Below are positions 1 to 64,000 of a stretch of 64,000 bases of DNA, in pieces (position 1 is the stretch's first letter; each line of letters opens with the position of its first letter). The position numbers and the translations under genes are program-made. The notes beneath the pieces were generated by a model. That model saw only the letters and a list, made by a program, of their open reading frames with translations. It ran no database searches and was not told the DNA's origin. Source of the DNA: Semisulcospira habei (lineage: Eukaryota > Mollusca > Gastropoda > Semisulcospiridae); assembly GCA_036245525.1 (NCBI GenBank), contig BTPG01000003.1, positions 205,596,035-205,660,034 on the forward strand, written 5' to 3'.

Positions 1-3
1 CGT

Positions 4-25
4 ATTCGCGGCTTTAGCCGCGAAT
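4..25. repeat. Short perfect hairpin at window edge
   Basis: A 10-bp perfect stem (ATTCGCGGCT / AGCCGCGAAT) closed by two T residues. It is probably the tip of a further palindromic repeat cut by the window start. No other function is visible. Confidence 0.4.
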
Positions 26-50
26 CCGGATGCGGCACGTTTCGAAAGAG

Positions 51-260
51 TTAACTCATTCTACCCCATCACCGAAATCTTTAAATTTTGCCGTTGTCCT
101 CTGAAGACTGCTTTGCAGTGCAGGACACAGGTCGACCAGATGTTCAAGGGTGATGCCAGAATAACTGGCGCCCATAGGCGCAAGCTATTCTGGCATCACC
201 CTTGAACTATCATGGTCGATCCTTATCTTGTTGTGGTGATTCTGGGGTAGAATGAGTTAA
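51..260. mobile_element. Family A palindromic MITE, copy 1
   Basis: Starts TTAACTCATTC and ends GAATGAGTTAA. The centre is a long inverted repeat around GGCGCCCATAGGCGC, with arms reading about TTCAAGGGTGATGCCAGAATA. It has no coding capacity. TTAA at both ends is the presumed target duplication. Confidence 0.75.
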
Positions 261-463
261 CAAAGATTTCAGAACACAATTTGCGACCCGTGGCAGGGGA
301 CAGGTTCCCAGTGCGCGGACCAACGGTGGCCCGATGGCTTTTTGCGCATTTCCTTAGAATTTTCCAAAATAAACACGTTAGTAGAGAGCAGAAAAATTGA
401 CAATATATCTGAGAGATAACGTGCACTTGTCCGATGTTGGAACTCTGGGCGGTTTGCGTTATG

Positions 464-467
<4 letters not shown>

Positions 468-506
<39 letters not shown>
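468..506. repeat. Poly(A) tract
   Basis: A long A homopolymer. Predicted proteins rich in F or K across it are artefacts. Confidence 0.9.
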
Positions 507-507
<1 letters not shown>

Positions 508-712
508 AAAAAAACCCCCAACAAACAAACAACATAATTATGATCATAACGAGTTGAATACGCGAGGAAGAAAACCTGAAGGAGAGTTTTATTTCCCCGA
601 GATGTAAGTAAAAGATAAGACACATGATAATAAAAGCAGATGGATATGGCTTTATTCTTTATTAATTCAAATAAATAGGTAATTAAAATATAAAAAAGCA
701 CCAAAAGGAAAA

Positions 713-969
713 TCATTGCAGTGATTTGTGTGAAGAAGACGTACCCCACACTTGTACTTCGCAGATGTTGATATAGTAATACAAGGAGTCAGTCCCTGGG
801 TTGACCTTCTCCAGTCTGACGATTTGTCCGACAATAGTTGCGTCACACGTGATATCTATCTTTTCCGGCAGAGCCATCAGGGCGTCTTTATTACTGCGAT
901 TCGGGAAAGTGTGACAAAGTTGGTTGTCTACCTTCAGCACGAGGTCCGCCATTCGGTAGAATCCGTTAG
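713..969 (-). CDS. Fucolectin-type (FTP domain) protein, last exon
   Basis: This is the C-terminal half of a fucolectin/tachylectin-4/pentraxin-1 (FTP, F5/8C-like) domain, a secreted fucose-binding lectin fold typical of innate immunity in fish and invertebrates. The exon begins after a splice acceptor (TTTCACACCAG, minus strand) and ends with a stop at 713-715. It encodes MADLVLKVDNQ, a C-H-T-F-P segment and the typical end ICEVQVWG. It joins in phase to the exon at 2211-2438: that exon leaves one nucleotide and this one supplies two. After the domain only about ten residues remain, so this is the true C-terminus. Ligand specificity cannot be read from the sequence. Confidence 0.7.
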
Positions 970-1404
970 CTGGTGTGAAATAAAAAAGTAGGAAACTGAA
1001 TGGCTCATTCTAACCACTTGTTCTGCTTTCATTGGCAGACTGAGCTATTGTCCGTTCACCTTTACTGTTTACTCTTTGCGCGCGGGCCAAAGGCGGCAGA
1101 CGTCGGCCCGATGGTCTTGTGCGCACTGCGCATGAATGGATGAATATCCCAATTTACGATAAAGGGGAGCTTGGTAGCTCAAGACGGTCCAAAAAAATCC
1201 ACTCTCGTCCGAAAGGTCGGCGATTTACCACCTAAGGTCAACTTTTTGTTCAGACTCTTTTCAACGCTTTCTCTTTGAAATCACTTTTGTGATCGACAAA
1301 TAACGCCAAAGCCCAACACGTTTATCGTTTTCATTTAATATGATAAACACATTTTAAGCGTACAAAGACAATGTGGTTTAGGTGAGCCCGTTAAAAACAG
1401 AGAA

Positions 1405-1475
1405 AAAAATTAACACGATCCAACTGCAAGAGACACAGATCCTAATGAGGATCTATGTCTCTTACGCAGACCAGT
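1405..1475. mobile_element. Family B hairpin, truncated copy
   Basis: A compact palindrome around GATCCTAATGAGGATC, with CAAGAGACA on one side and TGTCTCTT on the other. It is the core of the family B MITE seen complete at 2756-2974 and 7753-7963. Confidence 0.6.
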
Positions 1476-1724
1476 TTCGTATGAAACAACCGCCAAATAC
1501 ATAAAAAAATTAAACAGTTGTACAAGTGACAGATATTTTCGTAATGAATGAACATTGTTACGTTGATGTTTGTTGTGGATTCCTCAGTGGGATTTCGTCG
1601 TGTGTATGAATGTACATTTTGGCCATTACTTTACGCCAATAGGCGTTTTTTGTTTGATATAATTTTCTCATGACCATTCTGAAATGTGGGAATCACGATT
1701 TATTTTTCAAAGTTTTCGACTTTT

Positions 1725-1804
<80 letters not shown>

Positions 1805-1820
1805 GCGCGCTCGCACACAC

Positions 1821-1888
<68 letters not shown>
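1725..1888. repeat. (CA)n/(CG)n microsatellite
   Basis: About 160 bp of CA dinucleotides with two CG-rich interruptions. The His-Thr and Cys-Val reading frames across it are artefacts. Confidence 0.95.
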
Positions 1889-1982
1889 AAATCTAAATTT
1901 ACGTGTATTCTTATATCGTAAAGTCCTCTTACGACCTTTTTTAACCTTAACCCCCCCCCCCCCCCCCCCATGTATTTCACTT

Positions 1983-2140
1983 TCAACCCATTCAGTCAAA
2001 ACGCACTATAGCAGGATATGGATGGTACATGATAATTCAAGGGTAGTGACAGATTAGCTTGGCGCCAAGCTAATCTGGCACTACCCTTGAATTATCATGT
2101 CCATCCATCTCCGGCAACTGGTACACAGTTATTGTGTAAC
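1983..2140. mobile_element. Family A palindromic MITE, copy 2 (ends decayed)
   Basis: Arms GATAATTCAAGGGTAGTG...AGATTAGCTTGGCGCC form a loop-free inverted repeat centred at about 2063. The left end AACCCATTCAG is recognisable; the right TTAA end is not clear. Confidence 0.6.
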
Positions 2141-2210
2141 ACTTCTAAACTTGACGACATGCGACCTTATGGTTAGACGGGCAAAGCGCAGAGAACACAA
2201 TCATACTCAC

Positions 2211-2438
2211 AGCCTGCTCGTCTGTAGATGGTGATGTTTCTGACGGTGTAGTCCTGCCCGAGGTCCACAGCCCACCAGGCGCTGTAATCACTCAGCCCGG
2301 ACTCCGCGCAGTTGGTGTTCCCCGTGGCTGGGTCTACTTCCAAGGTAGTGCTGGTGTCACCGTTGACGGCCATACACGCCTGGTGGTTCAGACTGGTGAT
2401 TCGTTTCATGTACGCTGATCTACCGAGGGCCACGTTTT
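2211..2438 (-). CDS. Fucolectin-type (FTP domain) protein, upstream exon
   Basis: This exon encodes the N-terminal half of an FTP lectin domain. It opens after an acceptor (TTTCGCAG) with NVALGRSAYMKR, followed by a Cys-containing loop and the characteristic SAWWAVDLG strand, then RNITIYRRAG before a GTGAGT donor. With the exon at 713-969 it makes one complete domain of about 160 residues. It starts in phase 2, so at least one further upstream exon (signal peptide or another FTP domain) should exist to the right; I could not find it. The family binds fucosylated glycans extracellularly through Arg/His residues. The binding residues are not assignable with confidence here. Confidence 0.7.
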
Positions 2439-2457
2439 CTGCGAAACGATAAATGTA

Positions 2458-2583
2458 CCCTTTGGCTGTCGGTAGCGCTTGTTGTCGCGATGAATTTTGT
2501 AGGAATCATTTCGACAAACAGCCAGAGGATGATTACTGTGGGAATCGCAGTTTCGAAAAAGCGCTAGCGACAATCAAAAGGTT
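2458..2583. repeat. Imperfect inverted repeat
   Basis: Arms of about 33 bp (CCTTTGGCTGTCGGTAGCGC against GCGCTAGCGACAATCAAAAGG) surround a spacer of about 45 bp. It looks like an old MITE. Confidence 0.5.
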
Positions 2584-2755
2584 AACTGAACCTATTGTAA
2601 CCCCTTATTATCGCGAATGAATAACGTCAGCTGAGACCCGGTCCCATGAGGATATATTCCTCTTGCTGTCCGTTCTGGACTGTTGGAGTTCTTTGGTGTT
2701 AAATCTATTACGGTTGTTATAGTAACACAACGCGTGGTCTGTGCCAGTGAAGTGA

Positions 2756-2974
2756 TTAACCCCTTCCCGGCCAGTGTATGTACATTTTTGTTTCTGAAAT
2801 CTTGGTTCATTCAACGTCCAAAAGCCAACAGCGTCCAAGATACATGGATGCAAATTGGTCTCAGCAAGAGGCATAGATCCTCGTGAGCCCCCGCGGTCGA
2901 GGGGGGCTCATGAGGATCTCTGCCTCTTGCAGTTTGGACCGTGTTCACTTTTTTGTCGTCAGTGAAGGGGTTAG
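2756..2974. mobile_element. Family B MITE, full-length copy
   Basis: Runs from TTAACCCCTTCCC to CAGTGAAGGGGTTA. The core palindrome carries GCAAGAGGCATAGATCCT and GAGCCCCCGCGG with their reverse complements. No protein is encoded. Confidence 0.7.
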
Positions 2975-3030
2975 AATAAGAGAGAAAACCTCGTGCGCCG
3001 CAAGAAAAGGTACCTCATTTATTGTCAAGT

Positions 3031-3244
3031 CTAACTCATTCAGTCCGACGGCCGTATTTCCCAAATTTCGGAGGCGTCATCTAATGACTATGCACTACTT
3101 GCAGGAGGTGGATCGACCATGATCATTCAAGGGCAGTGCCAGATTAGCTTGGCGCCTGTCGGCGCCAAGCTAATCTGGCACTACCATTGAATGATCATGG
3201 TCCACCCATCTCCTGCTGTAGTGCGACAGGTCTGAATGGGTTAA
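3031..3244. mobile_element. Family A palindromic MITE, copy 3
   Basis: Ends TAACTCATTCAG and CTGAATGGGTTAA. The central palindrome TTGGCGCCTGTCGGCGCCAA sits inside about 45-bp arms. Confidence 0.75.
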
Positions 3245-3545
3245 TGCAGGTTTAAACAGTAAATACTTCATGCTGCAAGACATTTTGTTGCACAAAGAAG
3301 ACGACTTGCATATAAATATCATCTATTGTTTTAATAAACGTTGACTTCCACTTTCAATTTGTACACACAAATTGTAAATGTTCCTCCTTCTCATAAAACA
3401 AAAATAAACAAGGAACAAACTAAAACAAACAAAAAATAAACAAACAACAAAAAAAAAAACACGAAGAAACAACAGACAACAAAAGACAAAGAGATCAAAA
3501 AAAGAAGCAACAAAAGAAACACCCCATCATTTATTTTAAACTACC

Positions 3546-3832
3546 CATACGCATAAATCTGAAGACAAATTTCAGCACTAATTGTGTTTGTTATGCCTTG
3601 TCGGCACATAATGAACTCTTACAGCAGTTTGAACACGCATTAATAGCACACGCGTAATCTCACTTTTTTTCCTGCGTCGTTAGCGTGTCTATTTATTTTT
3701 AGTAGTTTCTCGCACTGATAGCGTTATATTTCTAAAATGTAGTGGAGTCATTGTCAGGTTGCTTGATATAAAGACAACGTGTACTAAACTTGATCGTCCT
3801 GTGTCTAAATGAACCATAGCTAGACCTGTGTG
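3546..3832 (+). repeat. Dispersed repeat, copy 1
   Basis: About 290 bp that reappears in the same orientation at 5837-6142. Shared blocks include TCTCGCACTGATAGCGTT and GTCATTGTCAGGTT. No coding potential or recognised family. Confidence 0.6.
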
Positions 3833-3883
3833 GGCCTTCAACAGTGTCCTTAGCGCTAGGCAGATTATACTTCTGTCTTCACG

Positions 3884-4036
<153 letters not shown>

Positions 4037-4206
4037 AACAATAAAAATTATTTTTAAAAAAAAAACAATTTTCTGTGGTCTCATACCTATGTTGCACTTG
4101 TCATAGAGACACACCTTTGCCTCTCGACATTTGCCTATCTCGCCACATGTACAGTTCTGACCTGAAAAACATTCCAAAATTTATGTTTAAAAGTTTACCT
4201 GTTTGT

Positions 4207-4284
4207 GGTGTGTGTGTGTGTTAGTGTGCGTGTGTGTGTGCGTGTGTGTGTGTGTGCGTGCGTGTGTGTGTGCATGTGTGTGTG

Positions 4285-4350
<66 letters not shown>

Positions 4351-4364
4351 AGAGAGAGAGAGAG
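4207..4364. repeat. (GT)n then (AG)n microsatellite
   Basis: A long GT tract with minor interruptions, followed by a short AG tract. Confidence 0.95.
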
Positions 4365-4428
4365 AAACAGAGATAAGAGGAAGTGTGTGTAAGTTGCTAA
4401 CAATGTTCCTTTTTAAATGCACCACACC

Positions 4429-4600
4429 TTAACCCACCCAGCCCTGGCGCACTACAGCAGGAAGTGGATCGAGCATGATAATTCAAGGGCAGTGCCAGAT
4501 TAGCTTGGCGCCGATAGGCGCCAAGCTAATCTGGCACTACCCTTGAATTATCATGATCGACCCATCTCCTGTTGTAGTGTTTCCGGGATGAATGGGTTAA
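4429..4600. mobile_element. Family A palindromic MITE, copy 4
   Basis: TTAACCCACCCAGCCC to ATGAATGGGTTAA. Perfect arms around GGCGCCGATAGGCGCC. Confidence 0.75.
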
Positions 4601-4766
4601 GCCTGAATGAACAAATATTGTAGAACACAATCTGCGCCCACTGGCATTTAAGGGGTTGACAGGTCATGCTAGAATGCCTTGCCACCTTATCTGATCTAGT
4701 CTGAGCTCCAAATATGCAAGTACAAAGGCTAGATCATCGGTGTATTCGTATATATATAATACCTGC

Positions 4767-4942
4767 TTGACTCATTCATCTCCGACACACCACAGTAAGA
4801 CATGGATCGAGCGTGATAGTTCAAGGGTGGTGCCAGAATAGCTTGGCGCCTGTAGGCGCCAAGCTATTCTGGCACCACCCTTGAACTACCACGCTCGAAC
4901 TGTCTCTAGAATTGAAATACAATCCTCCAGAGGGCAACTTAA
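4767..4942. mobile_element. Family A palindromic MITE, copy 5
   Basis: Left end TGACTCATTCATC. The arm sequence variant is TTCAAGGGTGGTGCCAGAAT. The right end is decayed into an A-run. Confidence 0.65.
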
Positions 4943-4961
4943 AAAAAAAATTAATAAAACA

Positions 4962-5097
4962 ATGTCTGTACATTGAAACACCACTATGTGATGGCTTGAT
5001 GTGACCGGCTGGTCACATCAAGCCATCACATAGTGGTGGCTTGATGTGACCGGCTGGTCACATCAAGCCATCACATAGTGGTGTGCGATGTACAGAC

Positions 5098-5103
<6 letters not shown>
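4962..5103. repeat. Nested perfect palindrome with internal repetition
   Basis: The outer arms are AATGTCTGTACAT and ATGTACAGACATT. Inside, a 56-bp loop-free palindrome (CCACTATGTGATGGC...GCCATCACATAGTGG) is followed by a second copy of most of itself, so the structure can fold as one long hairpin or two short ones. No coding role is visible. Confidence 0.75.

Positions 5104-5105
<2 letters not shown>

Positions 5106-5128
<23 letters not shown>
5106..5128. repeat. (CA)n microsatellite
   Basis: Short CA tract directly beside the nested palindrome. Confidence 0.8.
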
Positions 5129-5129
<1 letters not shown>

Positions 5130-5836
5130 AATAAATGGGGATTTTGGTTCTTGCAGCCGACGGCAAATTTGTAAGCAAATTTTATAGACACAAATCACAA
5201 AATGATATAAATGATTTACCTTTCGCCTCCAAAGCACACAAGGTAAGCAGTAACCACAAGTGAATAGTAGGGGGGAGGTCAAACCACTTCCAAGCAGACA
5301 TGTTGTCTGAAGCGCACTGACTTGTCTCAGTGTTGAAAACACGATATACGAAGTAGGTGAAAATAGATTATATACCTTACAATTGTATACATGCAGCTAT
5401 TTTACCGTCATGTTTTTTGACACGCTTGCACACCGCCCGAACAGGATGTGTACATTTTCCAACAAGCAAAAGACGCTAGGGCCGAAGCCGGACGCAGCAA
5501 ACCCGGGCGCTGCGGCTGCCGTCGGTCCGAGGACCATTGCCTACAGGGTTATGTCACAGGCGAAACCCTGACGACTTCCTCACTCAGAGGAGGGCAGACA
5601 CTTTTCAAGGAGAATTTGTTGTGGTTTCTTGCGTCTGCTCGACTCTATCAAGACACCACGCATCAATAGCTGCGGAAATTTCGTATAGCGTTGCCGGCAG
5701 CTATTGATGCGTGGCACTTTGTATTAATCAAACTGAATTTGGACTGGTGTTTAACATTCTGCTTTTGTCGGTGTTTTAAATAGGTTATTGTACGTGTGCG
5801 ATTTATCTGCCATTCGCAAACTCGTGCCTAAAGAAC
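5129..5836. other. Intergenic stretch with one inverted repeat
   Basis: No convincing gene. At about 5655-5712 the arms CACGCATCAATAGCTGC and GCAGCTATTGATGCGTG flank a spacer of about 22 bp, probably a small MITE. Open frames of 60-73 codons at 5383-5669 have no recognisable homology. Confidence 0.4.
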
Positions 5837-6142
5837 ACGTTAAAGCACAATTACGCTTAAATTTGAAGATACATTTCAGCACCAGCTGTGTTCAATACGT
5901 ATTTTTGTCGACACACCTAATGAGGTGTAAATGCAGTTGGGACACGCAGCAAAAGCACACGCGTACTCGCTCTTTATCCTGCGCTGCCGTTAGCGTGTCA
6001 ATCGATTTTTGGCTGTTTCTCGTACTGATAGCGTTGCATTTGTAGAACGGAGTGGAGTCATTGTCAGGTTACTTGATATAAAGACGACGTGTGCTGAACT
6101 GGATTGTCCTGTGTCTAAATGAACCATAACTAGGCCTGTGTG
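5837..6142 (+). repeat. Dispersed repeat, copy 2
   Basis: Diverged direct copy of 3546-3832. Confidence 0.6.
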
Positions 6143-6195
6143 TAGTGTTTTGCAACCATCTGTTACAGAAGTGTGTCTTTGAACAGTTACGGTGG

Positions 6196-6409
6196 TAAAC
6201 CATTCAGCCCTGACGCACTACAGCATGAGATGGGTCGACCATGATAATTCAAGGGAAGTGCCAGACTTAGCTTGGCGCCTGTCGGCGCCAAGCTAATCTG
6301 GCACTGCCCTTGAATTATCATGGTCGATCCATCTCCTGCAACTGGTGCATAGTCATTACATGACGCCTCCAAAATATAATAAATACGGCCGTCGGGCTGA
6401 ATGAGTTAA
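6196..6409. mobile_element. Family A palindromic MITE, copy 6
   Basis: AACCATTCAGCCC to GGGCTGAATGAGTTAA. The central palindrome is GCGCCTGTCGGCGC. Confidence 0.75.
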
Positions 6410-6415
6410 ATAGTA

Positions 6416-6569
6416 ATGCCAAATGCGCAAAGGGCCATCGGGCCGACGTTGGCCGCCCGTTGGCCCGCGCAGGGGCTTGATCATTTGGACGGACTGTGTA
6501 TTCAATATACAGTTTATCATGCAGGCACCAACGAACACACGTACACACACACACACACACACATACACA

Positions 6570-6667
<98 letters not shown>

Positions 6668-7104
6668 GAAAAATAACCTTCAGTGTATTAGACTTGTGGA
6701 TTATGAATCACTCCCTACCTAATAGTAAAGCATGTGTAGACATAATACAATCTGCACTCTAGTTCGCTGATGTCACTTTTCCGTGTTTTGTCTGTTCTTG
6801 TTCCTCCTACAAGGGATCAAACCGACGTTACTGCAAGAGTTGTGCCCCTGACTCGGAGCGTGAGGACTCAATAGATTAGAATTTTATTGATGCTCGTAGG
6901 CAGGAGAGCATCTCTTGTGATACCTTCGGTTTCCTCCCCCTGTAGTTCTTCCATTGCACGTCACTCTAATATCATTTTGATCTTTGCCATCTAATATCTT
7001 GTAGATTTCCACGCACGCAGTCACGCGCGCGCACACACATGCATGCACGCACGCACACATCAAATAAGCACACACGCATCAGGCTTATACATCACTCGCT
7101 ACAC
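6416..7104 (+). repeat. Composite dispersed repeat block, copy 1 (left part)
   Basis: Contains a half-copy of the GC-rich palindrome family (about 6420-6480), a (CA)n tract (6541-6661) and an inverted repeat at about 6800-6970 containing GCAAGAGTTGTGCCCCTGAC and a TCGGTTTCCTCCCCCTGT arm. The same order of parts recurs at 27780-28450 and, in part, at 31060-31490. Confidence 0.6.
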
Positions 7105-7318
7105 TTAACTCATTCAGCCCGACGGCCGTATTTCCCAGATTTTGGAGGTGTCATCTAATGACTATGCGCCAGTTGCAGGAGATGGATAGACCATGATAAT
7201 TCAAGGGCAGTGCCAGATTAGCTTGGCGCCGACAGGCGCCAAGCTAATCTGGCACTACCCTTGAATTATCATGGTCGACCCATCTCCTGCTGTAGTGCGT
7301 CAGGGCTTAATGGGTTAA
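7105..7318. mobile_element. Family A palindromic MITE, copy 7 (with paralogous empty site)
   Basis: The element body is 7109-7314, flanked by TTAA at 7105-7108 and 7315-7318. Its ends CTCATTCAGCCC and GGGCTTAATGGG are inverted. The homologous position in the duplicated block (about 28470-28476) has a single TTAA and no element, so the duplicated TTAA is a real target-site duplication. Confidence 0.85.
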
Positions 7319-7454
7319 TACATCATGTGCAGACAAAATACAATCTGCAATCCAGTCCACCACATTTTTGATCTGCCTGTCTATTATACGCCTGGCCAGT
7401 ATCATTTTATTGTATCTCATATCCGGGCGTGTAGTTTTCCACACAAGTCACTGC

Positions 7455-7676
7455 TTAACTCATTCGGCCCCGACACGCCACTGCAAGACACGGATCGAGC
7501 GTGATGGTTCAAGGGTTGTGCCAGAATAGCTTGCATAGGCGCCAAGGTATTCTGGCACAACCCTTGAACCATCACGCTCGATCTGTTTCCAGAAGTGCAA
7601 TACAGTCTTCAAGGGGGGGGGGGGGGGTGGCAACTTCATCATTTGCGGATTTCTGACCTGGAGCAGAATGTGTTAA
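7455..7676. mobile_element. Family A palindromic MITE, copy 8
   Basis: TTAACTCATTCGGCCCC to AGAATGTGTTAA. The palindrome arms (GGTTCAAGGGTTGTGCCAGAAT) are near perfect. A poly(G) run interrupts the right half. Confidence 0.75.
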
Positions 7677-7752
7677 GTCTTTCGTGGCCGACATAGTCCG
7701 ACGACATTGTCAATGCTGTTAGCAAGTGCAGTCATTTACAGTCCTTCGCCCC

Positions 7753-7963
7753 GTAACCCCTTCTCTGTCGCTGCACGTACATTTTTCTGAGTTCAGTCAC
7801 TGAACGACCAAAAGCCACAACTGCCCAAAGAACATGGCCACAAAATTGGTCTCAGCAAGAGGCATAGATCCTCATGAGCCCCCGCAGTCGCGGGGGCTCA
7901 TGAGGATCTATGTCTCTTGCAGTTGGTTCGCGTTCACCTTTTTCTCTGCATTAAAGGGGTTAA
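7753..7963. mobile_element. Family B MITE, full-length copy
   Basis: GTAACCCCTTCTC to AAAGGGGTTAA. The core palindrome has GCAAGAGGCATAGATCCTCA arms meeting at CCCCCGCAGTCGCGGGGG. Confidence 0.75.
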
Positions 7964-8151
7964 CTGCCAGTGGACGCCAGTCTGTGTTTCTGAAACCCCT
8001 TTTCTGAATGGAGCGCCAAAGAGACCCAGGCGCCCAAGAAAGTTGGATACATGTTGGTGTCAGCAAGAAGCATAGATCCTCATGAGCCCACCGCCATTGC
8101 CTGTTTCATTTTGGGTGGTGTTCTCTTTTTTTCTCGGCAGTGAAGGGTTAA
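7960..8151. mobile_element. Family B MITE, half-palindrome derivative
   Basis: Directly abuts the previous copy and shares its TTAA. It retains AGCATAGATCCTCATGAGCCC and the GGCAGTGAAGGGTTAA end but has lost the second palindrome arm. Confidence 0.55.
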
Positions 8152-8970
8152 AGCCTTGCAATCACAAAAAAAGTGTTAATTTCATAAGCACTGGTGAGAA
8201 TGCATGAGAAATCGATGCTTATATATGGGATTACGATTTGTGTTCACTGGCTTAGCTGCAGAATCTGTCTTTTCCACTATTGATCTGGGAAAGGTGCTGG
8301 TCTGTGATTTTGGACCTTGTGGTCTTCGGGCGCAAGGTGCAGCAGGGGCTGATCAGTTCACTAGAGCATTTTGCACACCTTTTCGGTCTGGTGGGTAGGG
8401 TGGGGGTTGTGTACGGGCGGGAGTGTGTGTGTGTGGGGGGGGGTGGGGTGGGGGGGGGGGGGGGAGTGAGGCGCGTGTGAAAGGACTCTCACCACCACTC
8501 GTCGAAAAATCAAACAACGGGTGGAAGTGGGCCGGGGGGGATGGGCGTGGGGGGATTAGCGCGTGTATCAAGGCTCTTACCAGTCGCTGGATTATCAAAC
8601 ATCGATGGGTGTTTGGGTGGCAGGGAGATGGGGGGGGGGGGGGGGGCGCGTCCAAACACCTCCATAAGGGACATAGCATCTTAAATAATTGGTGGTGGTA
8701 GGGGAGGGGGGAGGGGCTGAACTCGTGTCCCCTCCACCCCCTCCCCCCCCCCTCCCCAACATCTGCGCCTGTGCAAATTTTCAGATCAGCGCACAAATGT
8801 TCCTAAATTAATGATTTCGCAGGAACAGACGTGCATTTGTAAGTACTCATGCAGGCACTCCCACGCACGCACGCACGCGAATACCCCCCCCCCCCACACA
8901 CACACACACACACCTTCCGCACGCACGCTCACACTCTAGCACACAATCACATTTATATTCAAAAGGTACA
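8152..8970. other. Intergenic G/C-skewed low-complexity stretch
   Basis: Several poly(G) and poly(C) runs (8433-8465, 8630-8646, about 8700-8755, 8885-8895) and short CA tracts. Open frames here (up to 147 codons, Pro- or Gly-rich) are composition artefacts. Confidence 0.6.
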
Positions 8971-8974
8971 AGAA

Positions 8975-9073
8975 AATATACTGAGGAGCAAAAGAAATGT
9001 TGGCTTCATAGGAAACACTCTAGTTTTTCCGATGATTCCATAAATGTCGCATTAATTTTGCTCCTCAGTATAT
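8975..9073. mobile_element. Mini mariner-like MITE
   Basis: Terminal inverted repeats TATACTGAGGAGCAAAA and TTTTGCTCCTCAGTATA enclose about 65 bp. The repeat resembles Tc1/mariner ends, and the flanking TA is the expected duplication. It cannot encode a transposase. Confidence 0.65.
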
Positions 9074-9154
9074 ATGACCCATCGACCAACATGACGCGTC
9101 AGAGTGTTTTGCTGCTGAGCGTTGACAACACTAAATGAAAGTCATATATCCAAG

Positions 9155-9250
9155 TTAACCCCTTCACTGCCGGGTAAACTGAACAGATACTCATTAAGAG
9201 TCCCTACAGTTAAGGCGGCTCATGAAAATCTATGATCGTCTAACAGCTTT
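9155..9250. mobile_element. Family B MITE, decayed fragment
   Basis: TTAACCCCTTCACTGCC left end followed by a weak GGCTCATGAAAATCTATGA segment. Confidence 0.45.
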
Positions 9251-9442
9251 GCTGAAACTACTTTGTATACATATTCCTTTGACGGCCGCAGGGCTATCTT
9301 TGACGCTGAAGTTTGCTATGATTTCCAACATTACGTCCACTGGCTTAAAAAAAGTCAAAGACAGTTATACATTTTTTTTTATATCCGCATAAGTTAACGA
9401 CAAATACTCACGCCAGCGTCTGATTCGATTGGTATGAACTGA

Positions 9443-9656
9443 TTAACTCATTCAGCCCCGAAACACCACAGCAAGACATGCATCGACCATGATAGTTCAA
9501 GGGTGGCGCCGGAATAGCTTGGCGCCCATAGGCGCCAAGCTATTCTGGCACCACCCTTGAACTGTTACGCTCGATCTGTCCACAGAAGTGTAATGCAGTT
9601 CTTCAGAGGGCAACTTCAAAATTTGGGCATTTCGGTTCAGGGGCAGAATGAGTTAA
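9443..9656. mobile_element. Family A palindromic MITE, copy 9
   Basis: TTAACTCATTCAGCCCC to GGCAGAATGAGTTAA. Palindrome around GGCGCCCATAGGCGCC. Confidence 0.75.
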
Positions 9657-10204
9657 ACCTTCCACAGGTCTGGGAAAACAGCATGAGCCTTCAGGGCTCC
9701 TAAGGATCTAAGCCTCTTAGAGACGTTTGCTGTGTTGACTGCCCGCCGTGATTTCAAGTTCGTTCTCGTTCGTAGTCGGGAGTGATTTCGTCGCAAAATG
9801 GAAACCCCACTATTGAAAAAAAAAAAAAAATCTTGTAAGGAATAATGCATTAGGACAAACTCAAAATGGGTGGGCTTTTCTGTGTTATTTGGAGCTCAGC
9901 ACACAGCCGTAAGATTCAGTCACATACTAGAGCATATATTACCTCGGGCCGACGTAGGCCACCAAGATGTTTTGGATTGCGGGCGGGTTTACAGAGCTTG
10001 TAAAAATAAAAAATAAAAATTGAATGCGCAAAAAAAATCAGTGTACTGACTTTTAATTCTAGTCACCCAGAAGACAAAAACCTGACGTCTGACACTGAGA
10101 TGAAATATTCAGTTAAGGAAAAGTTTACATTAAAAATGCATTAACACTCCAAAGACGGGAAAAATAGATATTTTCCGCAGCACTGACAGCCATTGTTTGG
10201 AGCT
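9657..10204. other. Intergenic stretch
   Basis: No gene seen. A degraded family B segment lies at about 9685-9725, an A-run at about 9818 and part of the GC-rich palindrome family at about 9945-9975. Confidence 0.4.
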
Positions 10205-10320
10205 TTAACCCCGTCACTGGCAGGTCACAACTAGCGTCATCGTCCAGAGACATAGATCCTAATGAGCCCCCGCGTTCGCGGGGGCTCATTAGGATCTATG
10301 TCTCTTGATTGTTCCATTTA
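10205..10320. mobile_element. Family B MITE, partial copy
   Basis: TTAACCCCGTCACTGGC, then a clean palindrome of AGAGACATAGATCCTAATGA arms meeting at CCCCCGCGTTCGCGGGGG. The right end is lost. Confidence 0.6.
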
Positions 10321-11540
10321 TATTTTTTGTTGTTTTTGCGGAGTAAGTCATCGGACGATCAATATTTGCTGTTTGTCAGAACTGCAGCTAATGGAAACTG
10401 GTAGAAAAGAGACTAAGCAGGCTACAATGTACAGGAGCTGTGACAGGAACACGACGAACAATATATTTTGCGTGTAGGAACCCATATGGCGTGGTAGGGC
10501 CAGACCCTGTTTCTTTCTGACAAGATAGGGCAAGGGTACACTATCTCGTACTAAGTCTGCAGGTCCATTACTACCGTAGGCCCTTAACTGCGGCAAGAAC
10601 AGTACCATGCCTATCCACCCCCTCCGGCCCCTCCTCCCATTTCACCACTTTGTCCTACCCTCCCCGCCACTCCCAACCGCTCACAATAAAAGGGGAAACG
10701 TGTTTAAGTTCCCTTCTGCTGAGATACAGGTTAGAGATTTCTTTAAAAAAATAAAACAAACAAACAAAGAAACAAACAAAGACACAAACAATCGACCAAA
10801 GCATGATTAACCAAATGTCATCGCGGCGGCGCTTTGAGCCGATTTTCAATTGAGATAAAGCGCCTATTTAATGCGCTGATTTTTATTATTATTTTTTAAT
10901 TATTTACGAGGTTGCATGCAAACACCCTTGACAATACTTAATGTCATAGGCTTGAAATTTTATCGTTCGTGTTATGAATACTTTTTGTCAAGCACCAAAT
11001 CCTTCCTATGTTTCATGTTAATCTATCTTTCATAGCCTGTACATCAGTAGATATGGCTTCAATTTTACACCTTTTGTTCCCCACCCTCTCACCTCTGTAC
11101 GTTGAAGTTTTCGGACAGGGCTGCTTTTTGGGGGCAAAAGGCACTGTCCACTTTTTGAAAAACTACATTCTCATTGCAAAAGAATGCAAAAACAAAATAT
11201 TTTTTTTTTTTTTAGATATGCAGCTACTGTCTTGTGCCTACATAGGGAAATGTGCCTCTACCTTCTCTCAGAATTGTACTACACCACTGCTGCTTCTGAA
11301 TTATTGCACGAGTGTATGTGTTCCTTTAGAAAGCTATTTCGGATTTGTAATATTTTCAAAACATTTTTCAGTCTTGGGAATGTCGATGCGGGCATTGTAT
11401 TGTGAGGACCCCGCTGTGTTTGACAAGGTATTCAAGTCATATGCAATCGATGTAACGCTTCTGACGAAAAACGCTCTGTTTATTGCAAAAGCATGATTGT
11501 GGGTAACAAAATGGACTTGATAGACTACAAAAATGACATT
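10321..11540. other. Intergenic stretch without a recognised gene
   Basis: An open frame of 162 codons at 11008-11496 (+) is the longest here, but it has no recognised motif, crosses a T-run, and has no splice or promoter context. I do not call it a gene. Confidence 0.4.
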
Positions 11541-11862
11541 TGAATCTCTTCACAGTCTGTGCCGGCAGCCTGTGCTTTTAAAATTAATGTAATCTCAACG
11601 TCAAATATCCAAAAGGAACATGGCACCAATGCGGTTTCAGCAAGAGGTATAGATCCTCATGAGCCCCCGCGAATTGCAATGTTTCTCCGACATTCGTTTA
11701 TTCAACGCCAAAGAAACCCAGCCGTCCCGGGCACATGGATACTGAGCGTTTCCAGCAAGAGGCATAGATCCTCATGAGCCCCCGCGACTGCGGGGGCTCA
11801 TGAGGATCTATGCCTCTTGCATCCTGATCTTGGTCACTTTATCTCGGCAGTGAATGCGTTAA
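11541..11862. mobile_element. Two fused family B MITE copies
   Basis: A half-copy ending at CCCCCGCGAATTG runs into a complete palindrome (GCAAGAGGCATAGATCCTCA arms, CCCCCGCGACTGCGGGGG centre). The structure ends GGCAGTGAATGCGTTAA. Confidence 0.6.
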
Positions 11863-12018
11863 TTTATTAACGCCTGCCACGTATGCATTGGATGTGGATG
11901 GAGAGAAGACCTGAATAACCAGGAGTCACCGTATATCACGGCCTCGCGTCTGTTTGTGGTGGGGATCATATGCTAAGAAGAGTGTATACAGTGTTTTGAT
12001 ATTTGTCAGACTACAGCA

Positions 12019-12337
12019 ATGAATGCTGCCTGGTGGCTGGCATGTTTCATTATCCCTACATTCGCCTCGGCCATCGCAGATACACGACAGACTACTTTAG
12101 TGGCGGTATCGTCTCCGAAGGATGTCATTTTCACGGAAAATGTGCTGTTTGATTTTCAAGACGCGTCTCTCGTTCGGTGTGCCTGTTTGTGTCAAAGGAC
12201 GGAGAGGTGTGTCTATATCACCTCCCACGCCACCACTGATATGCCGGGAAGGTGCCGCGGGCACTCGGCAGTTATGACGTCAAATAGCCCTAAAGTGACG
12301 TCATTGGGAAGTCATGTGTACACTTCGGAGGAAGCAG
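12019..12337 (+). CDS. Secreted tectonin beta-propeller protein, exon 1
   Basis: First exon of a four-exon gene whose exons keep phase and add up to 1,122 nt (373 residues). The ATG at 12019 opens a clear signal peptide (hydrophobic ACFIIPTFASA, likely cleaved near residue 18). A Cys-rich stretch follows (VRCACLCQRTERCVY and later GRCRGHSAV), reminiscent of a PAN/apple module of the kind seen before lectin domains in molluscs. The exon ends at a GAAGCAG/GTACTA donor, leaving one nucleotide. The product should be extracellular. Tectonin-repeat lectins (Limulus L-6, fish-egg lectins, Physarum tectonins) bind microbial glycans, so a defence or egg-protection role is the likely inference, not shown here. 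Confidence 0.7.
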
Positions 12338-12779
12338 GTACTAAAACTTAAATGCAGCTTTTCATGGTTTGTAAATGATGTTAAATTCAGCTTTTTTAAA
12401 TATACGGAAAAAGGTGCTGCCAAACGAATAAAATGCAAAGTCTTTCCCAGCAAGCATAGAAACACGTTTAGAAAGGACAAGTACAAAAAAAAAAAAAAGA
12501 AAGATAAGTGTGCGTCATTCATTTCTGCATTTATGTCTATTTTAAAACGGGTTTGTATCCCATATATTTGATGAAATTGTATTGTTTTCATTCCTGCGTC
12601 GCACTATCAATCTCTTTAGCGTAAATTTTCCTCTTGACCTAACTACACAAATCTCTGTAGTGACTAATGGCACATTTTTATGCAGCTATTTTGTGAGGCT
12701 CCAGTTTTGTTCTGTAAAAAAGAGGTGAGCACCAAACGTTCTAAAGTACAAAATTACATAGTGTTGTTCAAAACTGACA

Positions 12780-12899
12780 ATGCGCACACTGCAGTTGTTC
12801 GGACGTGGTATGATAAACAATACGCACACTGCAGTTGTTCGGACGTGGTATGATAAACAATACGCACACTGCAGTTGTTCGGACGTGGTATGATAAACA
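12780..12899. repeat. Three tandem 40-bp repeats
   Basis: The unit reads ACGCACACTGCAGTTGTTCG followed by GACGTGGTATGATAAACAA. The three copies are almost identical, which suggests recent expansion. Confidence 0.9.
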
Positions 12900-13019
12900 A
12901 GTAATGATAGTTGTGTCGTCAAACCGAAACAGTTGGACAAATTTATTTGACATTTTCACATTTCGAAATAGCACTATCCGCCGCTGTTTATGCAGATTTA
13001 CAGCTACTTCAGGCAAGAT

Positions 13020-13343
13020 TCACTGGGGATGTGGTATTCTGATAAGGGTCGGGGTCAGACTTGTGAATTTATGGCTTTTTGCTAGGCCCTGGAAGCGGGA
13101 AAACCCCGTCCTGCCAGCCTCTTTTTTCAGTTTAGAGAAGAACCAAAAGTCGCAGTGGTCAAGGCACGGACTGTATGATGGCTGAGGAAGAACACGAACG
13201 TTTTGCTTCTCTGTGTAAGACGCAGTGCCCTTGTCTTTGTGGTAACTGGATTTTACAAGAGAAAACATGATGTTCTGACCAATGAGAGTTGGCCGCTGCT
13301 CAAGAACCGACTTCAACACTTTTGGAAAAATACTTTCTTCCAT
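13020..13343 (-). pseudogene. Mariner-type transposase fragment
   Basis: A 107-codon open frame matching the C-terminal catalytic part of a mariner (Tc1/mariner, DDD) transposase. It shows VLEQRPTLIGQNIMF, then NVRVLPQPSYSPCLDHCDFW, the hallmark V-LPHPPYSPDLAPCDFW region. The residue expected to be the last catalytic Asp in YSPD is Cys here, and the N-terminal DNA-binding part and terminal repeats are absent, so it cannot be active. It lies inside intron 1 of the tectonin gene, antisense to it. Confidence 0.7.
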
Positions 13344-14508
13344 GATATTTTGATATGCCTGTCAAACTATGAAAAATGACATGGACATCTCAGTTTAAAA
13401 AAAAATAGAGAAAACTTTTAGTGTTGCCGTCTATTCTTAAAATCTGACGAAAGTGCCCCTATTCTGTTCTCATCAGAGGCCAAACACTCTTGATTGAACT
13501 GCTTGCAAGTATTGTCCTCAGTTATGACATCACACGGTCTTAGAGGCCATTCATGCTAAACGTTTTGATTAGTTAATCTAAGCGCTCAACTTTCTGCTGC
13601 GTCTGCGTCTGTCAAGAAATGGGGTATCCTTATTGCAGATATGTTGGGGAGGTCATGGTCATTGCGCACTATCTTTTGAACTGTAGCCAGAAATAGATCG
13701 GATTAAGTTCAAGATGTTTCGCAAGATAAAATAAATGCGTATTTTCTTATCAATATGTAAATAAAGAGCAAAGGTTGCTCCTTCCACGCTGAAATTTGAC
13801 AGTCAGACCTGTACTTGCCTTCAATGTCCTCTCTTTCAGAGTTAAATTGCACAATCCCATTGCAGTCAGTGCGAGACAAAACGCAAATACCACATAAGAC
13901 AGCTTTTAAATTCGTTTGGATGTTGGCAGGGCTGTCAATGTTTCACTCTTCTAAAATTGTAGAAATACATTTATTATCTTAGAGTTTTTAAGCCACAGAG
14001 GATTACATCACTTTTCAATGACGTCACACAGCGGCATGGCTAAAGATACCAGCTCTCTATTGAGCACGAATAAAGGGTAAAGGCTGAAATTTCGTTAGAT
14101 ACTAACTGAAATTATGTGACTTGAGGAGTTAACAAATAGCGGGTCAACTACCATTACTTTCTTGTCATACCTCGTAGCCCACATTTGCGACAATGCATTC
14201 ATCACCCAGATTTCATTTTTCGAAATTAGCGGCGAAATGAAAACAAGACGCTATTGGTAGTAGTGGTTTGCTACACGGACCCTTCTAGACCTTATGTGTA
14301 CAATGGTTAATTTGACACTCCACATGCCTACAAGGGCCCGTGCAGCAAACACCTGCAAGCAGTAACTTACATCGTACACCTCCAAGGAATTTCTTCAAAA
14401 ATACTTCCATATACTGATCTTTCATTTTGTGTGACCTTTCAGATGTAGACCAGCGCACATATCTTAACTGATTGTGCGCGAGGTACGAAATACCCACATT
14501 ATGGAGTT

Positions 14509-14664
14509 ATCCTCTGAGGAGTGCATTACAATTGATCGACCATGATAGTTCAAGGGTTGTGGCAGAATAGCTTGGCGTAGGCGGCAAGCTATTCTGCCAC
14601 CACCCTTGAACTATCATGGTCGAGCCATATCTTGCTGTAGTGTGTCGCGGGCAAAATGAGTTAA
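14509..14664. mobile_element. Family A palindromic MITE, copy 10 (left end lost)
   Basis: Palindrome TAGTTCAAGGGTTGTGGCAG with its complement, ending CAAAATGAGTTAA. The TTAACTCATTC left end is missing. Confidence 0.65.
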
Positions 14665-14868
14665 TTTGTTTGATTTTCAGCCTTTTGGATGTCGACTAAC
14701 AGTGTTTGTTGTGATGATTCCTGCAGGACACCGCTACAAAACCCGAGAGCCCAATGATTAAAAGAATGAATGGTATTTTCCTCTGTAACAGGGACTAGAT
14801 CGTCCAGATTTAACAACCTAGCATAAACACGTCAACGCGCTAATCACACATTTTTTTTATATCCATAG

Positions 14869-15009
14869 TGTGTTCGCAGGCAACTACAAGTTTGGACAAA
14901 ATCGTGTGGATCAGTTCAGGTTCTGAAAGATTCCGTGCTGTGTCTGTGGGCGAGGCTGGAGTGTGGGCAATAGGGGAAAACAACACCGTCTGGTATCGCA
15001 CTGGGAACG
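14869..15009 (+). CDS. Secreted tectonin beta-propeller protein, exon 2
   Basis: A 141-nt exon between acceptor ATATCCATAG and donor GAACG/GTAAGA. It supplies the first tectonin repeat: KIVWISSGSERFRAVSVG, then GVWAIGENNTVWYRTGN. The W-x-x-V/I..G.....VSVG..GVWA/G pattern is diagnostic. The alternative acceptor 11 nt downstream would put the repeat out of frame and was rejected. It joins exon 3 through a split GAT codon. Confidence 0.75.
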
Positions 15010-15758
15010 GTAAGATCTTTTTATTAAACAACAAGATGAGGATTTCATCCCAAAGTCTACCGTATTGTTTGAAGCTCAGTTGTGTTATCTTTTATGAACA
15101 TTCAGAGTTGTTCATATTGTTAGGCTTATAATGNGTTGATCCATTTAAAAATAAACAAATTACTGATCGTTTAATTTAGTAGTATTAAATCCTTGATTTC
15201 CAAGAATAGGTCAACACTATCCGACTGAACAAGACATAGATCCTCAGGTGCGAGGGCTTGTGATGCCCTACACCTCTTGTTGACACCTTATATCAGCTAT
15301 CGTGAATTGCAGGAGACTTTTGCAAACCTGTAAAATTGCCCACCAAATGTCCATCTGTAGGGAGAGTTTTGCGTAGTACTAGGACATTGAGTTATCGGCT
15401 ATTCAAAATTACGTGCACTTCGACCATGTTACAAGGACGACTGGCGTCTCTTCCGCGTTGAATCAAAAAGGTTTTCAGACACAGAATCTGCGAACACTGC
15501 AGTGAGGGGGTTAATTAACCCACCCCCACCCCCCACACTTTGGTACCGGTTTCAGGCAACTTTACAAATTTCAAATACAAGCGATCAAAAATCTCTGTAA
15601 CTTCAGTAGCTGAACTGGCCCTTCGTCTGTCTTGTACTGTGTTTGTCTTAAATGGCGTAAATCCGTGTCTGTTACGTGAGTGTGCGTGTTGGGTTTCAGT
15701 TCGCGGCGCTTTGAGTCGATTTGCCCAAATATTGAGAAAAAGGATTTGTATAATAACG

Positions 15759-15816
<58 letters not shown>

Positions 15817-15980
15817 ATCCCTATACATAATTACAGAAATAAATGCATTTCGGCTGCAAATCAGATACATTCAAAACGTACTTTAATTACTAATTTATCT
15901 CTCACTTAAAACTGACCGTTTTCACATTTCTTTTAAAATTTATTTACAGCATGTCAATATCGTATTGTCGAAGGTGCAAT
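15010..15980 (+). other. Intron 2, left part
   Basis: Contains the single ambiguous base (15134), a degraded family B hairpin at about 15225-15290 and a (TTA)n microsatellite at about 15759-15814. No exon seen. Confidence 0.5.
15759..15814. repeat. (TTA)n microsatellite
   Basis: About 55 bp of TTA units. Confidence 0.9.
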
Positions 15981-18900
15981 CATCATCATCATCAGTCCCT
16001 TGCCCGAACTGGGCGTTGGGGGGACTGAAAGGCAGCAGCAACAGACAGTGCTCTCCACTGAGTTCTATTTTGGGCGGTGGCAAGCAAGTCTGGCATCTCG
16101 AGTTCGGTCCATTCTTTTATGTTTGCGACCCAACTCTTTCTCTGACGACCTCGCCGACGACTTCCTTCGAGAGTGCCTTGGAGGATAGTCTTGGACAAGG
16201 TGTTGTGTCGGGTCACGTGGCCAAACCAAGCAAGCTTGCGCCGTTTCACGGTTGCCAGAAGGGGTTCATGTGGGCCCACCAGGGAAGTGACGATGCTCCG
16301 TACATATTCGTTGGTCTTGTGCTCGCGGTACGAGATGCGGAGCAACTTCCTCAGGCACTTGTTCTCAAAGGCCTGGATTTTCTTTTCTGAGTCTGCAAGC
16401 AGTGTCCAAGTCTCACAGCCGTAGAGTAGAATAGACACTACGAGGGACTTGTAAAGCCTGTACTTGATGGTGAAGCTGATGGAGTTACTTCGCCATATCC
16501 TGTCCAGCCTGGCCATTGCGGATGTTGCTGTACCTATCCTGATACGGATCTCTGCTATGCAACTACCGTCTTTGGACAGGGTGGCTCCCAAGTACTTGAA
16601 GCTATTGACCTCTTCTAGCTTCTGGCCATTTATGTGAATATTGCTGCTGCTGTCGCTTGTGGTGTTGATCATCACTTTGCTTTTATCCGTACTGATCTCC
16701 ATGCCATAAGACCCTGCGCTACTTGAAAGTTTGTCTGTCAGGTTTTGGAGCTCACTATTGCTGCCTGCCATGAGGTCAATGTCGTCTGCGAATCGAAGAT
16801 TGCACAGGGATCTGCCACCAATAGAGATTGAAGTATGGTGGTCGTGGAGGGTTTCCTGCATGATCTTCTCCAGGAATATGTTGAAAAGGACAGGAGAGAG
16901 CAGGCATCCTTGACGGACACCGATCGTCGTCCTGAAGAACTCGCCTGACTGATTGTTAAGTAGAACCGCGCTGCAGGCGTTCTTGTAAAGCGCTTCTATC
17001 ATTTGGATCAGTCCCTCCTCTATGTTGAACGATCTCATGACTTGTCAGAGTCCGTCGTGCCAGACGCGATCAAATGCTTTCCTGAAATCAATGAAGTTGT
17101 GGTAGAGTTCGCGCTGATGCTGCATATGTTTTTCGATCAGGACGCGGCAGTTGAAAATCTGCTCTACAGTGCTTCTTCCAACTCTGAAGCCAGCCTGTTC
17201 TTCTGCCAGCAGTTCCTCGGCGAAAGTTTTGAGGCGGTTGAGAATGATTCTAAGCATTACTTTGCTAGGGTGACTTATCAGACTGATAGTTCTGTAGTTC
17301 TGGCACTGTTTCAGGTTTCCTTTCTTGGGGAGCGGGATCACTAGAGACTGTGTCCATTCTACTGGCCATTTCTTTTGCTCCCAGATCTTTTGACAGAGTG
17401 TAGTGAGGACCTTCGTTGTTACTTCTCCTCCATGTTTCAACAGTTCAGCAGGTACGTTGTCTATACCTGGAGACTTTCCTCCCTTCAGGCCGCGTACGGC
17501 TGCTTCCACCTCTTCAGCTAACACTGGCAGGTCTTCAGCCTTCCTGGCCCCAGCCTGGTTGTTTTGGAGGATGCTGGTGTCTGGCTCAGCCTTGTAGTTA
17601 TACAAGTCTCGGCAGTACTCAGTCCATCTGTTTAGTACAGCAGTGTTTTCCGTAAGGAGTTGGCCGCTGCTGTCTTCGATGACTGTGGCTGTTCGCTGTT
17701 GAGTCTTGGTGAGGGTCCTTAGCGTTTCATAAGCCTTCTTGCTGTTGCCGTTTGCCATGCCCTCTTCCACGCTACAACACTGGTCTTCAATCCAATCTTC
17801 TTTGGCTTCTTTCATCCTCTTCCTGATCTTCTTGTTGACAAGTCTGTACTTGTTTGCTGATGTGAGGTCTTGGCCTCTCTTTTTCTTCCAGGCTCTCCTC
17901 TCATCACAGAGATCGAGGATGTCATCGGTGACCCAGGGCTGTTTGCGCTTCCTCTGCTTCCCCAGCACTTCTTCTGCTGTAGAAAGTAACACCTCTTTTA
18001 TATTTCCAGCAAGGGTGTCTACGTCGCAGTCCAAAGTAGCCAAGGCTGCAAATCTGCCTCCCACCTGGGCTTGGAAGAGCTCTTCTACTTCCGGGTCTTT
18101 TAGCTTCTGGAGGTCGAATCTGATGCGAGGGCTCTTGCTATCTCGTTTCAATGCCAGCTTCAACTTGAGGCTAGTAAGGACGAGGTTGTGGTCGCTGCCA
18201 ATATCAGCGCCAGGAAAGGACCTCGTTTGTGCTTTGTTAACGCTGGATTTGAATCGTCGAGGCAGCAAGATGAAGTCAATCTGGTTATGGACCAGGCCTC
18301 CTGGCGATTGCCATGTCACTGTTCTTGACTTCTTGTGTGGATGGAGGGTATTAGCAATGGTGAGACGGTGACTCTGTGCGAACTCTAAAAGTCGCAGGCC
18401 TCTGTCGTTTGTTTCTCCAAGGCCAAACTTGCCAGCTGTTCCTGCCCATTGTTGGTAGGCGTCAGGGCCGATCTTTGCATTCCAGTCACCGAGGACAGTC
18501 AGAATGTCTTTCTTAGGTGTTTTCTTGATGATGTTGTCCAGTTGTTCGTAAAATTCTTCTAATTCTTCATCATCATGATCTGCTGTTGGAGCGTATACTT
18601 GAATGATAGTGATGTTGTGCGGTCGGGCGGAGATGCGGATGGAGATTAGTCTGCTTGACACGGGGGTGCAGCTGATGACAGTTCCAGCCACCTCTTTCCT
18701 TACGATAAAAGCTACGCCATGTTCGTGCTTGGTTTCTTTTCCGCTGAACCAGATTTTAAGGCCTTCATCTGTTGTTGTTTCTCCGAAGCCTGTCCATCGA
18801 ACTTCTGCAAGTCCTACAATGTCCCAGCGATAGCGCTTCAACTCGTGGGTGAGTTCCTTCACTTTGCCGCACTGGTAGAGTGTGCGAACGTTCCAAGTTC

Positions 18901-19316
18901 CGATAGTTATTCCTTGCGTGGGCAGCTTGATGGTGGGTTTGGTTCCAGTAACACACTTGTCGCCCCCACCCTGGAGACCTCCAATGGGGTGCGCGGTCGT
19001 TGGTGATCCGGGCCCCGACCGATCCGGCATGTTATTCTTATTCTGTTGCTTGTCCATCAGTCCTTTCAATGGGCTTAGGCGAACTTGGCGGCGCCCGTCT
19101 CCTCTCCAAGTATTTCAACTGACTGAGAGACGCGTCAGCCCCTCACAACGTTTCGCCCACCAGCAGAAGCGGTTACCGGTGTGTGGCTAGGTAAAGGACC
19201 TGGAGCCAGCTGTGAGAGTTGAGTGCCATGTGAAGACCAGTGCTCCCGCCTGCCCCAAGAGGCGCTGCTGGCTGAAAAGTCAAAGGTACTACTTCTCCAT
19301 GAACACTCTACACCCC
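15981..19316 (-). mobile_element. Full-length RTE-type LINE
   Basis: The element is flanked by a perfect 10-bp duplication AAGGTGCAAT (15971-15980 and 19317-19326), which fixes both ends. On the minus strand it has a 5' UTR of about 250 bp, one long frame (endonuclease then reverse transcriptase), almost no 3' UTR and a short (GAT)n tail. Small size, an APE-type endonuclease and a microsatellite tail fit the RTE/BovB clade. It sits in intron 2 of the tectonin gene in antisense orientation. Confidence 0.85.
15992..19069 (-). pseudogene. RTE LINE endonuclease-reverse transcriptase, one in-frame stop
   Basis: A single reading frame of about 1,025 codons. The first part (17045-19069) begins near MKGLMDKQQNKN and contains an APE-like endonuclease: TIGTWNVRTLYQCGK, DIVGLAEVRWTG, QVYAPTADHDDEE, VLGDWNAKIG and a terminal GSDHNLV. 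The RT follows, with KGGKSPGIDNVPAELLK and FIDFRKAFDRVWHDGL. A TGA at 17045-17047 interrupts the frame where the family has Trp. The same frame resumes with VRQGCLLSPVLFNIFLE, the catalytic FADD box, the YLGA region and a C-terminal WFGHVTRH domain. With one nonsense change the copy is young but probably inactive. Confidence 0.85.
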
Positions 19317-19454
19317 AAGGTGCAATATCAATCAGCAAATGTAATCAATAGTTGATATAAATGTACATATCATTTCATACAAGGTTTGGGCATGAGGCGG
19401 CTTGTTCACATCGGCACAGCAGTTGTTAGTTATTTATTCCGGTTTAACGCCGGC

Positions 19455-19773
19455 CGATTGATTGATTCGTTCGGTGTTTAACGTCCACGGCACCGAAGTG
19501 ATAATGGACGGCCATGACGTGCGTGTTATGGGGGGCAGGTAAATCTATTGCCTATGGAGTACGTCCTGAACACTGATCTACTCAGGCGCACTCCAACTGT
19601 GCCACTTTGATTTACCAGGACCTTTCAACGGACATGCTATTGAACAAATCCGTTTTTCACCCCGGATTGTGAGTCCAGCTACCGGGGCCGGGACGGGATT
19701 CGAACCCACGACCCGGCGATTCCCTTCGCTCTCCTGCTCCGATGTTTAACCGCCTGAGCTATTTCGGACTCTT
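19455..19773 (-). mobile_element. tRNA-derived SINE
   Basis: On the minus strand it begins with a tRNA-like head. The Pol III A box (TAGCTCAGGCGG) lies at about 19752-19763 and the B box (GGTTCGAATCC) at 19696-19706. A body of about 200 bp follows, and the 3' end carries AATC repeats. The tRNA part lacks a convincing acceptor stem at its 3' side, so it is a retroposon promoter and not a tRNA gene. Confidence 0.8.
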
Positions 19774-21980
19774 ATAACGCTGGGCGGGCAAAAAGGCCAT
19801 CTAAAGGCGGTCACATCACAACAGATATCAATGACATAATGCATGGAACACAAGAAGATAATTCCAAATTCATGTGTAGCCTAAGTGCTTTTGGTGGTTG
19901 AAAATGAACAGCGTTTACTAACAGAGCTTAATAAACGTACCCCCCCCCCCCACGCCACCCCCTCCCCCCACCCCCTTAAAAAAAAGCCCTCGTGCCATAT
20001 GCTAGTCCGTGTCGAATTAAGGGCATCAAGACTACACTGTGTCTTCTGCCTGGAAGCGTCATCGTGAAGTAATTTCACTACAAGCACACATTACAAACAC
20101 TTGCTGCGGTTACAGTGGCATGAAGTGATCAACTGTCCGTCAATGCTTCAAATTGATCTTATCTGATGATTGGCCCTCCATGTCATTGTTGCACTGTTAT
20201 TTAACGTACGCACAGTGAGTATCATCGCCATCACATTCCGCTAGTCTTCATTCAGTAATCATAACTCCCGTAGCAAGAATACCCAAGAGGCATCATTTTA
20301 TGAATGTACGCGTTACTTCAATACACAAGTCGATTGGAGATTATGCTGCTGCATCTGTAAACATTACATGTGTAATGTGTCCATAAAAAAGTCAGTCGTG
20401 CAGTCTATACTATTACATGGACTGTGCCAAATAATTCGCTTTATCAGCATGTTAACTGTCCAACCAGTAAACCCAATATTGTCGTCGTTGCCATCGGTTG
20501 AGGTACGCCATTACACCAGTATGTGGATCAGTTGCAATTGAAACCTCGAACCAACGCTTGGCCTTTTGTGCTGATATTTTGCCACAAGAACGGTAGAAAT
20601 ACCTGTAAAGTAACATGCCATAACATTGTATGATTTGCAGACCTGAGAAATTCTAGTGCTGTAGAAGTGCGTATGTCATCGTTTGATTTAGTTTCTATTC
20701 CTAGCTTCTAATTTGTCATGCCAGTAAGTACTGTCGGTAATATCATGATACATCGTGCATAAAGAAACAGCACTTATCTCGTATAATGCTTCGGTCAGCG
20801 AGCGACTACCCTGGGGCTCCAACGAAGTTAGGTGGCAGTCTGAGAGCAAGACTAGTAGAGTAGGTAGGTCTTGGGAGGCTTGACCTGGCGAAATGTATCA
20901 AATCACAGTGAGGAAGTCATTGTTGTAGAGTTGTGACAAGAAACAAAACTAATTCTCCGAATAAAGAGTGTCTCTTTTCCTGCTGGGTAGACATGGGTAG
21001 AAAATTGCACACCAAGCTTGTTTGACCGCGGGTCACTGATCTACCTCCTCATCTGCCTGGTACAACGAACCAAGACTGCGTGCATGGTCTATGAGTGGAC
21101 CAAATTCTCGCGTGTTGCAGCAGAACGGTAACTGACTGACCAAAGTGAGAGCGCGCTTATTACGACCAAAACCAGTCCGCTTGCACAATCCCCTGCATGT
21201 CTGCTATTGGCGGCTTGCGTAGCAAGCCTGGGGCCGTATGCATGTCACGCCATTATTGGTTAATGGTCACAAATCAGCCATTTAACGGAATTCATGACCT
21301 ATTTTAGCGGCCTAATGATTCATTAAATTTATTGTCGTTGTACCCCAAAATTAGCGACCCTAATGTGCGATTATTATGCGGTGGTGGTGAAAAACCCAGG
21401 GACCGCCAATACATGTTGTAAGATGCACGGGAATTTCGTGCTTGGGTGGCTATTTTCAGTTCTCGTCGGATTTCGGCCCGGCGAGGAAGATAAAAGACAG
21501 TTAGTCCATATTCGTGAAAAGCGAGATTTTCATAGTAGCTGCCCCCAGCACGAACTACGCATGCGCCCACTTGTCCAAGCGGAAGGGATTCTCTCCAGTC
21601 TAAACATAAAGTAGCCCGTAACTAATGGCACGGTTGATTGGACAACGTGCATTCCAATTAGATTCCGTACAAATGGTCCATTTACAAATGATCGTTTAGT
21701 CCTAAGGCCATTTACTTTTAATGATGCAATGTGCATATGACCCCTGCTCAAGAAATTGCGTAAATTCTCATCACTCAGTGGACGTGACTGTCCAGCGCGT
21801 GGCCGGCTACTGCGTATTGCAGATGTTTCAGTGAGTTGGGCGCTAACCGTACCAGTGACTCAACCTCCTACTATGCCGTAACACATGTACACCAGAGTTC
21901 TCCGTGTGGTATAAACAGCGTTTGTATCTTACGATACAATTTTAAGTAGGATTTCTCTTTTACCAGCCGACCTATATTTC
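19774..21980 (+). other. Intron 2, unassigned stretch
   Basis: No gene, RNA or repeat family recognised. Short open frames (under 90 codons) at 21304-21751 look like chance. Confidence 0.4.
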
Positions 21981-22216
21981 ATTAACCCTTTAAATGCTGA
22001 TGACAATACCGCTCAGCGGAAAAGATGCGTTAGCCGTCATTGCTACTGCCGGGTCTTTTCCACCGAACTGTATTGTCAAAATCAAGGACTAAATACGTTA
22101 ACCCTTCAGGCGTCCGTGGCGAGTTTGGTCAAGGTGTATCCTGCAGGGATAACAACATCCAGACATCCTGCAGGAATCACCTTGAGCAAAATCGCTACCG
22201 AAACCCAAAGGGTTAC
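21981..22216. mobile_element. Two small TTAA-flanked inverted-repeat elements
   Basis: The first starts ATTAACCCTTTAAATGC and ends near TACGTTAA at about 22101. The second runs from TTAACCCTTCAGGCG to CCCAAAGGGTTA, with weakly matching arms around TCCTGCAGG. Both look like further TTAA MITE families. Confidence 0.45.
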
Positions 22217-22232
22217 TAACAATTTTCTGCAG

Positions 22233-22393
22233 ATTCGGCGCCTTGTGGAGAGACGATCGTATCAGTCGGAGTTTGGAATCAAGTCGTCGGTAAAGAGATC
22301 CTTCAGCTGTCCGTGGGGCCGAACACAGTGTGGGGACTCGGGGCAACAGGTGGCATTAACGCCCGCTCCAGAGTTACGAGGAGTCTTCCACAG
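22233..22393 (+). CDS. Secreted tectonin beta-propeller protein, exon 3
   Basis: A 161-nt exon after acceptor TTTTCTGCAG. It completes a split Asp codon from exon 2 and carries the second tectonin repeat (VSVGVWNQVVGKEIL, QLSVGPNTVWGLGATGG). It ends in phase 0 at CCACAG/GTTTGT. The donor is acceptable but not strong. The next exon begins with GNNWG in the same phase. Confidence 0.7.
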
Positions 22394-22490
22394 GTTTGTG
22401 AGATCCTTTGTGTAAGAACCCCCTGTAAATTCCTATTAAGGTTTAGTACGTGTCAGAAAATAAGGACAAGAACACATCGGCATTGCCCGA

Positions 22491-22590
22491 TTTGCAAAAG
22501 GCCATTGGGCCAACGTCGGCCGCGATTGGCCCGCGCACGGCCGTGCGCGGGCCAACGGCGGCCGACGTCGGCCCGATGTACTTTGCACCC
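22491..22590. repeat. GC-rich near-perfect palindrome
   Basis: Arms of about 34 bp (GGGCCAACGTCGGCCG... and ...CGGCCGACGTCGGCCC) meet without a loop at GCACGGCCGTGC. Single arms of the same family occur near 285-350, 1078-1135, 6420-6480, 9945-9975 and 31060-31095. Confidence 0.75.
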
Positions 22591-22959
22591 AGGGTGGTAT
22601 CTTTAGGGCTACAAACGCTCAATAAAAAGTTTTCTTGGATAGATTTCCGACCAGATGTATTGTATGGCGACTAAATTTGACCGCCTTCCCAAAATAAATG
22701 ACGAGTGCTCATTTTGACAGATAAAATGTGAGTCTTAACGTGTGAATGAAGGCGGAATTCATAGCACTCAGCTGTGCATTCAGCGAACGTCGAGTAAGGG
22801 GAGTAAACATCATGCATGAACTAATGCGAACAAAACATTGTCACTGACGCTCCAACTGATCTAAGCGACCCGAAATTTACACCTGTGAGAAAACCAGACC
22901 GTCCATGCATACGCGAAAAAGTCTCAGACGATAAGATATTGCCTGATAAAATAATAATA

Positions 22960-23650
22960 ATAATACTTACGGTATTTATAATGCGCTTATCTTATAATAA
23001 TTATAACTCTAAGCGCGCACTCACAACTCGCGCACGCATGCGCACGCTTTAGACAACGACTCACGTACCACAAATAGTAAAATACATTACGAAAGTCAGC
23101 TTGGGGTGGGGAGTGTGGTGATGTTATAGTGCTAGAACTGTTGAAAGAGGTGCGTTTTGAGGGCGGACTGGAAGGAGGAGAGAGAGTGTTTCTGACGGAG
23201 AGAGAGTGGAAGAGTGTTCCAGGTGGATGGACCGTATACTGAGAAGGAGCGGGGGCCGAAAGTGCTGAGTGTGGTGCGGGGGATGTGGAGGCGGAGAGGG
23301 TCGGAGGCGGAGCGGAGGGAGCGGGGAGGAGTGTACGGGTGAAGTAAGTTTGAGAGATAGGCGGGAGCGCAGTTGTTCAGGGATTTGTAGCAGAGAGCCA
23401 GAATCTTGTATTGGATGCGTTGGGGATGGAAAGCCATTGAAGGAGTTTAACAGGGGAGTGATGTGGTCGGATTTTGTCTTTCTGAGGACGAGGCGGGCAG
23501 CATTGTTCTTGACGCGCTGGAGAGTGAAAGTGGTGGAGTGAGGGAGGCCGGAAAGGAGAGAGTTGCAGTAGTCGATGCGAGATAGGATGAGAGAGACAGC
23601 AAGTTTGGTGGCGGCTTTGATACGGCGCTCAACATGCAAATCGGCCAATC
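22960..23650 (-). pseudogene. LINE reverse transcriptase C-terminal fragment (L2/CR1 group)
   Basis: The minus strand encodes the end of a LINE polymerase in two overlapping frames. One starts ADLHVERRIKAATKL and contains SRIDYCNSLLSGLP and LQRVKNNAARLV. After a frameshift near 23437 it continues as RIQYKILALCYKSLNN, APAYLSNLL, then the conserved SVYGPSTWNTLPLSLR and FQSALKTHLF end. The 3' tail contains ATTTATAATGCGCTTAT, usual for such elements. It is strongly 5'-truncated and dead. It lies in intron 3 of the tectonin gene. Confidence 0.7.
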
Positions 23651-26360
23651 GACAATAATCAGATAGTAATCCGATTATCTCAGAACCGTCAGCAAACCTA
23701 GCGATGCCTATTAATAGTATTCATTATTTGTAGGAAATTTCTTCACAAGAAAACACCCCCACGTTCTGTATGTGACGAATATAGACCTGTAGGGCCTATG
23801 TGACGTTAAACCTAATTGCAATGCTAACAAATTATGCACTTTCCTATCTATCCATGTGTGCGTCATTTTCTGAAAAGGCCCAGTGTTAGCTAGATTTTAC
23901 GTCACGCTTTGGCTTCATGCTTTTTGTTCATGGTTTGCCAAGCAGAATTAGTTCTTCCGTGGATAGGGGTACAGACTGTGCGTATTTTTCATCCTGCCTC
24001 AACAAAAACTTATGTGTATTGGTGTGTATATATGCTAACATGTTTGCATGACTTTTAACCGGAAAGGGAGGTTTCTGCACTCACGTATTCATGTGTTTTC
24101 TCTGAAACGGGTTTAACCACACACTTCAAAGTTGGCATGGAGATAGTGAATGGTAAAACCTGTTAAACATAAAAAATGAAACGACCCCTAGAGAAGGGGA
24201 AGGTGGCAGGAGGTCAATTACAATATGACACATAATCATACTCTTCATACAAAGTGTCTGAATTTTTAAAAGAAAAGGGGATACTGCCAGTGGTAATATT
24301 TTAGGAAGATTGCAAAGTAAAGTAGGTAAAAGCACTGTCAGGGGAGAAAATTGTGCCTTATCGACCAAAATTCATAGACCGAGATTGGCCAAAGCACAAC
24401 AAAAAAAGGACAGGAAAGAAAAGTGCTCTAATCAAGCGACTGGAAGCAATGAATATGTATCGATGTTCTGTAAATGAAGGTTACTTTGTGATCACCCACC
24501 TTTAAAATAAATCAGATTACTGTTCTGAGACATGTTAACTATACAAAGGTTCTAACAAATATGGTATGTAGTCGTGACCTTGACCTTGAGATTAAGGACC
24601 TGATTTTAATTCACGTTTCTTTTTTTCGAGCATCATGGCCTTAAATTTTGCTACAATCGGTTGTCTTTTAAGAGAAGAAGTCTGCACAATGCGTCAAACC
24701 AATCTCGTTTTCATAACCTTGACCTTGAGGATGACAGCTTGATTCTCTCATCAAATATTATGTGACAAGTTGTAATATCATTATCTTACATTAAGTTATA
24801 ATTGGTTCAGTGCTGTCCGAATGCCTGCAATAGCTGCCGTGACCTTGAGCTTTACAGCAGCTACTAGTTTTTGGTTTCTGGAAATTTCTTTTAAAGCCAG
24901 AATGTCATCATCAACTTTCTGGATAGAATTGTCCAGTGATTTTAAAGATATAGCACGCAAGAAAGCTCCAACAAATGTGATGGCTATGACCTTGACCTCA
25001 AAGAATACAACGCAACTCTAGTTGATAATATTCCATCATAAAGTAGAGTACCGTGATGTAGCGTGTCATGTGACAATAATGTTTAAAAACGGTCTGTATA
25101 TCCTATCGCTTTTTTATGAAGCAGGATTGCAAAATAATTTTAAAGAATACTAAAAAAACAACACGACCGTGACCTTGTATAGAGGGCGCTGGTGTGATTG
25201 TTTCTAGTTTGACAATAAGACAAACACCTATTATGCAAAAATGTTTATTTGTGGCTGATATATGTTATGATAAATTGTCATCCCTGTTGTGTCTAAACAT
25301 GAATGTTACGTGCAGAATGAGCCAACTGAGCACAAACTGTTGGTTAAATAAGACGTAACGGTATGGAAATAGGCAACGTGTTGGATCTAATTTTCATGAG
25401 ACAGGTGCTAACACGATACTGCAATGAAAAGTAACAGATCAGCTGACAAAGAAACTTGCTTTTTATGTGTTGTGTCGTGATGACGGTATCTTCGAATATC
25501 TTTAAAAGTGTCATGTTGGTAACTTGATGATTTTTGATATTAACACTTGGTTACGCCTCTCCGGCATTTGCACAAGATGAAAATGATCACATAGTTTACC
25601 GAATCCTAACTAAGTAGTTACAAAATATACACAGCAGCCTATTTCCTAGGGATAAGGTTGTGTGAAAGGCGGTCATCTTGGATACAGCGGCCATGTTTGA
25701 TGAAACTTAACGAAATGTGCGTCATCATATCAAGATTAAGATCATGCTACTTAAAAATGTAATCTTTTATTGCAAATATAGTTTCCTTAACTGCGCGCTC
25801 AACTATGGAATATTAAGTGATTCAAAGAAAGGCTAATAAGAACACTAACAAGAAATAATTGACTTTCACGAAAAACGTGGACATTTTGGGAATGGTATCT
25901 TAAACGTTTTGAAAGTAGTAATGTCCTCGCTATCCATGTATGTGTTTATTTTATCACTGAAGATGCTTTCAGCAGCCTGTTCTCCTATATTCTTCAGCAC
26001 CCTCAACCTCAAGAAAACAAAAGGTGTGTTGCTGCCATCTTTAAATTGAGGGTCATATGTCACTTATATTCGTGAAAGCAAGCATATTCATATTCTACTA
26101 TAATCCAACTAATTATATGCAAAAGCCACATGTTTCTTTTTTTCATACTTGCATGAAATGGTGATTCCAAAGATGACGCAACAAACGAATTTATTTATTT
26201 ATTTTTATTTTATTTTTACGGTGTCAAGAAACAATCTCCATGGTATCCTAATCGTTTGTCATTAGGGCATTGCCTATGCCTAAAATTTGGTGTTTGTAAT
26301 TTGAATATGCAGAATAATGCACTTTTCATGGCGCTTTTGCCTACACTAATATTTTGCCAG
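23651..26360 (+). other. Intron 3, mostly unassigned
   Basis: AT-rich with no exon recognised. The only notable feature is a cluster of TGACCTTGA repeats at 24575-25178. Confidence 0.45.
24575..25178 (-). promoter_or_regulatory. Cluster of TCAAGGTCA-type half-sites
   Basis: TGACCTTGACCTTGA at 24575-24589, a one-mismatch copy at 24714-24728, TGACCTTGA at 24840-24848, TGACCTTGACCTCA at 24987-25000 and TGACCTTG at 25170. On the minus strand this reads TCAAGGTCA, the extended half-site bound by monomeric nuclear receptors (ERR, FTZ-F1/SF-1 type). Spacing is 125-180 bp. It may equally be a decayed tandem repeat. Confidence 0.3.
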
Positions 26361-26861
26361 GGCAACAATTGGGGCACCATCTTTGGCAGTCTTACCCAGG
26401 TCAGCGTCAGCCCCAACAGCCACGTCTGGGGGGTGAACAGCATCCAGCTCGTCTGGCGCAGGGTCGGAGCCTCGATGACAAGCCCCCTGGGAACGACTTG
26501 GCAGACTGTTGACGGCTATCTTGTGCAGATATCCGTGGGCATGTCTGGAGTCTGGGGCATAAACGCTACCAGCAAAGTCTTCTACCGGCAAGGAACATAC
26601 TCCGACATCGACACGAACGGTACAGCTTGGGTTCAGGTGGACGGTTTGCTGAAGTACGTCAGTTCGGAGGACGGTTTCGTGGTGGGAGTCACTCCGAACA
26701 ACGAGATGGTGGTGAGGATGGGCGTGTCAGTCGCTACCCCCACGGGAACGTCCTGGAAGAAGGTGGCAGGAGAGATGAGCGCGGTGGAGTTTTCCGGGAA
26801 CACTTTCTGGGGAGTCAGCAGAGCTGGACTTGCCTACCGCGCGAAATACAATCCCAATTAG
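26361..26861 (+). CDS. Secreted tectonin beta-propeller protein, exon 4 (last)
   Basis: A 501-nt terminal exon after acceptor ATTTTGCCAG, entering in phase 0 and ending at TAG 26859-26861. It encodes four tectonin repeats: GSLTQVSVSPNSHVWGVNS, VDGYLVQISVGMSGVWGIN, VDGLLKYVSSEDGFVVGVT and VAGEMSAVEFSGNTFWGVS. With exons 2 and 3 this makes six repeats, the number needed for a closed six-bladed propeller of the L-6/tectonin type. An ATG-initiated reading from 26256 would add intron sequence and lacks a signal peptide at the right place, so I prefer the spliced model. Confidence 0.75.
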   Translation, partial: GNNWGTIFGSLTQVSVSPNSHVWGVNSIQLVWRRVGASMTSPLGTTWQTVDGYLVQISVGMSGVWGINATSKVFYRQGTYSDIDTNGTAWVQVDGLLKYVSSEDGFVVGVTPNNEMVVRMGVSVATPTGTSWKKVAGEMSAVEFSGNTFWGVSRAGLAYRAKYNPN

Positions 26862-26925
26862 CACCAGCGCTTAACCTATTTACTGCTAAGATTACCATCC
26901 ACCCAACTGCAGGAGGATTGTTTGT

Positions 26926-27181
26926 TTATCCCCTTCCCTGCTAACGGATGTACATTTTGTTTCTGAAATCTGTGTTCACTGAACGACCAAGCCACAATCC
27001 GCTAAAAAAACAAACCAAAAAAAAAAAAAAAAACAAACAAAAAAAAAAACACAAATGGACACACAATCGTTGCAGCAAGAGGCATAGATCCGCATGAGCC
27101 CCCGCAGTCTCGGGGGCTCATTAGGATCTATGTCTCTTGCAGTTAGATCGCACTTACTTTTTTCGGCAGTGAAGAGGTTAA
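26926..27181. mobile_element. Family B MITE with internal A-run
   Basis: CCCCTTCCCTGC to GGCAGTGAAGAGGTTAA. The palindrome core has GCAAGAGGCATAGATCC arms meeting at CCCCCGCAGTCTCGGGGG. A 50-bp A-rich insertion interrupts the left half. Confidence 0.65.
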
Positions 27182-27226
27182 GATCACCAGGAAATGCGGA
27201 TATTCATGAGGATCTATGCCTTTTAC

Positions 27227-27241
27227 AATAATAATAATAAC

Positions 27242-27303
<62 letters not shown>
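27227..27303. repeat. (AAT)n microsatellite
   Basis: About 77 bp of AAT units. Confidence 0.9.
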
Positions 27304-27305
<2 letters not shown>

Positions 27306-27779
27306 TAAGGCCAACAATAGCACCATTACAATAATGACAATAAAACAGTGCATTATATCAATTAAAGTTTTGTCCCAACCGGAAATCGGCTCAGCTGTTT
27401 TAGGATTAGAACAATCACGTATTTATGACAACATAAATTTTATTAATGAACAGAGTATCACAAAGGTCTGTTACGAGTCACGAAACCTAAGACACGTAAA
27501 TGATGTGTCACGATTTTGACAATCTCCCCCTCTTACTTATTAAAGTAATATTAGAGTTGCATTTATGTTTCATTCTTATATAATGTCTGCAACTATGTCT
27601 CATTTTGAATTTCACATATTGTTTTATTGCTCCTTTTTCCTCATAATTCTCCATTGTTTCCTTAGTTTAACCTATTCACTACCAGTTAGCTGATTGAGCT
27701 ATTTGTTACTTTAACGTCGAAGAGCCCAACCCGTCCAGATAACACAGATCCAAAGTGTTGTCAGCAGAAGATACTGATC
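27304..27779. other. Intergenic stretch
   Basis: AT-rich. No gene or repeat recognised. Confidence 0.4.
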
Positions 27780-27920
27780 GTCAATACACACACACACACA
27801 CATACACAGACAGACAGACACACGCACACAGACATACTCACACACACACACACACACACACACACAGCCATACACACAGACAGACAGACACACACACGCA
27901 GACATATACACACAGAGAGA

Positions 27921-27961
<41 letters not shown>

Positions 27962-28623
27962 ACAAACACACACACACACACACACACAAACACGCGCGCG
28001 CGGACACACACACACACACAGATTGTAAAATAAACTTCACTGCATAAGACTTGTGAATTATGAATCACTCGCTACCGAATACAGCATGTGCTGGCATAAT
28101 ACAATCTGTACTCTAGTTCGCTGACGTCGCCTTTTTGTGTTCTGTTTGTTCTTCCCACAGAGGGAGAAAACCGAAGTCATTGCAAGAGTTGTGCCCCTGA
28201 CTCAATAGGCTAGTATTTTATTGACGCTCCGAGTCAAAGGCACACCACTTGTCATAACTTCGGTTTTCTCCCCCTGTGGTTCTTACATTTCATGTCACTC
28301 CAATATAATTTTTTTCTTTGCCATCTAATATCCGGTCATGCAGTTTTCCACGCACGGCACTCACTCACGCATGCACGCACGCGCGCACACACGCACGCAC
28401 ACATGCACGCACGCATGCACATATATACCAAACAAACGCAAGGGCATCAGGCTTCTACATCAGTCGCTACATTTAATATATTACGTGCAGACAAAATAAA
28501 ATCTGCAATCTAGTCCACCACATTTTCGTTCTGCCTGCCTGTTTTTCTCCAATTATACGTCACTCCAGTATCATTTCCTTCTATCTCACATCCGGGCGTG
28601 TACATTCTTACACACGTCACGGC

Positions 28624-28812
28624 TTAACACATTCTACCCCAGGACCGAAATCCAAACATTTCGAAGCTGCCCTTTGAAGGACTGTATTACAATTCTAGAG
28701 ACAGAAGCATGATAGTTCAAGGGTGGTGCCAGAATAGCTATTCTGGCACCGCCCTTGAACTATCATGCTCGAACCATGTCTTGCTGTGGTGTGTCGGGGT
28801 GGAATGAGTTAA
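28624..28812. mobile_element. Family A palindromic MITE, copy 11
   Basis: TTAACACATTCTACCCC to GGTGGAATGAGTTAA. The palindrome centre has lost the GGCGCC box (GAATAGCTATTC remains). Confidence 0.75.
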
Positions 28813-28888
28813 GTCTTTCGAGGCCGACCTTGTCAGACGGCATTGTCAGTGCTGTTACCTCGTGCATTCGTTTACAGTCCTTGGCCCC

Positions 28889-29035
28889 TTAACCCCTTCC
28901 CTGCCCCCGCACGTAAATTTTTGTTTCTAAAATCTGAGTTCACTGAACGACCAAAAGCCACAACTGTCCAAAGAACATGGATACATAGTGGTCTCAGCAA
29001 GAGGCTGTCGCGGGGGCTCATGAGGATCTATGCTT
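28889..29035. mobile_element. Family B MITE, truncated by a LINE
   Basis: Left end TTAACCCCTTCCCTGCC and one palindrome arm; the right part stops where the LINE 3' end begins. Confidence 0.6.
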
Positions 29036-30520
29036 GATCTTTTCAGTCTCCCTGAGGTTGGTTGTTTCATCCTGGCGTTCATAGGATGGTCTTTGGAAGA
29101 CTTGACCTTTGTGGACTGTATCAAGGCTTTGCAATCTCTTCTCATGCGCAGGGGTGGGATGCCTGTTGTCTCTTCCATCTTTTCAATTGGTGTGGATCTC
29201 ATTGCGCCGGTGATGATACGCAGTGCCTGGTTCTGAACTCTGTCAATGGTCTGCTGGTGTGACTGGGCTGCCGTCAACCATGCATTAGATCTGTACTGAA
29301 GGTGTGGTCTTACTGTGCCTTGATATACATTTTTGAGGATCTTTTCATTGGCTCCCCATTGTGTTCCAGCCAGCTTCCTCATGATGTTCAGCTTTCTTCT
29401 AGCCGTTTCGCTTCTGCATTCCAAATGTGCGGCTTCCACTTCAGCCTCTTATCAAGGGTGGCTCCCAGGTATGTCTGTTGGTCTTACCGCAGTGGGGTAT
29501 TGCCCAGTATTAGGTTGCCAGCCTTTGCTTTGTTGGAGAGAGAGAAGAGTGTGGCTGATGATTTTTCTGTGTTGATGGTCACACACCAGTTGTTGGTCCA
29601 GTCTGTCAGCCTGTCCAGGGCTAGCTGCATCCTGTATGTAGCAGTTGTTGCATACTCTTCTGTGCACCAGAGTACCAGGTCACCTGCGTACAGGGCTGCG
29701 TGGACTCCTTTTGGTAGCTCTGACACAAGGTCGTTGATGAAGAGTATGAACAGGGTCGGAGATAGGACTCCCCCTTGTGGCACCCCCTGACGCAGCAGCA
29801 CTTTTTGGCCACAGTACCCATCCACTGTCACACGGGCTCTGCGATTGTGCAGGTATGACTTGGTCCACCGGTACATATTCCCTTGGATGCCACTGCGAAG
29901 GAGTTTCACAAGGAGACCATCCTTCCACACCTTGTCGAAAGCCTTCTGTAGGTCAATGAAGGCAGCTAATGTCACCTTCTGATGTTGAAAGGCATCTTCT
30001 ATGACCTGTGCAAGGTGTGTTGTCTGGTCTTCTGTACTCTTGTAGCTTCTGAAGATGGCTTGCTCTGGCACGATAATGCTCTCGGAGTCCAGGTACCACT
30101 GCAGGCGCTTGTTGCTGATGCGCTCCAAGGTCTTGCACACACAACTTGTCAGGCTGATGGGGCGATAACTCAGGGCTTTGGACTTATTCTTCCCTTTCTT
30201 CAAAATTGGGATCATCCTGGCTTCCTTCCAGCACTGGGGTACATGTCCTCTTCTCCAGCTGTGGTTAAAGATGTCCAGTAGCTTCATTAAGGCAGTGTTG
30301 CCAAGGTGTTGTAACATCTCGTTTGAGATGCTGTCTGGACCTGGAGATTTTTTCTTCTTCAGGTGTTTGATGGCCATCTTCAGTTCTGGAAGGGTGATGT
30401 CCTTCTTCATTGCATCATGGATGTTTGCATCTCTTTGCATTCTCTGCTGTTATCTGCTCTGTTCTCTCCCAGAGTCTGTCGCTGCTGATCTTCTCTGGCC
30501 AGTGGATTTTCAAAAGTTAC
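29031..30520 (-). pseudogene. 5'-truncated Jockey/CR1-group LINE reverse transcriptase
   Basis: The main frame (29484-30440) carries RT motifs in order: KKKKSPGPDSISNEML, WKEARMIPILKKGK, YRPISLTSCVCKTLER, AAFIDLQKAFDKVW, LRQGVPQGGVLSPTLF and the catalytic box, which reads YAGD where YADD is expected. After a frameshift near 29450-29484 the thumb/C-terminal part continues (28927-29439) with YLGATLDKRLKW, KVYQGTVRPHLQY-like and GIPPLRMRRD segments, and ends at the family B MITE. The endonuclease part is missing. A mutated catalytic Asp and the frameshift show it is dead. Confidence 0.8.
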
Positions 30521-30535
30521 GGCGGTAATGGGCCT

Positions 30536-30673
30536 TTAATCCATTCAACCCTGACGCACTACTAAGCTAATCTGGCACTGCCCTTGAATTATCATGATCG
30601 ATCCATCGCCTGCAACTGGTGCATAGTCATTAGATGACGCCTCCCAAATATAGGAAATACGACCGTCGGGCTT
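30536..30673. mobile_element. Family A palindromic MITE, copy 12 (one arm deleted)
   Basis: TTAATCCATTCAACCCTGACGC jumps directly to the second palindrome arm (TAAGCTAATCTGGCACTGCC). Such loss of one arm is typical of replication across a hairpin. Confidence 0.65.
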
Positions 30674-30719
30674 CCCCCACCCGGGTCTGCCCTGGGGGAC
30701 TTGGGTGGGGTTAACTACT

Positions 30720-31054
30720 TTTTAGTTCCCAGGGTCACCCTGGTCAGCCCCACAGGGTGGGTTTTCCCTCTATTCTGGGGCATGTGTTTCTGTCTACCCT
30801 TGGTCCATTCACCTGTATTTTCCTTTTTTAAACTCTCCCTACTGTCTGCACTGCCTGTAGCCCATGATATTGGATGTGTGTTGCTAAATGGTCTTGGCTT
30901 TATTTAGGCCCCATGTCGTAGGTTTATTCAACGTATTGGACCGGCTGGCGACATACATTCAGTATTCTGTTTTGGTATTTTTTCACAATCAGTGCAGGCA
31001 CGTCCTGAGAAAGTCTTGTTGCTGTCGGGACGTTAAGCAATGTACAATCAATCA
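30720..31054 (+). repeat. Dispersed 330-bp repeat, copy 1
   Basis: Starts at CCCAGGGTCACCCTGGTCAG and ends CTGTCGGGACGTTAAGCAA with an AATC-rich tail. It is present again at 32560-32899. The GTCGGGACGTTAA end resembles LINE/SINE 3' tails common in molluscs. Confidence 0.65.
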
Positions 31055-31059
31055 ATCCA

Positions 31060-31162
31060 TCAGGCCGACGTTGGCCGCTGTTGGCCCGCGCAGGACCCTG
31101 CCCATTGTGACGGACTGTGTATTCAATATACAGTGTATCATGCAGGCACAAACGAACACACG

Positions 31163-31233
<71 letters not shown>

Positions 31234-31234
31234 G

Positions 31235-31283
<49 letters not shown>

Positions 31284-31490
31284 TGTAAAATAACCTTCAG
31301 TGCATTAGACCTGAGGATTATGGATCACTCGCTACTTAATACAGTAGACATATTACAATCTGCACTCTACTTCGCTGATTTCTTTGTGTTCTGTTAGTTA
31401 TTGTTCTTCCTACAAGGGATCAAACCGACGTTACTGCAAGAGTTGTGCCCCTGACTCGGAGCGTGAGGACTCAATAGATTGGTATTTTGT
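31060..31490 (+). repeat. Composite dispersed repeat block, copy 3 (partial)
   Basis: An arm of the GC-rich palindrome, GACGGACTGTGTATTCAATA, a CA microsatellite (31157-31280) and the first arm of the GCAAGAGTTGTGCCCCTGAC inverted repeat, in the same order as at 6416-6880. Confidence 0.6.
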
Positions 31491-31624
31491 GAAAAGTTAG
31501 CTAGCAGGTTTGGAAATTGTAAACTGTTTGAGAAAAACCAGCTCTGACAGTGTAAATGGTGTGTACCTGTGTTGCAAGGTAGGTAATTAATGTTTTGTTT
31601 ATCTTTGTATATGAAAAATGAATA

Positions 31625-31627
<3 letters not shown>

Positions 31628-31706
<79 letters not shown>
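31628..31706. repeat. (GT)n microsatellite
   Basis: About 78 bp of GT units. Confidence 0.95.
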
Positions 31707-31710
<4 letters not shown>

Positions 31711-32559
31711 ACACCAAATCACTCAAATGGGTTACTTTCTTTACCATCCTTATGCAAAATGGGTGTGTGTAAAATTCTGGGTGACCAAGTCAGACACCCA
31801 TTTTTTCTGAGGGTTGTTTCTGTATTATCTTTCATTCAAAAGTCAGAAAAAAATATCAAAATACGATGTCCCCATTTTGACAGATTTACTCGATGGTTGT
31901 GTTTCGGCGATGCACTGGGCCTGTGTGTTGACACGGAAACGGCCGGAGTGTTTTCAGATCAATTTGATGATCGCCGATTGGTTAGCCCAACACCGATGAA
32001 CGGAGTTGTTTCCCTTGCTAAAACGTCTTTCGTCTCCAACCGTGACCGGCCATTCTTTCGCGTTTGCAGAGGTACTTTATGCAATATTTCTTAGTTAAGA
32101 ACACGCCCAAATGTACTTGTTCAGTGCAGTTATTTAACTGAGAGATGCCTCCAATCCCCGATACCCGTTTGGCCCAGAAAAATAAGGCGTCTGCTTCAGC
32201 CGTGGCTCGGTCCGTGTCTTCCTCTCTGACTCTCTGACCGTTGAGTCTTGTAGTAAATGATAATAGAACCCCACGATTTTAACAAAAGCTTTCTTCTTCA
32301 ATGAAAGGAATTCGTTCAATAACCCCATTACAAGGTCAATCTGCCACGCGATTTTGTTTCTTCTTTTTTTTCCTGACATGTGTTAACTTGCCACATGCAT
32401 GCACAGTATTAGTTGACTTTTTTTTTAAAAACAAAAATGGCGCCAGATCTATTTTAAATCCTCGTTAGCAAAACTGCCTCGCTATTCGAAGAACAAACGT
32501 CCACAAACAGGTCTTTCGGAATGTGCAACTGAAGTGTCGCTTTTTACTGTATTACCAGT
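31707..32559. other. Unassigned stretch
   Basis: Open frames of 158 codons (+, partly microsatellite) and 81 codons (-) have no recognised homology. Nothing else was seen. Confidence 0.4.
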
Positions 32560-32899
32560 TTTTAGTTCTCAGGGTCACCCTGGTCAGCCCCACAGGGTGG
32601 GTTTTTCTCTCTATTCTGGGGCATGTGTTTCTGTCTAACCTTTGTCCATTCACCTGTATTTGCCTTTTTAAAACTCTCCCTACTGTCTGCACTGCCTGTA
32701 GCTCTTGATATTGGATGTGTGTTGCTAAATGGTCTTAGCTTTATTTAGGCTCCATGTGTTAGGTTTATTTAACGTATTGGACCGGCAGGCGACATACATG
32801 GCAATGTTCTGTTTAGGTGGGTTTTTTTCACAAGCAGTGCAGGCACGTCCTGAGAAAGCCTTGTTGCTGTCGGGACGTTAAGCAATGTACAATCAATCT
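32560..32899 (+). repeat. Dispersed 330-bp repeat, copy 2
   Basis: Diverged copy of 30720-31054, same orientation. Confidence 0.65.
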
Positions 32900-32939
32900 G
32901 ATTCAAAATGTCAGTTGGTTTACATGGTTGTATTGGACA

Positions 32940-33131
32940 TGTTTGCAGCAACACCGTTTTGGTCACACCGGCTCAGGACTTTCTGCACACACCCAGCGCC
33001 GGATGGCAGCAGGATGTCCAAACCCATCGGGATCTATGCTGCAGAATCATGGCCCCCCAGCCTCTGCCACAGAGGGTGCGTCTGGTAGAAGGGTGCATGG
33101 ACGGCAGCGGAATGCTCCCAATTACAAACTG
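32940..33131 (+). other. Possible coding exon of unknown product
   Basis: An open stretch just after the 330-bp repeat ends at a good donor (AAACTG/GTAAGTA). In the donor-compatible frame it reads HRFGHTGSGLSAHTQRRM... and ...GRRVHGRQRNAPNYKL. It has higher GC than its surroundings and no repeats, but no recognised domain and no clear acceptor. Confidence 0.2.
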
Positions 33132-33244
33132 GTAAGTAAAGTGATTCTATGATCATCTTCATTTTATGGGCTGGCGTGCGTGCGAAGCAAAAGTGAGTTT
33201 ATGTTCTGGGCCACTGGTCGTCCGTCCGTCGTCCATTGTAAACT

Positions 33245-33457
33245 TTAACTCATTCTACCCCAACACCAAAATCCTTAAATTTTGCCCCTGTCCTCTCAAG
33301 TCCGCATTGCAGCGCAGGACACAGATCGACCATGACAGTTCAAGGGTGATGCCAGAATAGCTTGGCGCCCGTAGGCGCCAAGCTGTTCTGGCATCACCTT
33401 TGAACTATCATGGTCGATCCTTATCCTGCTGTGGTGTCTGGGGGTAGAATGAGTTAA
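33245..33457. mobile_element. Family A palindromic MITE, copy 13
   Basis: TTAACTCATTCTACCCC to GGGGTAGAATGAGTTAA, very close to copy 1. Palindrome around GGCGCCCGTAGGCGCC. This is the last family A copy before the Polinton-like element. Confidence 0.8.
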
Positions 33458-33659
33458 CAGTGGCATTTTCTCGGAGACTATTCAAGCCACATTCTTCAAG
33501 CTTTGCCCTAGGATAATTTGTGGCAAGACCTTTTTAAACATGCCAATTTGAGAGAGATTAGATATTAGAGAGCGGACCGACACCTATAATCAATAATGCC
33601 ATATCGATAGTTATAAATCAGGGTAAATTACGTACGTAATTACGTTACGGTCCAGAATT

Positions 33660-33900
33660 TTTAATTTCCCGTTGTCACTGTTGGCGTTCCTGAGAAATAG
33701 CGACTACATCCTGTACACACACCCCCCCCCTACCCCCACACCCCACCCCCCACCAACCTTGCCCCTTGGAAACAATTGCTAGTTAAAATATCAATGCTGT
33801 CACTGTTGGCGTTCCTGAGAAATAGCGGCTACATCCTGTACATGCCACCCACCCCCCTACCCCCACACCCCCCACCATCCTTGCGCACACACACACACAT
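33660..33900. repeat. Tandem duplication with C-rich tails
   Basis: CACTGTTGGCGTTCCTGAGA...AATAGCG.CTACATCCTGTACA occurs twice, about 120 bp apart, each time followed by a C/CA-rich tract. Confidence 0.7.
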
Positions 33901-34359
33901 ACCCACCACCCTACAAAGCCCCTCACACCACCCAGGCACCCACCCCAACCCCACACACAAGCACACACAAATATATTAGGTCATATTATTCCGTTCTGTG
34001 TCAACGCTTCAAATTTATGTCACTAAGCCACTATGTCAGATTTGTTTTGTGGCACAAACCTTGAAACTAGGTTTTCTTCCAAATATGGAGCACGACGTCG
34101 TTCGTAAATAAAATAAACTCCCCAAGTGAGGAGTTGTGTGGAGAATTTTTCTTTCGACGTCTGTGTGGAGAAAAAGTTTTCACTACACTCATCAGCACAT
34201 CGTGACTGGGAAGCATTAAAAATAAAAGACAAAACCCACAACTCTACTCCCAGCGAGAAACCTCAGTGATTTAAAGTTACTATACAGCTACTCTATTTTA
34301 CGAGTGTTTTTAGATCACCAACTCATGCGAGGAGAAAATTGGATGTGAGTGATTAATTT

Positions 34360-34860
34360 GAAACCGGATCCCTGTTGCGTGCAGTTTATTGCCGTCATAA
34401 CCTGACCAGAGTAGGTAGAGAATAAAAACCAGACAAGCTTTTTTGTAGTCATTGTGAGTTTACTAGATTGCATCCCTTTCATGACCAGAAAGTTGTGCTT
34501 GAAATCGGTTGTGAAACGGTTTCCTGTTTATGCTCAGTGGGTGACGAACCTTAACAATCGGCCTTTCATTCAGTTTTTATTAGCCTTGTCGCGTGATGCA
34601 TTAGTTTGAAACCAGATCACGGACATCTGTGTTGTGTGCGTTTATTGCTTTTGTTTACCCAACCAGAGTAAGGAGAATAAAACCAGACAAGCTTTACGTA
34701 GTCATTAATATAACGCTTGCGGTGTGAGTGAGTTTTTGCGTCCCTTTCATGACCAGGAAGGTTGAAATCGGTAGTGAAATGGTTACCTTTTTATTCTCAG
34801 TGAACAATAGGCCTTTATGCTCAAGCTTTTGCGTAGTCATCATTACCCTGTTGCATGATT
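34360..34860. repeat. Imperfect 240-bp tandem duplication near the Polinton left end
   Basis: Two units (about 34360-34600 and 34604-34860) share TTTGAAACC.GATC, CCAGAGTA.G...AGAATAAAA, CCAGACAAGCTTT and CCCTTTCATGACCAG. Possibly part of the terminal repeat or a promoter array. Confidence 0.55.
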
Positions 34861-34968
34861 TGCCAACTCTTACATTAGCTTATTTTTATTGGCTTAAAAT
34901 ATTTTATCCAATCGGTACCTAGGGCTTTCAAGATAAAACACAACTCCTAACAAGGCACCGGCAAAACC

Positions 34969-35423
34969 ATGGCACAAAATATTATCAAGGGATGTGGTCT
35001 TTTAAAAAAGCGGTTTAACACTTGTGAAAGAAAAGACAGTCTTTTCAGACAAGCATTGCAACTACTGAAGGATAAAGCACAGGATTTAGAAAAAAGTTTA
35101 CGTGATATTGAAAATGCGATTGAGAAGTCTGTGACTTACTTGATTAGGTACGAAGATGAAGGTAATAAGGAGGAGTTCAACAATGAGATGATAGAGTATG
35201 GCGCACTAAATGAAAAAAAGAAAAAGATGAAAAAGATAAAATTCGATGTGATCAAAAGATCAGATTGAAAGAGAGAGATATACAACTGAATGAAAAAAAA
35301 AAGATCTCAAAGAAAAAATAACAGCATTAGAAAAAGATTCCTCAGTTTTAAGCCTAGTTGAGTCTATGAAAGAGATGAGAATAAAAATGCGACAGCAAAG
35401 TGGAAGCAATGAGAAAAAGTGAG
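34969..35423 (+). pseudogene. Polinton-associated coiled-coil protein, frameshifted
   Basis: The ATG at 34969 opens a 99-codon frame rich in Lys and Glu (LLKDKAQDLEKSLRDIENAI, NEKKKKMKKIKF), predicted to be a coiled coil. Beyond its stop, helical Lys/Glu-rich coding continues in other frames to a TGA at about 35423 (segment KEKITALEKDSS), with shifts at A-runs near 35290-35310. The start lacks the ATAAAA motif of the other element genes. Function unknown; such small coiled-coil proteins accompany this element class. Confidence 0.5.
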
Positions 35424-35530
35424 TGTTAAACCGCTTAGTGAAAACCGCGATGTAAGCTAATATACAGGCTCTCAGGGTTATGTAAATACAAGCAAATTTG
35501 ATACATCATACTCTTTTACCATAGTAGTCA

Positions 35531-35760
35531 TGTGTTGGGAAACACATACACACAGTATAAGTTTTGTGACTTAGCCCCGGGAGTGCTGTGTGTATGTGTT
35601 TTTTTCTAACATGTGTTTTTTTCTCTAGGATGTACTGACAGCCAAACATGTCTTGGGAAACACATACACACAGTATAAGTTTTGTTACTTAGTCCGGGAG
35701 TGCTGTGTGTATGTGTTTTTTTCTAACATGTGTTTTTTCTATAGGATGCACCTACAGCCC
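35531..35760. repeat. 115-bp tandem duplication
   Basis: Two nearly identical copies (35531-35645, 35647-35760) of GGGAAACACATACACACAGT...CTGTGTGTATGTGTTTTTTT. The arms CACATACACACAG and CTGTGTGTATGTG also make each copy an inverted repeat. Confidence 0.85.
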
Positions 35761-35939
35761 AACAATAAACATACAAACACAAATTACACTTGAGAGCTAA
35801 CACGTTTGGATTTTGTGGTTTGGTGCAGTTAGAAGACCACGGAAATTGTTCATCCAAAATGGGTTGTCAAAGGTTAAAGACCTTTCTGACGAGGCTAAAA
35901 CTAAGCTGAAACAACCGTGAAAAGGTAAGTGAATACTTT

Positions 35940-37220
35940 TTAATATATGTGACTACTTAGCCTGCTCTCAGAAATGTTCAGTTGCGCATCATAAATCAGA
36001 TACAAATATATATTTATTGCTTCAGCTTTTTCAGTTTTTTTCTGTATTTGAATTGAGATTCTGTCACTACCGTTTTCGATAGTATGGCCAGAGCCATGAA
36101 GAAAATCATTCTCCATAGAATGCAGATCTAGCCACAGTGCGTATTTGTCTGTCAGGTATTCACTGATTCTTACATCATATAGATGCAGATCTTTACAAGC
36201 TATGTTTGCTGATTTTTCTCTAAGTCTCCCCCCTGCAAATTACTTTGTGATCTCATCATAGTGCTGATATCCCTGCATTCCCGACGAAAAAACTTGGTTA
36301 GGGCGGCCTTCGATTGTACAGGATAAATGTGTAATCTTTGGATTCTAAAATTTTTCTGAATATCCTTGGTAAGGACTTTTTGGTTCAACAAATAACATAA
36401 GAATGCCTTTCAGTGACCTAGCAGGCATGTTTAGGTTGATATTCCAAATCTGGTCACTTTTGTTTTTATTAATTAAACTGTGTCTTATCACACGGTCATA
36501 ATAAATCGGCAGTCTTGACTGGTACTGATTTTGAATGAGAGAAGCTAAATGAGCATGCGTGACAATCTCATATTCCAAGGAAATGTTAGAGATCTTGTAT
36601 GATGCATTGAGATCCGTTGATTTGATAACTTTGGAGTAGTTATTAAAGATTAGTTCGAAACTCAGGCGGTCATTTAGTGCTCCTTGGTAATAAGGCAAAT
36701 GCGCTGTTAGGATTTCAAATTCAAATGGAATGCAAAATCTGGTTCCATATGTTTCTGCCACTATAACGTCCTTGGCTTCTGTTGTTTTATCACTTGCATT
36801 TATTCGAATTTTCATAATGCTATCTGACTGTATGCCTTGATAAATACTATCCTCTCGTTCTTCTTTTGTAAGCCACAAATCTTTGTAACAGTAGAACACA
36901 TCGAAATCGTCAAGACTAAACACTTCCTGTCCTTCAAGTTTAACTTTAATATTCTTAATAATTGCTCTACATAGGTTGTTAACTAGTGTTCTTTTGTCAT
37001 CTGTATCTGATAAAAGTTCGATATTAAATGCAAGGCGTGCAGTACCAGGAACAATAACGTGACCGGGGTCTAGGTTAGGAAACTTGACAGTAAGGGTTTG
37101 GTTCTCGTCTATGGTGCTAGGATTGTTAGTGATAACGATTGATTGTCTAATGCCCTTAACACCAAGAGGCTCACGTAGTTTTCTGTATGGGTCTAACTTT
37201 GATCCATAGGACTGTGCCAT
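35940..37220 (-). pseudogene. Polinton major capsid protein candidate, two in-frame stops
   Basis: The frame reads from an ATG at 37218-37220 (MAQSYGSK; an upstream ATG at 37235 is less likely because the conserved ATAAAA motif lies just before 37220). It is about 427 codons long. It is beta-rich, with NPSTIDENQTLTVKFPNL, AIIKNIKVKLEGQEVF, FCIPFEFEILTAHLPYYQGA and NDRLSFELIF, matching the two-jelly-roll MCP-like proteins of Polinton-type elements. A TAG at 36345-36347 and a TAA at 36240-36242 break it; the same frame stays family-like to the stop at 35940-35942, including CTIEGRPNQVFSSG after the first break. No frameshift is needed. It is divergently transcribed from the gene at 37261. The capsid assignment is family-level inference. 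Confidence 0.65.
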
Positions 37221-37260
37221 TTTTATTATGCACAATAAAAAAATTAAATTAATAAAAACA
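37221..37260. promoter_or_regulatory. 40-bp divergent start region
   Basis: Only 40 A/T-rich bases separate the start codons of the capsid candidate (minus) and the next gene (plus). Each start is preceded by TAATAAAA. It must contain both promoters or both very short leaders. Confidence 0.5.
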
Positions 37261-38477
37261 ATGACAGCGGGAGGATTTGGTCATGATATTGAAATGGATG
37301 CCATGAATAACTATGATACTAATGCAACAGTTAATAGTTCAATGGATATTAAAGTAGAGGGAACTGCGAAGTTTTACTAAGCAAAGTGAACTCGTTTTAT
37401 GATAGTGTTGGTGACAGCCCAGATGAAATAGATCCTAATCAGTTTGAATATGAAAAAGGTCATTTATATTTAAACACTGTTGACAAAGGAAAAGTACAAT
37501 TGACTAACAAAAGAGACCCTGGTAAGTTTAGAGCTTTAAGTACAATCAAAAATGAAGGTGGTGTTGGCGCCTTGCGTCAACTTGGTATTGGAGATAAACA
37601 GTTACCGCCTAGACTTGCTAGTGCTCTTCATGACGTACAAACAAGATTGCCAACTGGTCAAGAAATTGAAATGACTGAAGTAACAAGACTGCCAGAAACA
37701 GCAGACAAGGTAATACAAGAAACTTCATTTACAGAAGGGCAAATAAATGAGGCTATGAAAACAATTGGTGACTCTCCTTTGACAATGCGGGAAATTATGG
37801 GCTTGGATAAAACACTGCAGTCAATCAGAGGTGAGCTTGTGAATAATGTAGCCAAACTAGGCGAGCTTGATAAACACATAGAAAAAGAAAAAGAAAAATT
37901 AGCTACAGCTGACAATGGGAATTATGACACAGAAATGAAAGAAAGAATACAACACAGATTAAATGATTTGCAGATAGAAAGATCAGCATGACTAGAAGTG
38001 ATTGAAATTGGAAAAGAAAATCTGAAATCACAGGTCAACAGAATTAGAGAAACTATTCAGAAAATACTTCACGAAGACACAACATTGGCTGAGAGATTGA
38101 AAACACTTTTCAGAGAGCAGGGTATCACTATTGCAAGTTTAATTGCTCCTCTTGGATTTATTATTAGTACTGTTGTGTTAGCTGTAACGGGAGGACCAGG
38201 GGGTAGCGGTCCGGCCCCTCCAGCTCATCCAGTTCCATCAGACCCAAAAGATTTACAGTCATGGGTAAAGAAACAATTGTCTCATATTTCAGACCTGCTT
38301 AAGAAATTGGCTCTGAAAGCAATGGATTCATTACCCGGTATTTTAGGCACAGTTTTCAGTTGGCTTATTAGTACAGCGGCAAAGGTAGTGGGGTTTATGG
38401 CAGAGAATCTGTGGGTCTTTTTGGTAACAGTAGGAGGGTTAATGGTAGGTTATTTAATGAAACAGGTAAAGAAGTAA
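37261..38477 (+). pseudogene. Polinton structural membrane-protein candidate, broken
   Basis: The start is ATG at 37261, after TTAATAAAAACA, reading MTAGGFGHDIEMDAMNN. A frameshift near 37375 leads into the long frame 37386-37991 (QLTNKRDPGKF, LPPRLASALHDVQTRLP, a helical region with LDKHIEKEKEKLA). A TGA at 37989-37991 interrupts it, and the same frame goes on to 38477. The last part has LAERLKTLFREQGITIASL, a Gly/Pro hinge and hydrophobic segments (IASLIAPLGFIISTVVLAVTG; ENLWVFLVTVGGLMVGYLM). This architecture is widespread in uncharacterised cnidarian and mollusc element proteins. A virion or membrane role is inference only. Confidence 0.6.
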
Positions 38478-39658
38478 TATACCTAATCCTGTTAATCCTA
38501 TTGTCAATGCGGTTCTTTCTGACTCATGTGTGACAGGCGTTGGTGATGACGTTTGGGGTGTTACTGGCGTTACTGACGTTACTAGCTGTTGTATGGGTGT
38601 TGGAGCAGGGGAAGTAACCGCCTGTATTGGTTTTAACATCTGTATAGGCGCAGTGGTTCCTCCTAAATTTACAGATTTATTGAGGCCTAATTTCTGATCA
38701 CTCCCAGCAACAATTATTTCATTATTATAATTTGTTATTGTCCCCATTTGGAGTTGAAGATCAGAAGGCAACATGTATAACCTGATGCCAACTACAAAGT
38801 CAACTTTTGATCTAGCATATCTGAGAACGTCTTGGTAGCGTTGTATGCTTGACGGGAGATCAATTACTGAGTTGATCAAATCTTCAAGATTTGCGAGAAA
38901 CTGTTTTTGAGATTCAAAATTTTTATTCAAAATATTCGATTTTGTTAATGATTGTGCTCCTAGTAAACACCATACATAAGTTCTGATAGATTCATTTACG
39001 CGTTCCACTCCCGCTTGAGTAAACCCATCACTCTTGTCTAAGATAAATGTGGTCCAGGCATTAGACTGTTTCTGTTCTATTGATCCTAACCATACTTGTG
39101 ATTTTGATGAGAATGAAGTGTAACCAGGGTAATAATCTTGTGGGTATTGTCTGTAACACATAGCATAATACAATGTACCCATGCCTTTGTGATCATCAAG
39201 TTTTTGTGTGAAGTCATACCGGGGGCTTATGTTAAACTCATTACAAATCCGTTCAAACGCTTTCATATCCATGGGGTTGTTATAACTGTTGAAACTAGAT
39301 TCAGTTGGTAGTGGGGTATGCTGTTTTGACAGTATACGTCTAAGCTGGTAATAAGTGTGGAAACGATAGACAGACTTAATCAGTTTGTTTGGGTGATTCA
39401 AGTGATCTGTAAATGAAACACCACAGCCTGTAGTACTACACAGTATAGCAAAGTTGAGTTGGTTTTGAACATCTGTAGTGGACTTGAAGACCACTTTCTT
39501 GCAGTAGCATCGTCTGTTATTGGCGGGTTTAGGTAATGATCAAAAGGGTTGGGTACTTTGACTTGAAATAAATCTTGTTCGCTTACAGCTATGTCGAGTT
39601 GATTTAGCTGAATTATTTTCTGTTCATAAGTAGGGGCGACATTGTATTTGGCATTCAC
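38454..39658 (-). pseudogene. Conserved Polinton-associated protein, one frameshift
   Basis: The N-terminal frame starts at 39658 (MNAKYNVAPTYEQKII, PNPFDHYLNPPITDD, ARKWSSSPLQMFKTN). A frameshift within about 39450-39470 leads into the 38454-39494 frame (LNFAILCSTTGCGVSF, FERICNEFNISPRYD, NAWTTFILDKSDGFTQAGVE, YNNEIIVAGSDQKLG). The Pro/Thr-rich tail ends in a single hydrophobic helix (LTIGLTGLGILLLYLF). The protein would be about 400 residues. Its 3' end overlaps the convergent gene at 37261-38477 by 24 nt. It is a recurring companion of this element class; I do not know its function. A virion surface or vertex protein anchored by the C-terminal helix is one possibility. Confidence 0.55.
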
Positions 39659-39732
39659 TTTAAATTGAAATGTGTTTATTGTGGTAATTGTTGGTGATTT
39701 AAATTCCGTCCTTTTTTTATGAGATAATAAAA

Positions 39733-40421
39733 ATGTTTATTACCTTAACAAATCTTGACACAAGCAAACCAGTGTGGTTAACTAATGGGATTGATAATCA
39801 TGATGGTAGCAAGGCTGTAGCTATCCATGAAATGTTTTATACAGTAAAATGGTTTAATGTAACAGATGATAACAATTATTCTGTAAGTGGAACTCTTGAT
39901 GGTTTAGAAAAGGGTGATATTTTACGAGCTGGATATTATGACTTTTGTACTTTAGCTGAATGGCTTCAAAATGAATTTAAAATTAAAGCAACTTTAAACC
40001 CAGCTAATTTACTTGTTACAATTGATTTTCCGAAAAGTGGTCAGTTTTCTTTATCAATTAGTCTTTTATTATTACTTGTTTTTTTAGGTAATAAAATAAC
40101 ATATCCAGATGAAGATTGGTCACAATCAGATGGACGTCTACTATCACCAAACAAATTAAGAATAACTGGAAGATACCCTGTTCATTTGTCAGTACACACA
40201 TTGCTAAATGTTCATTTGAAAGAATTAAGCACTACTGATAACTTCACAATGGAAAGCCTTCGACTTTGTTGAAATGTGTGTTGATTGGAACTGCCCCTTA
40301 TTGTGAAAATGTAGTTGCTAGATTTCCTAATTCACAGTTTAAAAAATTGGGCTCCAGTTTCTTTGAATCATTGTGCATATCTGTAACTAACCAGGATGAC
40401 AAAACCAGTTGTCATGCATGA
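39733..40421 (+). pseudogene. Polinton-associated protein (minor capsid candidate), frameshifted
   Basis: The ATG at 39733 follows GAGATAATAAAA. The 179-codon frame reads MFITLTNLDTSKPVWLTNG, KAVAIHEMFYTVKWFNV, GYYDFCTLAEWLQNEF, TGRYPVHLSVHTLLNVHLKE and is beta-rich. A one-base shift near 40248 truncates it; family-like coding continues in the next frame to TGA at 40419-40421. The pattern (short beta protein beside the capsid gene cluster) would suit a minor capsid or penton component, but no diagnostic motif is visible, so this stays a guess. Confidence 0.45.
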
Positions 40422-40471
40422 TTTTTATGTTGTGTTGGAAGTGAAATAAATTTTATTTTTGTTTTATAAAA

Positions 40472-41344
40472 ATGAGCGGTCTTGGTCCAAAGCCGAGAAT
40501 TATTCCAGTTGCGTGTCCATCAATAGAGTTGAAAGATTTGGCTGACGTGCAAGATTTTGAAAAAGAAGGTGAAATAGGAGATGTGTATGGCCTTGAACTT
40601 GTGTCCGTTGGATTGTACAAACGAAAGACAATTGAAGATGTAAAAGATGGCGCGTTTCCTAAACTTAGTCAACTTCGTGATGTTACTGGTCCTACTCCTG
40701 TAAGTAATGTGCTCTACAGCTTAAAACATATGGCTAATAAGTGGGTAATTATTCCTACCCCTGTTCCGCTTGCACCTATTCCCATTGTATGGGACATAAA
40801 GTTTGTTTTCATCAGTCCTTATGTTTATTTTACTGATGAAGGAGCCTTAGTATTTAGAAAAGTTGTTAACTCTGAGCCAATGCTTGTAAGTCTTGTGCCA
40901 AGCTATTCCGAAACCAATAGCAGAGAAAAACTGAAACTTCAAGAGTATGGGAAACGAAGGTATCTTCTTACAAATAGAAAGGGTAGGACAGATACTTCTA
41001 TTTCGTTTGTACCAGCAAATTTTACCATAGATAGAGATGCGACAATAGTTTTTGAAATTCTCATGAGATCTGTGGAAGCTGTGAAAGAAGCAGATATCGC
41101 GCAGGGAATCAAACTTATGTGGGAAAACTCAGTAGCAGAGTCAACAAAGGTTGTTATTGCTGTTAGAAAAACCAATACAGATTTTGAAGTTTTGAGTAGT
41201 GTCCCTGCTGTTAAGGTAGTAATTAATAAAACAACTCTAGTTTATCTAAGTTTCATAAACCTGGAACACATATATCTTGTTTCATTTTATTATGTTAGCA
41301 AATTGTATACCTTTGAAGGGTTGCAAAATAAATTAGAAGATTAA
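40472..41344 (+). CDS. Polinton-associated hypothetical protein, intact
   Basis: One of the few unbroken genes of the element (290 residues). The start follows TTTTGTTTTATAAAA directly. It begins MSGLGPKPRIIPVACP and shows a proline-rich middle (VIIPTPVPLAPIPIVWDIKF), then beta-rich sequence (RYLLTNRKGRTDTSISFVP, ATIVFEILMRSVEAVKEAD). There is no signal peptide, membrane helix or catalytic motif. It sits between two other element genes on the same strand with 50- and 23-nt gaps. Product unknown; a virion component is likely from context. Confidence 0.6.
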   Translation: MSGLGPKPRIIPVACPSIELKDLADVQDFEKEGEIGDVYGLELVSVGLYKRKTIEDVKDGAFPKLSQLRDVTGPTPVSNVLYSLKHMANKWVIIPTPVPLAPIPIVWDIKFVFISPYVYFTDEGALVFRKVVNSEPMLVSLVPSYSETNSREKLKLQEYGKRRYLLTNRKGRTDTSISFVPANFTIDRDATIVFEILMRSVEAVKEADIAQGIKLMWENSVAESTKVVIAVRKTNTDFEVLSSVPAVKVVINKTTLVYLSFINLEHIYLVSFYYVSKLYTFEGLQNKLED

Positions 41345-41367
41345 TAAAACATATTTGTCATAAAAAA

Positions 41368-41999
41368 ATGCCACCACTGTATCTGCAAATACCGCCTGAG
41401 CCGCTTGATCCTATTGTTCCAGATAAAACATTACAGGCAGACTCATTCTGTTTAATGAATATTACAGAAGCATTGAAGTATTTGGAAGAAGAACAACCAA
41501 AATACTCCCGTTGCAAACGACATTACAAAACGGTTTTCAATTCTGTACACAACACTTCAATGGCCATGGGTGTGGTTTCCACTGGATTATCTGTAGGAGG
41601 TATAGCTCTGTTTGCAACGGGAGTGGGAAGTGTCATAGGAATTGCTATTGAAGGTGTTGGCCTTGCCACAAGCCTGGCATGCTTTGGTATGGAGGCCCTT
41701 AACAAAAGATTTCATATGAGCAGAAGCATGAAGCCTTGAGTACGCTCGCAGCAGCTAAGCTGAGCAGTATGAAACTTATTATAATTAAGGCTTTAGAGGA
41801 TAATAAAGTTGACGATCACGAATTTAAAAATGTCCAGGATGATTTGGCCAATAACAAACAACAAAAGTCTGAAATACAGAATAAGATGCGTAGTCAACCC
41901 ACGAATGTTGAAGAACTAAAGAAATCTTTTTTAGAACAAGGGAAAAAGATAGGTGTAGAAGAAACTACAAAAAAAGTACAAGGATTTATAAGCAATTGA
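41368..41999 (+). pseudogene. Polinton-associated hydrophobic helix protein, frameshifted
   Basis: The ATG at 41368 follows GTCATAAAAAA. The first frame (41368-41739) has MPPLYLQIPPEPLDP, ALKYLEEEQPKYSRCKRHYK, and a Gly/Ala-rich hydrophobic hairpin (GVVSTGLSVGGIALFATGVG). A shift near 41715-41735 moves coding into the frame 41736-41999, a charged helix (LAAAKLSSMKLIIIKALEDN, DDHEFKNVQDDLANNKQQKS). Together it would be about 205 residues. The hairpin plus helix architecture recurs in hypothetical proteins of this element class. Membrane or capsid-interior role unknown. Confidence 0.5.
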
Positions 42000-42305
42000 C
42001 GATAGGTTTTGGTAATCCATTATTTTTGTCATACACTTCGCAAAGAGATGTCATGCCTGCCTATCTAACGCCATCTGCCCCACCACCAGAGTACTAAAAA
42101 AAGTTTTCTTGTTGCCCTTGTAACTTGAGAAATCTGACCGAGTGTCTTATTGTTTGAAGTCAAGAACTTGTGACAACTAACTTCAAAGTTAACGTCAAAG
42201 TCACTTGTAAGTTGTAGGTAACTTTGAAATTAGTTATCAAGTAAGATCATAAGTTATTCACAGGTCCAAGCAAAGCTGTGTTATTTTTTTATTTTTCATT
42301 ATAAA
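42000..42305. other. Non-coding gap inside the Polinton-like element
   Basis: No frame of note. It contains repeated AACTTCAAAGTTAACGTCAA-like inverted motifs (about 42178-42235) that could form hairpins, possibly a terminator or promoter region. Confidence 0.35.
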
Positions 42306-42827
42306 ATGAACCAAGACGAATTACTTCTTCTAAGCGATATCTGTGCTGTAGAAAACATTGACTTAGACTCGAAAAAACAGCGTCTTCTCTCTGTAGTTGT
42401 TTCCTGAAAATCAAAAGCTTTTCTCGGAAAACAATACATGACAGAAGACATAGAATCTCTAACAGCTGATGAACTATTTAAACTTCATTCGAAATATGAA
42501 AATCACATTAGTTCACTAATGACACGTGATTTGAGTCGATCTCTTGTCTGCCTATACACAAAAGCTGTGAGTCACTTCCTACATGTTGATAGTGACAGCC
42601 TTTCACATGATCTAGAAAGCAACCCCATAGTTTCAAGTTCAATAGGCAAATTAGCATGCCTTATGTTTTACAAGTTTGGGAATTACCTTGCACCTGTGGT
42701 AAACTTACTCATTACTGAGAGTCATATTGATTTTTCTAAAATAAATTTTAAATTAGAAGAAAATGGACAAGACCCAGACGACTCCACAACAGAGTCCTGT
42801 CTTGACACAGGTTCAAACAGTGACTAA
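42306..42827 (+). pseudogene. Polinton-associated helical protein, in-frame TGA
   Basis: The start at 42306 lies after TTTTTCATTATAAA (MNQDELLLLSDICAVENID). A TGA at 42405-42407 splits the frame, and the same frame continues from an ATG at 42438 (MTEDIESLTADELFKLHSKY, ENHISSLMTRDLSRSLVCLY) to 42827. The YENxxSxxMT..L..S...LY signature recurs in small proteins of this element class. Its end overlaps the next gene in another frame, as expected for a compact genome. No known function. Confidence 0.5.
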
Positions 42828-43184
42828 GGCTAAAAGTCCAGGTCGAATAGAGGCTGGAAAAAGATTAGCTGAATATAATAGACAAAAAAATTACAGCTTC
42901 AAGCATTAATAGAAAAGACTGACACACCATCAACAGCACCAGCGTCACTACCGTCACACCCCCAACAAAGTGAGAGACAAACAACTGAGTCTAAACCCGA
43001 AACAACAAAATATATAGTTGCTGGATTTGTTTTCGGATTTGGTTACGTAGGTTACCAATTATACAAAAAATACAAACCACAGACTCAAACAGTGTCCAAA
43101 AAATCAAGCACTCCAAAAATAAAAGAAGTAGTCGCCACATTACCAGCAACACCCAAAGCCGTGGACCCATTTTACATGCAGTAA
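42765..43184 (+). pseudogene. Small Polinton-associated single-pass membrane protein, frameshifted
   Basis: An ATG at about 42763-42766 opens MDKTQTTPQQSPVLTQ, then SPGRIEAGKRLAEYNRQ. A shift at the A7 run (about 42885-42891) leads to a Pro/Ser/Thr-rich linker, one membrane helix (YIVAGFVFGFGYVGYQLY) and a short tail ending VDPFYMQ before TAA at 43182-43184. The basic N-terminus (GRIEAGKR) and the DPFYMQ end are shared by hypothetical proteins of cnidarian and mollusc Polinton-like elements. Too broken to appear as one long frame. Confidence 0.5.
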
Positions 43185-43219
43185 ATAAATTTATTTTTTA
43201 AATTTTTGTGGCATAAGAA

Positions 43220-43432
43220 AATGAGCGACACAAAGAACATAATAAACCTCATCTATCACTCTGCCGTAATAAGCGGGCTAACAGTTGCTTATTCTATGCT
43301 TGGGAAAAGTCTTCTCAAAATGAGACTTCGAAGACAGTGCTAAGCTAGTAGCTGTTGTATTGTAACAGCATCGATTGCCACAAAAGACCTTCTTGTCAAG
43401 CAGGGAATTATTCCAGAAAATGTTTCTATGTA
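43220..43432 (+). pseudogene. Very small two-helix membrane protein gene, frameshifted
   Basis: The ATG at 43220 comes after TTTGTGGCATAAGAAA: MSDTKNIINLIYHSAVISG, then LTVAYSMLGKSLLKM, a hydrophobic helix. Two small shifts (near 43335-43365) separate this from a second segment ending TKDLLVKQGIIPENVSM at TAA 43430-43432. About 70 residues in total. Its position, just before the 145-residue membrane protein, and its size match a recurring gene of this class. Function unknown. Confidence 0.45.
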
Positions 43433-43442
43433 AATAAAAAGT

Positions 43443-43880
43443 ATGGCAACAATAGCTATTATGATTGGTGGGGCCGTTGTTAACGCATTGGCATTTAGTG
43501 GATCAAACTATCTTTATTCAAAAATGGGTAGAGAGGAATCTGCAGAAGAAATGAAGCGTCATAATGAGGCATCTGAAAAATTGGCACAAGCTCAACAGGA
43601 TTATGAGAAGCAAAGAATAGAGAAACTTGATTTCATCAATTCAAAACTCAGGCTTGAGGGTCACGCACAGCATACATTTTTAAATGTCGATGACGTGATC
43701 AAAGAATATTTTCTTGTCACGGGTGAAGACATGTCTATCCCACGACCAAAACTTAGCGACTACTACCAACCAAGCCAAGAACAAAAAAATGGAGAAATAA
43801 TATTTGTTCTAGTAGGAATGACATTAGTATATTTTACAGGAGATTTTATTGCTAGAAGAAATGGCCGACATTGGAAATAA
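43443..43880 (+). CDS. Polinton-associated membrane/coiled-coil protein, intact
   Basis: An unbroken 145-residue frame starting ATG after GTAAATAAAAAGT. The N-terminal hydrophobic segment (IAIMIGGAVVNALAFSGSNY) is followed by a long charged helix (AEEMKRHNEASEKLAQAQQD), then LSDYYQPSQEQKNGEIIFVL and a second hydrophobic stretch. The SDYYxPSxxQ motif is a conserved signature in this protein group. It overlaps the integrase start by about 20-30 nt in another frame, so the two are probably on one transcript. Membrane or virion role inferred from topology only. Confidence 0.6.
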   Translation: MATIAIMIGGAVVNALAFSGSNYLYSKMGREESAEEMKRHNEASEKLAQAQQDYEKQRIEKLDFINSKLRLEGHAQHTFLNVDDVIKEYFLVTGEDMSIPRPKLSDYYQPSQEQKNGEIIFVLVGMTLVYFTGDFIARRNGRHWK

Positions 43881-44824
43881 ACTATCAAAAATATATTACT
43901 CCCCTATTGGCTACTGGAAAGGAAAAACCGCAATAGAAAAATTACATGCGGCTGTGGGTGGTGATGTCACACTAGACCAAATAAAACAGTGGCTACAAAA
44001 ACAAGCAATTTGGCAAATATATCTTCCTGCTCCAAAAAAAATAACAAGACCTCATTTTGTAAACACTATACCTAATGACACCCATCAAATGGATCTCCTG
44101 TTCCTGCCGCATGATACAATAAAAAAGAAACGATACAAGTATGCACTAACTGTTGTTGACATAGCTTCAAGGTACAAGGAAGCCGAACCCATAACTGACA
44201 AAAATGCTGTAACAGTGGCCACTGCTTTAACAAAGATATATAGTTGTGGTCCTTTAAAATACCCTAGGCTTGTGCAAGTCGATGACGGATCTGAATTTAA
44301 AGGCGCTGTTAATCAGTTATTTGCAAAGCATGGAGTGCTAGTGCGGCGAGGCATACCGGGCATGCATAGATCACAGGCAATTGTTGAGAACTTTAACAAG
44401 CAGTTATCGGAGAGACTTTTCAGCTATCAGCATTCTAAGGAACTCATGCATGACACACGTAACACTGAGTGGGTTAAGAGATTACCGTCTGTGATAATAG
44501 CAATGAATAATGAAGGTCACCCTAAACCTGTTGATGCTATTAAATTAAAAACAATACCGTCAGGGTCAGAAATAAAAACAAAAGCACCTGACACAAGCTT
44601 GTTTACAAAACAGGTGAGATATTTGTATCATCCTGGCGAGGTCGAGAATGACGTCAGGCGCAGGGCAACTGATCCAATTTGGTCTACGTCTGTCCACAAT
44701 ATTAAAAAAAATAGTTCCTTCCTCTAATGCATCGATTTATTATCTGTATGAGCCTGCGCCTCAGAGGGCATTTGTTAGAGAAGAATGACAAATTATTCCC
44801 CCAGACACTGTTACACATTTTTAA
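43861..44824 (+). pseudogene. Retroviral-type integrase of the Polinton-like element, C-terminus broken
   Basis: The start is probably MADIGNKLSK at 43861 (an upstream ATG at 43849 is possible). The rve catalytic core shows the acidic triad: Asp in HQMDLLFLP, Asp in VQVDDGSEFKG and Glu in QAIVENFNK, with 34 residues between the last two. The core is followed by a KQVRYLYHPGEVE and RRRATDPIWS C-terminal region usual for Polinton integrases. A frameshift at the A-run 44703-44710 ends the long frame. Coding continues in the +1 frame with an in-frame TGA at 44786-44788 to TAA 44822-44824. The enzyme would insert the element into DNA. The catalytic core is intact, the tail is not. Confidence 0.8.
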
Positions 44825-45628
44825 CCATTTCATCAACTAATTCATCGATTAGTTCATCAGCTATTTCTTCAGATAACTTAAGCGCATAATGTCCAGGTGC
44901 ATAAGCCTTTTCCTTGGTGTGAAACACTTGTTTTGTGTCCCCTACTGCTAGAGACTTTTTATGTGTTTGGATCATTTCAATATTGTGTCTATTTGATCTC
45001 AGTGTCTTGTTTGGATAATCAGGCATCAGTTGTCCATCTAATACTTGCTTATAATGTTCATGTCGAATGTCTTTATTTTTTATCGCTGTTTTTTTATACC
45101 TTTGGCTTTCGACTGACTGCCCTTCTGGTGCAGTATAGAATACATTTTTGATCTCAGTCCAACGTACTCAACTATCGGCACACCATTTAGTTCATCTTTA
45201 AATTTCCCAGGCACTTTTTTGTTTTGTGTGCTAAACAGCGGGTGATCCTTAGGGTAGTCAGACGTGTCATACATATGCAGTTCTGTTTTCATGTCTTCAT
45301 AAAAGTCTTCAGTAGGCACGTCTATGATCATAGAGTCAGTGTCAGTGTATAGCAGACGGCACTCAGGATACTTTGGTTTAAAGTAATCATAGTAAAATTC
45401 AAGCATCAGCAATTTTGATAACTCGAGTATTACCATACCAATGACAGTTTGACAATCTTTTTTTTTTTGAGTGACACTGCATACAATGATGAATGAATCT
45501 CTTTGTACCCTGTGTACTGTAGCTTACCTGTAAGTTTAATTCCACCCGATTCAGTTGTGACCAGTCTCACATCTTTGCGGTGATGAGGATTTTCCATCGT
45601 CTTACCAAAACAGGCATTGTTCATAAGC
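44811..45628 (-). pseudogene. Polinton DNA polymerase B, C-terminal part
   Basis: The C-terminal third of PolB, separated from the rest by the 7.5-kb TTAA insertion. It opens with motif B (LMNNACFGKTMENP). A shift at a poly(T) run near 45460-45470 leads to EFYYDYFKPKYPECR and the catalytic motif C LLYTDTDSMIIDVP, then FKDELNGVPIVEYVGLRSKM. A further shift at an A7 run near 45090-45100 leads to the tail (MPDYPNKTLRSNRHNIEM) ending at 44811, converging on the integrase end. The catalytic Asp residues of YTDTDS are intact, but the gene cannot be expressed as one protein. Confidence 0.85.
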
Positions 45629-45632
45629 TTAA
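45629..45632. other. TTAA target-site duplication, left
   Basis: Left TTAA of the insertion in PolB. The matching TTAA is at 53088-53091. Removing the insert and one TTAA restores the codons of PolB motif B (FFK then LMNNACFGK). Confidence 0.9.
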
Positions 45633-46032
45633 AGGTCCGGGTTCAGCAATTAGTCAGTAGAGGACATCGAAAAAAAAATTTCAAAGTCCCTACCTGACAC
45701 AGAAAGTGCAACCCTGATAGGGCCCCGTGTGATAGGATCCCCGAGCACGCACGTTACTATAGCTGCTGTAGAGTGTCAGACGTCCTTGACGGCTGTCACA
45801 GTTCACGAAAACAGGTATACACCATCCAGCTGCCTAAGGTCACTTCCAGTTGCATCTGTCCATGCGCGGTAACATCCAATTCCCGTGCAACTACGACTGA
45901 AAAATATCCAACTTTCATTTTGCCGCACTGGTGAAGCCTGCACCGAGCCGCGACGTCCAGAGCGTCCAAAAAAGGTCCAGCGAATGGTGGCGGTAAGTCC
46001 AACATGATATGGTGTGGTCTTTTCACTTTTTG
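45633..46032 (+). repeat. Left terminal inverted repeat of the TTAA transposon
   Basis: Aligns with the reverse complement of 52681-53087. Similarity weakens beyond about 46032. Confidence 0.8.
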
Positions 46033-46699
46033 TGGTACAAATATTACTTTTGTTGGTAAGTATATTTCCAACAACAACAAACACCTATGCGCGTGTAGCT
46101 GACGTCGTGTTTACAAAGGGAAGGTACTCGTAAATATGTATTATCAGGGGACACCACTCTAATGACCACTTCCTTGTCAACAACAAGAAGCCCTAGCGAT
46201 CGTAATGTTATGTGTGTTCTGGTGTACAGGACACTAATTTCGGGGGAAATGATGACTGAGGAAATAACAGCAGACGACAGTGGTGAGAAGTAGGCAGAAT
46301 ACATCGATGAACAAGACGAAGAATAGATTGGAAATCTTAGCCTCACTGTTCGTCTCTTCTGTAGTTACTATATATACGTCACTATAGTAACAGCCTGAAA
46401 CTTTGTTTTTAAATTTTCTCTCCTTTATAAATAAGTGTAATAGTTTCTGGGCAATTTTCTATTACACATATTTGTGTTATATACATAATGAAATATGCGA
46501 TATATTCTGAGCTCTGGTCTGATGTACATTTAGAAGTTTCCACTTTTAGTTGCGATTTGTTTTGGGGGTTCGTGGTGGTTGTCAAGTTTTTGTGTAAATA
46601 TCTTCAGAACGCCACGCCATTTTCTAGTACAAGACCCGTGTGTGCATTACATAACTATACAAATACCAGTCATTTGATTCTTTTTCAGTGCCACACCAA

Positions 46700-46856
46700 A
46701 TGAGCTCACAGAGCAGCAAGCAGCTAATGTGTTATTTCTGTGGATACATTTGTGAAGCTAGTACAAAGTGAAGGTGCATCAGTAATGGAACAACGCCCAA
46801 TCTCATCACAATACATAACAGATAATCGCAGTGGCAAGGTAAGTTGTGAACCTAAA

Positions 46857-46923
<67 letters not shown>

Positions 46924-49350
46924 CTTGGGACAAAATGTACAGCTGGCTTATATTTAGAACAAAATATACAGCTGTCTGAATAGAATTAAATATACAGCTG
47001 TCTGAATAAAAAACAAAATATTCCTGCAGTTGTCTGAACACAGACAAAATGTTCAGCTGTCTGAATGAAAACAAATGTACAGCTGCTCGCTGTATGAAAA
47101 CAACATCAGCAATTGTCTGGATGAGAATATAATCAACAGGTCTAGGTAAGGATAAAATAATTATACCACTATAATCAACCTAAAATATATTTGTTCACAA
47201 AATAACAGCACATTTCAGTGTGATGAAATAGAGCAATACATGTATGTGCATAATTCATTATGAAACTCACAATCAGGTATATAAGTGGTCTATTGTAAGT
47301 TGGCTTGCCACTGATACAATGTATTTCTCATATTTTCCTGAAACCACAAGCTGATGAACAGGAGAAATATGAGTGACAAAAACTTATACTATCATTCTTG
47401 TATACCAAAATATTTTATTGCTAGTTTTTCTGTGAATCATGTAAATACATGTATGTATATATTGCTCCATATCATAACACTAAAATGTGCTGCTATTTTG
47501 TGACTAAGCCATTTTTAGAAAGCCACACGTACATGCGTATGTGCACACATGCCTATTTTCTGTATTTATTTCTTTTTCAACAGGTTTTGTCCATCCATGA
47601 CTGTGTTTATGGTTTGTTTCTAGACAGCAGGGCTGCCACAAGGTCAGGTGACTTGAAACTGGTGAATGCACAGACTGGCATCGAGTTTCTGAAGACAGCA
47701 AGACCTGTCCGATAAGTTGTCACCGACAGAGTTCTACTGTAGTCTCCTGCTACTTTCAGGTAATTATCAGTTTGGTGGCATTTGATTTTGAAGTATGGTA
47801 CACCCGTGCGCTTGCACAAAATCATTTTTGTTTGTAAAAGTGTTATCACATCACACATAAAGTAGCTTATAGTGTCCTGGAAATATTGCTGTCACAACAC
47901 TAAGTTATGATTTACATATGACTGCTACCTCCACACTGTAAGTATATTTACAAGTTGACAGTAAACATTATTATCATGGTGCCATGGTGGTTTTTCTCCC
48001 AAGTCTTCATAACAGCTAGTGCTAGCTACCGGTCAGTTTGCCACTCTGTAATGCATGTATCTTTTTTCCAGTATGAAATAGATTTGTATATTATTACTGA
48101 CTTGATCGCAGCCACTGAAACTTCTGGATCATTACTTTGATGTGTGGCACAAAGGCAAGCGAATTGCATAAAAGGTTTGAGTTGAGCTGTGTGTTTACAT
48201 GGAGGATTATATCCTTGAGTGTATGCAGAACAAAAACACACGAAACTGTCCTGTCATCGAAATAACCTACTCAGTATAAACTGCTGCTGGTACATTTTCA
48301 CTTTTGTGCTTTTTTTACTTTCAGGTTTTGCTTTATCTATTATATTGGCCATCTGTTTTCAGTTTCTTTGCTGCTGCCAAAGGCTAAACACCACTTGAAA
48401 CAAGGGATAAAGCCTGTTATCAACCATCACCACACATTACGAGTGTCCTTGCCAGGCATGATCAAGGTATCATGTCTTATTTATGCACTTATTTTGACTT
48501 AGAGTTTAGATATGTTTCAGTCTCATCATTGAGTGTTTTGAGTGTTAGTCAAGGAGATGTATCTATGTGGCTGAAAATGAAATGGCCCCCCCAAAAACTT
48601 TCATTGGCTACAAAGGCTACACAATGCGCAACAGGCTTACCATCCTTGACTTCAACCACCAAGTATGCAAGCAGTATACCAAGATTAGCAACAGGCACTC
48701 TGTGGCATACCAGGTAGCACAGCAGAAATATGCATAGTACATGTATGTTACACACTTGTGCAATTTCTGGTACAAGTGCAGTATTGTACATGTCATTTTC
48801 AGTATCATTACAGTACATGTATTTGTAGAAATATACTATTTAGGATTGTGACACTGACCATGAAAACTAATTCTTTCTTATGGCAAGTCAGGTGCAGAAT
48901 TCCTGTTCATGTGCACTGTTTACAGTATGTAGTTATAACAAGGATGAAAAATGAAAGCAGACATGTATGCAATTTATGAAGAAGAATGTCCAAATGTATT
49001 GAAAACAAAAAATGTCCAACATTTTGCTTTTACATTCAACTTTAATACTTTCTTGTATAGAGAGTACAAAGTGCACAATATGGAGTATATATTACATGCA
49101 TGTGTCCATTTATTCATGTCCCAACTACTTGTACAAACAGATGTAAACAATCTCCATGACAGAAAGTAAATTTTAAAAGTTAATGAAAATGTTCTCTTCA
49201 TTCTGTTTTTTCTCATCAAGGAATGTGCTCCGTGGCCTTGTATCCCCAATGCCTCACTGATGAGAAGCTCTCCAGTTTGTTACATTACCTATGCAGTACA
49301 GATGACAAGATTGAGCGACGAGTGGATGTGGTTTTTCAGCAGAAGTAAAG
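46700..49350 (+). pseudogene. Possible decayed transposase exons
   Basis: Several short stretches look exonic: one starting MSSQSSKQLMCYFCGYICEA and ending at a CAAG/GTAAGT donor (46842); one after TTTTTCAACAG (47584) with IHDCVYGLFLDSRAATRSGD; one with LLLPKAKHHLKQGIKPVIN (about 48365); one with FIGYKGYTMRNRLTILDFNH ending at CCAG/GTAGC (48712); and one after TCTCATCAAG (49220) with GMCSVALYPQCLTDEKLSSL. A CxxC pair and the late NRLTILDFNH segment would suit a zinc-finger-bearing cut-and-paste transposase. The frames are broken and I cannot name the family. Confidence 0.3.
46858..46920. repeat. (GT)n microsatellite
   Basis: About 62 bp of GT units inside the TTAA transposon. Confidence 0.9.
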
Positions 49351-50445
49351 ACTTGGAGGTTGGTTTCACACACATACACAACCAGATAGTGCCCTCAGGT
49401 AGTTTAGATTGGGGCTTAGAAACTGCCATCTGATTATGGCCACCTGACAAGAGCAACAGTGTTTGCTGTTGCCAAGCCCCATATGGCTCTCATGCCACAA
49501 CTGAAAAAAATCTGTATGTAGAGTGTTGGTGATGTTTGATTGCTATTATAATGTGGGAATTTTATTTGCAAATGTGATGCTATAATTTTTGACGCTGCAA
49601 AATTTGACTTCGGTCTGCTTCTTACAAATATCTAGAAAAGTTGGTTCTTCTGTTAACTCGATCAGCTGGATCAAATTCAGTAGTTCTTGTTGTCCATTAT
49701 TATTAGATGATTCCCACACAAACAGTAGGCCGGATTGTCTTCACTGGTCACGCGCTGATAAGGTGTCGCCTCTACTCCCACATTCGATATGGTCACCAGG
49801 GGCTGCTCATCGGTTGAGTGCATCTTTAGTCTCCCCCAGGGAAAAGTTGGTTATGTTGGCCTGAAAACATATTCATATAATATCATGTTACCAAGCAGCA
49901 TTGCAAAGCTACAATGTCTTTTATTATTAGAACAAAACTGTATAAATCGTTTGACCATCACCGAGACAAAGAAATTGTTTGTAAAAGTTATTTTGCAAAT
50001 CTGTCTTGTATGGAGTTTATTGATTACACTGGCTGTGATTGATTCATTACGGTTGGTTTCATGTTGAGTAGATTATACTGGCTGATACCCGGTAGCCAAG
50101 TAAACTCATCTAGAACAGTGTTTGCAGTACATCTTCACATGTACTAACTGACCTTTGTTCTTGTCTTGCAGCTGCCTGCTGAGAGCAAGTTGGGGCACAC
50201 TGCACTGCATCAGGCTGTTTGCTGTTCCAAAGTTTCTGTGTGACATTGCTGCTAACGCCCCTGCAGTTTGGTGACATGTTTGACACTGGCCAGTCTGTTG
50301 TCTCTTCACTGGTTGGACCTGTCCATGAAGGCTGTCTGTCTGCTGTGGAATCATGGCAATATTAGCATTTTGGTGGATAGCAAAATTTAGCATATGATGA
50401 TAGAACTATATTGCCATATGTAACATTACATTAGGAAATCGTTGC

Positions 50446-50545
<100 letters not shown>

Positions 50546-50813
50546 TGCATGTGTACCCGCCCCCTCCAGCCCCCCCCCCCCCCCTCTCCCTCACTTACCA
50601 AAACACAGTGACCAAGTTTGAATGACAGCATCATAAGCAAAATATACCATGCATATAATTCAATGACATCACTGAAATTGTTTCTTTATAATTAAAATGG
50701 TTGTCTCTGTTCTGTTTGTGTTTTTGCCTCATGTATTATTACAGTTATATATGGTGCAGGAAGTAAAAGTGCACATGTATGTTGTTCTGTAGAGAAGAAC
50801 CCTATGAGGAAAG

Positions 50814-50906
50814 AACGTCGCTTAGAAATGACAGTTACAACACAATTTATTACTAGATAATATGAATAAAATTGTGTTGTAGCTGTCTTTTCTAAGCGTC
50901 TTTCTT
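50814..50906. repeat. Inverted repeat inside the TTAA transposon
   Basis: Arms CGCTTAGAAATGACAG...ACAACACAATTTA and TAAATTGTGTTGTAGCTGTC...TAAGCG, about 32 bp each, flank a 15-20 bp spacer. A small nested MITE. Confidence 0.65.
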
Positions 50907-52234
50907 TTTTTCGTTGAGTTCGTCTCTGCATTACACACGCTTCGCAGTCACCATTTTGATCTGGACTATGTGGTTCTGTAGGGTACATAGACTACTTGGT
51001 CTTGTTGAGGATAGACATACTCATTTCATAAAAAAAAATCAGCTGTATTTTTAGGAATTATGACAATCATGGTAATTGTGTTTTATTTATGTATACACTT
51101 ATTGATGTAAACCTGCCTGTCCCGGATTGGCCTCCGCAGCCACGAAAATGCCTGCAGACGACGTGGGCAAGCCCTATAGAATCTTCGTTCGTGAAGTCAA
51201 GCCAAGAGACACTTATTGATGTACTTGACGATTTTGGTAAACTCATAAGAGAAGCCTCACAATGAAAGGCATTTTTAACAGTTTCACTCAGTACAGATAT
51301 AAACAAATAAACCATACGTTGAAGTGTATTTGAAAACAATGTTTTTGTCACAAAATGAAGATCAAGTGAGATATACCTCTTGCTGTTGTGAACTGATATA
51401 TTTTCTTGATATTTATTTTTGCGGGTTGAGTCATTTCAGTTTTCTGATAGAGAACATTGCTATATGGAGTAATCAGAAATAAATCCCACATGGTTTGCTG
51501 TCAGTGCAAACATAGATAAACTATGAATGAAATATATTGTGGTTAGAATACCAATTACATAATATATATATATCTGTTTCCTAACATTTATTTCATATCT
51601 CATAACCATAGCAGGAGGTGAAAGAAACCTAATGCTCCAGCCGAAGGGGTGCATGCCTGCATGATGCCAGCTTGCTTTCATCTGCTTCCTAAAGTCAATC
51701 GGGCAGGGGGGGGGGGGGAAGAATTCGCACAACCCCCCAAAAATGGAAAAATTAGTAACATTTAAATTAATTTGGGTCGAGGGCATAAACAGACATAATT
51801 ATATGGTCTTGTCAAAAAAATGTATACATTATTGGTATGGCGAATGCCGGAACCATCTGCTGCGGCCCTGTATCTAATTATTTTGAAACTTGCCTCTCGT
51901 TTGCTCGTGCACCCTTTAGCTTGTAGTTGGTGTATCGGTGTTTGCTGTCAGGCACCTGCATGAGGTATGCATTGGGCAGGGTGCATTGCGTGTGCATAGA
52001 CAGCAGTTGGTCTGGTGAGAAAATATTATCACTGAACTCATCAAGTTTGCAGACGGTAATTATCTTTTGTGATACAAAAAAAAAAAAAAAAAAAAAAAAA
52101 AAAACAAGATGAGAAGTAAACGACAAAGCAAAATATTACCTAGTGCTTAGATTCTTATAATGGAATCAAATTTTATGTCCGTGTAACACACACGAACAGG
52201 CACAATCACATCAATGGGTGACCGTCTTCACTCC

Positions 52235-52400
52235 TAGAAGCTGATTCAGCTTTTCAAAATCCCGAAAAGCTGAATTTCAGCTGTTTGGTTCAGACAGAAC
52301 AGGCCTTCAGCCAGCCTGTTCCAAATGCAAAAGTCATACATTCTCATGAGCCCCTGCATCCGCAGGAGCTCATGGGAATGTATATCGCTTGCTGGCCATG
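52235..52400. repeat. Two adjacent palindromes, one family B-like
   Basis: AGCTGATTCAGCTTTTC...GAAAAGCTGAATTTCAGCT, then TACATTCTCATGAGCCCCTG...CAGGAGCTCATGGGAATGTA. The second has the GCTCATGAG core of family B with changed flanks. Confidence 0.6.
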
Positions 52401-52680
52401 GATTTATGGGGCATATTTATGTCCCGTTTACATTCATTTCATATTCTCGCACTGTCACCCATGCACATCACATTGTTGCATGATGACCTGTAAATTATCT
52501 CCCAGGCTTTTGTGAAAAATAAAATCGTTTTGAGGTGGGCGTTTGCGCGTTGCTTAGCACGGGAGTGCTGTCCCTTACACACACATTATCTAGTAGCTTC
52601 CCTTCGTAAAAATGGCGACTACCATAAAGACTTGTTGTTTGCAAACGCTTTCGAGGAAACCTTGTTTTGGATAAATGCGA

Positions 52681-53087
52681 GGACATAAGAAATGAGAAGA
52701 CCACGATATAGCATGTTCGACGTACCGTCACCATTCCCTGGGCCATTTTTGGACGCTGTGGACGTCGCTCAGTGCTTCCCAGTACCGGCCCAGAAGTGAA
52801 AGTTGGATAGTCATCTTTCGTTGTTGTTGCACGAGAATTGTGGGTGTTACCGTGTACGGACAGATGCAACTGGAAGTGACCTTTGGCAGCTGAGTGGCGT
52901 ATACCTGTTTGCATGAACTGTGACAGCCGTCAAGGACGTCTGACACTCTACAGCAGCTATAGTAACGTGAATGTTCGGGGATCCCATCTGATGAGGCCCT
53001 GTCAGGGTTGCACTTCAAGTCAGGTCAGTAGGGACTTCGAAATTTTTTTTCGCTGTCCTCAACTGACTAATTGCTGAACCAGGACCT
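52681..53087 (-). repeat. Right terminal inverted repeat of the TTAA transposon
   Basis: Reverse complement of 45633-46032, with about 80-85 percent identity by eye and indels. Confidence 0.8.
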
Positions 53088-53091
53088 TTAA
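53088..53091. other. TTAA target-site duplication, right
   Basis: Right copy of the target TTAA of the 45633-53087 transposon. Confidence 0.9.
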
Positions 53092-55697
53092 AGAAGTCTT
53101 TGTCAAATGCAGTGTTGCCATCTCTCGCACGCAATGTTGTGTTCTTCATTGTGTAATCTTTCATGAAAGCACTCTGATCAAATTGAATGCCTCTGTGAAC
53201 TTTCTTTAGTATTAACCCATGTCTGATGTAAAACTGCAGTAAGCGATAGTGGTAAACGTAGTTGAATTTGTCATTCAAATTTGGCACAAGTTTGGTGTCT
53301 TCTTTTTTCCCTGTCATACTCATTTTCTCAACAGCCAATGGATATTCATTATGCAGTAGATGGTGTGGGTACTCCAGGTCTACTTCAAAGATCCAACCCT
53401 TCGCGTTGTTTCGGTCATGACTCATAATATAGTTTGTTAACTGTGTTATGTCATACTGTGACAAATCATAGGGATAAAAGTTTTTCAAGGGCAATAACTC
53501 ACACATTGCAAATCCATAATGTTATTAGCATCCAAGTACGTAATGAATGACCTTGACCTTGAGGGGTCAAACCCCAGGCCATCCAGATATTTGTTGTTGG
53601 CTTTGGAATAATTGTTCGCTGCAATACTAATCCCTCCCCTCAATCCACGTTCCACCATTTCACCCATCGTACGATCCGACAACAGGTCTATAGATATCTT
53701 GCTGGATTTCAAAAATGCATCCCATGTCATGCCAGGACTAGTTATGTAGCAAGCAGGGTCAAGACTGTAGTGTAACAAACCCTTTTCACGATAACTTTCA
53801 AATACGTCTGCTAGCAAGCAAACGTCAGCTTTCAAGTACTGGTCATGGTAGTCACCAATCATTTGACACCCTAGTTTACCCCATGCATCAAGTGCGCACT
53901 GGTAATCAGAGTCAGAAATACCTTTACCATTTAGTGTAGAATAAAATTTCTCTTTTGGAGGCAGTCTTGTTTCCTCAAACACAACCCAGTCACTGATGTA
54001 CTCATACGGATACACACCTTTCTTAATCAAGTCTGGTTCAAAATATTTACTTGTTATTGGATACTCAGTCAGTCCATCTGCAAGACTAGCAAGCCCTAAA
54101 GACAGATGTTGCATGGAGTCATAAAATGCTAATTTGTTGTCCAGCCTAAAAGTCAAGTATTTCTCAGTTGTCTGGGCAATACAACTAATTTTTTTGTAAG
54201 ACTCATCCACAGCCTGCATGATAATATGTGAATCATACCCTTTAAGATTATCGAAAAAGATAGGCAGTTTGTATTTTTCAGGAACTATTTTTAATTTCAA
54301 GTTACAATAACCATTGGCAGCACCTCTGTAACGTCCAGTTATGTGGTCATGTTCACGAACTTTATCACTGTTCAGAAGTTGATCACAATATCCTAAAGGT
54401 TGTTCACAAATCCAACACATCACTCCTGTATCAAAATTCTGTTTGTCTTCTTCTGTCATCAACAAAGGCATCTGACAGTTTTCCAAATAATATACTACCT
54501 GACTATACAGTTGTCTCATTTCTGTTAAAAACTCAGCTGCTGCATTTTCCCCTCTGTAGATAACAGGTTCTGTATGCTGACCGTCAGACCTAACAAGAAT
54601 ATATCCAAAAGAACACACCACTTGATCACTCAACTTTATTGTCTTTGGTAATGATTCTGGAACAGGACCCTCATATGGCACAACCAGTGATTCAAAATCA
54701 GCATACACTACAAATGGCAGCTTTTGCTGATTAACATAGTTCTTGAAATAAACCTTGCTACCAGGATTTGGATACCTAAGTATTGTTTGAATGTCATCAG
54801 CTGACCTACAGTGCAGGGTATGTTTATGTGCCACTTTTATGGAAGAGAACCTTTGTAAGCATCTCTTACATACTTCCTGTTTGCCATTGTGTTTTGATAC
54901 ATGGTTGTGAATTAGTCGTGACATACTCCTAATAATTGTGTAGTGAAAGTTATCACCAAAGCTTATTAGTAACATGTCAACATGCTTATTTTCTGACTGA
55001 CCGTAGGTGGGGGCAATTGGTGACACTCTAATTGGCTGTAACTTGTTCTCAGACTCATTATCCCATACATACACATTCACAGATATCCCAGGATTTAGTT
55101 TTTCAAACAGATCTATATCCTCCACCTTAACAGGAAAATCTATGCCACTGAAGTTGAGTTCATTTACAAATTTGGTATAGTTAGATACACGTTCAGGTTT
55201 TGTTTTTACAAAATGCAGTTTGGCAAGCACACACCATATGAAACAGAAATTATCTTTGTTCTGAACATTGACGACAGCCTTTTTGTCTGCAACCTCAGTT
55301 GGCAGTGGCAACCATGATTTGCCTAAAATAGGATGGTATCTTGACTGCTTCAGTTGCAGTTCATGTACACGGCCTTCGTGACAAGCAGATCCCTGCATTT
55401 TTCCTCTGTCAATTGCTTCAAGGAAGTCAGGCAACAGTCTTTCTCTAAACACTTTTTCCAATTCCCTTCTTGAATTAACTGTGTGGTGTCTTTCGAGATA
55501 TACGAAACAATCACTTCACCATCTACCCTGGTAAATTCTATTTTAGCAACAATCTGAATCTTTACACTACCAGAAAGAAGATTATTTTGTATGACCAAAA
55601 AAGACCTTTCTATCGATTCATAGACACTGTAAGTGTTGGATATAGGCAAGTCTGTTGTGTGAAACACGTTTCTTAAGCTTTGGGCATTGTCCGTCAT
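53092..55697 (-). pseudogene. Polinton DNA polymerase B, N-terminal and exonuclease part
   Basis: The start is ATG at 55695-55697 after GTCAAATAAAA (MTDNAQSLRNVFHTTD). A shift near 55460 leads into the 658-codon frame. Features in order, numbered in that frame: a C-x2-C zinc-finger-like pair (about 198-220), ExoI YADFES (about 253), an HNH-like block CWICEQPL...REHDHITGRYRG (about 349-378), ExoII NLKGYDSH (about 402), ExoIII DYHDQYLKADVCLLADVF (about 552), and motif A YLDANNI near the end. A one-base deletion in motif A (about 53515) shifts coding into 53015-53506 (ELLPLKNFYPYD), which ends at DKDFFK where the TTAA transposon begins. This is a protein-primed-type family B polymerase, the replication enzyme of Polintons. 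All catalytic motifs are recognisable, but the gene is dead. Confidence 0.85.
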
Positions 55698-55817
55698 TTT
55701 TATTTGACCGACAAAATAATAAATAGGAAAAATTATACCTTTATTGTCTGTAATCTCTATAATAATAAATATTTAGTTCATTTCCCAACAAATCAACCAC
55801 TTCCCCGGTATGTGTCT

Positions 55818-56180
55818 TTAGGTCTTGTGCTCATGCTGCAGGTGTAATATCACTTTATTGACAGTAACAAATTCAATATAATCATGTTGTTTACTTAGAT
55901 GGTAGAATATGTGTAAACACATACTCTCAAACCAGTCACAGTTAGCATCATAAATTATAAAATTTTGTATATTAAGATCAACAGTCTTGTAATTATAACG
56001 TGGTGGACAATTAGAATATCCAAAAGTTACATTAAATGCCATGTATATCTTCGTTGGTGTTGAGAGTTTTATCAAAGGCTGAAACGGATGTTTAACTTGT
56101 GTTTTTAAGTCATAAAAATGCACAACACCTCTGAAGCTCTCTGTGATATCAAATGCTTGCACGATTTGTCTGTCCATCAT
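55818..56180 (-). CDS. Small Polinton-associated hypothetical protein
   Basis: An intact 120-residue frame. The ATG at 56178-56180 follows TTTTGTCCATAAAAA (minus strand), the same start motif as its neighbours. It reads MMDRQIVQAFDITESFRGVV, KIYMAFNVTFGYSNCPPRYN, NFIIYDANCDWFESMCLHIF. There is no membrane helix or known motif. It lies between PolB and the ATPase on the same strand (28-nt gap to the ATPase stop). Function unknown; the position argues for a genuine element gene. Confidence 0.55.
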   Translation of the reverse strand: MMDRQIVQAFDITESFRGVVHFYDLKTQVKHPFQPLIKLSTPTKIYMAFNVTFGYSNCPPRYNYKTVDLNIQNFIIYDANCDWFESMCLHIFYHLSKQHDYIEFVTVNKVILHLQHEHKT

Positions 56181-56208
56181 TTTTTATGGACAAAACCATA
56201 AGGCTAAA

Positions 56209-56483
56209 TTAATTCACTAGTCCATACCCTGTGGGTTGATCTGTCTTTAAAATAAGCTTTAGATGCTTAGTCAATTTCAGTTTGTTTTTCACAATGTTTC
56301 GTTCATGTTTGCTGGGGATGACATCGTTCTCTCTGAGACAGTCTTCAAAGCTGTCACGATCTTTACAGTAAAACAAACAGATAAACTTTAACTGCTCACG
56401 AAAATCTTTCAGTACAGCATTATATTTCTGAGTGAGAACCCATACACTGATGTTTGCATGTGTAACCGGACTCAGTGACTGGG
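56209..56483 (-). pseudogene. Packaging ATPase (A32/FtsK-HerA type), C-terminal end, cut by LTR
   Basis: A short minus-strand frame, about 90 codons, ending at TAA 56209-56211. It carries the conserved C-terminal region of Polinton packaging ATPases: NISVWVLTQKYNAVLKDFRE, LFYCKDRDSFEDCLRENDVI and LKTDQPTGYG. The frame stays open to 56483 and then meets the TGTAG start of the gypsy LTR. The Walker A and B parts are therefore beyond the retrotransposon, outside the window. In the family this enzyme pumps DNA into the capsid, so its presence supports the Polinton assignment strongly. Confidence 0.75.
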
Positions 56484-56920
56484 TGTAGGCGACTTAAATA
56501 GTTTATCAGATAGACAAAAACTGCCCATCTAATACAGTACTCAAGTGCCTACAGAGTTTAAGTCCGAATTCCTTTTGTGGTCTAGGGAAGGACTGGAGAT
56601 TGCAGTGGAGAGTAAATAAATCTACTCTAGTCTCGCATGCGCACAACTGAAATCCGTGTTTACTTGCCTCGCGTTGTGTTCAAAAAGCCAAAGTTGCTTG
56701 CGCAATGGACCGACCACAGTATCCAGAAAAACCCTATTTTGACTGGACTTGTTGTTATCGTTCCTACTGAGCTGCTAGTAACGTGCGCTCGCACGATCAG
56801 TCACACCGTCATACATGCACGGACGTACACACACACAAACCTCTCGCACGTACACACGCACAGTCTCAGTCTCGCTCTCACTCTAGCTGAGCATCATAAG
56901 ATGGAAGTAAGGTTCCAAGA

Positions 56921-56926
56921 TTTATT
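56921..56926 (-). terminator. LTR polyadenylation signal
   Basis: AATAAA on the minus strand, about 740 nt downstream of the LTR TATA box. If used, the R region would include the minisatellite. Confidence 0.4.
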
Positions 56927-57234
56927 TATACCAGAAAAGCATTCATGATGAAACAAACAACATGATCAAAGTTAGTCAAACCAGTGCAAGTCCTAATAAC
57001 CTTAAACACCTATAGGCATAGTAACTATACCTACGAACACTACACCTGGCAGACCTATCTCCTATGACTAACACCTGTAACATTGAATACGATTCCTAGC
57101 GAACATAACTCTTAGGCCTAACACCTATATGCACTTACCTATAAAACCTACGCGCAATCCTAACACAGCCTAAGCCCTATTTAGGTGAATTAGAACTGGA
57201 CTAAAACGCTACTGTCCTATGGGGTAGGGCCGGG

Positions 57235-57600
57235 GTGGTTGAGGAGATCATTGTTCACAATCGCCTCGTGGGGTAGGGTCGGGGTGGTTGAGGAGATCAT
57301 TGTTCACAATCGCCTCGTGGGGTAGGGTCGGGGTGTTGAGGAGATCATTGTTCACAATCGCCTCGTGGGTTAGGGTCGGGGTGTTGAGGAGATCATTGTT
57401 CACAATCGCCTCGTGGGGTAGGGTCGGGGTGTTGAGGAGATCATTGTTCACAATCGCCTCGTGGGTTAGGGCCGGGGTGTTGAGGAGATCGTTGTTCACA
57501 ATCGCCTCATGGGTTAGGGCCGGGAAATGTAGGAGATCATTGTTCACAATCGCCTATGGGGGAAGAGGGAGGGGAGTGTGAGAAATCACTGTTCGCAATC
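57235..57600. repeat. 48-50-bp minisatellite in the LTR
   Basis: About eight units of GAGGAGATCATTGTTCACAA then TCGCCTCGTGGGGTAGGGTC. Most units are 48 bp, so frames are open on both strands (16-residue protein repeats NNDLLNTPTLTHEAIV and RRSLFTIASWGRVGVL). I regard these as by-products. Confidence 0.9.
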
Positions 57601-57665
57601 GCTCACAGGGGGGGGAGGGGTGGTGAGCATTGTTCACACTCACCCCGAGACTGAGAATCGGCCGC

Positions 57666-57673
57666 TTTATATA
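57666..57673 (-). promoter_or_regulatory. LTR TATA box
   Basis: TATATAAA within CCTATATAAAGCGG on the minus strand, about 180 nt into the LTR. It is the likely transcription start signal of the element. Confidence 0.5.
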
Positions 57674-57853
57674 GGCTCCCAGCCTCTGGGTCCGGAAACT
57701 ACGTCACAGCTTCGCGCGTGTAGTCCGCTACACACCAACTAGCTAAGTCAGCGAAATTCTCGCTCACAGTGCGCCAAGCGTGCACTAAACCACTGAACTC
57801 TGACTCGCTGGTAGTAACTAGTGATAGCATTAGCAGAGGGCTCCTCTGCTACA

Positions 57854-57868
57854 CTCCCTCCTCCTTAA
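57854..57868 (-). other. Polypurine tract
   Basis: Minus-strand AAGGAGGAGGGAG directly before the LTR start TGTAG. It serves as the plus-strand primer in reverse transcription. Confidence 0.7.
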
Positions 57869-59419
57869 GACCTAATGTGCACGACACATTAGTCAAACAA
57901 AAGGAATAAAGTTGCACAAACTAAATGAATTGCACCATGTTCAAGAAAATTACTTCTGGCATGCAAAGTAAAATCCAAATTCAAAAGAAGTTCAACAAAT
58001 TCAACAAAATAAAATCGTGATGCATGCACAAGAAAATTCAAACAAAATCAAACCAAAGTCCAAATCAATGAAACATTCAAAGCACATTTCAAAACATGAT
58101 CCCTGATCATGAACACGCATGAGCAACCATTTCAGCAACCGTGATGTGCTCGTGAAAATCAACAAGCTTCAGCACCACTCAAAATGCATAGCCACTGCAT
58201 AAAATAATCCACAAAAACAAAGAAACAAGGTTTCAAAACCAAAATTAAAGTACTGGTATCATCCTGCGAGCTGATACACAACAATGCAACCATAAAGTCC
58301 AAAACTTACTTAGTCTGCCACACACAAAAAAAAAAAACTTACGAAGGCAAAAATCAGCCTTATAGCATTTGGTCCGTATCTCATGGAATTCTCTAAACCC
58401 ATGTGAGCAAACTGGTTCACGTAACACACACCCAACATTAGCACCAGTGAAATCCGACGATTTCAAAGTGCAAATTCCTGAGGTAAAATCGAGTACAAAA
58501 CCTAACCAAAAATATTCAAAATCTTATGCCAAAAAGTTCAAAATACAGTACAAAAATAATCAACCAGACCCAATTTGTTGCTGAGGTACAAAAACCTTCA
58601 AAGCAGCATAGTCAGATGATTACACATTATAAGGAGAAAAATGATATATGATTCAGACGTCTAGGCATGCACAAAACAATACGACGACAACAAAAATAGA
58701 AAATCAAAAACATTTCTAATTCAACACAAAAATATATGCATGCAAAGAAGACATCTGAAAAAGAAACAAACTTAACAGATACTCAGTCATGGCATTGTTC
58801 GTCCTTGGATAATGTCCTTACTTTCTTGATGTTTAGAGTCCTTTTCCGTTGGCTCGCGTGACGTGAGAGGTTACCTGGTCAGAGCCGACCGGGCAACACT
58901 CTCGTCTTGGAGTTTCCAGTTAGAGCCACTGGCTTACTCCAAGACAGGTACGAGACAGACGCCTGTCTCAGGTGCATATTAACGGACAATGTGAGCTGGG
59001 GGCCCAACTCACTTTCAAAGGGTCTCTAGGGAAGCCGACTAGAGCCAGCTCGAACTTCCCCGTGAGATGCCGCCATCTCACAAAATTCTTTTCGGACGCG
59101 TGAGACATGCGCGTCTCACTGACCACAATACTCTCCTGGTATTGGGTCAAGAGTCGCTGAAACCAAATTCAAAATATTTCCAAACAAACGAACACAAAAA
59201 CCAATGCGCACCACCACGGTGGCTCCACAAAACAAAGTTTAAGCACCATACAAAATTGGTACCAAAAGTCTTGCAACAAAATATGCACAAAATATTAATC
59301 ATCACTGTTAGTTCAGAATATCAAAATGTGTTACATATGAACTAATTTGAACGTGCAATACATAAAAATCACAATATTGAGCACGTAGCATTCAACAAAA
59401 CGTAGTCTCAAATTCAGAT
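57869..59419 (-). other. Untranslated stretch between pol and 3' LTR
   Basis: A-rich on the plus strand. No minus-strand frame over 73 codons, so no env-like gene is seen. Confidence 0.6.
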
Positions 59420-62400
59420 TTATGACGAGGATGGGGAATACCTCCTAGGGGCCCTGACCTCTCTTCCCCTTCTAGTTCTGATAGGAGTTTCCTCTTCATC
59501 CCTTTCTTCAGCTACTATCAGATCTACATCACTCATCTGACTCTCACTACTCTCGCTTCCAGTTTCTGTCGCACACTCACTTTCATTCTCACTGAGTGGC
59601 TGGCTTCTACCCTCGTAGGGTTTGACATCGTTAATGTCTACTACAATGGGTTTGTCATTTCTGCTCTTAGCAATCTTTACTGCACTGTTGCCAACTTTTT
59701 CAATGACTTTGTAAGGACCTGTCCATCCTAGACCTAGTTTTTGTTTAGCTTTTGGTGGGTACCATCTCCAGACCCACATTCCTGCTTCTACTGGTCTCTC
59801 TTTACACGTTCTGTCATGATAGTGTTTCTGCCGTTGGACACTAGCCTCTGAATTCTCTCGTACAAAACGAAATACTCGTTCCAGCGTGTTTTGAACCCAT
59901 TGTACGTACTCTATGGGACATTCAGACGCATCTCTACTAGGGAAGACACCAAGTTCGACTGTCAATGGGAGATTGACTTCTCTACCAAAAACAATTAAAT
60001 TGGGCGTACACCCGGTTGAATGGTGGACAGAAGCTCTATATGCCATCATGATCAGGTCGAGGTGATCGCTCCAATCATCACGGTTCTCGTTTACATATGC
60101 TGAGAGCATCTGTTGGATGGTTCTATTCTGTCTTTCTACCATCCCGTCACTTTCTGGGTGATATGGTGTGGTTCTCGTCTTGCTAGAACCTAACGCTTCA
60201 CAGAGATATCTGAACAAGTGAGATTCAAACTCTCTACCCTGGTCTGTGTGGATAGTTAGAGGAATACCAAATCTACAGATAAACTCTGTTAACAGCTTGT
60301 CTGCTACCGTCTGTGCTGTATGGTCTGAGAGACAATACGCCTCTGCATACTTGGAATAATAGTCTTCGACGACCATAATATACTCAAACCCGTCGTGTGA
60401 CATGGGCAGTGGACCCAGGATGTCTATGGCTATCCTCTCCATGGGCATACCCACGTTCACGTGCTGCATAGGAAGCTTCGCCCTGCCCGGACCCGGCTTC
60501 CTTCTTGCACACATGTCGCACTGTCTACACCATCTGGCAACGTCATCCGCCATGCCTGGCCAGTACACGTGACGTCTGACATTTGCCAGGGTCTTGTCAC
60601 GGCCCAAATGACCTGCACATCTTATGTCATGTGACATACGTAACACTTCTTGTCTAATCTCAGCTGGAGCTACTAGTACTAGTACCCTTTCCTGAGTAAG
60701 GCACTTATCAGGCACAACGTATAGTAAACCGTCCACTATTCTCAGATTGTCCCACTGAGCAACTAGTGTTCTGACAGCTGCGCTATACTTGCAAACTTCT
60801 GTCCTAGGAGGCTTCTCTCCTTTCTCTATCAGAGCTATTAGAATGCTAGTCACTGGATCTCTCTTTTGGAACATCTCTAAGTCCTCACGAGACCAGCCGG
60901 CTAACCAGTTGCTTTCCTGCATGCCAGGACCAAACGCATAAGACTGAGCAGAATCCACGGTATCCCCTTTAGACATTGAGGCAGAATTACTCTGAACCGA
61001 TTCATCTTCCCTGACTTCTACACTTGACCTGTCGGTGGTAGTGTCGCCCTGACTTTCGCTGATAGTTGGGTCCGCACGCGGAACATCTTCACCCTTCGGT
61101 GAAGCAGCATTCCTCTGAGAACCGCTAGCTTTCCCACCATCAGCTGAGTCATGACCACGTGCTTGCCGACGTGTCACCACTCTCACATGCTTCTTAGCAC
61201 ACTGATCACACTCCTCTCTCTGACAACATCTCCTTGGGATCCTCGACAACCCGTCCGCATTTCCATGTAGGGCGCCTCTCCGGTGCTCTATCTGAAAATC
61301 GTAGGTGTCCAACGTAGCTATCCATCTAGCTACCATGCCTTCAGCCTGATCAAAGGACTTTAGCCACCTAAGGGAACTGTGATCGCTCCGAACCAGAAAC
61401 GGACGTCCCCAAAGATAATGAGAAAAGTACTTCACAAACCTCACCACTGCATACAGCTCTCTGTATGTGGTACAGTACCTCTGCCTACTCTTAGACAGAG
61501 CACAACTTGCATAAGCAATCACTTTTTCCTCTCCATCTTGAATCTGAGACAATACGCCACCAATGGAATTTGCTGACGCATCTGTATCAAGAATGAACCT
61601 GCCCTCTCTTGTCGGATAAGCAAGAACGGGAGAAGACACTAAAGCCACTTTCAGTTTCTCAAAAGCTTGCTGACACTGTTCGCACCAAACAAACTTCTGA
61701 TTTTTCCTAGTCAAGTTTGTCAAAGGACTAGCTATCTCAGCGAAACCACAAATGTATTTTCTGTAATACGACGTGATTCCTAAGAAGCTTCTGACTTCTG
61801 AAACACAAGTAGGGACAGGCCAGTTAACAACTGCCTCTACTTTCTTTGGGTCACACTTTGTCCCTTCTTTTGAAACCACATGCCCTAGAAAAGCACATTC
61901 GCTCTGTAGCAACGAACATTTCGAGGGCTTGAGCTTCAAATTGGCATCTCTGAACTTCTTCAAAACAACTTTGAGATTTTCCAGTGCCTGTTTCTCTGTT
62001 CTGCCTAGACAAATGACATCATCAATGTAGACTAGACATCTCTCAAAAAGAACACCACTTAAAGTCATCTCCATGAGTCTCTCAAAAGTAGCTGGACTGT
62101 TACATAGCCCAAATGGCATGACCTTAATCTGGAAAAGACCTTTATGCGTAGCGAACGCTGTCTTCTGTTTATCATTTTCATCCATTTCAACTTGGAAGAA
62201 ACCCTGCGCTAAGTCAAGAGTTGAAAACCAACATGAACCTGACAAAGCATCAAGCGAGTCACCAATGTGGGGTAAAGGATAGGCATCTTTGCGTGTCAAC
62301 TGGTTCAACTTCCTATAGTCAACGCAGAACCTAGTTGTACCATCCTTTTTCTTGACAAGTACCACGTTAGCAGCCCAGGGGCTGTCACTGGGTTCTATGA

Positions 62401-63382
62401 CATCCTGCTTCAACATTTTGTCTATTTCCTCCTCCACTATTTCTCTCTGAGCTACGGGGATACGACGGGGGGGGGGGGGGGGGGTGGGGGGGGGGGGCAA
62501 CTTGAAGGGTTTGCCACCTCCTGTGTCAATAGTGTGTTTCACTTTGTTTGTCCGTCCAAGTTGTCCACCTGGAGACTGGAAAACATCTTGAAACTCTAAG
62601 AGCGTCTCTTTCAATTTGTCTTTTGTCTCCTCGCTAACATCTGACGAAACGTTAGCGATCAAATCCACTAAGTGACTAGGGAGTTTGTCATCCACATAGA
62701 CCACTTCTTCCTTCTTTTCAGAACTAGTCGACAAAGAGTTCACTGAAAACCCAGTTTCTATGGACGCCACAACTGTATCTGGCTTCACTACAATCTCTTT
62801 ATCAGTAAAGTTGGTAACAGGAACAAGGATTTCTTCTTGTGACACCTGAACCATGCACCTTGGAACTACTAGCCCTGTTTCACTCCTGAAACTCTCAACA
62901 CCTTCTAACAGACCATCAGCTTTCTGTAACTGACACGGCTGAACGAAAGATGCCTTCAAAAACATTTCAGACCTAGGGGGAACCCTAGTGAGTTTACACA
63001 CTTTAACCTCTGCACTTGTACCTGAACTCTCTTTCTTCAACTGAACCACCTGCTTGCGTATCATCAAAGTACCTCGCGCTAAGTCTAGCACGCCACCGTA
63101 TTTCTGCATGAAATCAGTGCCTAGAATACCTGACGAACTGCCTAAGTCTGCAACTACTACATCATGCCTAAACCTCTGTCCTCCTATTTTCAAACAAAGC
63201 GTGGTTTCACCCTGAATTTCTAAAGTGTCACCGCTAGCTGTGCAAAGATTCAACTTACTTTTCTTCAGAGCCGATCTTTCCATGTTGACTAGCTTAAAAT
63301 CTCTGGCACTAATGACTGTGACAGCAGACCCGCTATCTACTAAAAAGTCTAAGGAAACCTTTCCTATCGCTACTGGTGCCAT
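59420..63382 (-). CDS. pol: Gypsy pol polyprotein (protease, RT, RNase H, integrase)
   Basis: An uninterrupted 1,320-codon frame; the frame is also open upstream to the gag slippery site, so the ATG at 63382 is probably internal. Domains in order: aspartic protease (LDFLVDSGSAVTVI, later GILGTDFM); reverse transcriptase (FCVDYRKLNQLTRKDAYPLP, FSTLDLAQGFFQ, the catalytic CLVYIDDVI); RNase H (FILDTDASANSIGGVL, YAVVRFVKYFSHYLWG); HHCC zinc finger of integrase (HDIRCAGHLGRDKTLANVRR, CRQCDMCARRK); integrase core (ERIAIDILGPLPMSHDG, IHTDQGREFES, a Glu in SDGMVERQNR); and a GPY/F-like end (LGWTGPYKVIEK). No chromodomain is seen. Catalytic residues look complete. Odd feature: a G/C homopolymer at 62469-62497 encodes a proline run just before the RT. 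Confidence 0.9.
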   Translation of the reverse strand: MAPVAIGKVSLDFLVDSGSAVTVISARDFKLVNMERSALKKSKLNLCTASGDTLEIQGETTLCLKIGGQRFRHDVVVADLGSSSGILGTDFMQKYGGVLDLARGTLMIRKQVVQLKKESSGTSAEVKVCKLTRVPPRSEMFLKASFVQPCQLQKADGLLEGVESFRSETGLVVPRCMVQVSQEEILVPVTNFTDKEIVVKPDTVVASIETGFSVNSLSTSSEKKEEVVYVDDKLPSHLVDLIANVSSDVSEETKDKLKETLLEFQDVFQSPGGQLGRTNKVKHTIDTGGGKPFKLPPPPTPPPPPRRIPVAQREIVEEEIDKMLKQDVIEPSDSPWAANVVLVKKKDGTTRFCVDYRKLNQLTRKDAYPLPHIGDSLDALSGSCWFSTLDLAQGFFQVEMDENDKQKTAFATHKGLFQIKVMPFGLCNSPATFERLMEMTLSGVLFERCLVYIDDVICLGRTEKQALENLKVVLKKFRDANLKLKPSKCSLLQSECAFLGHVVSKEGTKCDPKKVEAVVNWPVPTCVSEVRSFLGITSYYRKYICGFAEIASPLTNLTRKNQKFVWCEQCQQAFEKLKVALVSSPVLAYPTREGRFILDTDASANSIGGVLSQIQDGEEKVIAYASCALSKSRQRYCTTYRELYAVVRFVKYFSHYLWGRPFLVRSDHSSLRWLKSFDQAEGMVARWIATLDTYDFQIEHRRGALHGNADGLSRIPRRCCQREECDQCAKKHVRVVTRRQARGHDSADGGKASGSQRNAASPKGEDVPRADPTISESQGDTTTDRSSVEVREDESVQSNSASMSKGDTVDSAQSYAFGPGMQESNWLAGWSREDLEMFQKRDPVTSILIALIEKGEKPPRTEVCKYSAAVRTLVAQWDNLRIVDGLLYVVPDKCLTQERVLVLVAPAEIRQEVLRMSHDIRCAGHLGRDKTLANVRRHVYWPGMADDVARWCRQCDMCARRKPGPGRAKLPMQHVNVGMPMERIAIDILGPLPMSHDGFEYIMVVEDYYSKYAEAYCLSDHTAQTVADKLLTEFICRFGIPLTIHTDQGREFESHLFRYLCEALGSSKTRTTPYHPESDGMVERQNRTIQQMLSAYVNENRDDWSDHLDLIMMAYRASVHHSTGCTPNLIVFGREVNLPLTVELGVFPSRDASECPIEYVQWVQNTLERVFRFVRENSEASVQRQKHYHDRTCKERPVEAGMWVWRWYPPKAKQKLGLGWTGPYKVIEKVGNSAVKIAKSRNDKPIVVDINDVKPYEGRSQPLSENESECATETGSESSESQMSDVDLIVAEERDEEETPIRTRRGREVRAPRRYSPSSS
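62469..62497. repeat. Poly(G) tract inside the gypsy pol frame
   Basis: A G run with one or two interruptions on the plus strand, giving an in-frame proline stretch (LPPPPTPPPPPRR) on the coding strand. The family normally has only a short Lys/Gln-Pro-Pro-Arg there. Confidence 0.85.
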
Positions 63383-63495
63383 CCAACATCCAGTGTTTGA
63401 CAGTACACATAAACGCTGCCCCTTCGCGTTCTCTAAGCAGCCGTCATCACTTGCTAATTGGGCCGAGTCCCTGGCTGCTGAGAGCTCCGCCCGCC

Positions 63496-64000
63496 CTAGT
63501 TTCCCTGGCCTGGCGCGTTTTCGTTACGCACAGACTCATTCCCGTCTCTGTCTTCACTTTTCTGGCATTGCCTGGCATAGTGTCCCTTCTCTTTGCACTT
63601 ATAACAAACAACATCAGGATTTCTTCTAGTCTTGTCTCCTGCCGACTGACGAGTCAGCGCTTTCGTTACTTTCTGAATCTCAGAAGTAAGTCTGTCACTC
63701 AGATTCTGGAAAGCCTTTGCTAAGCCTGCCTCAGCTGAATCTTTCTCTTCGAGACTTCTAACACCCTTAGCAGCAACATCACCATGTCTCTCTGGGTCTT
63801 CTGGTTTCCTGCCATCAAATCTCTCATCAAACGACTCAAATTCACTAGCCAGTGCTACTGCCTCGTGTATTGTCGCGGGATGATTGAACTGCACATGCCT
63901 TCTCAAGTCTCTAGAGGGAAGACCACTAACAAACTGATCTATGACTATGGCTTCTCTTGCTTCAGTAGGCATCCTAGGGTATGCACTACTAGCAATACGG
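63496..64000 (-). CDS. gag: Gypsy gag, C-terminal part (runs off window)
   Basis: The frame is open from the window edge to TAG at 63496-63498. It has a helical capsid-type region (VIDQFVSGLPSRDLRRHVQF), a charged linker and one CCHC zinc knuckle (CYKCKEKGHYARQC), the nucleocapsid RNA-binding motif. The last codons before the stop are CAG GGA AAC, which form a slippery heptamer. The N-terminus and matrix region are beyond the right edge. Confidence 0.85.
   Translation of the reverse strand, partial: RIASSAYPRMPTEAREAIVIDQFVSGLPSRDLRRHVQFNHPATIHEAVALASEFESFDERFDGRKPEDPERHGDVAAKGVRSLEEKDSAEAGLAKAFQNLSDRLTSEIQKVTKALTRQSAGDKTRRNPDVVCYKCKEKGHYARQCQKSEDRDGNESVRNENAPGQGN
63499..63505 (-). promoter_or_regulatory. 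-1 ribosomal frameshift site GGGAAAC
   Basis: G GGA AAC in the gag frame fits the X XXY YYZ rule and is followed at once by the gag TAG. The pol frame is -1 relative to gag and open from here through the protease. A downstream pseudoknot was not tested. Confidence 0.7.

What the first reader, a model, noticed from the sequence alone, without database searches (positions are those of the whole stretch)
34300..56483. A Polinton/Maverick-like element split into three pieces by two younger transposons
PolB, retroviral-type integrase, a capsid candidate, the ATPase end and a set of small companion genes lie in one tight block. The block is broken by a TTAA transposon in PolB and an LTR retrotransposon in the ATPase. 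Standard gene callers would see only fragments. Read together, it is one element of about 15 kb whose gene order and strand layout can be recovered.
Basis: partly seen in the sequence, partly recalled or inferred. Interest (0 to 1): 0.85.

Follow-up and report, generated by a model that had tools for sequence, protein, structure and literature searches.

The report
Virus fossil split by jumping genes
An animal chromosome appears to carry the decayed remains of a Polinton-like DNA virus, broken up by younger jumping genes, and its closest relatives found here lie on virus-sized sequences rather than on long pieces of chromosome.

Summary
The observation largely holds. [quoted passage not shown] A 7.46-kb TTAA-flanked insert (45629-53091) with ~406-bp inverted repeats and no recognised domain sits between adjacent residues of PolB. 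A Ty3/gypsy element abuts, and probably cuts, the ATPase; the LTR in the window is its 3' LTR (56461-57853), not the 5' LTR. The third piece, beyond 64 kb, could not be reached: the genome server did not complete.
Added here: in trees of the best 120 hits per gene, the window groups with contig-borne rows that are all from contigs of 15 kb or less (20 PolB, 37 MCP, 43 P2). The 82, 19 and 30 rows from longer contigs fall outside, as do other short-contig rows. The modelled capsid fold of a relative is closest to giant-virus, ASFV, iridovirus and poxvirus-D13 capsids. The best reading is a decaying integrated copy of a meldvirus/Polinton lineage: a new member of a known kind.

The parts
34300..45632 (.). 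Left piece of the Polinton-like element (left edge approximate)
   Evidence: GC falls from 0.464 (32001-34000) to 0.375 (34001-36000); gene content. The true terminus was not determined.
34969..35268 (+). Small ORF, 99 aa, function unknown
   Evidence: ORF; only Pfam matches below cut-off
35943..37220 (-). Major capsid protein, double jelly-roll type; interrupted by two in-frame stops
37353..38477 (+). Two ORFs in one frame divided by a single stop; probably one gene, with a hydrophobic C-terminal part by eye; function unknown
   Evidence: ORFs; same frame, one stop; no Pfam family reaching its cut-off
38508..39679 (-). Conserved ~415-aa protein ('P2'), one frameshift; function unknown
   Evidence: P0121 residues 1-88 and 72-393 align in two frames; 841 homologues; low-confidence model, no fold match
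39733..40272 (+). ORF of 179 aa; penton (single jelly-roll) candidate by position and recall only
   Evidence: ORF; no Pfam match; identity not tested
40472..41344 (+). ORF of 290 aa, function unknown
   Evidence: ORF; no Pfam match
41368..41999 (+). Two small ORFs (123 and 87 aa), function unknown
   Evidence: ORFs; only Pfam matches below cut-off
42438..42827 (+). ORF of 129 aa, function unknown
   Evidence: ORF; only a Pfam match below cut-off
43443..43880 (+). ORF of 145 aa just upstream of the integrase, function unknown
   Evidence: ORF; no Pfam match
43849..44727 (+). rve (retroviral-type) integrase; reading frame probably lost near the C-terminus
   Evidence: Pfam rve E 5.8e-11; candidate catalytic D82, D145, E180, 34 residues between the last two; loss of frame is my reading of the frames
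44877..45633 (-). PolB, C-terminal part (palm, YTDTDS motif) in several frames
   Evidence: P0245 residues 876-935, 943-1065, 1072-1135; motif at 45332-45349
45629..53091 (.). TTAA-flanked 7.46-kb insert in PolB, apparently non-autonomous
   Evidence: TTAA at both ends, inverted repeats; no Pfam domain at E 0.05 in any of six frames
45629..46034 (+). Left terminal inverted repeat of the insert (~406 bp, TTAA included)
   Evidence: blastn 82.6% identity to the right arm
52684..53091 (-). Right terminal inverted repeat of the insert
53087..55697 (-). PolB, N-terminal part: N-terminal region, OTU-like Cys/His motifs, exonuclease motifs with an endonuclease-VII-like region, start of the palm; several frames
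   Evidence: P0249 1-78, P0245 90-748 and 735-877; motifs; Endonuclease_7 above cut-off in P0245 (E 2.3e-5), below it in the window piece (E 0.01)
55818..56183 (-). ORF of 120 aa, function unknown
   Evidence: ORF; no Pfam match
56209..56460 (-). C-terminal end of a probable A32/FtsK-type packaging ATPase
   Evidence: Pfam Pox_A32 top match, E 0.036, residues 11-63 of P0241, residue 11 lying at the LTR edge; below the family's cut-off
56461..57853 (-). 3' LTR of a Ty3/gypsy retrotransposon
   Evidence: TG...CA ends and a polypurine tract (minus strand) from 57854; possible 5-bp target GCATG at 56456-56460, second copy not visible
59420..63999 (-). gypsy pol (protease, RT, RNase H, integrase) and gag-like ORF, running off the window
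   Evidence: Pfam RVT_1 E 3.4e-34, RT_RNaseH, Integrase_H2C2, rve, gag-asp_proteas; gag-like ORF, named by eye

Best explanation
The block is an endogenous (integrated) genome of a Polinton/meldvirus, a linear DNA virus of roughly 13-15 kb. It copied itself with a family B polymerase of the protein-primed kind whose N-terminal part carries OTU-like protease motifs, inserted with an rve integrase, and built a capsid from a short double jelly-roll MCP. An A32-type ATPase probably packaged the DNA. After insertion the copy decayed through stops and frameshifts in several genes. A TTAA-targeting, apparently non-autonomous transposon landed in the PolB palm, and a gypsy retrotransposon probably in the ATPase. 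Shown here: gene identities of PolB, integrase and MCP; collinearity of the broken pieces; the TTAA insertion point; grouping with rows from contigs of 15 kb or less. Inferred: protein-primed replication, packaging, particles, the ATPase's identity, and that the relatives are free viruses. The confidence covers 'one integrated Polinton/meldvirus-type element, interrupted'; the free-virus part is scored in the section on the most novel reading.
For: Integrase. PolB pieces collinear with single intact relatives; exonuclease, palm and OTU-like motifs; relative P0247, 52% identical to the largest window piece, matches DNA_pol_B_2 (E 1.3e-7). MCP fold, on a model of relative P0007. Contigs of the same length (13,209 and 13,194) carry MCP, P2 and PolB relatives. 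Three gene trees group the window with short contigs. TTAA insertion. Gypsy. Published gene sets: PMC4028283 (outline and part 1 of 4 of its text), PMC11071308 (abstract and passages), PMC11071296 (passages and section 16).
Against: No maturation protease was found in the visible element by six-frame Pfam scans. The penton is only a guess from position and recall. The ATPase match is sub-threshold. The window's PolB pieces and P0245 do not match DNA_pol_B_2. Neither terminus nor a target duplication of the element was seen. Profiles of MCP, P2 and PolB found no significant solved relative by sequence. IMG/VR and GTDB scans found no relative, so no relative's DNA or gene order could be read. 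The MCP model has only moderate confidence (mean pLDDT 62.3). Many listed relatives are on short contigs anyway (101 of 120 for MCP, 90 of 120 for P2, 37 of 119 for PolB).
Confidence: 0.85

Rival explanations
1. Same gene reading, other biology: an ordinary host-borne Polinton transposon family, vertically inherited in this animal's genome; its closeness to short contigs reflects fragmentary assembly of animal DNA in environmental samples.
For: Relatives of all three proteins also lie on chromosome-sized contigs; named relatives are from molluscs (Mytilus edulis for MCP; Elysia crispata and Saccostrea echinata for PolB). Short contigs are common in the lists (101 of 120 MCP rows), and 14 of the 20 contig rows in the window's PolB set are on contigs of 1.9-7.5 kb, too short to tell.
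Against: In the sets that hold the window, 0 of 20 (PolB), 0 of 37 (MCP) and 0 of 43 (P2) contig rows are on contigs over 15 kb, against 82 of 119, 19 of 120 and 30 of 120 in the full lists. The six longest contigs of the PolB set are 11.1-15.0 kb, near the size of a whole element. The 15-kb cut was chosen after seeing the list.
Confidence: 0.35
2. The block is a patchwork of unrelated viral genes that happen to lie together, not one element.
For: Genes lie on alternating strands; the block is interrupted by an insert.
Against: MCP, P2 and PolB relatives share contig lengths 13,209 and 13,194; MCP and P2 share 12,118; P2 and PolB share 13,795. The three gene trees agree on the kind of relative.
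Confidence: 0.03
3. The sequence after 56461 is not an insertion in an ATPase; the tail ORF is unrelated and the element simply ended there.
For: The Pfam match to Pox_A32 is below its cut-off, and a Barstar match comes next at E 0.11. Only one junction is in the window.
Against: The Pox_A32 match starts at the LTR edge and is the top family of the tail. The ORF lies on the same strand, near PolB, and a packaging ATPase is expected in Polintons.
Confidence: 0.15

Closest known systems
Polintons/Mavericks (Polintoviricetes), PMC4028283
   Same: PolB, rve integrase and double jelly-roll MCP in a ~15-kb integrated element
   Different: Protease and penton not identified in the visible part; termini not seen; in the trees made here the window groups with rows from contigs of 15 kb or less rather than with chromosome-borne rows
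Meldviruses with large-virus-like capsids (e.g. Meld23486), PMC11071296
   Same: adintovirus/Polinton-type PolB and integrase combined with an MCP whose model is closest to large-DNA-virus MCPs and poxvirus D13
   Different: No direct comparison with Meld23486 was made here; this copy is integrated and decayed
Adintoviruses (alpha and beta), as defined in PMC11071296 section 16
   Same: PolB with OTU-like motifs in its N-terminal part, rve integrase, double jelly-roll MCP

Membership tests
Polinton/Maverick | Family B DNA polymerase of the viral/organellar type | tested here: met
   Collinear with P0245 and P0249; relative P0247 DNA_pol_B_2 E 1.3e-7. The window's own pieces and P0245 give no DNA_pol_B_2 match.
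Polinton/Maverick | rve-type integrase | tested here: met
   E 5.8e-11; candidate D, D, E present
Polinton/Maverick | Double jelly-roll MCP | tested here: met
   on a model of relative P0007, 62% identical to the window protein (mean pLDDT 62.3)
Polinton/Maverick | Packaging ATPase (A32/FtsK) | tested here: inconclusive
   Tail only, Pox_A32 E 0.036 below cut-off
Polinton/Maverick | Ulp1/adenain-type maturation protease | tested here: inconclusive
   None by Pfam at E 0.05 in six frames of the visible pieces; the element is incomplete in the window
Polinton/Maverick | Single jelly-roll penton | not tested
   39733-40272 is a candidate by position and recall only; no Pfam match
Polinton/Maverick | Terminal inverted repeats and target-site duplication | not testable with these tools
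   The right end lies beyond 64000; the genome search did not complete (14 calls, e.g. 8 and 101)
Meldvirus | adintovirus-like PolB and integrase with virion proteins resembling those of larger DNA viruses | tested here: met
   description from PMC11071296 section 16. That the PolB and integrase are adintovirus-like rests on family and motifs, not on a comparison with an adintovirus.
Adintovirus | PolB with N-terminal OTU-like domain | tested here: inconclusive
   Conserved Cys and His motifs present; domain not modelled
Adintovirus | Hexon recognisable by BLASTp against adintovirus hexons | not tested
   No reference hexon was at hand
Adintovirus | Integrase with C-terminal chromodomain | tested here: inconclusive
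   None by Pfam, but the C-terminus looks frameshifted
piggyBac (TTAA insert) | Insertion at TTAA with terminal inverted repeats | tested here: met
piggyBac (TTAA insert) | Transposase in the element | tested here: not met
   No Pfam domain at E 0.05 in any of six frames; could be a non-autonomous member, not filed as piggyBac
Ty3/gypsy (right insert) | Protease-RT-RNaseH-integrase order | tested here: met
Ty3/gypsy (right insert) | Pair of LTRs with a target-site duplication | not testable with these tools
   One LTR with polypurine tract read in the window; the other would lie beyond 64000

The most novel reading that the evidence does not exclude
The window holds a fossil of an unrecognised lineage of free-living 13-15 kb animal DNA viruses that pair Polinton replication and integration genes with a giant-virus-type capsid; the 11-15 kb contigs of its clade would be the extracellular form of Polintons that has been sought.
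Probability: 0.35. Interest if true: 0.65.

Novelty: new member of a known kind. Interest (0 to 1): 0.38.

Why it matters
Polintons carry capsid genes, but a 2021 abstract states that an extracellular form had yet to be detected (PMC7805220; start of abstract seen in search listings). A lineage whose genes appear on virus-sized contigs, with one decaying copy in an animal chromosome, would make that question directly testable: read the ends and depth of the 11-15 kb contigs and look for nuclease-protected particles. As an annotation lesson, younger elements split a viral polymerase and probably an ATPase, so that gene callers would not be expected to see the element whole.

Tried and rejected
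Window genome: the same genome search ('own', integrase) gave 'busy'. The flank beyond 64 kb, copy number, host name, the ATPase N-terminus and the right end are therefore untested.

DNA of relatives: viral-contig scans with A1, A2, A3, the integrase and A4 and genome-contig scans with A1 and A3 found pattern matches but no relative. tblastn of the largest PolB piece against phage records found nothing. Solved structures by sequence: the MCP piece, profiles of PolB, P2 and MCP and the ATPase tail gave nothing significant.

Protease: six-frame Pfam scans of the visible pieces with X at stops found none; only rve reached its cut-off. TTAA insert: six-frame scans found no domain.

A patchwork of unrelated genes was rejected on shared contig lengths and concordant trees.

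Full report
What is there. The block from about 34.3 kb to 56,460 carries genes expected of a Polinton/Maverick-type virus. The integrase at 43849-44724(+) matches Pfam rve with E 5.8e-11 and keeps candidate catalytic residues D82, D145 and E180. An intact 426-aa capsid relative, P0007, aligns over its full length at 62% identity to 37220-35943(-); the window copy has two in-frame stops. A second conserved protein ('P2', relatives of about 415 aa) lies at 39679-38508(-) with one frameshift. On the plus strand between them lie two ORFs in one frame divided by one stop (37353-38477). The other small ORFs examined have no Pfam family reaching its cut-off.

PolB. The intact relative P0245 (1140 aa) aligns, piece by piece and in order, to 55491-53476, 53518-53087, 45633-45454, 45442-45089 and 45068-44877 (minus strand). 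Relative P0249 adds the first 78 residues at 55697-55473. Exonuclease and palm motifs, an endonuclease-VII-like region (E 2.3e-5 in P0245; E 0.01, below cut-off, in the window piece) and Cys/His motifs in the N-terminal part are present. I read the last as the OTU-like domain described for Polinton polymerases in PMC11071308 (abstract and passages seen); that reading is inference. The window pieces and P0245 give no DNA_pol_B_2 match. Relative P0247, 52% identical to the largest window piece, does (E 1.3e-7).

The TTAA insert. TTAA stands at 45629 and 53088, and the ends are inverted repeats of about 406 bp with 82.6% identity. The PolB pieces on its two sides end at P0245 residue 877 and begin at residue 876, so no PolB sequence is missing at that point. 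Six-frame scans of the 7.46 kb found no Pfam domain at E 0.05, so it is probably a non-autonomous element. I do not file it as piggyBac.

The gypsy element. Its pol ORF at 59423-63382(-) has protease, RT, RNase H and integrase domains. The LTR, read at 56461-57853, begins TG and ends CA on the plus strand and is followed by a pyrimidine run, a polypurine tract on the element's strand. This is the 3' LTR; the 5' LTR must lie beyond 64,000. The ORF that abuts it, 56209-56493(-), has Pox_A32 as its top Pfam family (E 0.036, 14 bits against a cut-off of 22.8). The matched part starts at residue 11, at the LTR edge. That fits an ATPase cut by the gypsy but does not prove it. The other side could not be reached because the genome search did not complete (14 calls).

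Relatives. The protein searches found 1648 MCP, 841 P2 and 1380 PolB homologues; the best 120 of each were listed and used. Contigs of identical length hold relatives of several genes: 13,209 (P0007, P0121, P0245), 13,194 (P0028, P0125, P0249), 12,118 (P0015, P0149) and 13,795 (P0152, P0251). That these are the same contigs is inferred from the lengths.

Trees. In a FastTree tree (midpoint-rooted for reading) the largest window PolB piece falls in a set of 22 rows with support 100: 20 on contigs of at most 14,981 bases, one transcriptome protein and the window. The 82 rows from contigs over 15 kb are outside, and so are 17 of the 37 short-contig rows. For MCP a set of 38 rows (support 97) has 37 from contigs of 15 kb or less; the 19 long-contig rows and 64 other short-contig rows are outside. 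For P2 a set of 44 rows (support 100) has 43; the 30 long-contig rows and 47 other short-contig rows are outside. Since 101 of 120 MCP rows and 90 of 120 P2 rows are short anyway, PolB is the strongest of the three. By rank, 0 of the 20 best contig-borne PolB hits and 82 of the next 99 are on contigs over 15 kb (Fisher p 6.5e-13); this is post hoc, and the rows are not independent.

Check of the tree. A mixture-model tree on 46 hand-picked rows, using only the columns of the window piece, kept the PolB result (21 rows: 19 short, transcriptome, window; support 100). One of the 20 short-contig rows in it, P0261, grouped with the long-contig rows. The window row has a long branch in both PolB trees. 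The 15-kb limit was chosen after seeing the list. Six of the 20 contigs in the PolB set are 11.1-15.0 kb, near the visible size of this element (34.3-45.6 plus 53.1-56.5 kb, about 14.7 kb); the other 14 are 1.9-7.5 kb and cannot tell.

Interpretation. The most likely reading is a decayed integrated genome of a Polinton/meldvirus lineage. Polintons are described as carrying PolB, integrase, capsid proteins, ATPase and protease (PMC4028283, outline and part 1 of 4 of the text read). Meldviruses are described as including genomes that join adintovirus-like PolB and integrase with virion proteins resembling those of larger DNA viruses (PMC11071296, section 16 and passages read). The window element fits the latter description. 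Protein-primed replication, packaging and particle formation are inferred from these families. A mollusc host is my guess.

Novelty. Mavericks are reported across the mollusc genomes analysed in PMC10294476 (two passages seen), and capsid-bearing Polintons are known. What may be new is the lineage and its bias to virus-sized contigs. My literature searches listed no paper whose title or visible abstract describes this clade. I read only parts of the papers cited, and the founding adintovirus paper was not held.

Noticed in passing
window 35529-35738: Two direct copies ~117 bp apart, each with a 16-bp perfect inverted repeat around a ~30-base loop and ending in a pyrimidine-rich run and TAG after CTAAC (splice-acceptor-like). 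A donor-like AGGTAAGT lies at 35923. Possibly a spliced plus-strand leader running over the minus-strand capsid gene.
   Followed up: partly
window 34352-34802: Imperfect direct repeats of ~190-200 bp, about 255 bp apart and 68% alike, near the element's left end; perhaps part of its terminal repeat.
   Followed up: partly
window 57234-57613: A tandem array with 48-bp spacing (six register copies, 66-100% to the reference) lies inside the gypsy LTR.
   Followed up: no
window 26256-26858: ORF with a Tectonin domain (Pfam E 2.7e-32), probably a host gene or pseudogene.
   Followed up: no
window 15995-19069 and 29487-30440: Reverse-transcriptase ORFs (RVT_1), the first with an endonuclease domain; probably non-LTR retrotransposons.
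   Followed up: no
P0247: A EukProt PolB protein with a transcript-assembly name falls inside the window's PolB set, so a member of it is probably transcribed in some eukaryote sample.
   Followed up: partly
window 30714-31053 and 32554-32898: A repeat of ~340 bp copied 1.84 kb apart; its three aligned parts are 93-95% identical.
   Followed up: no
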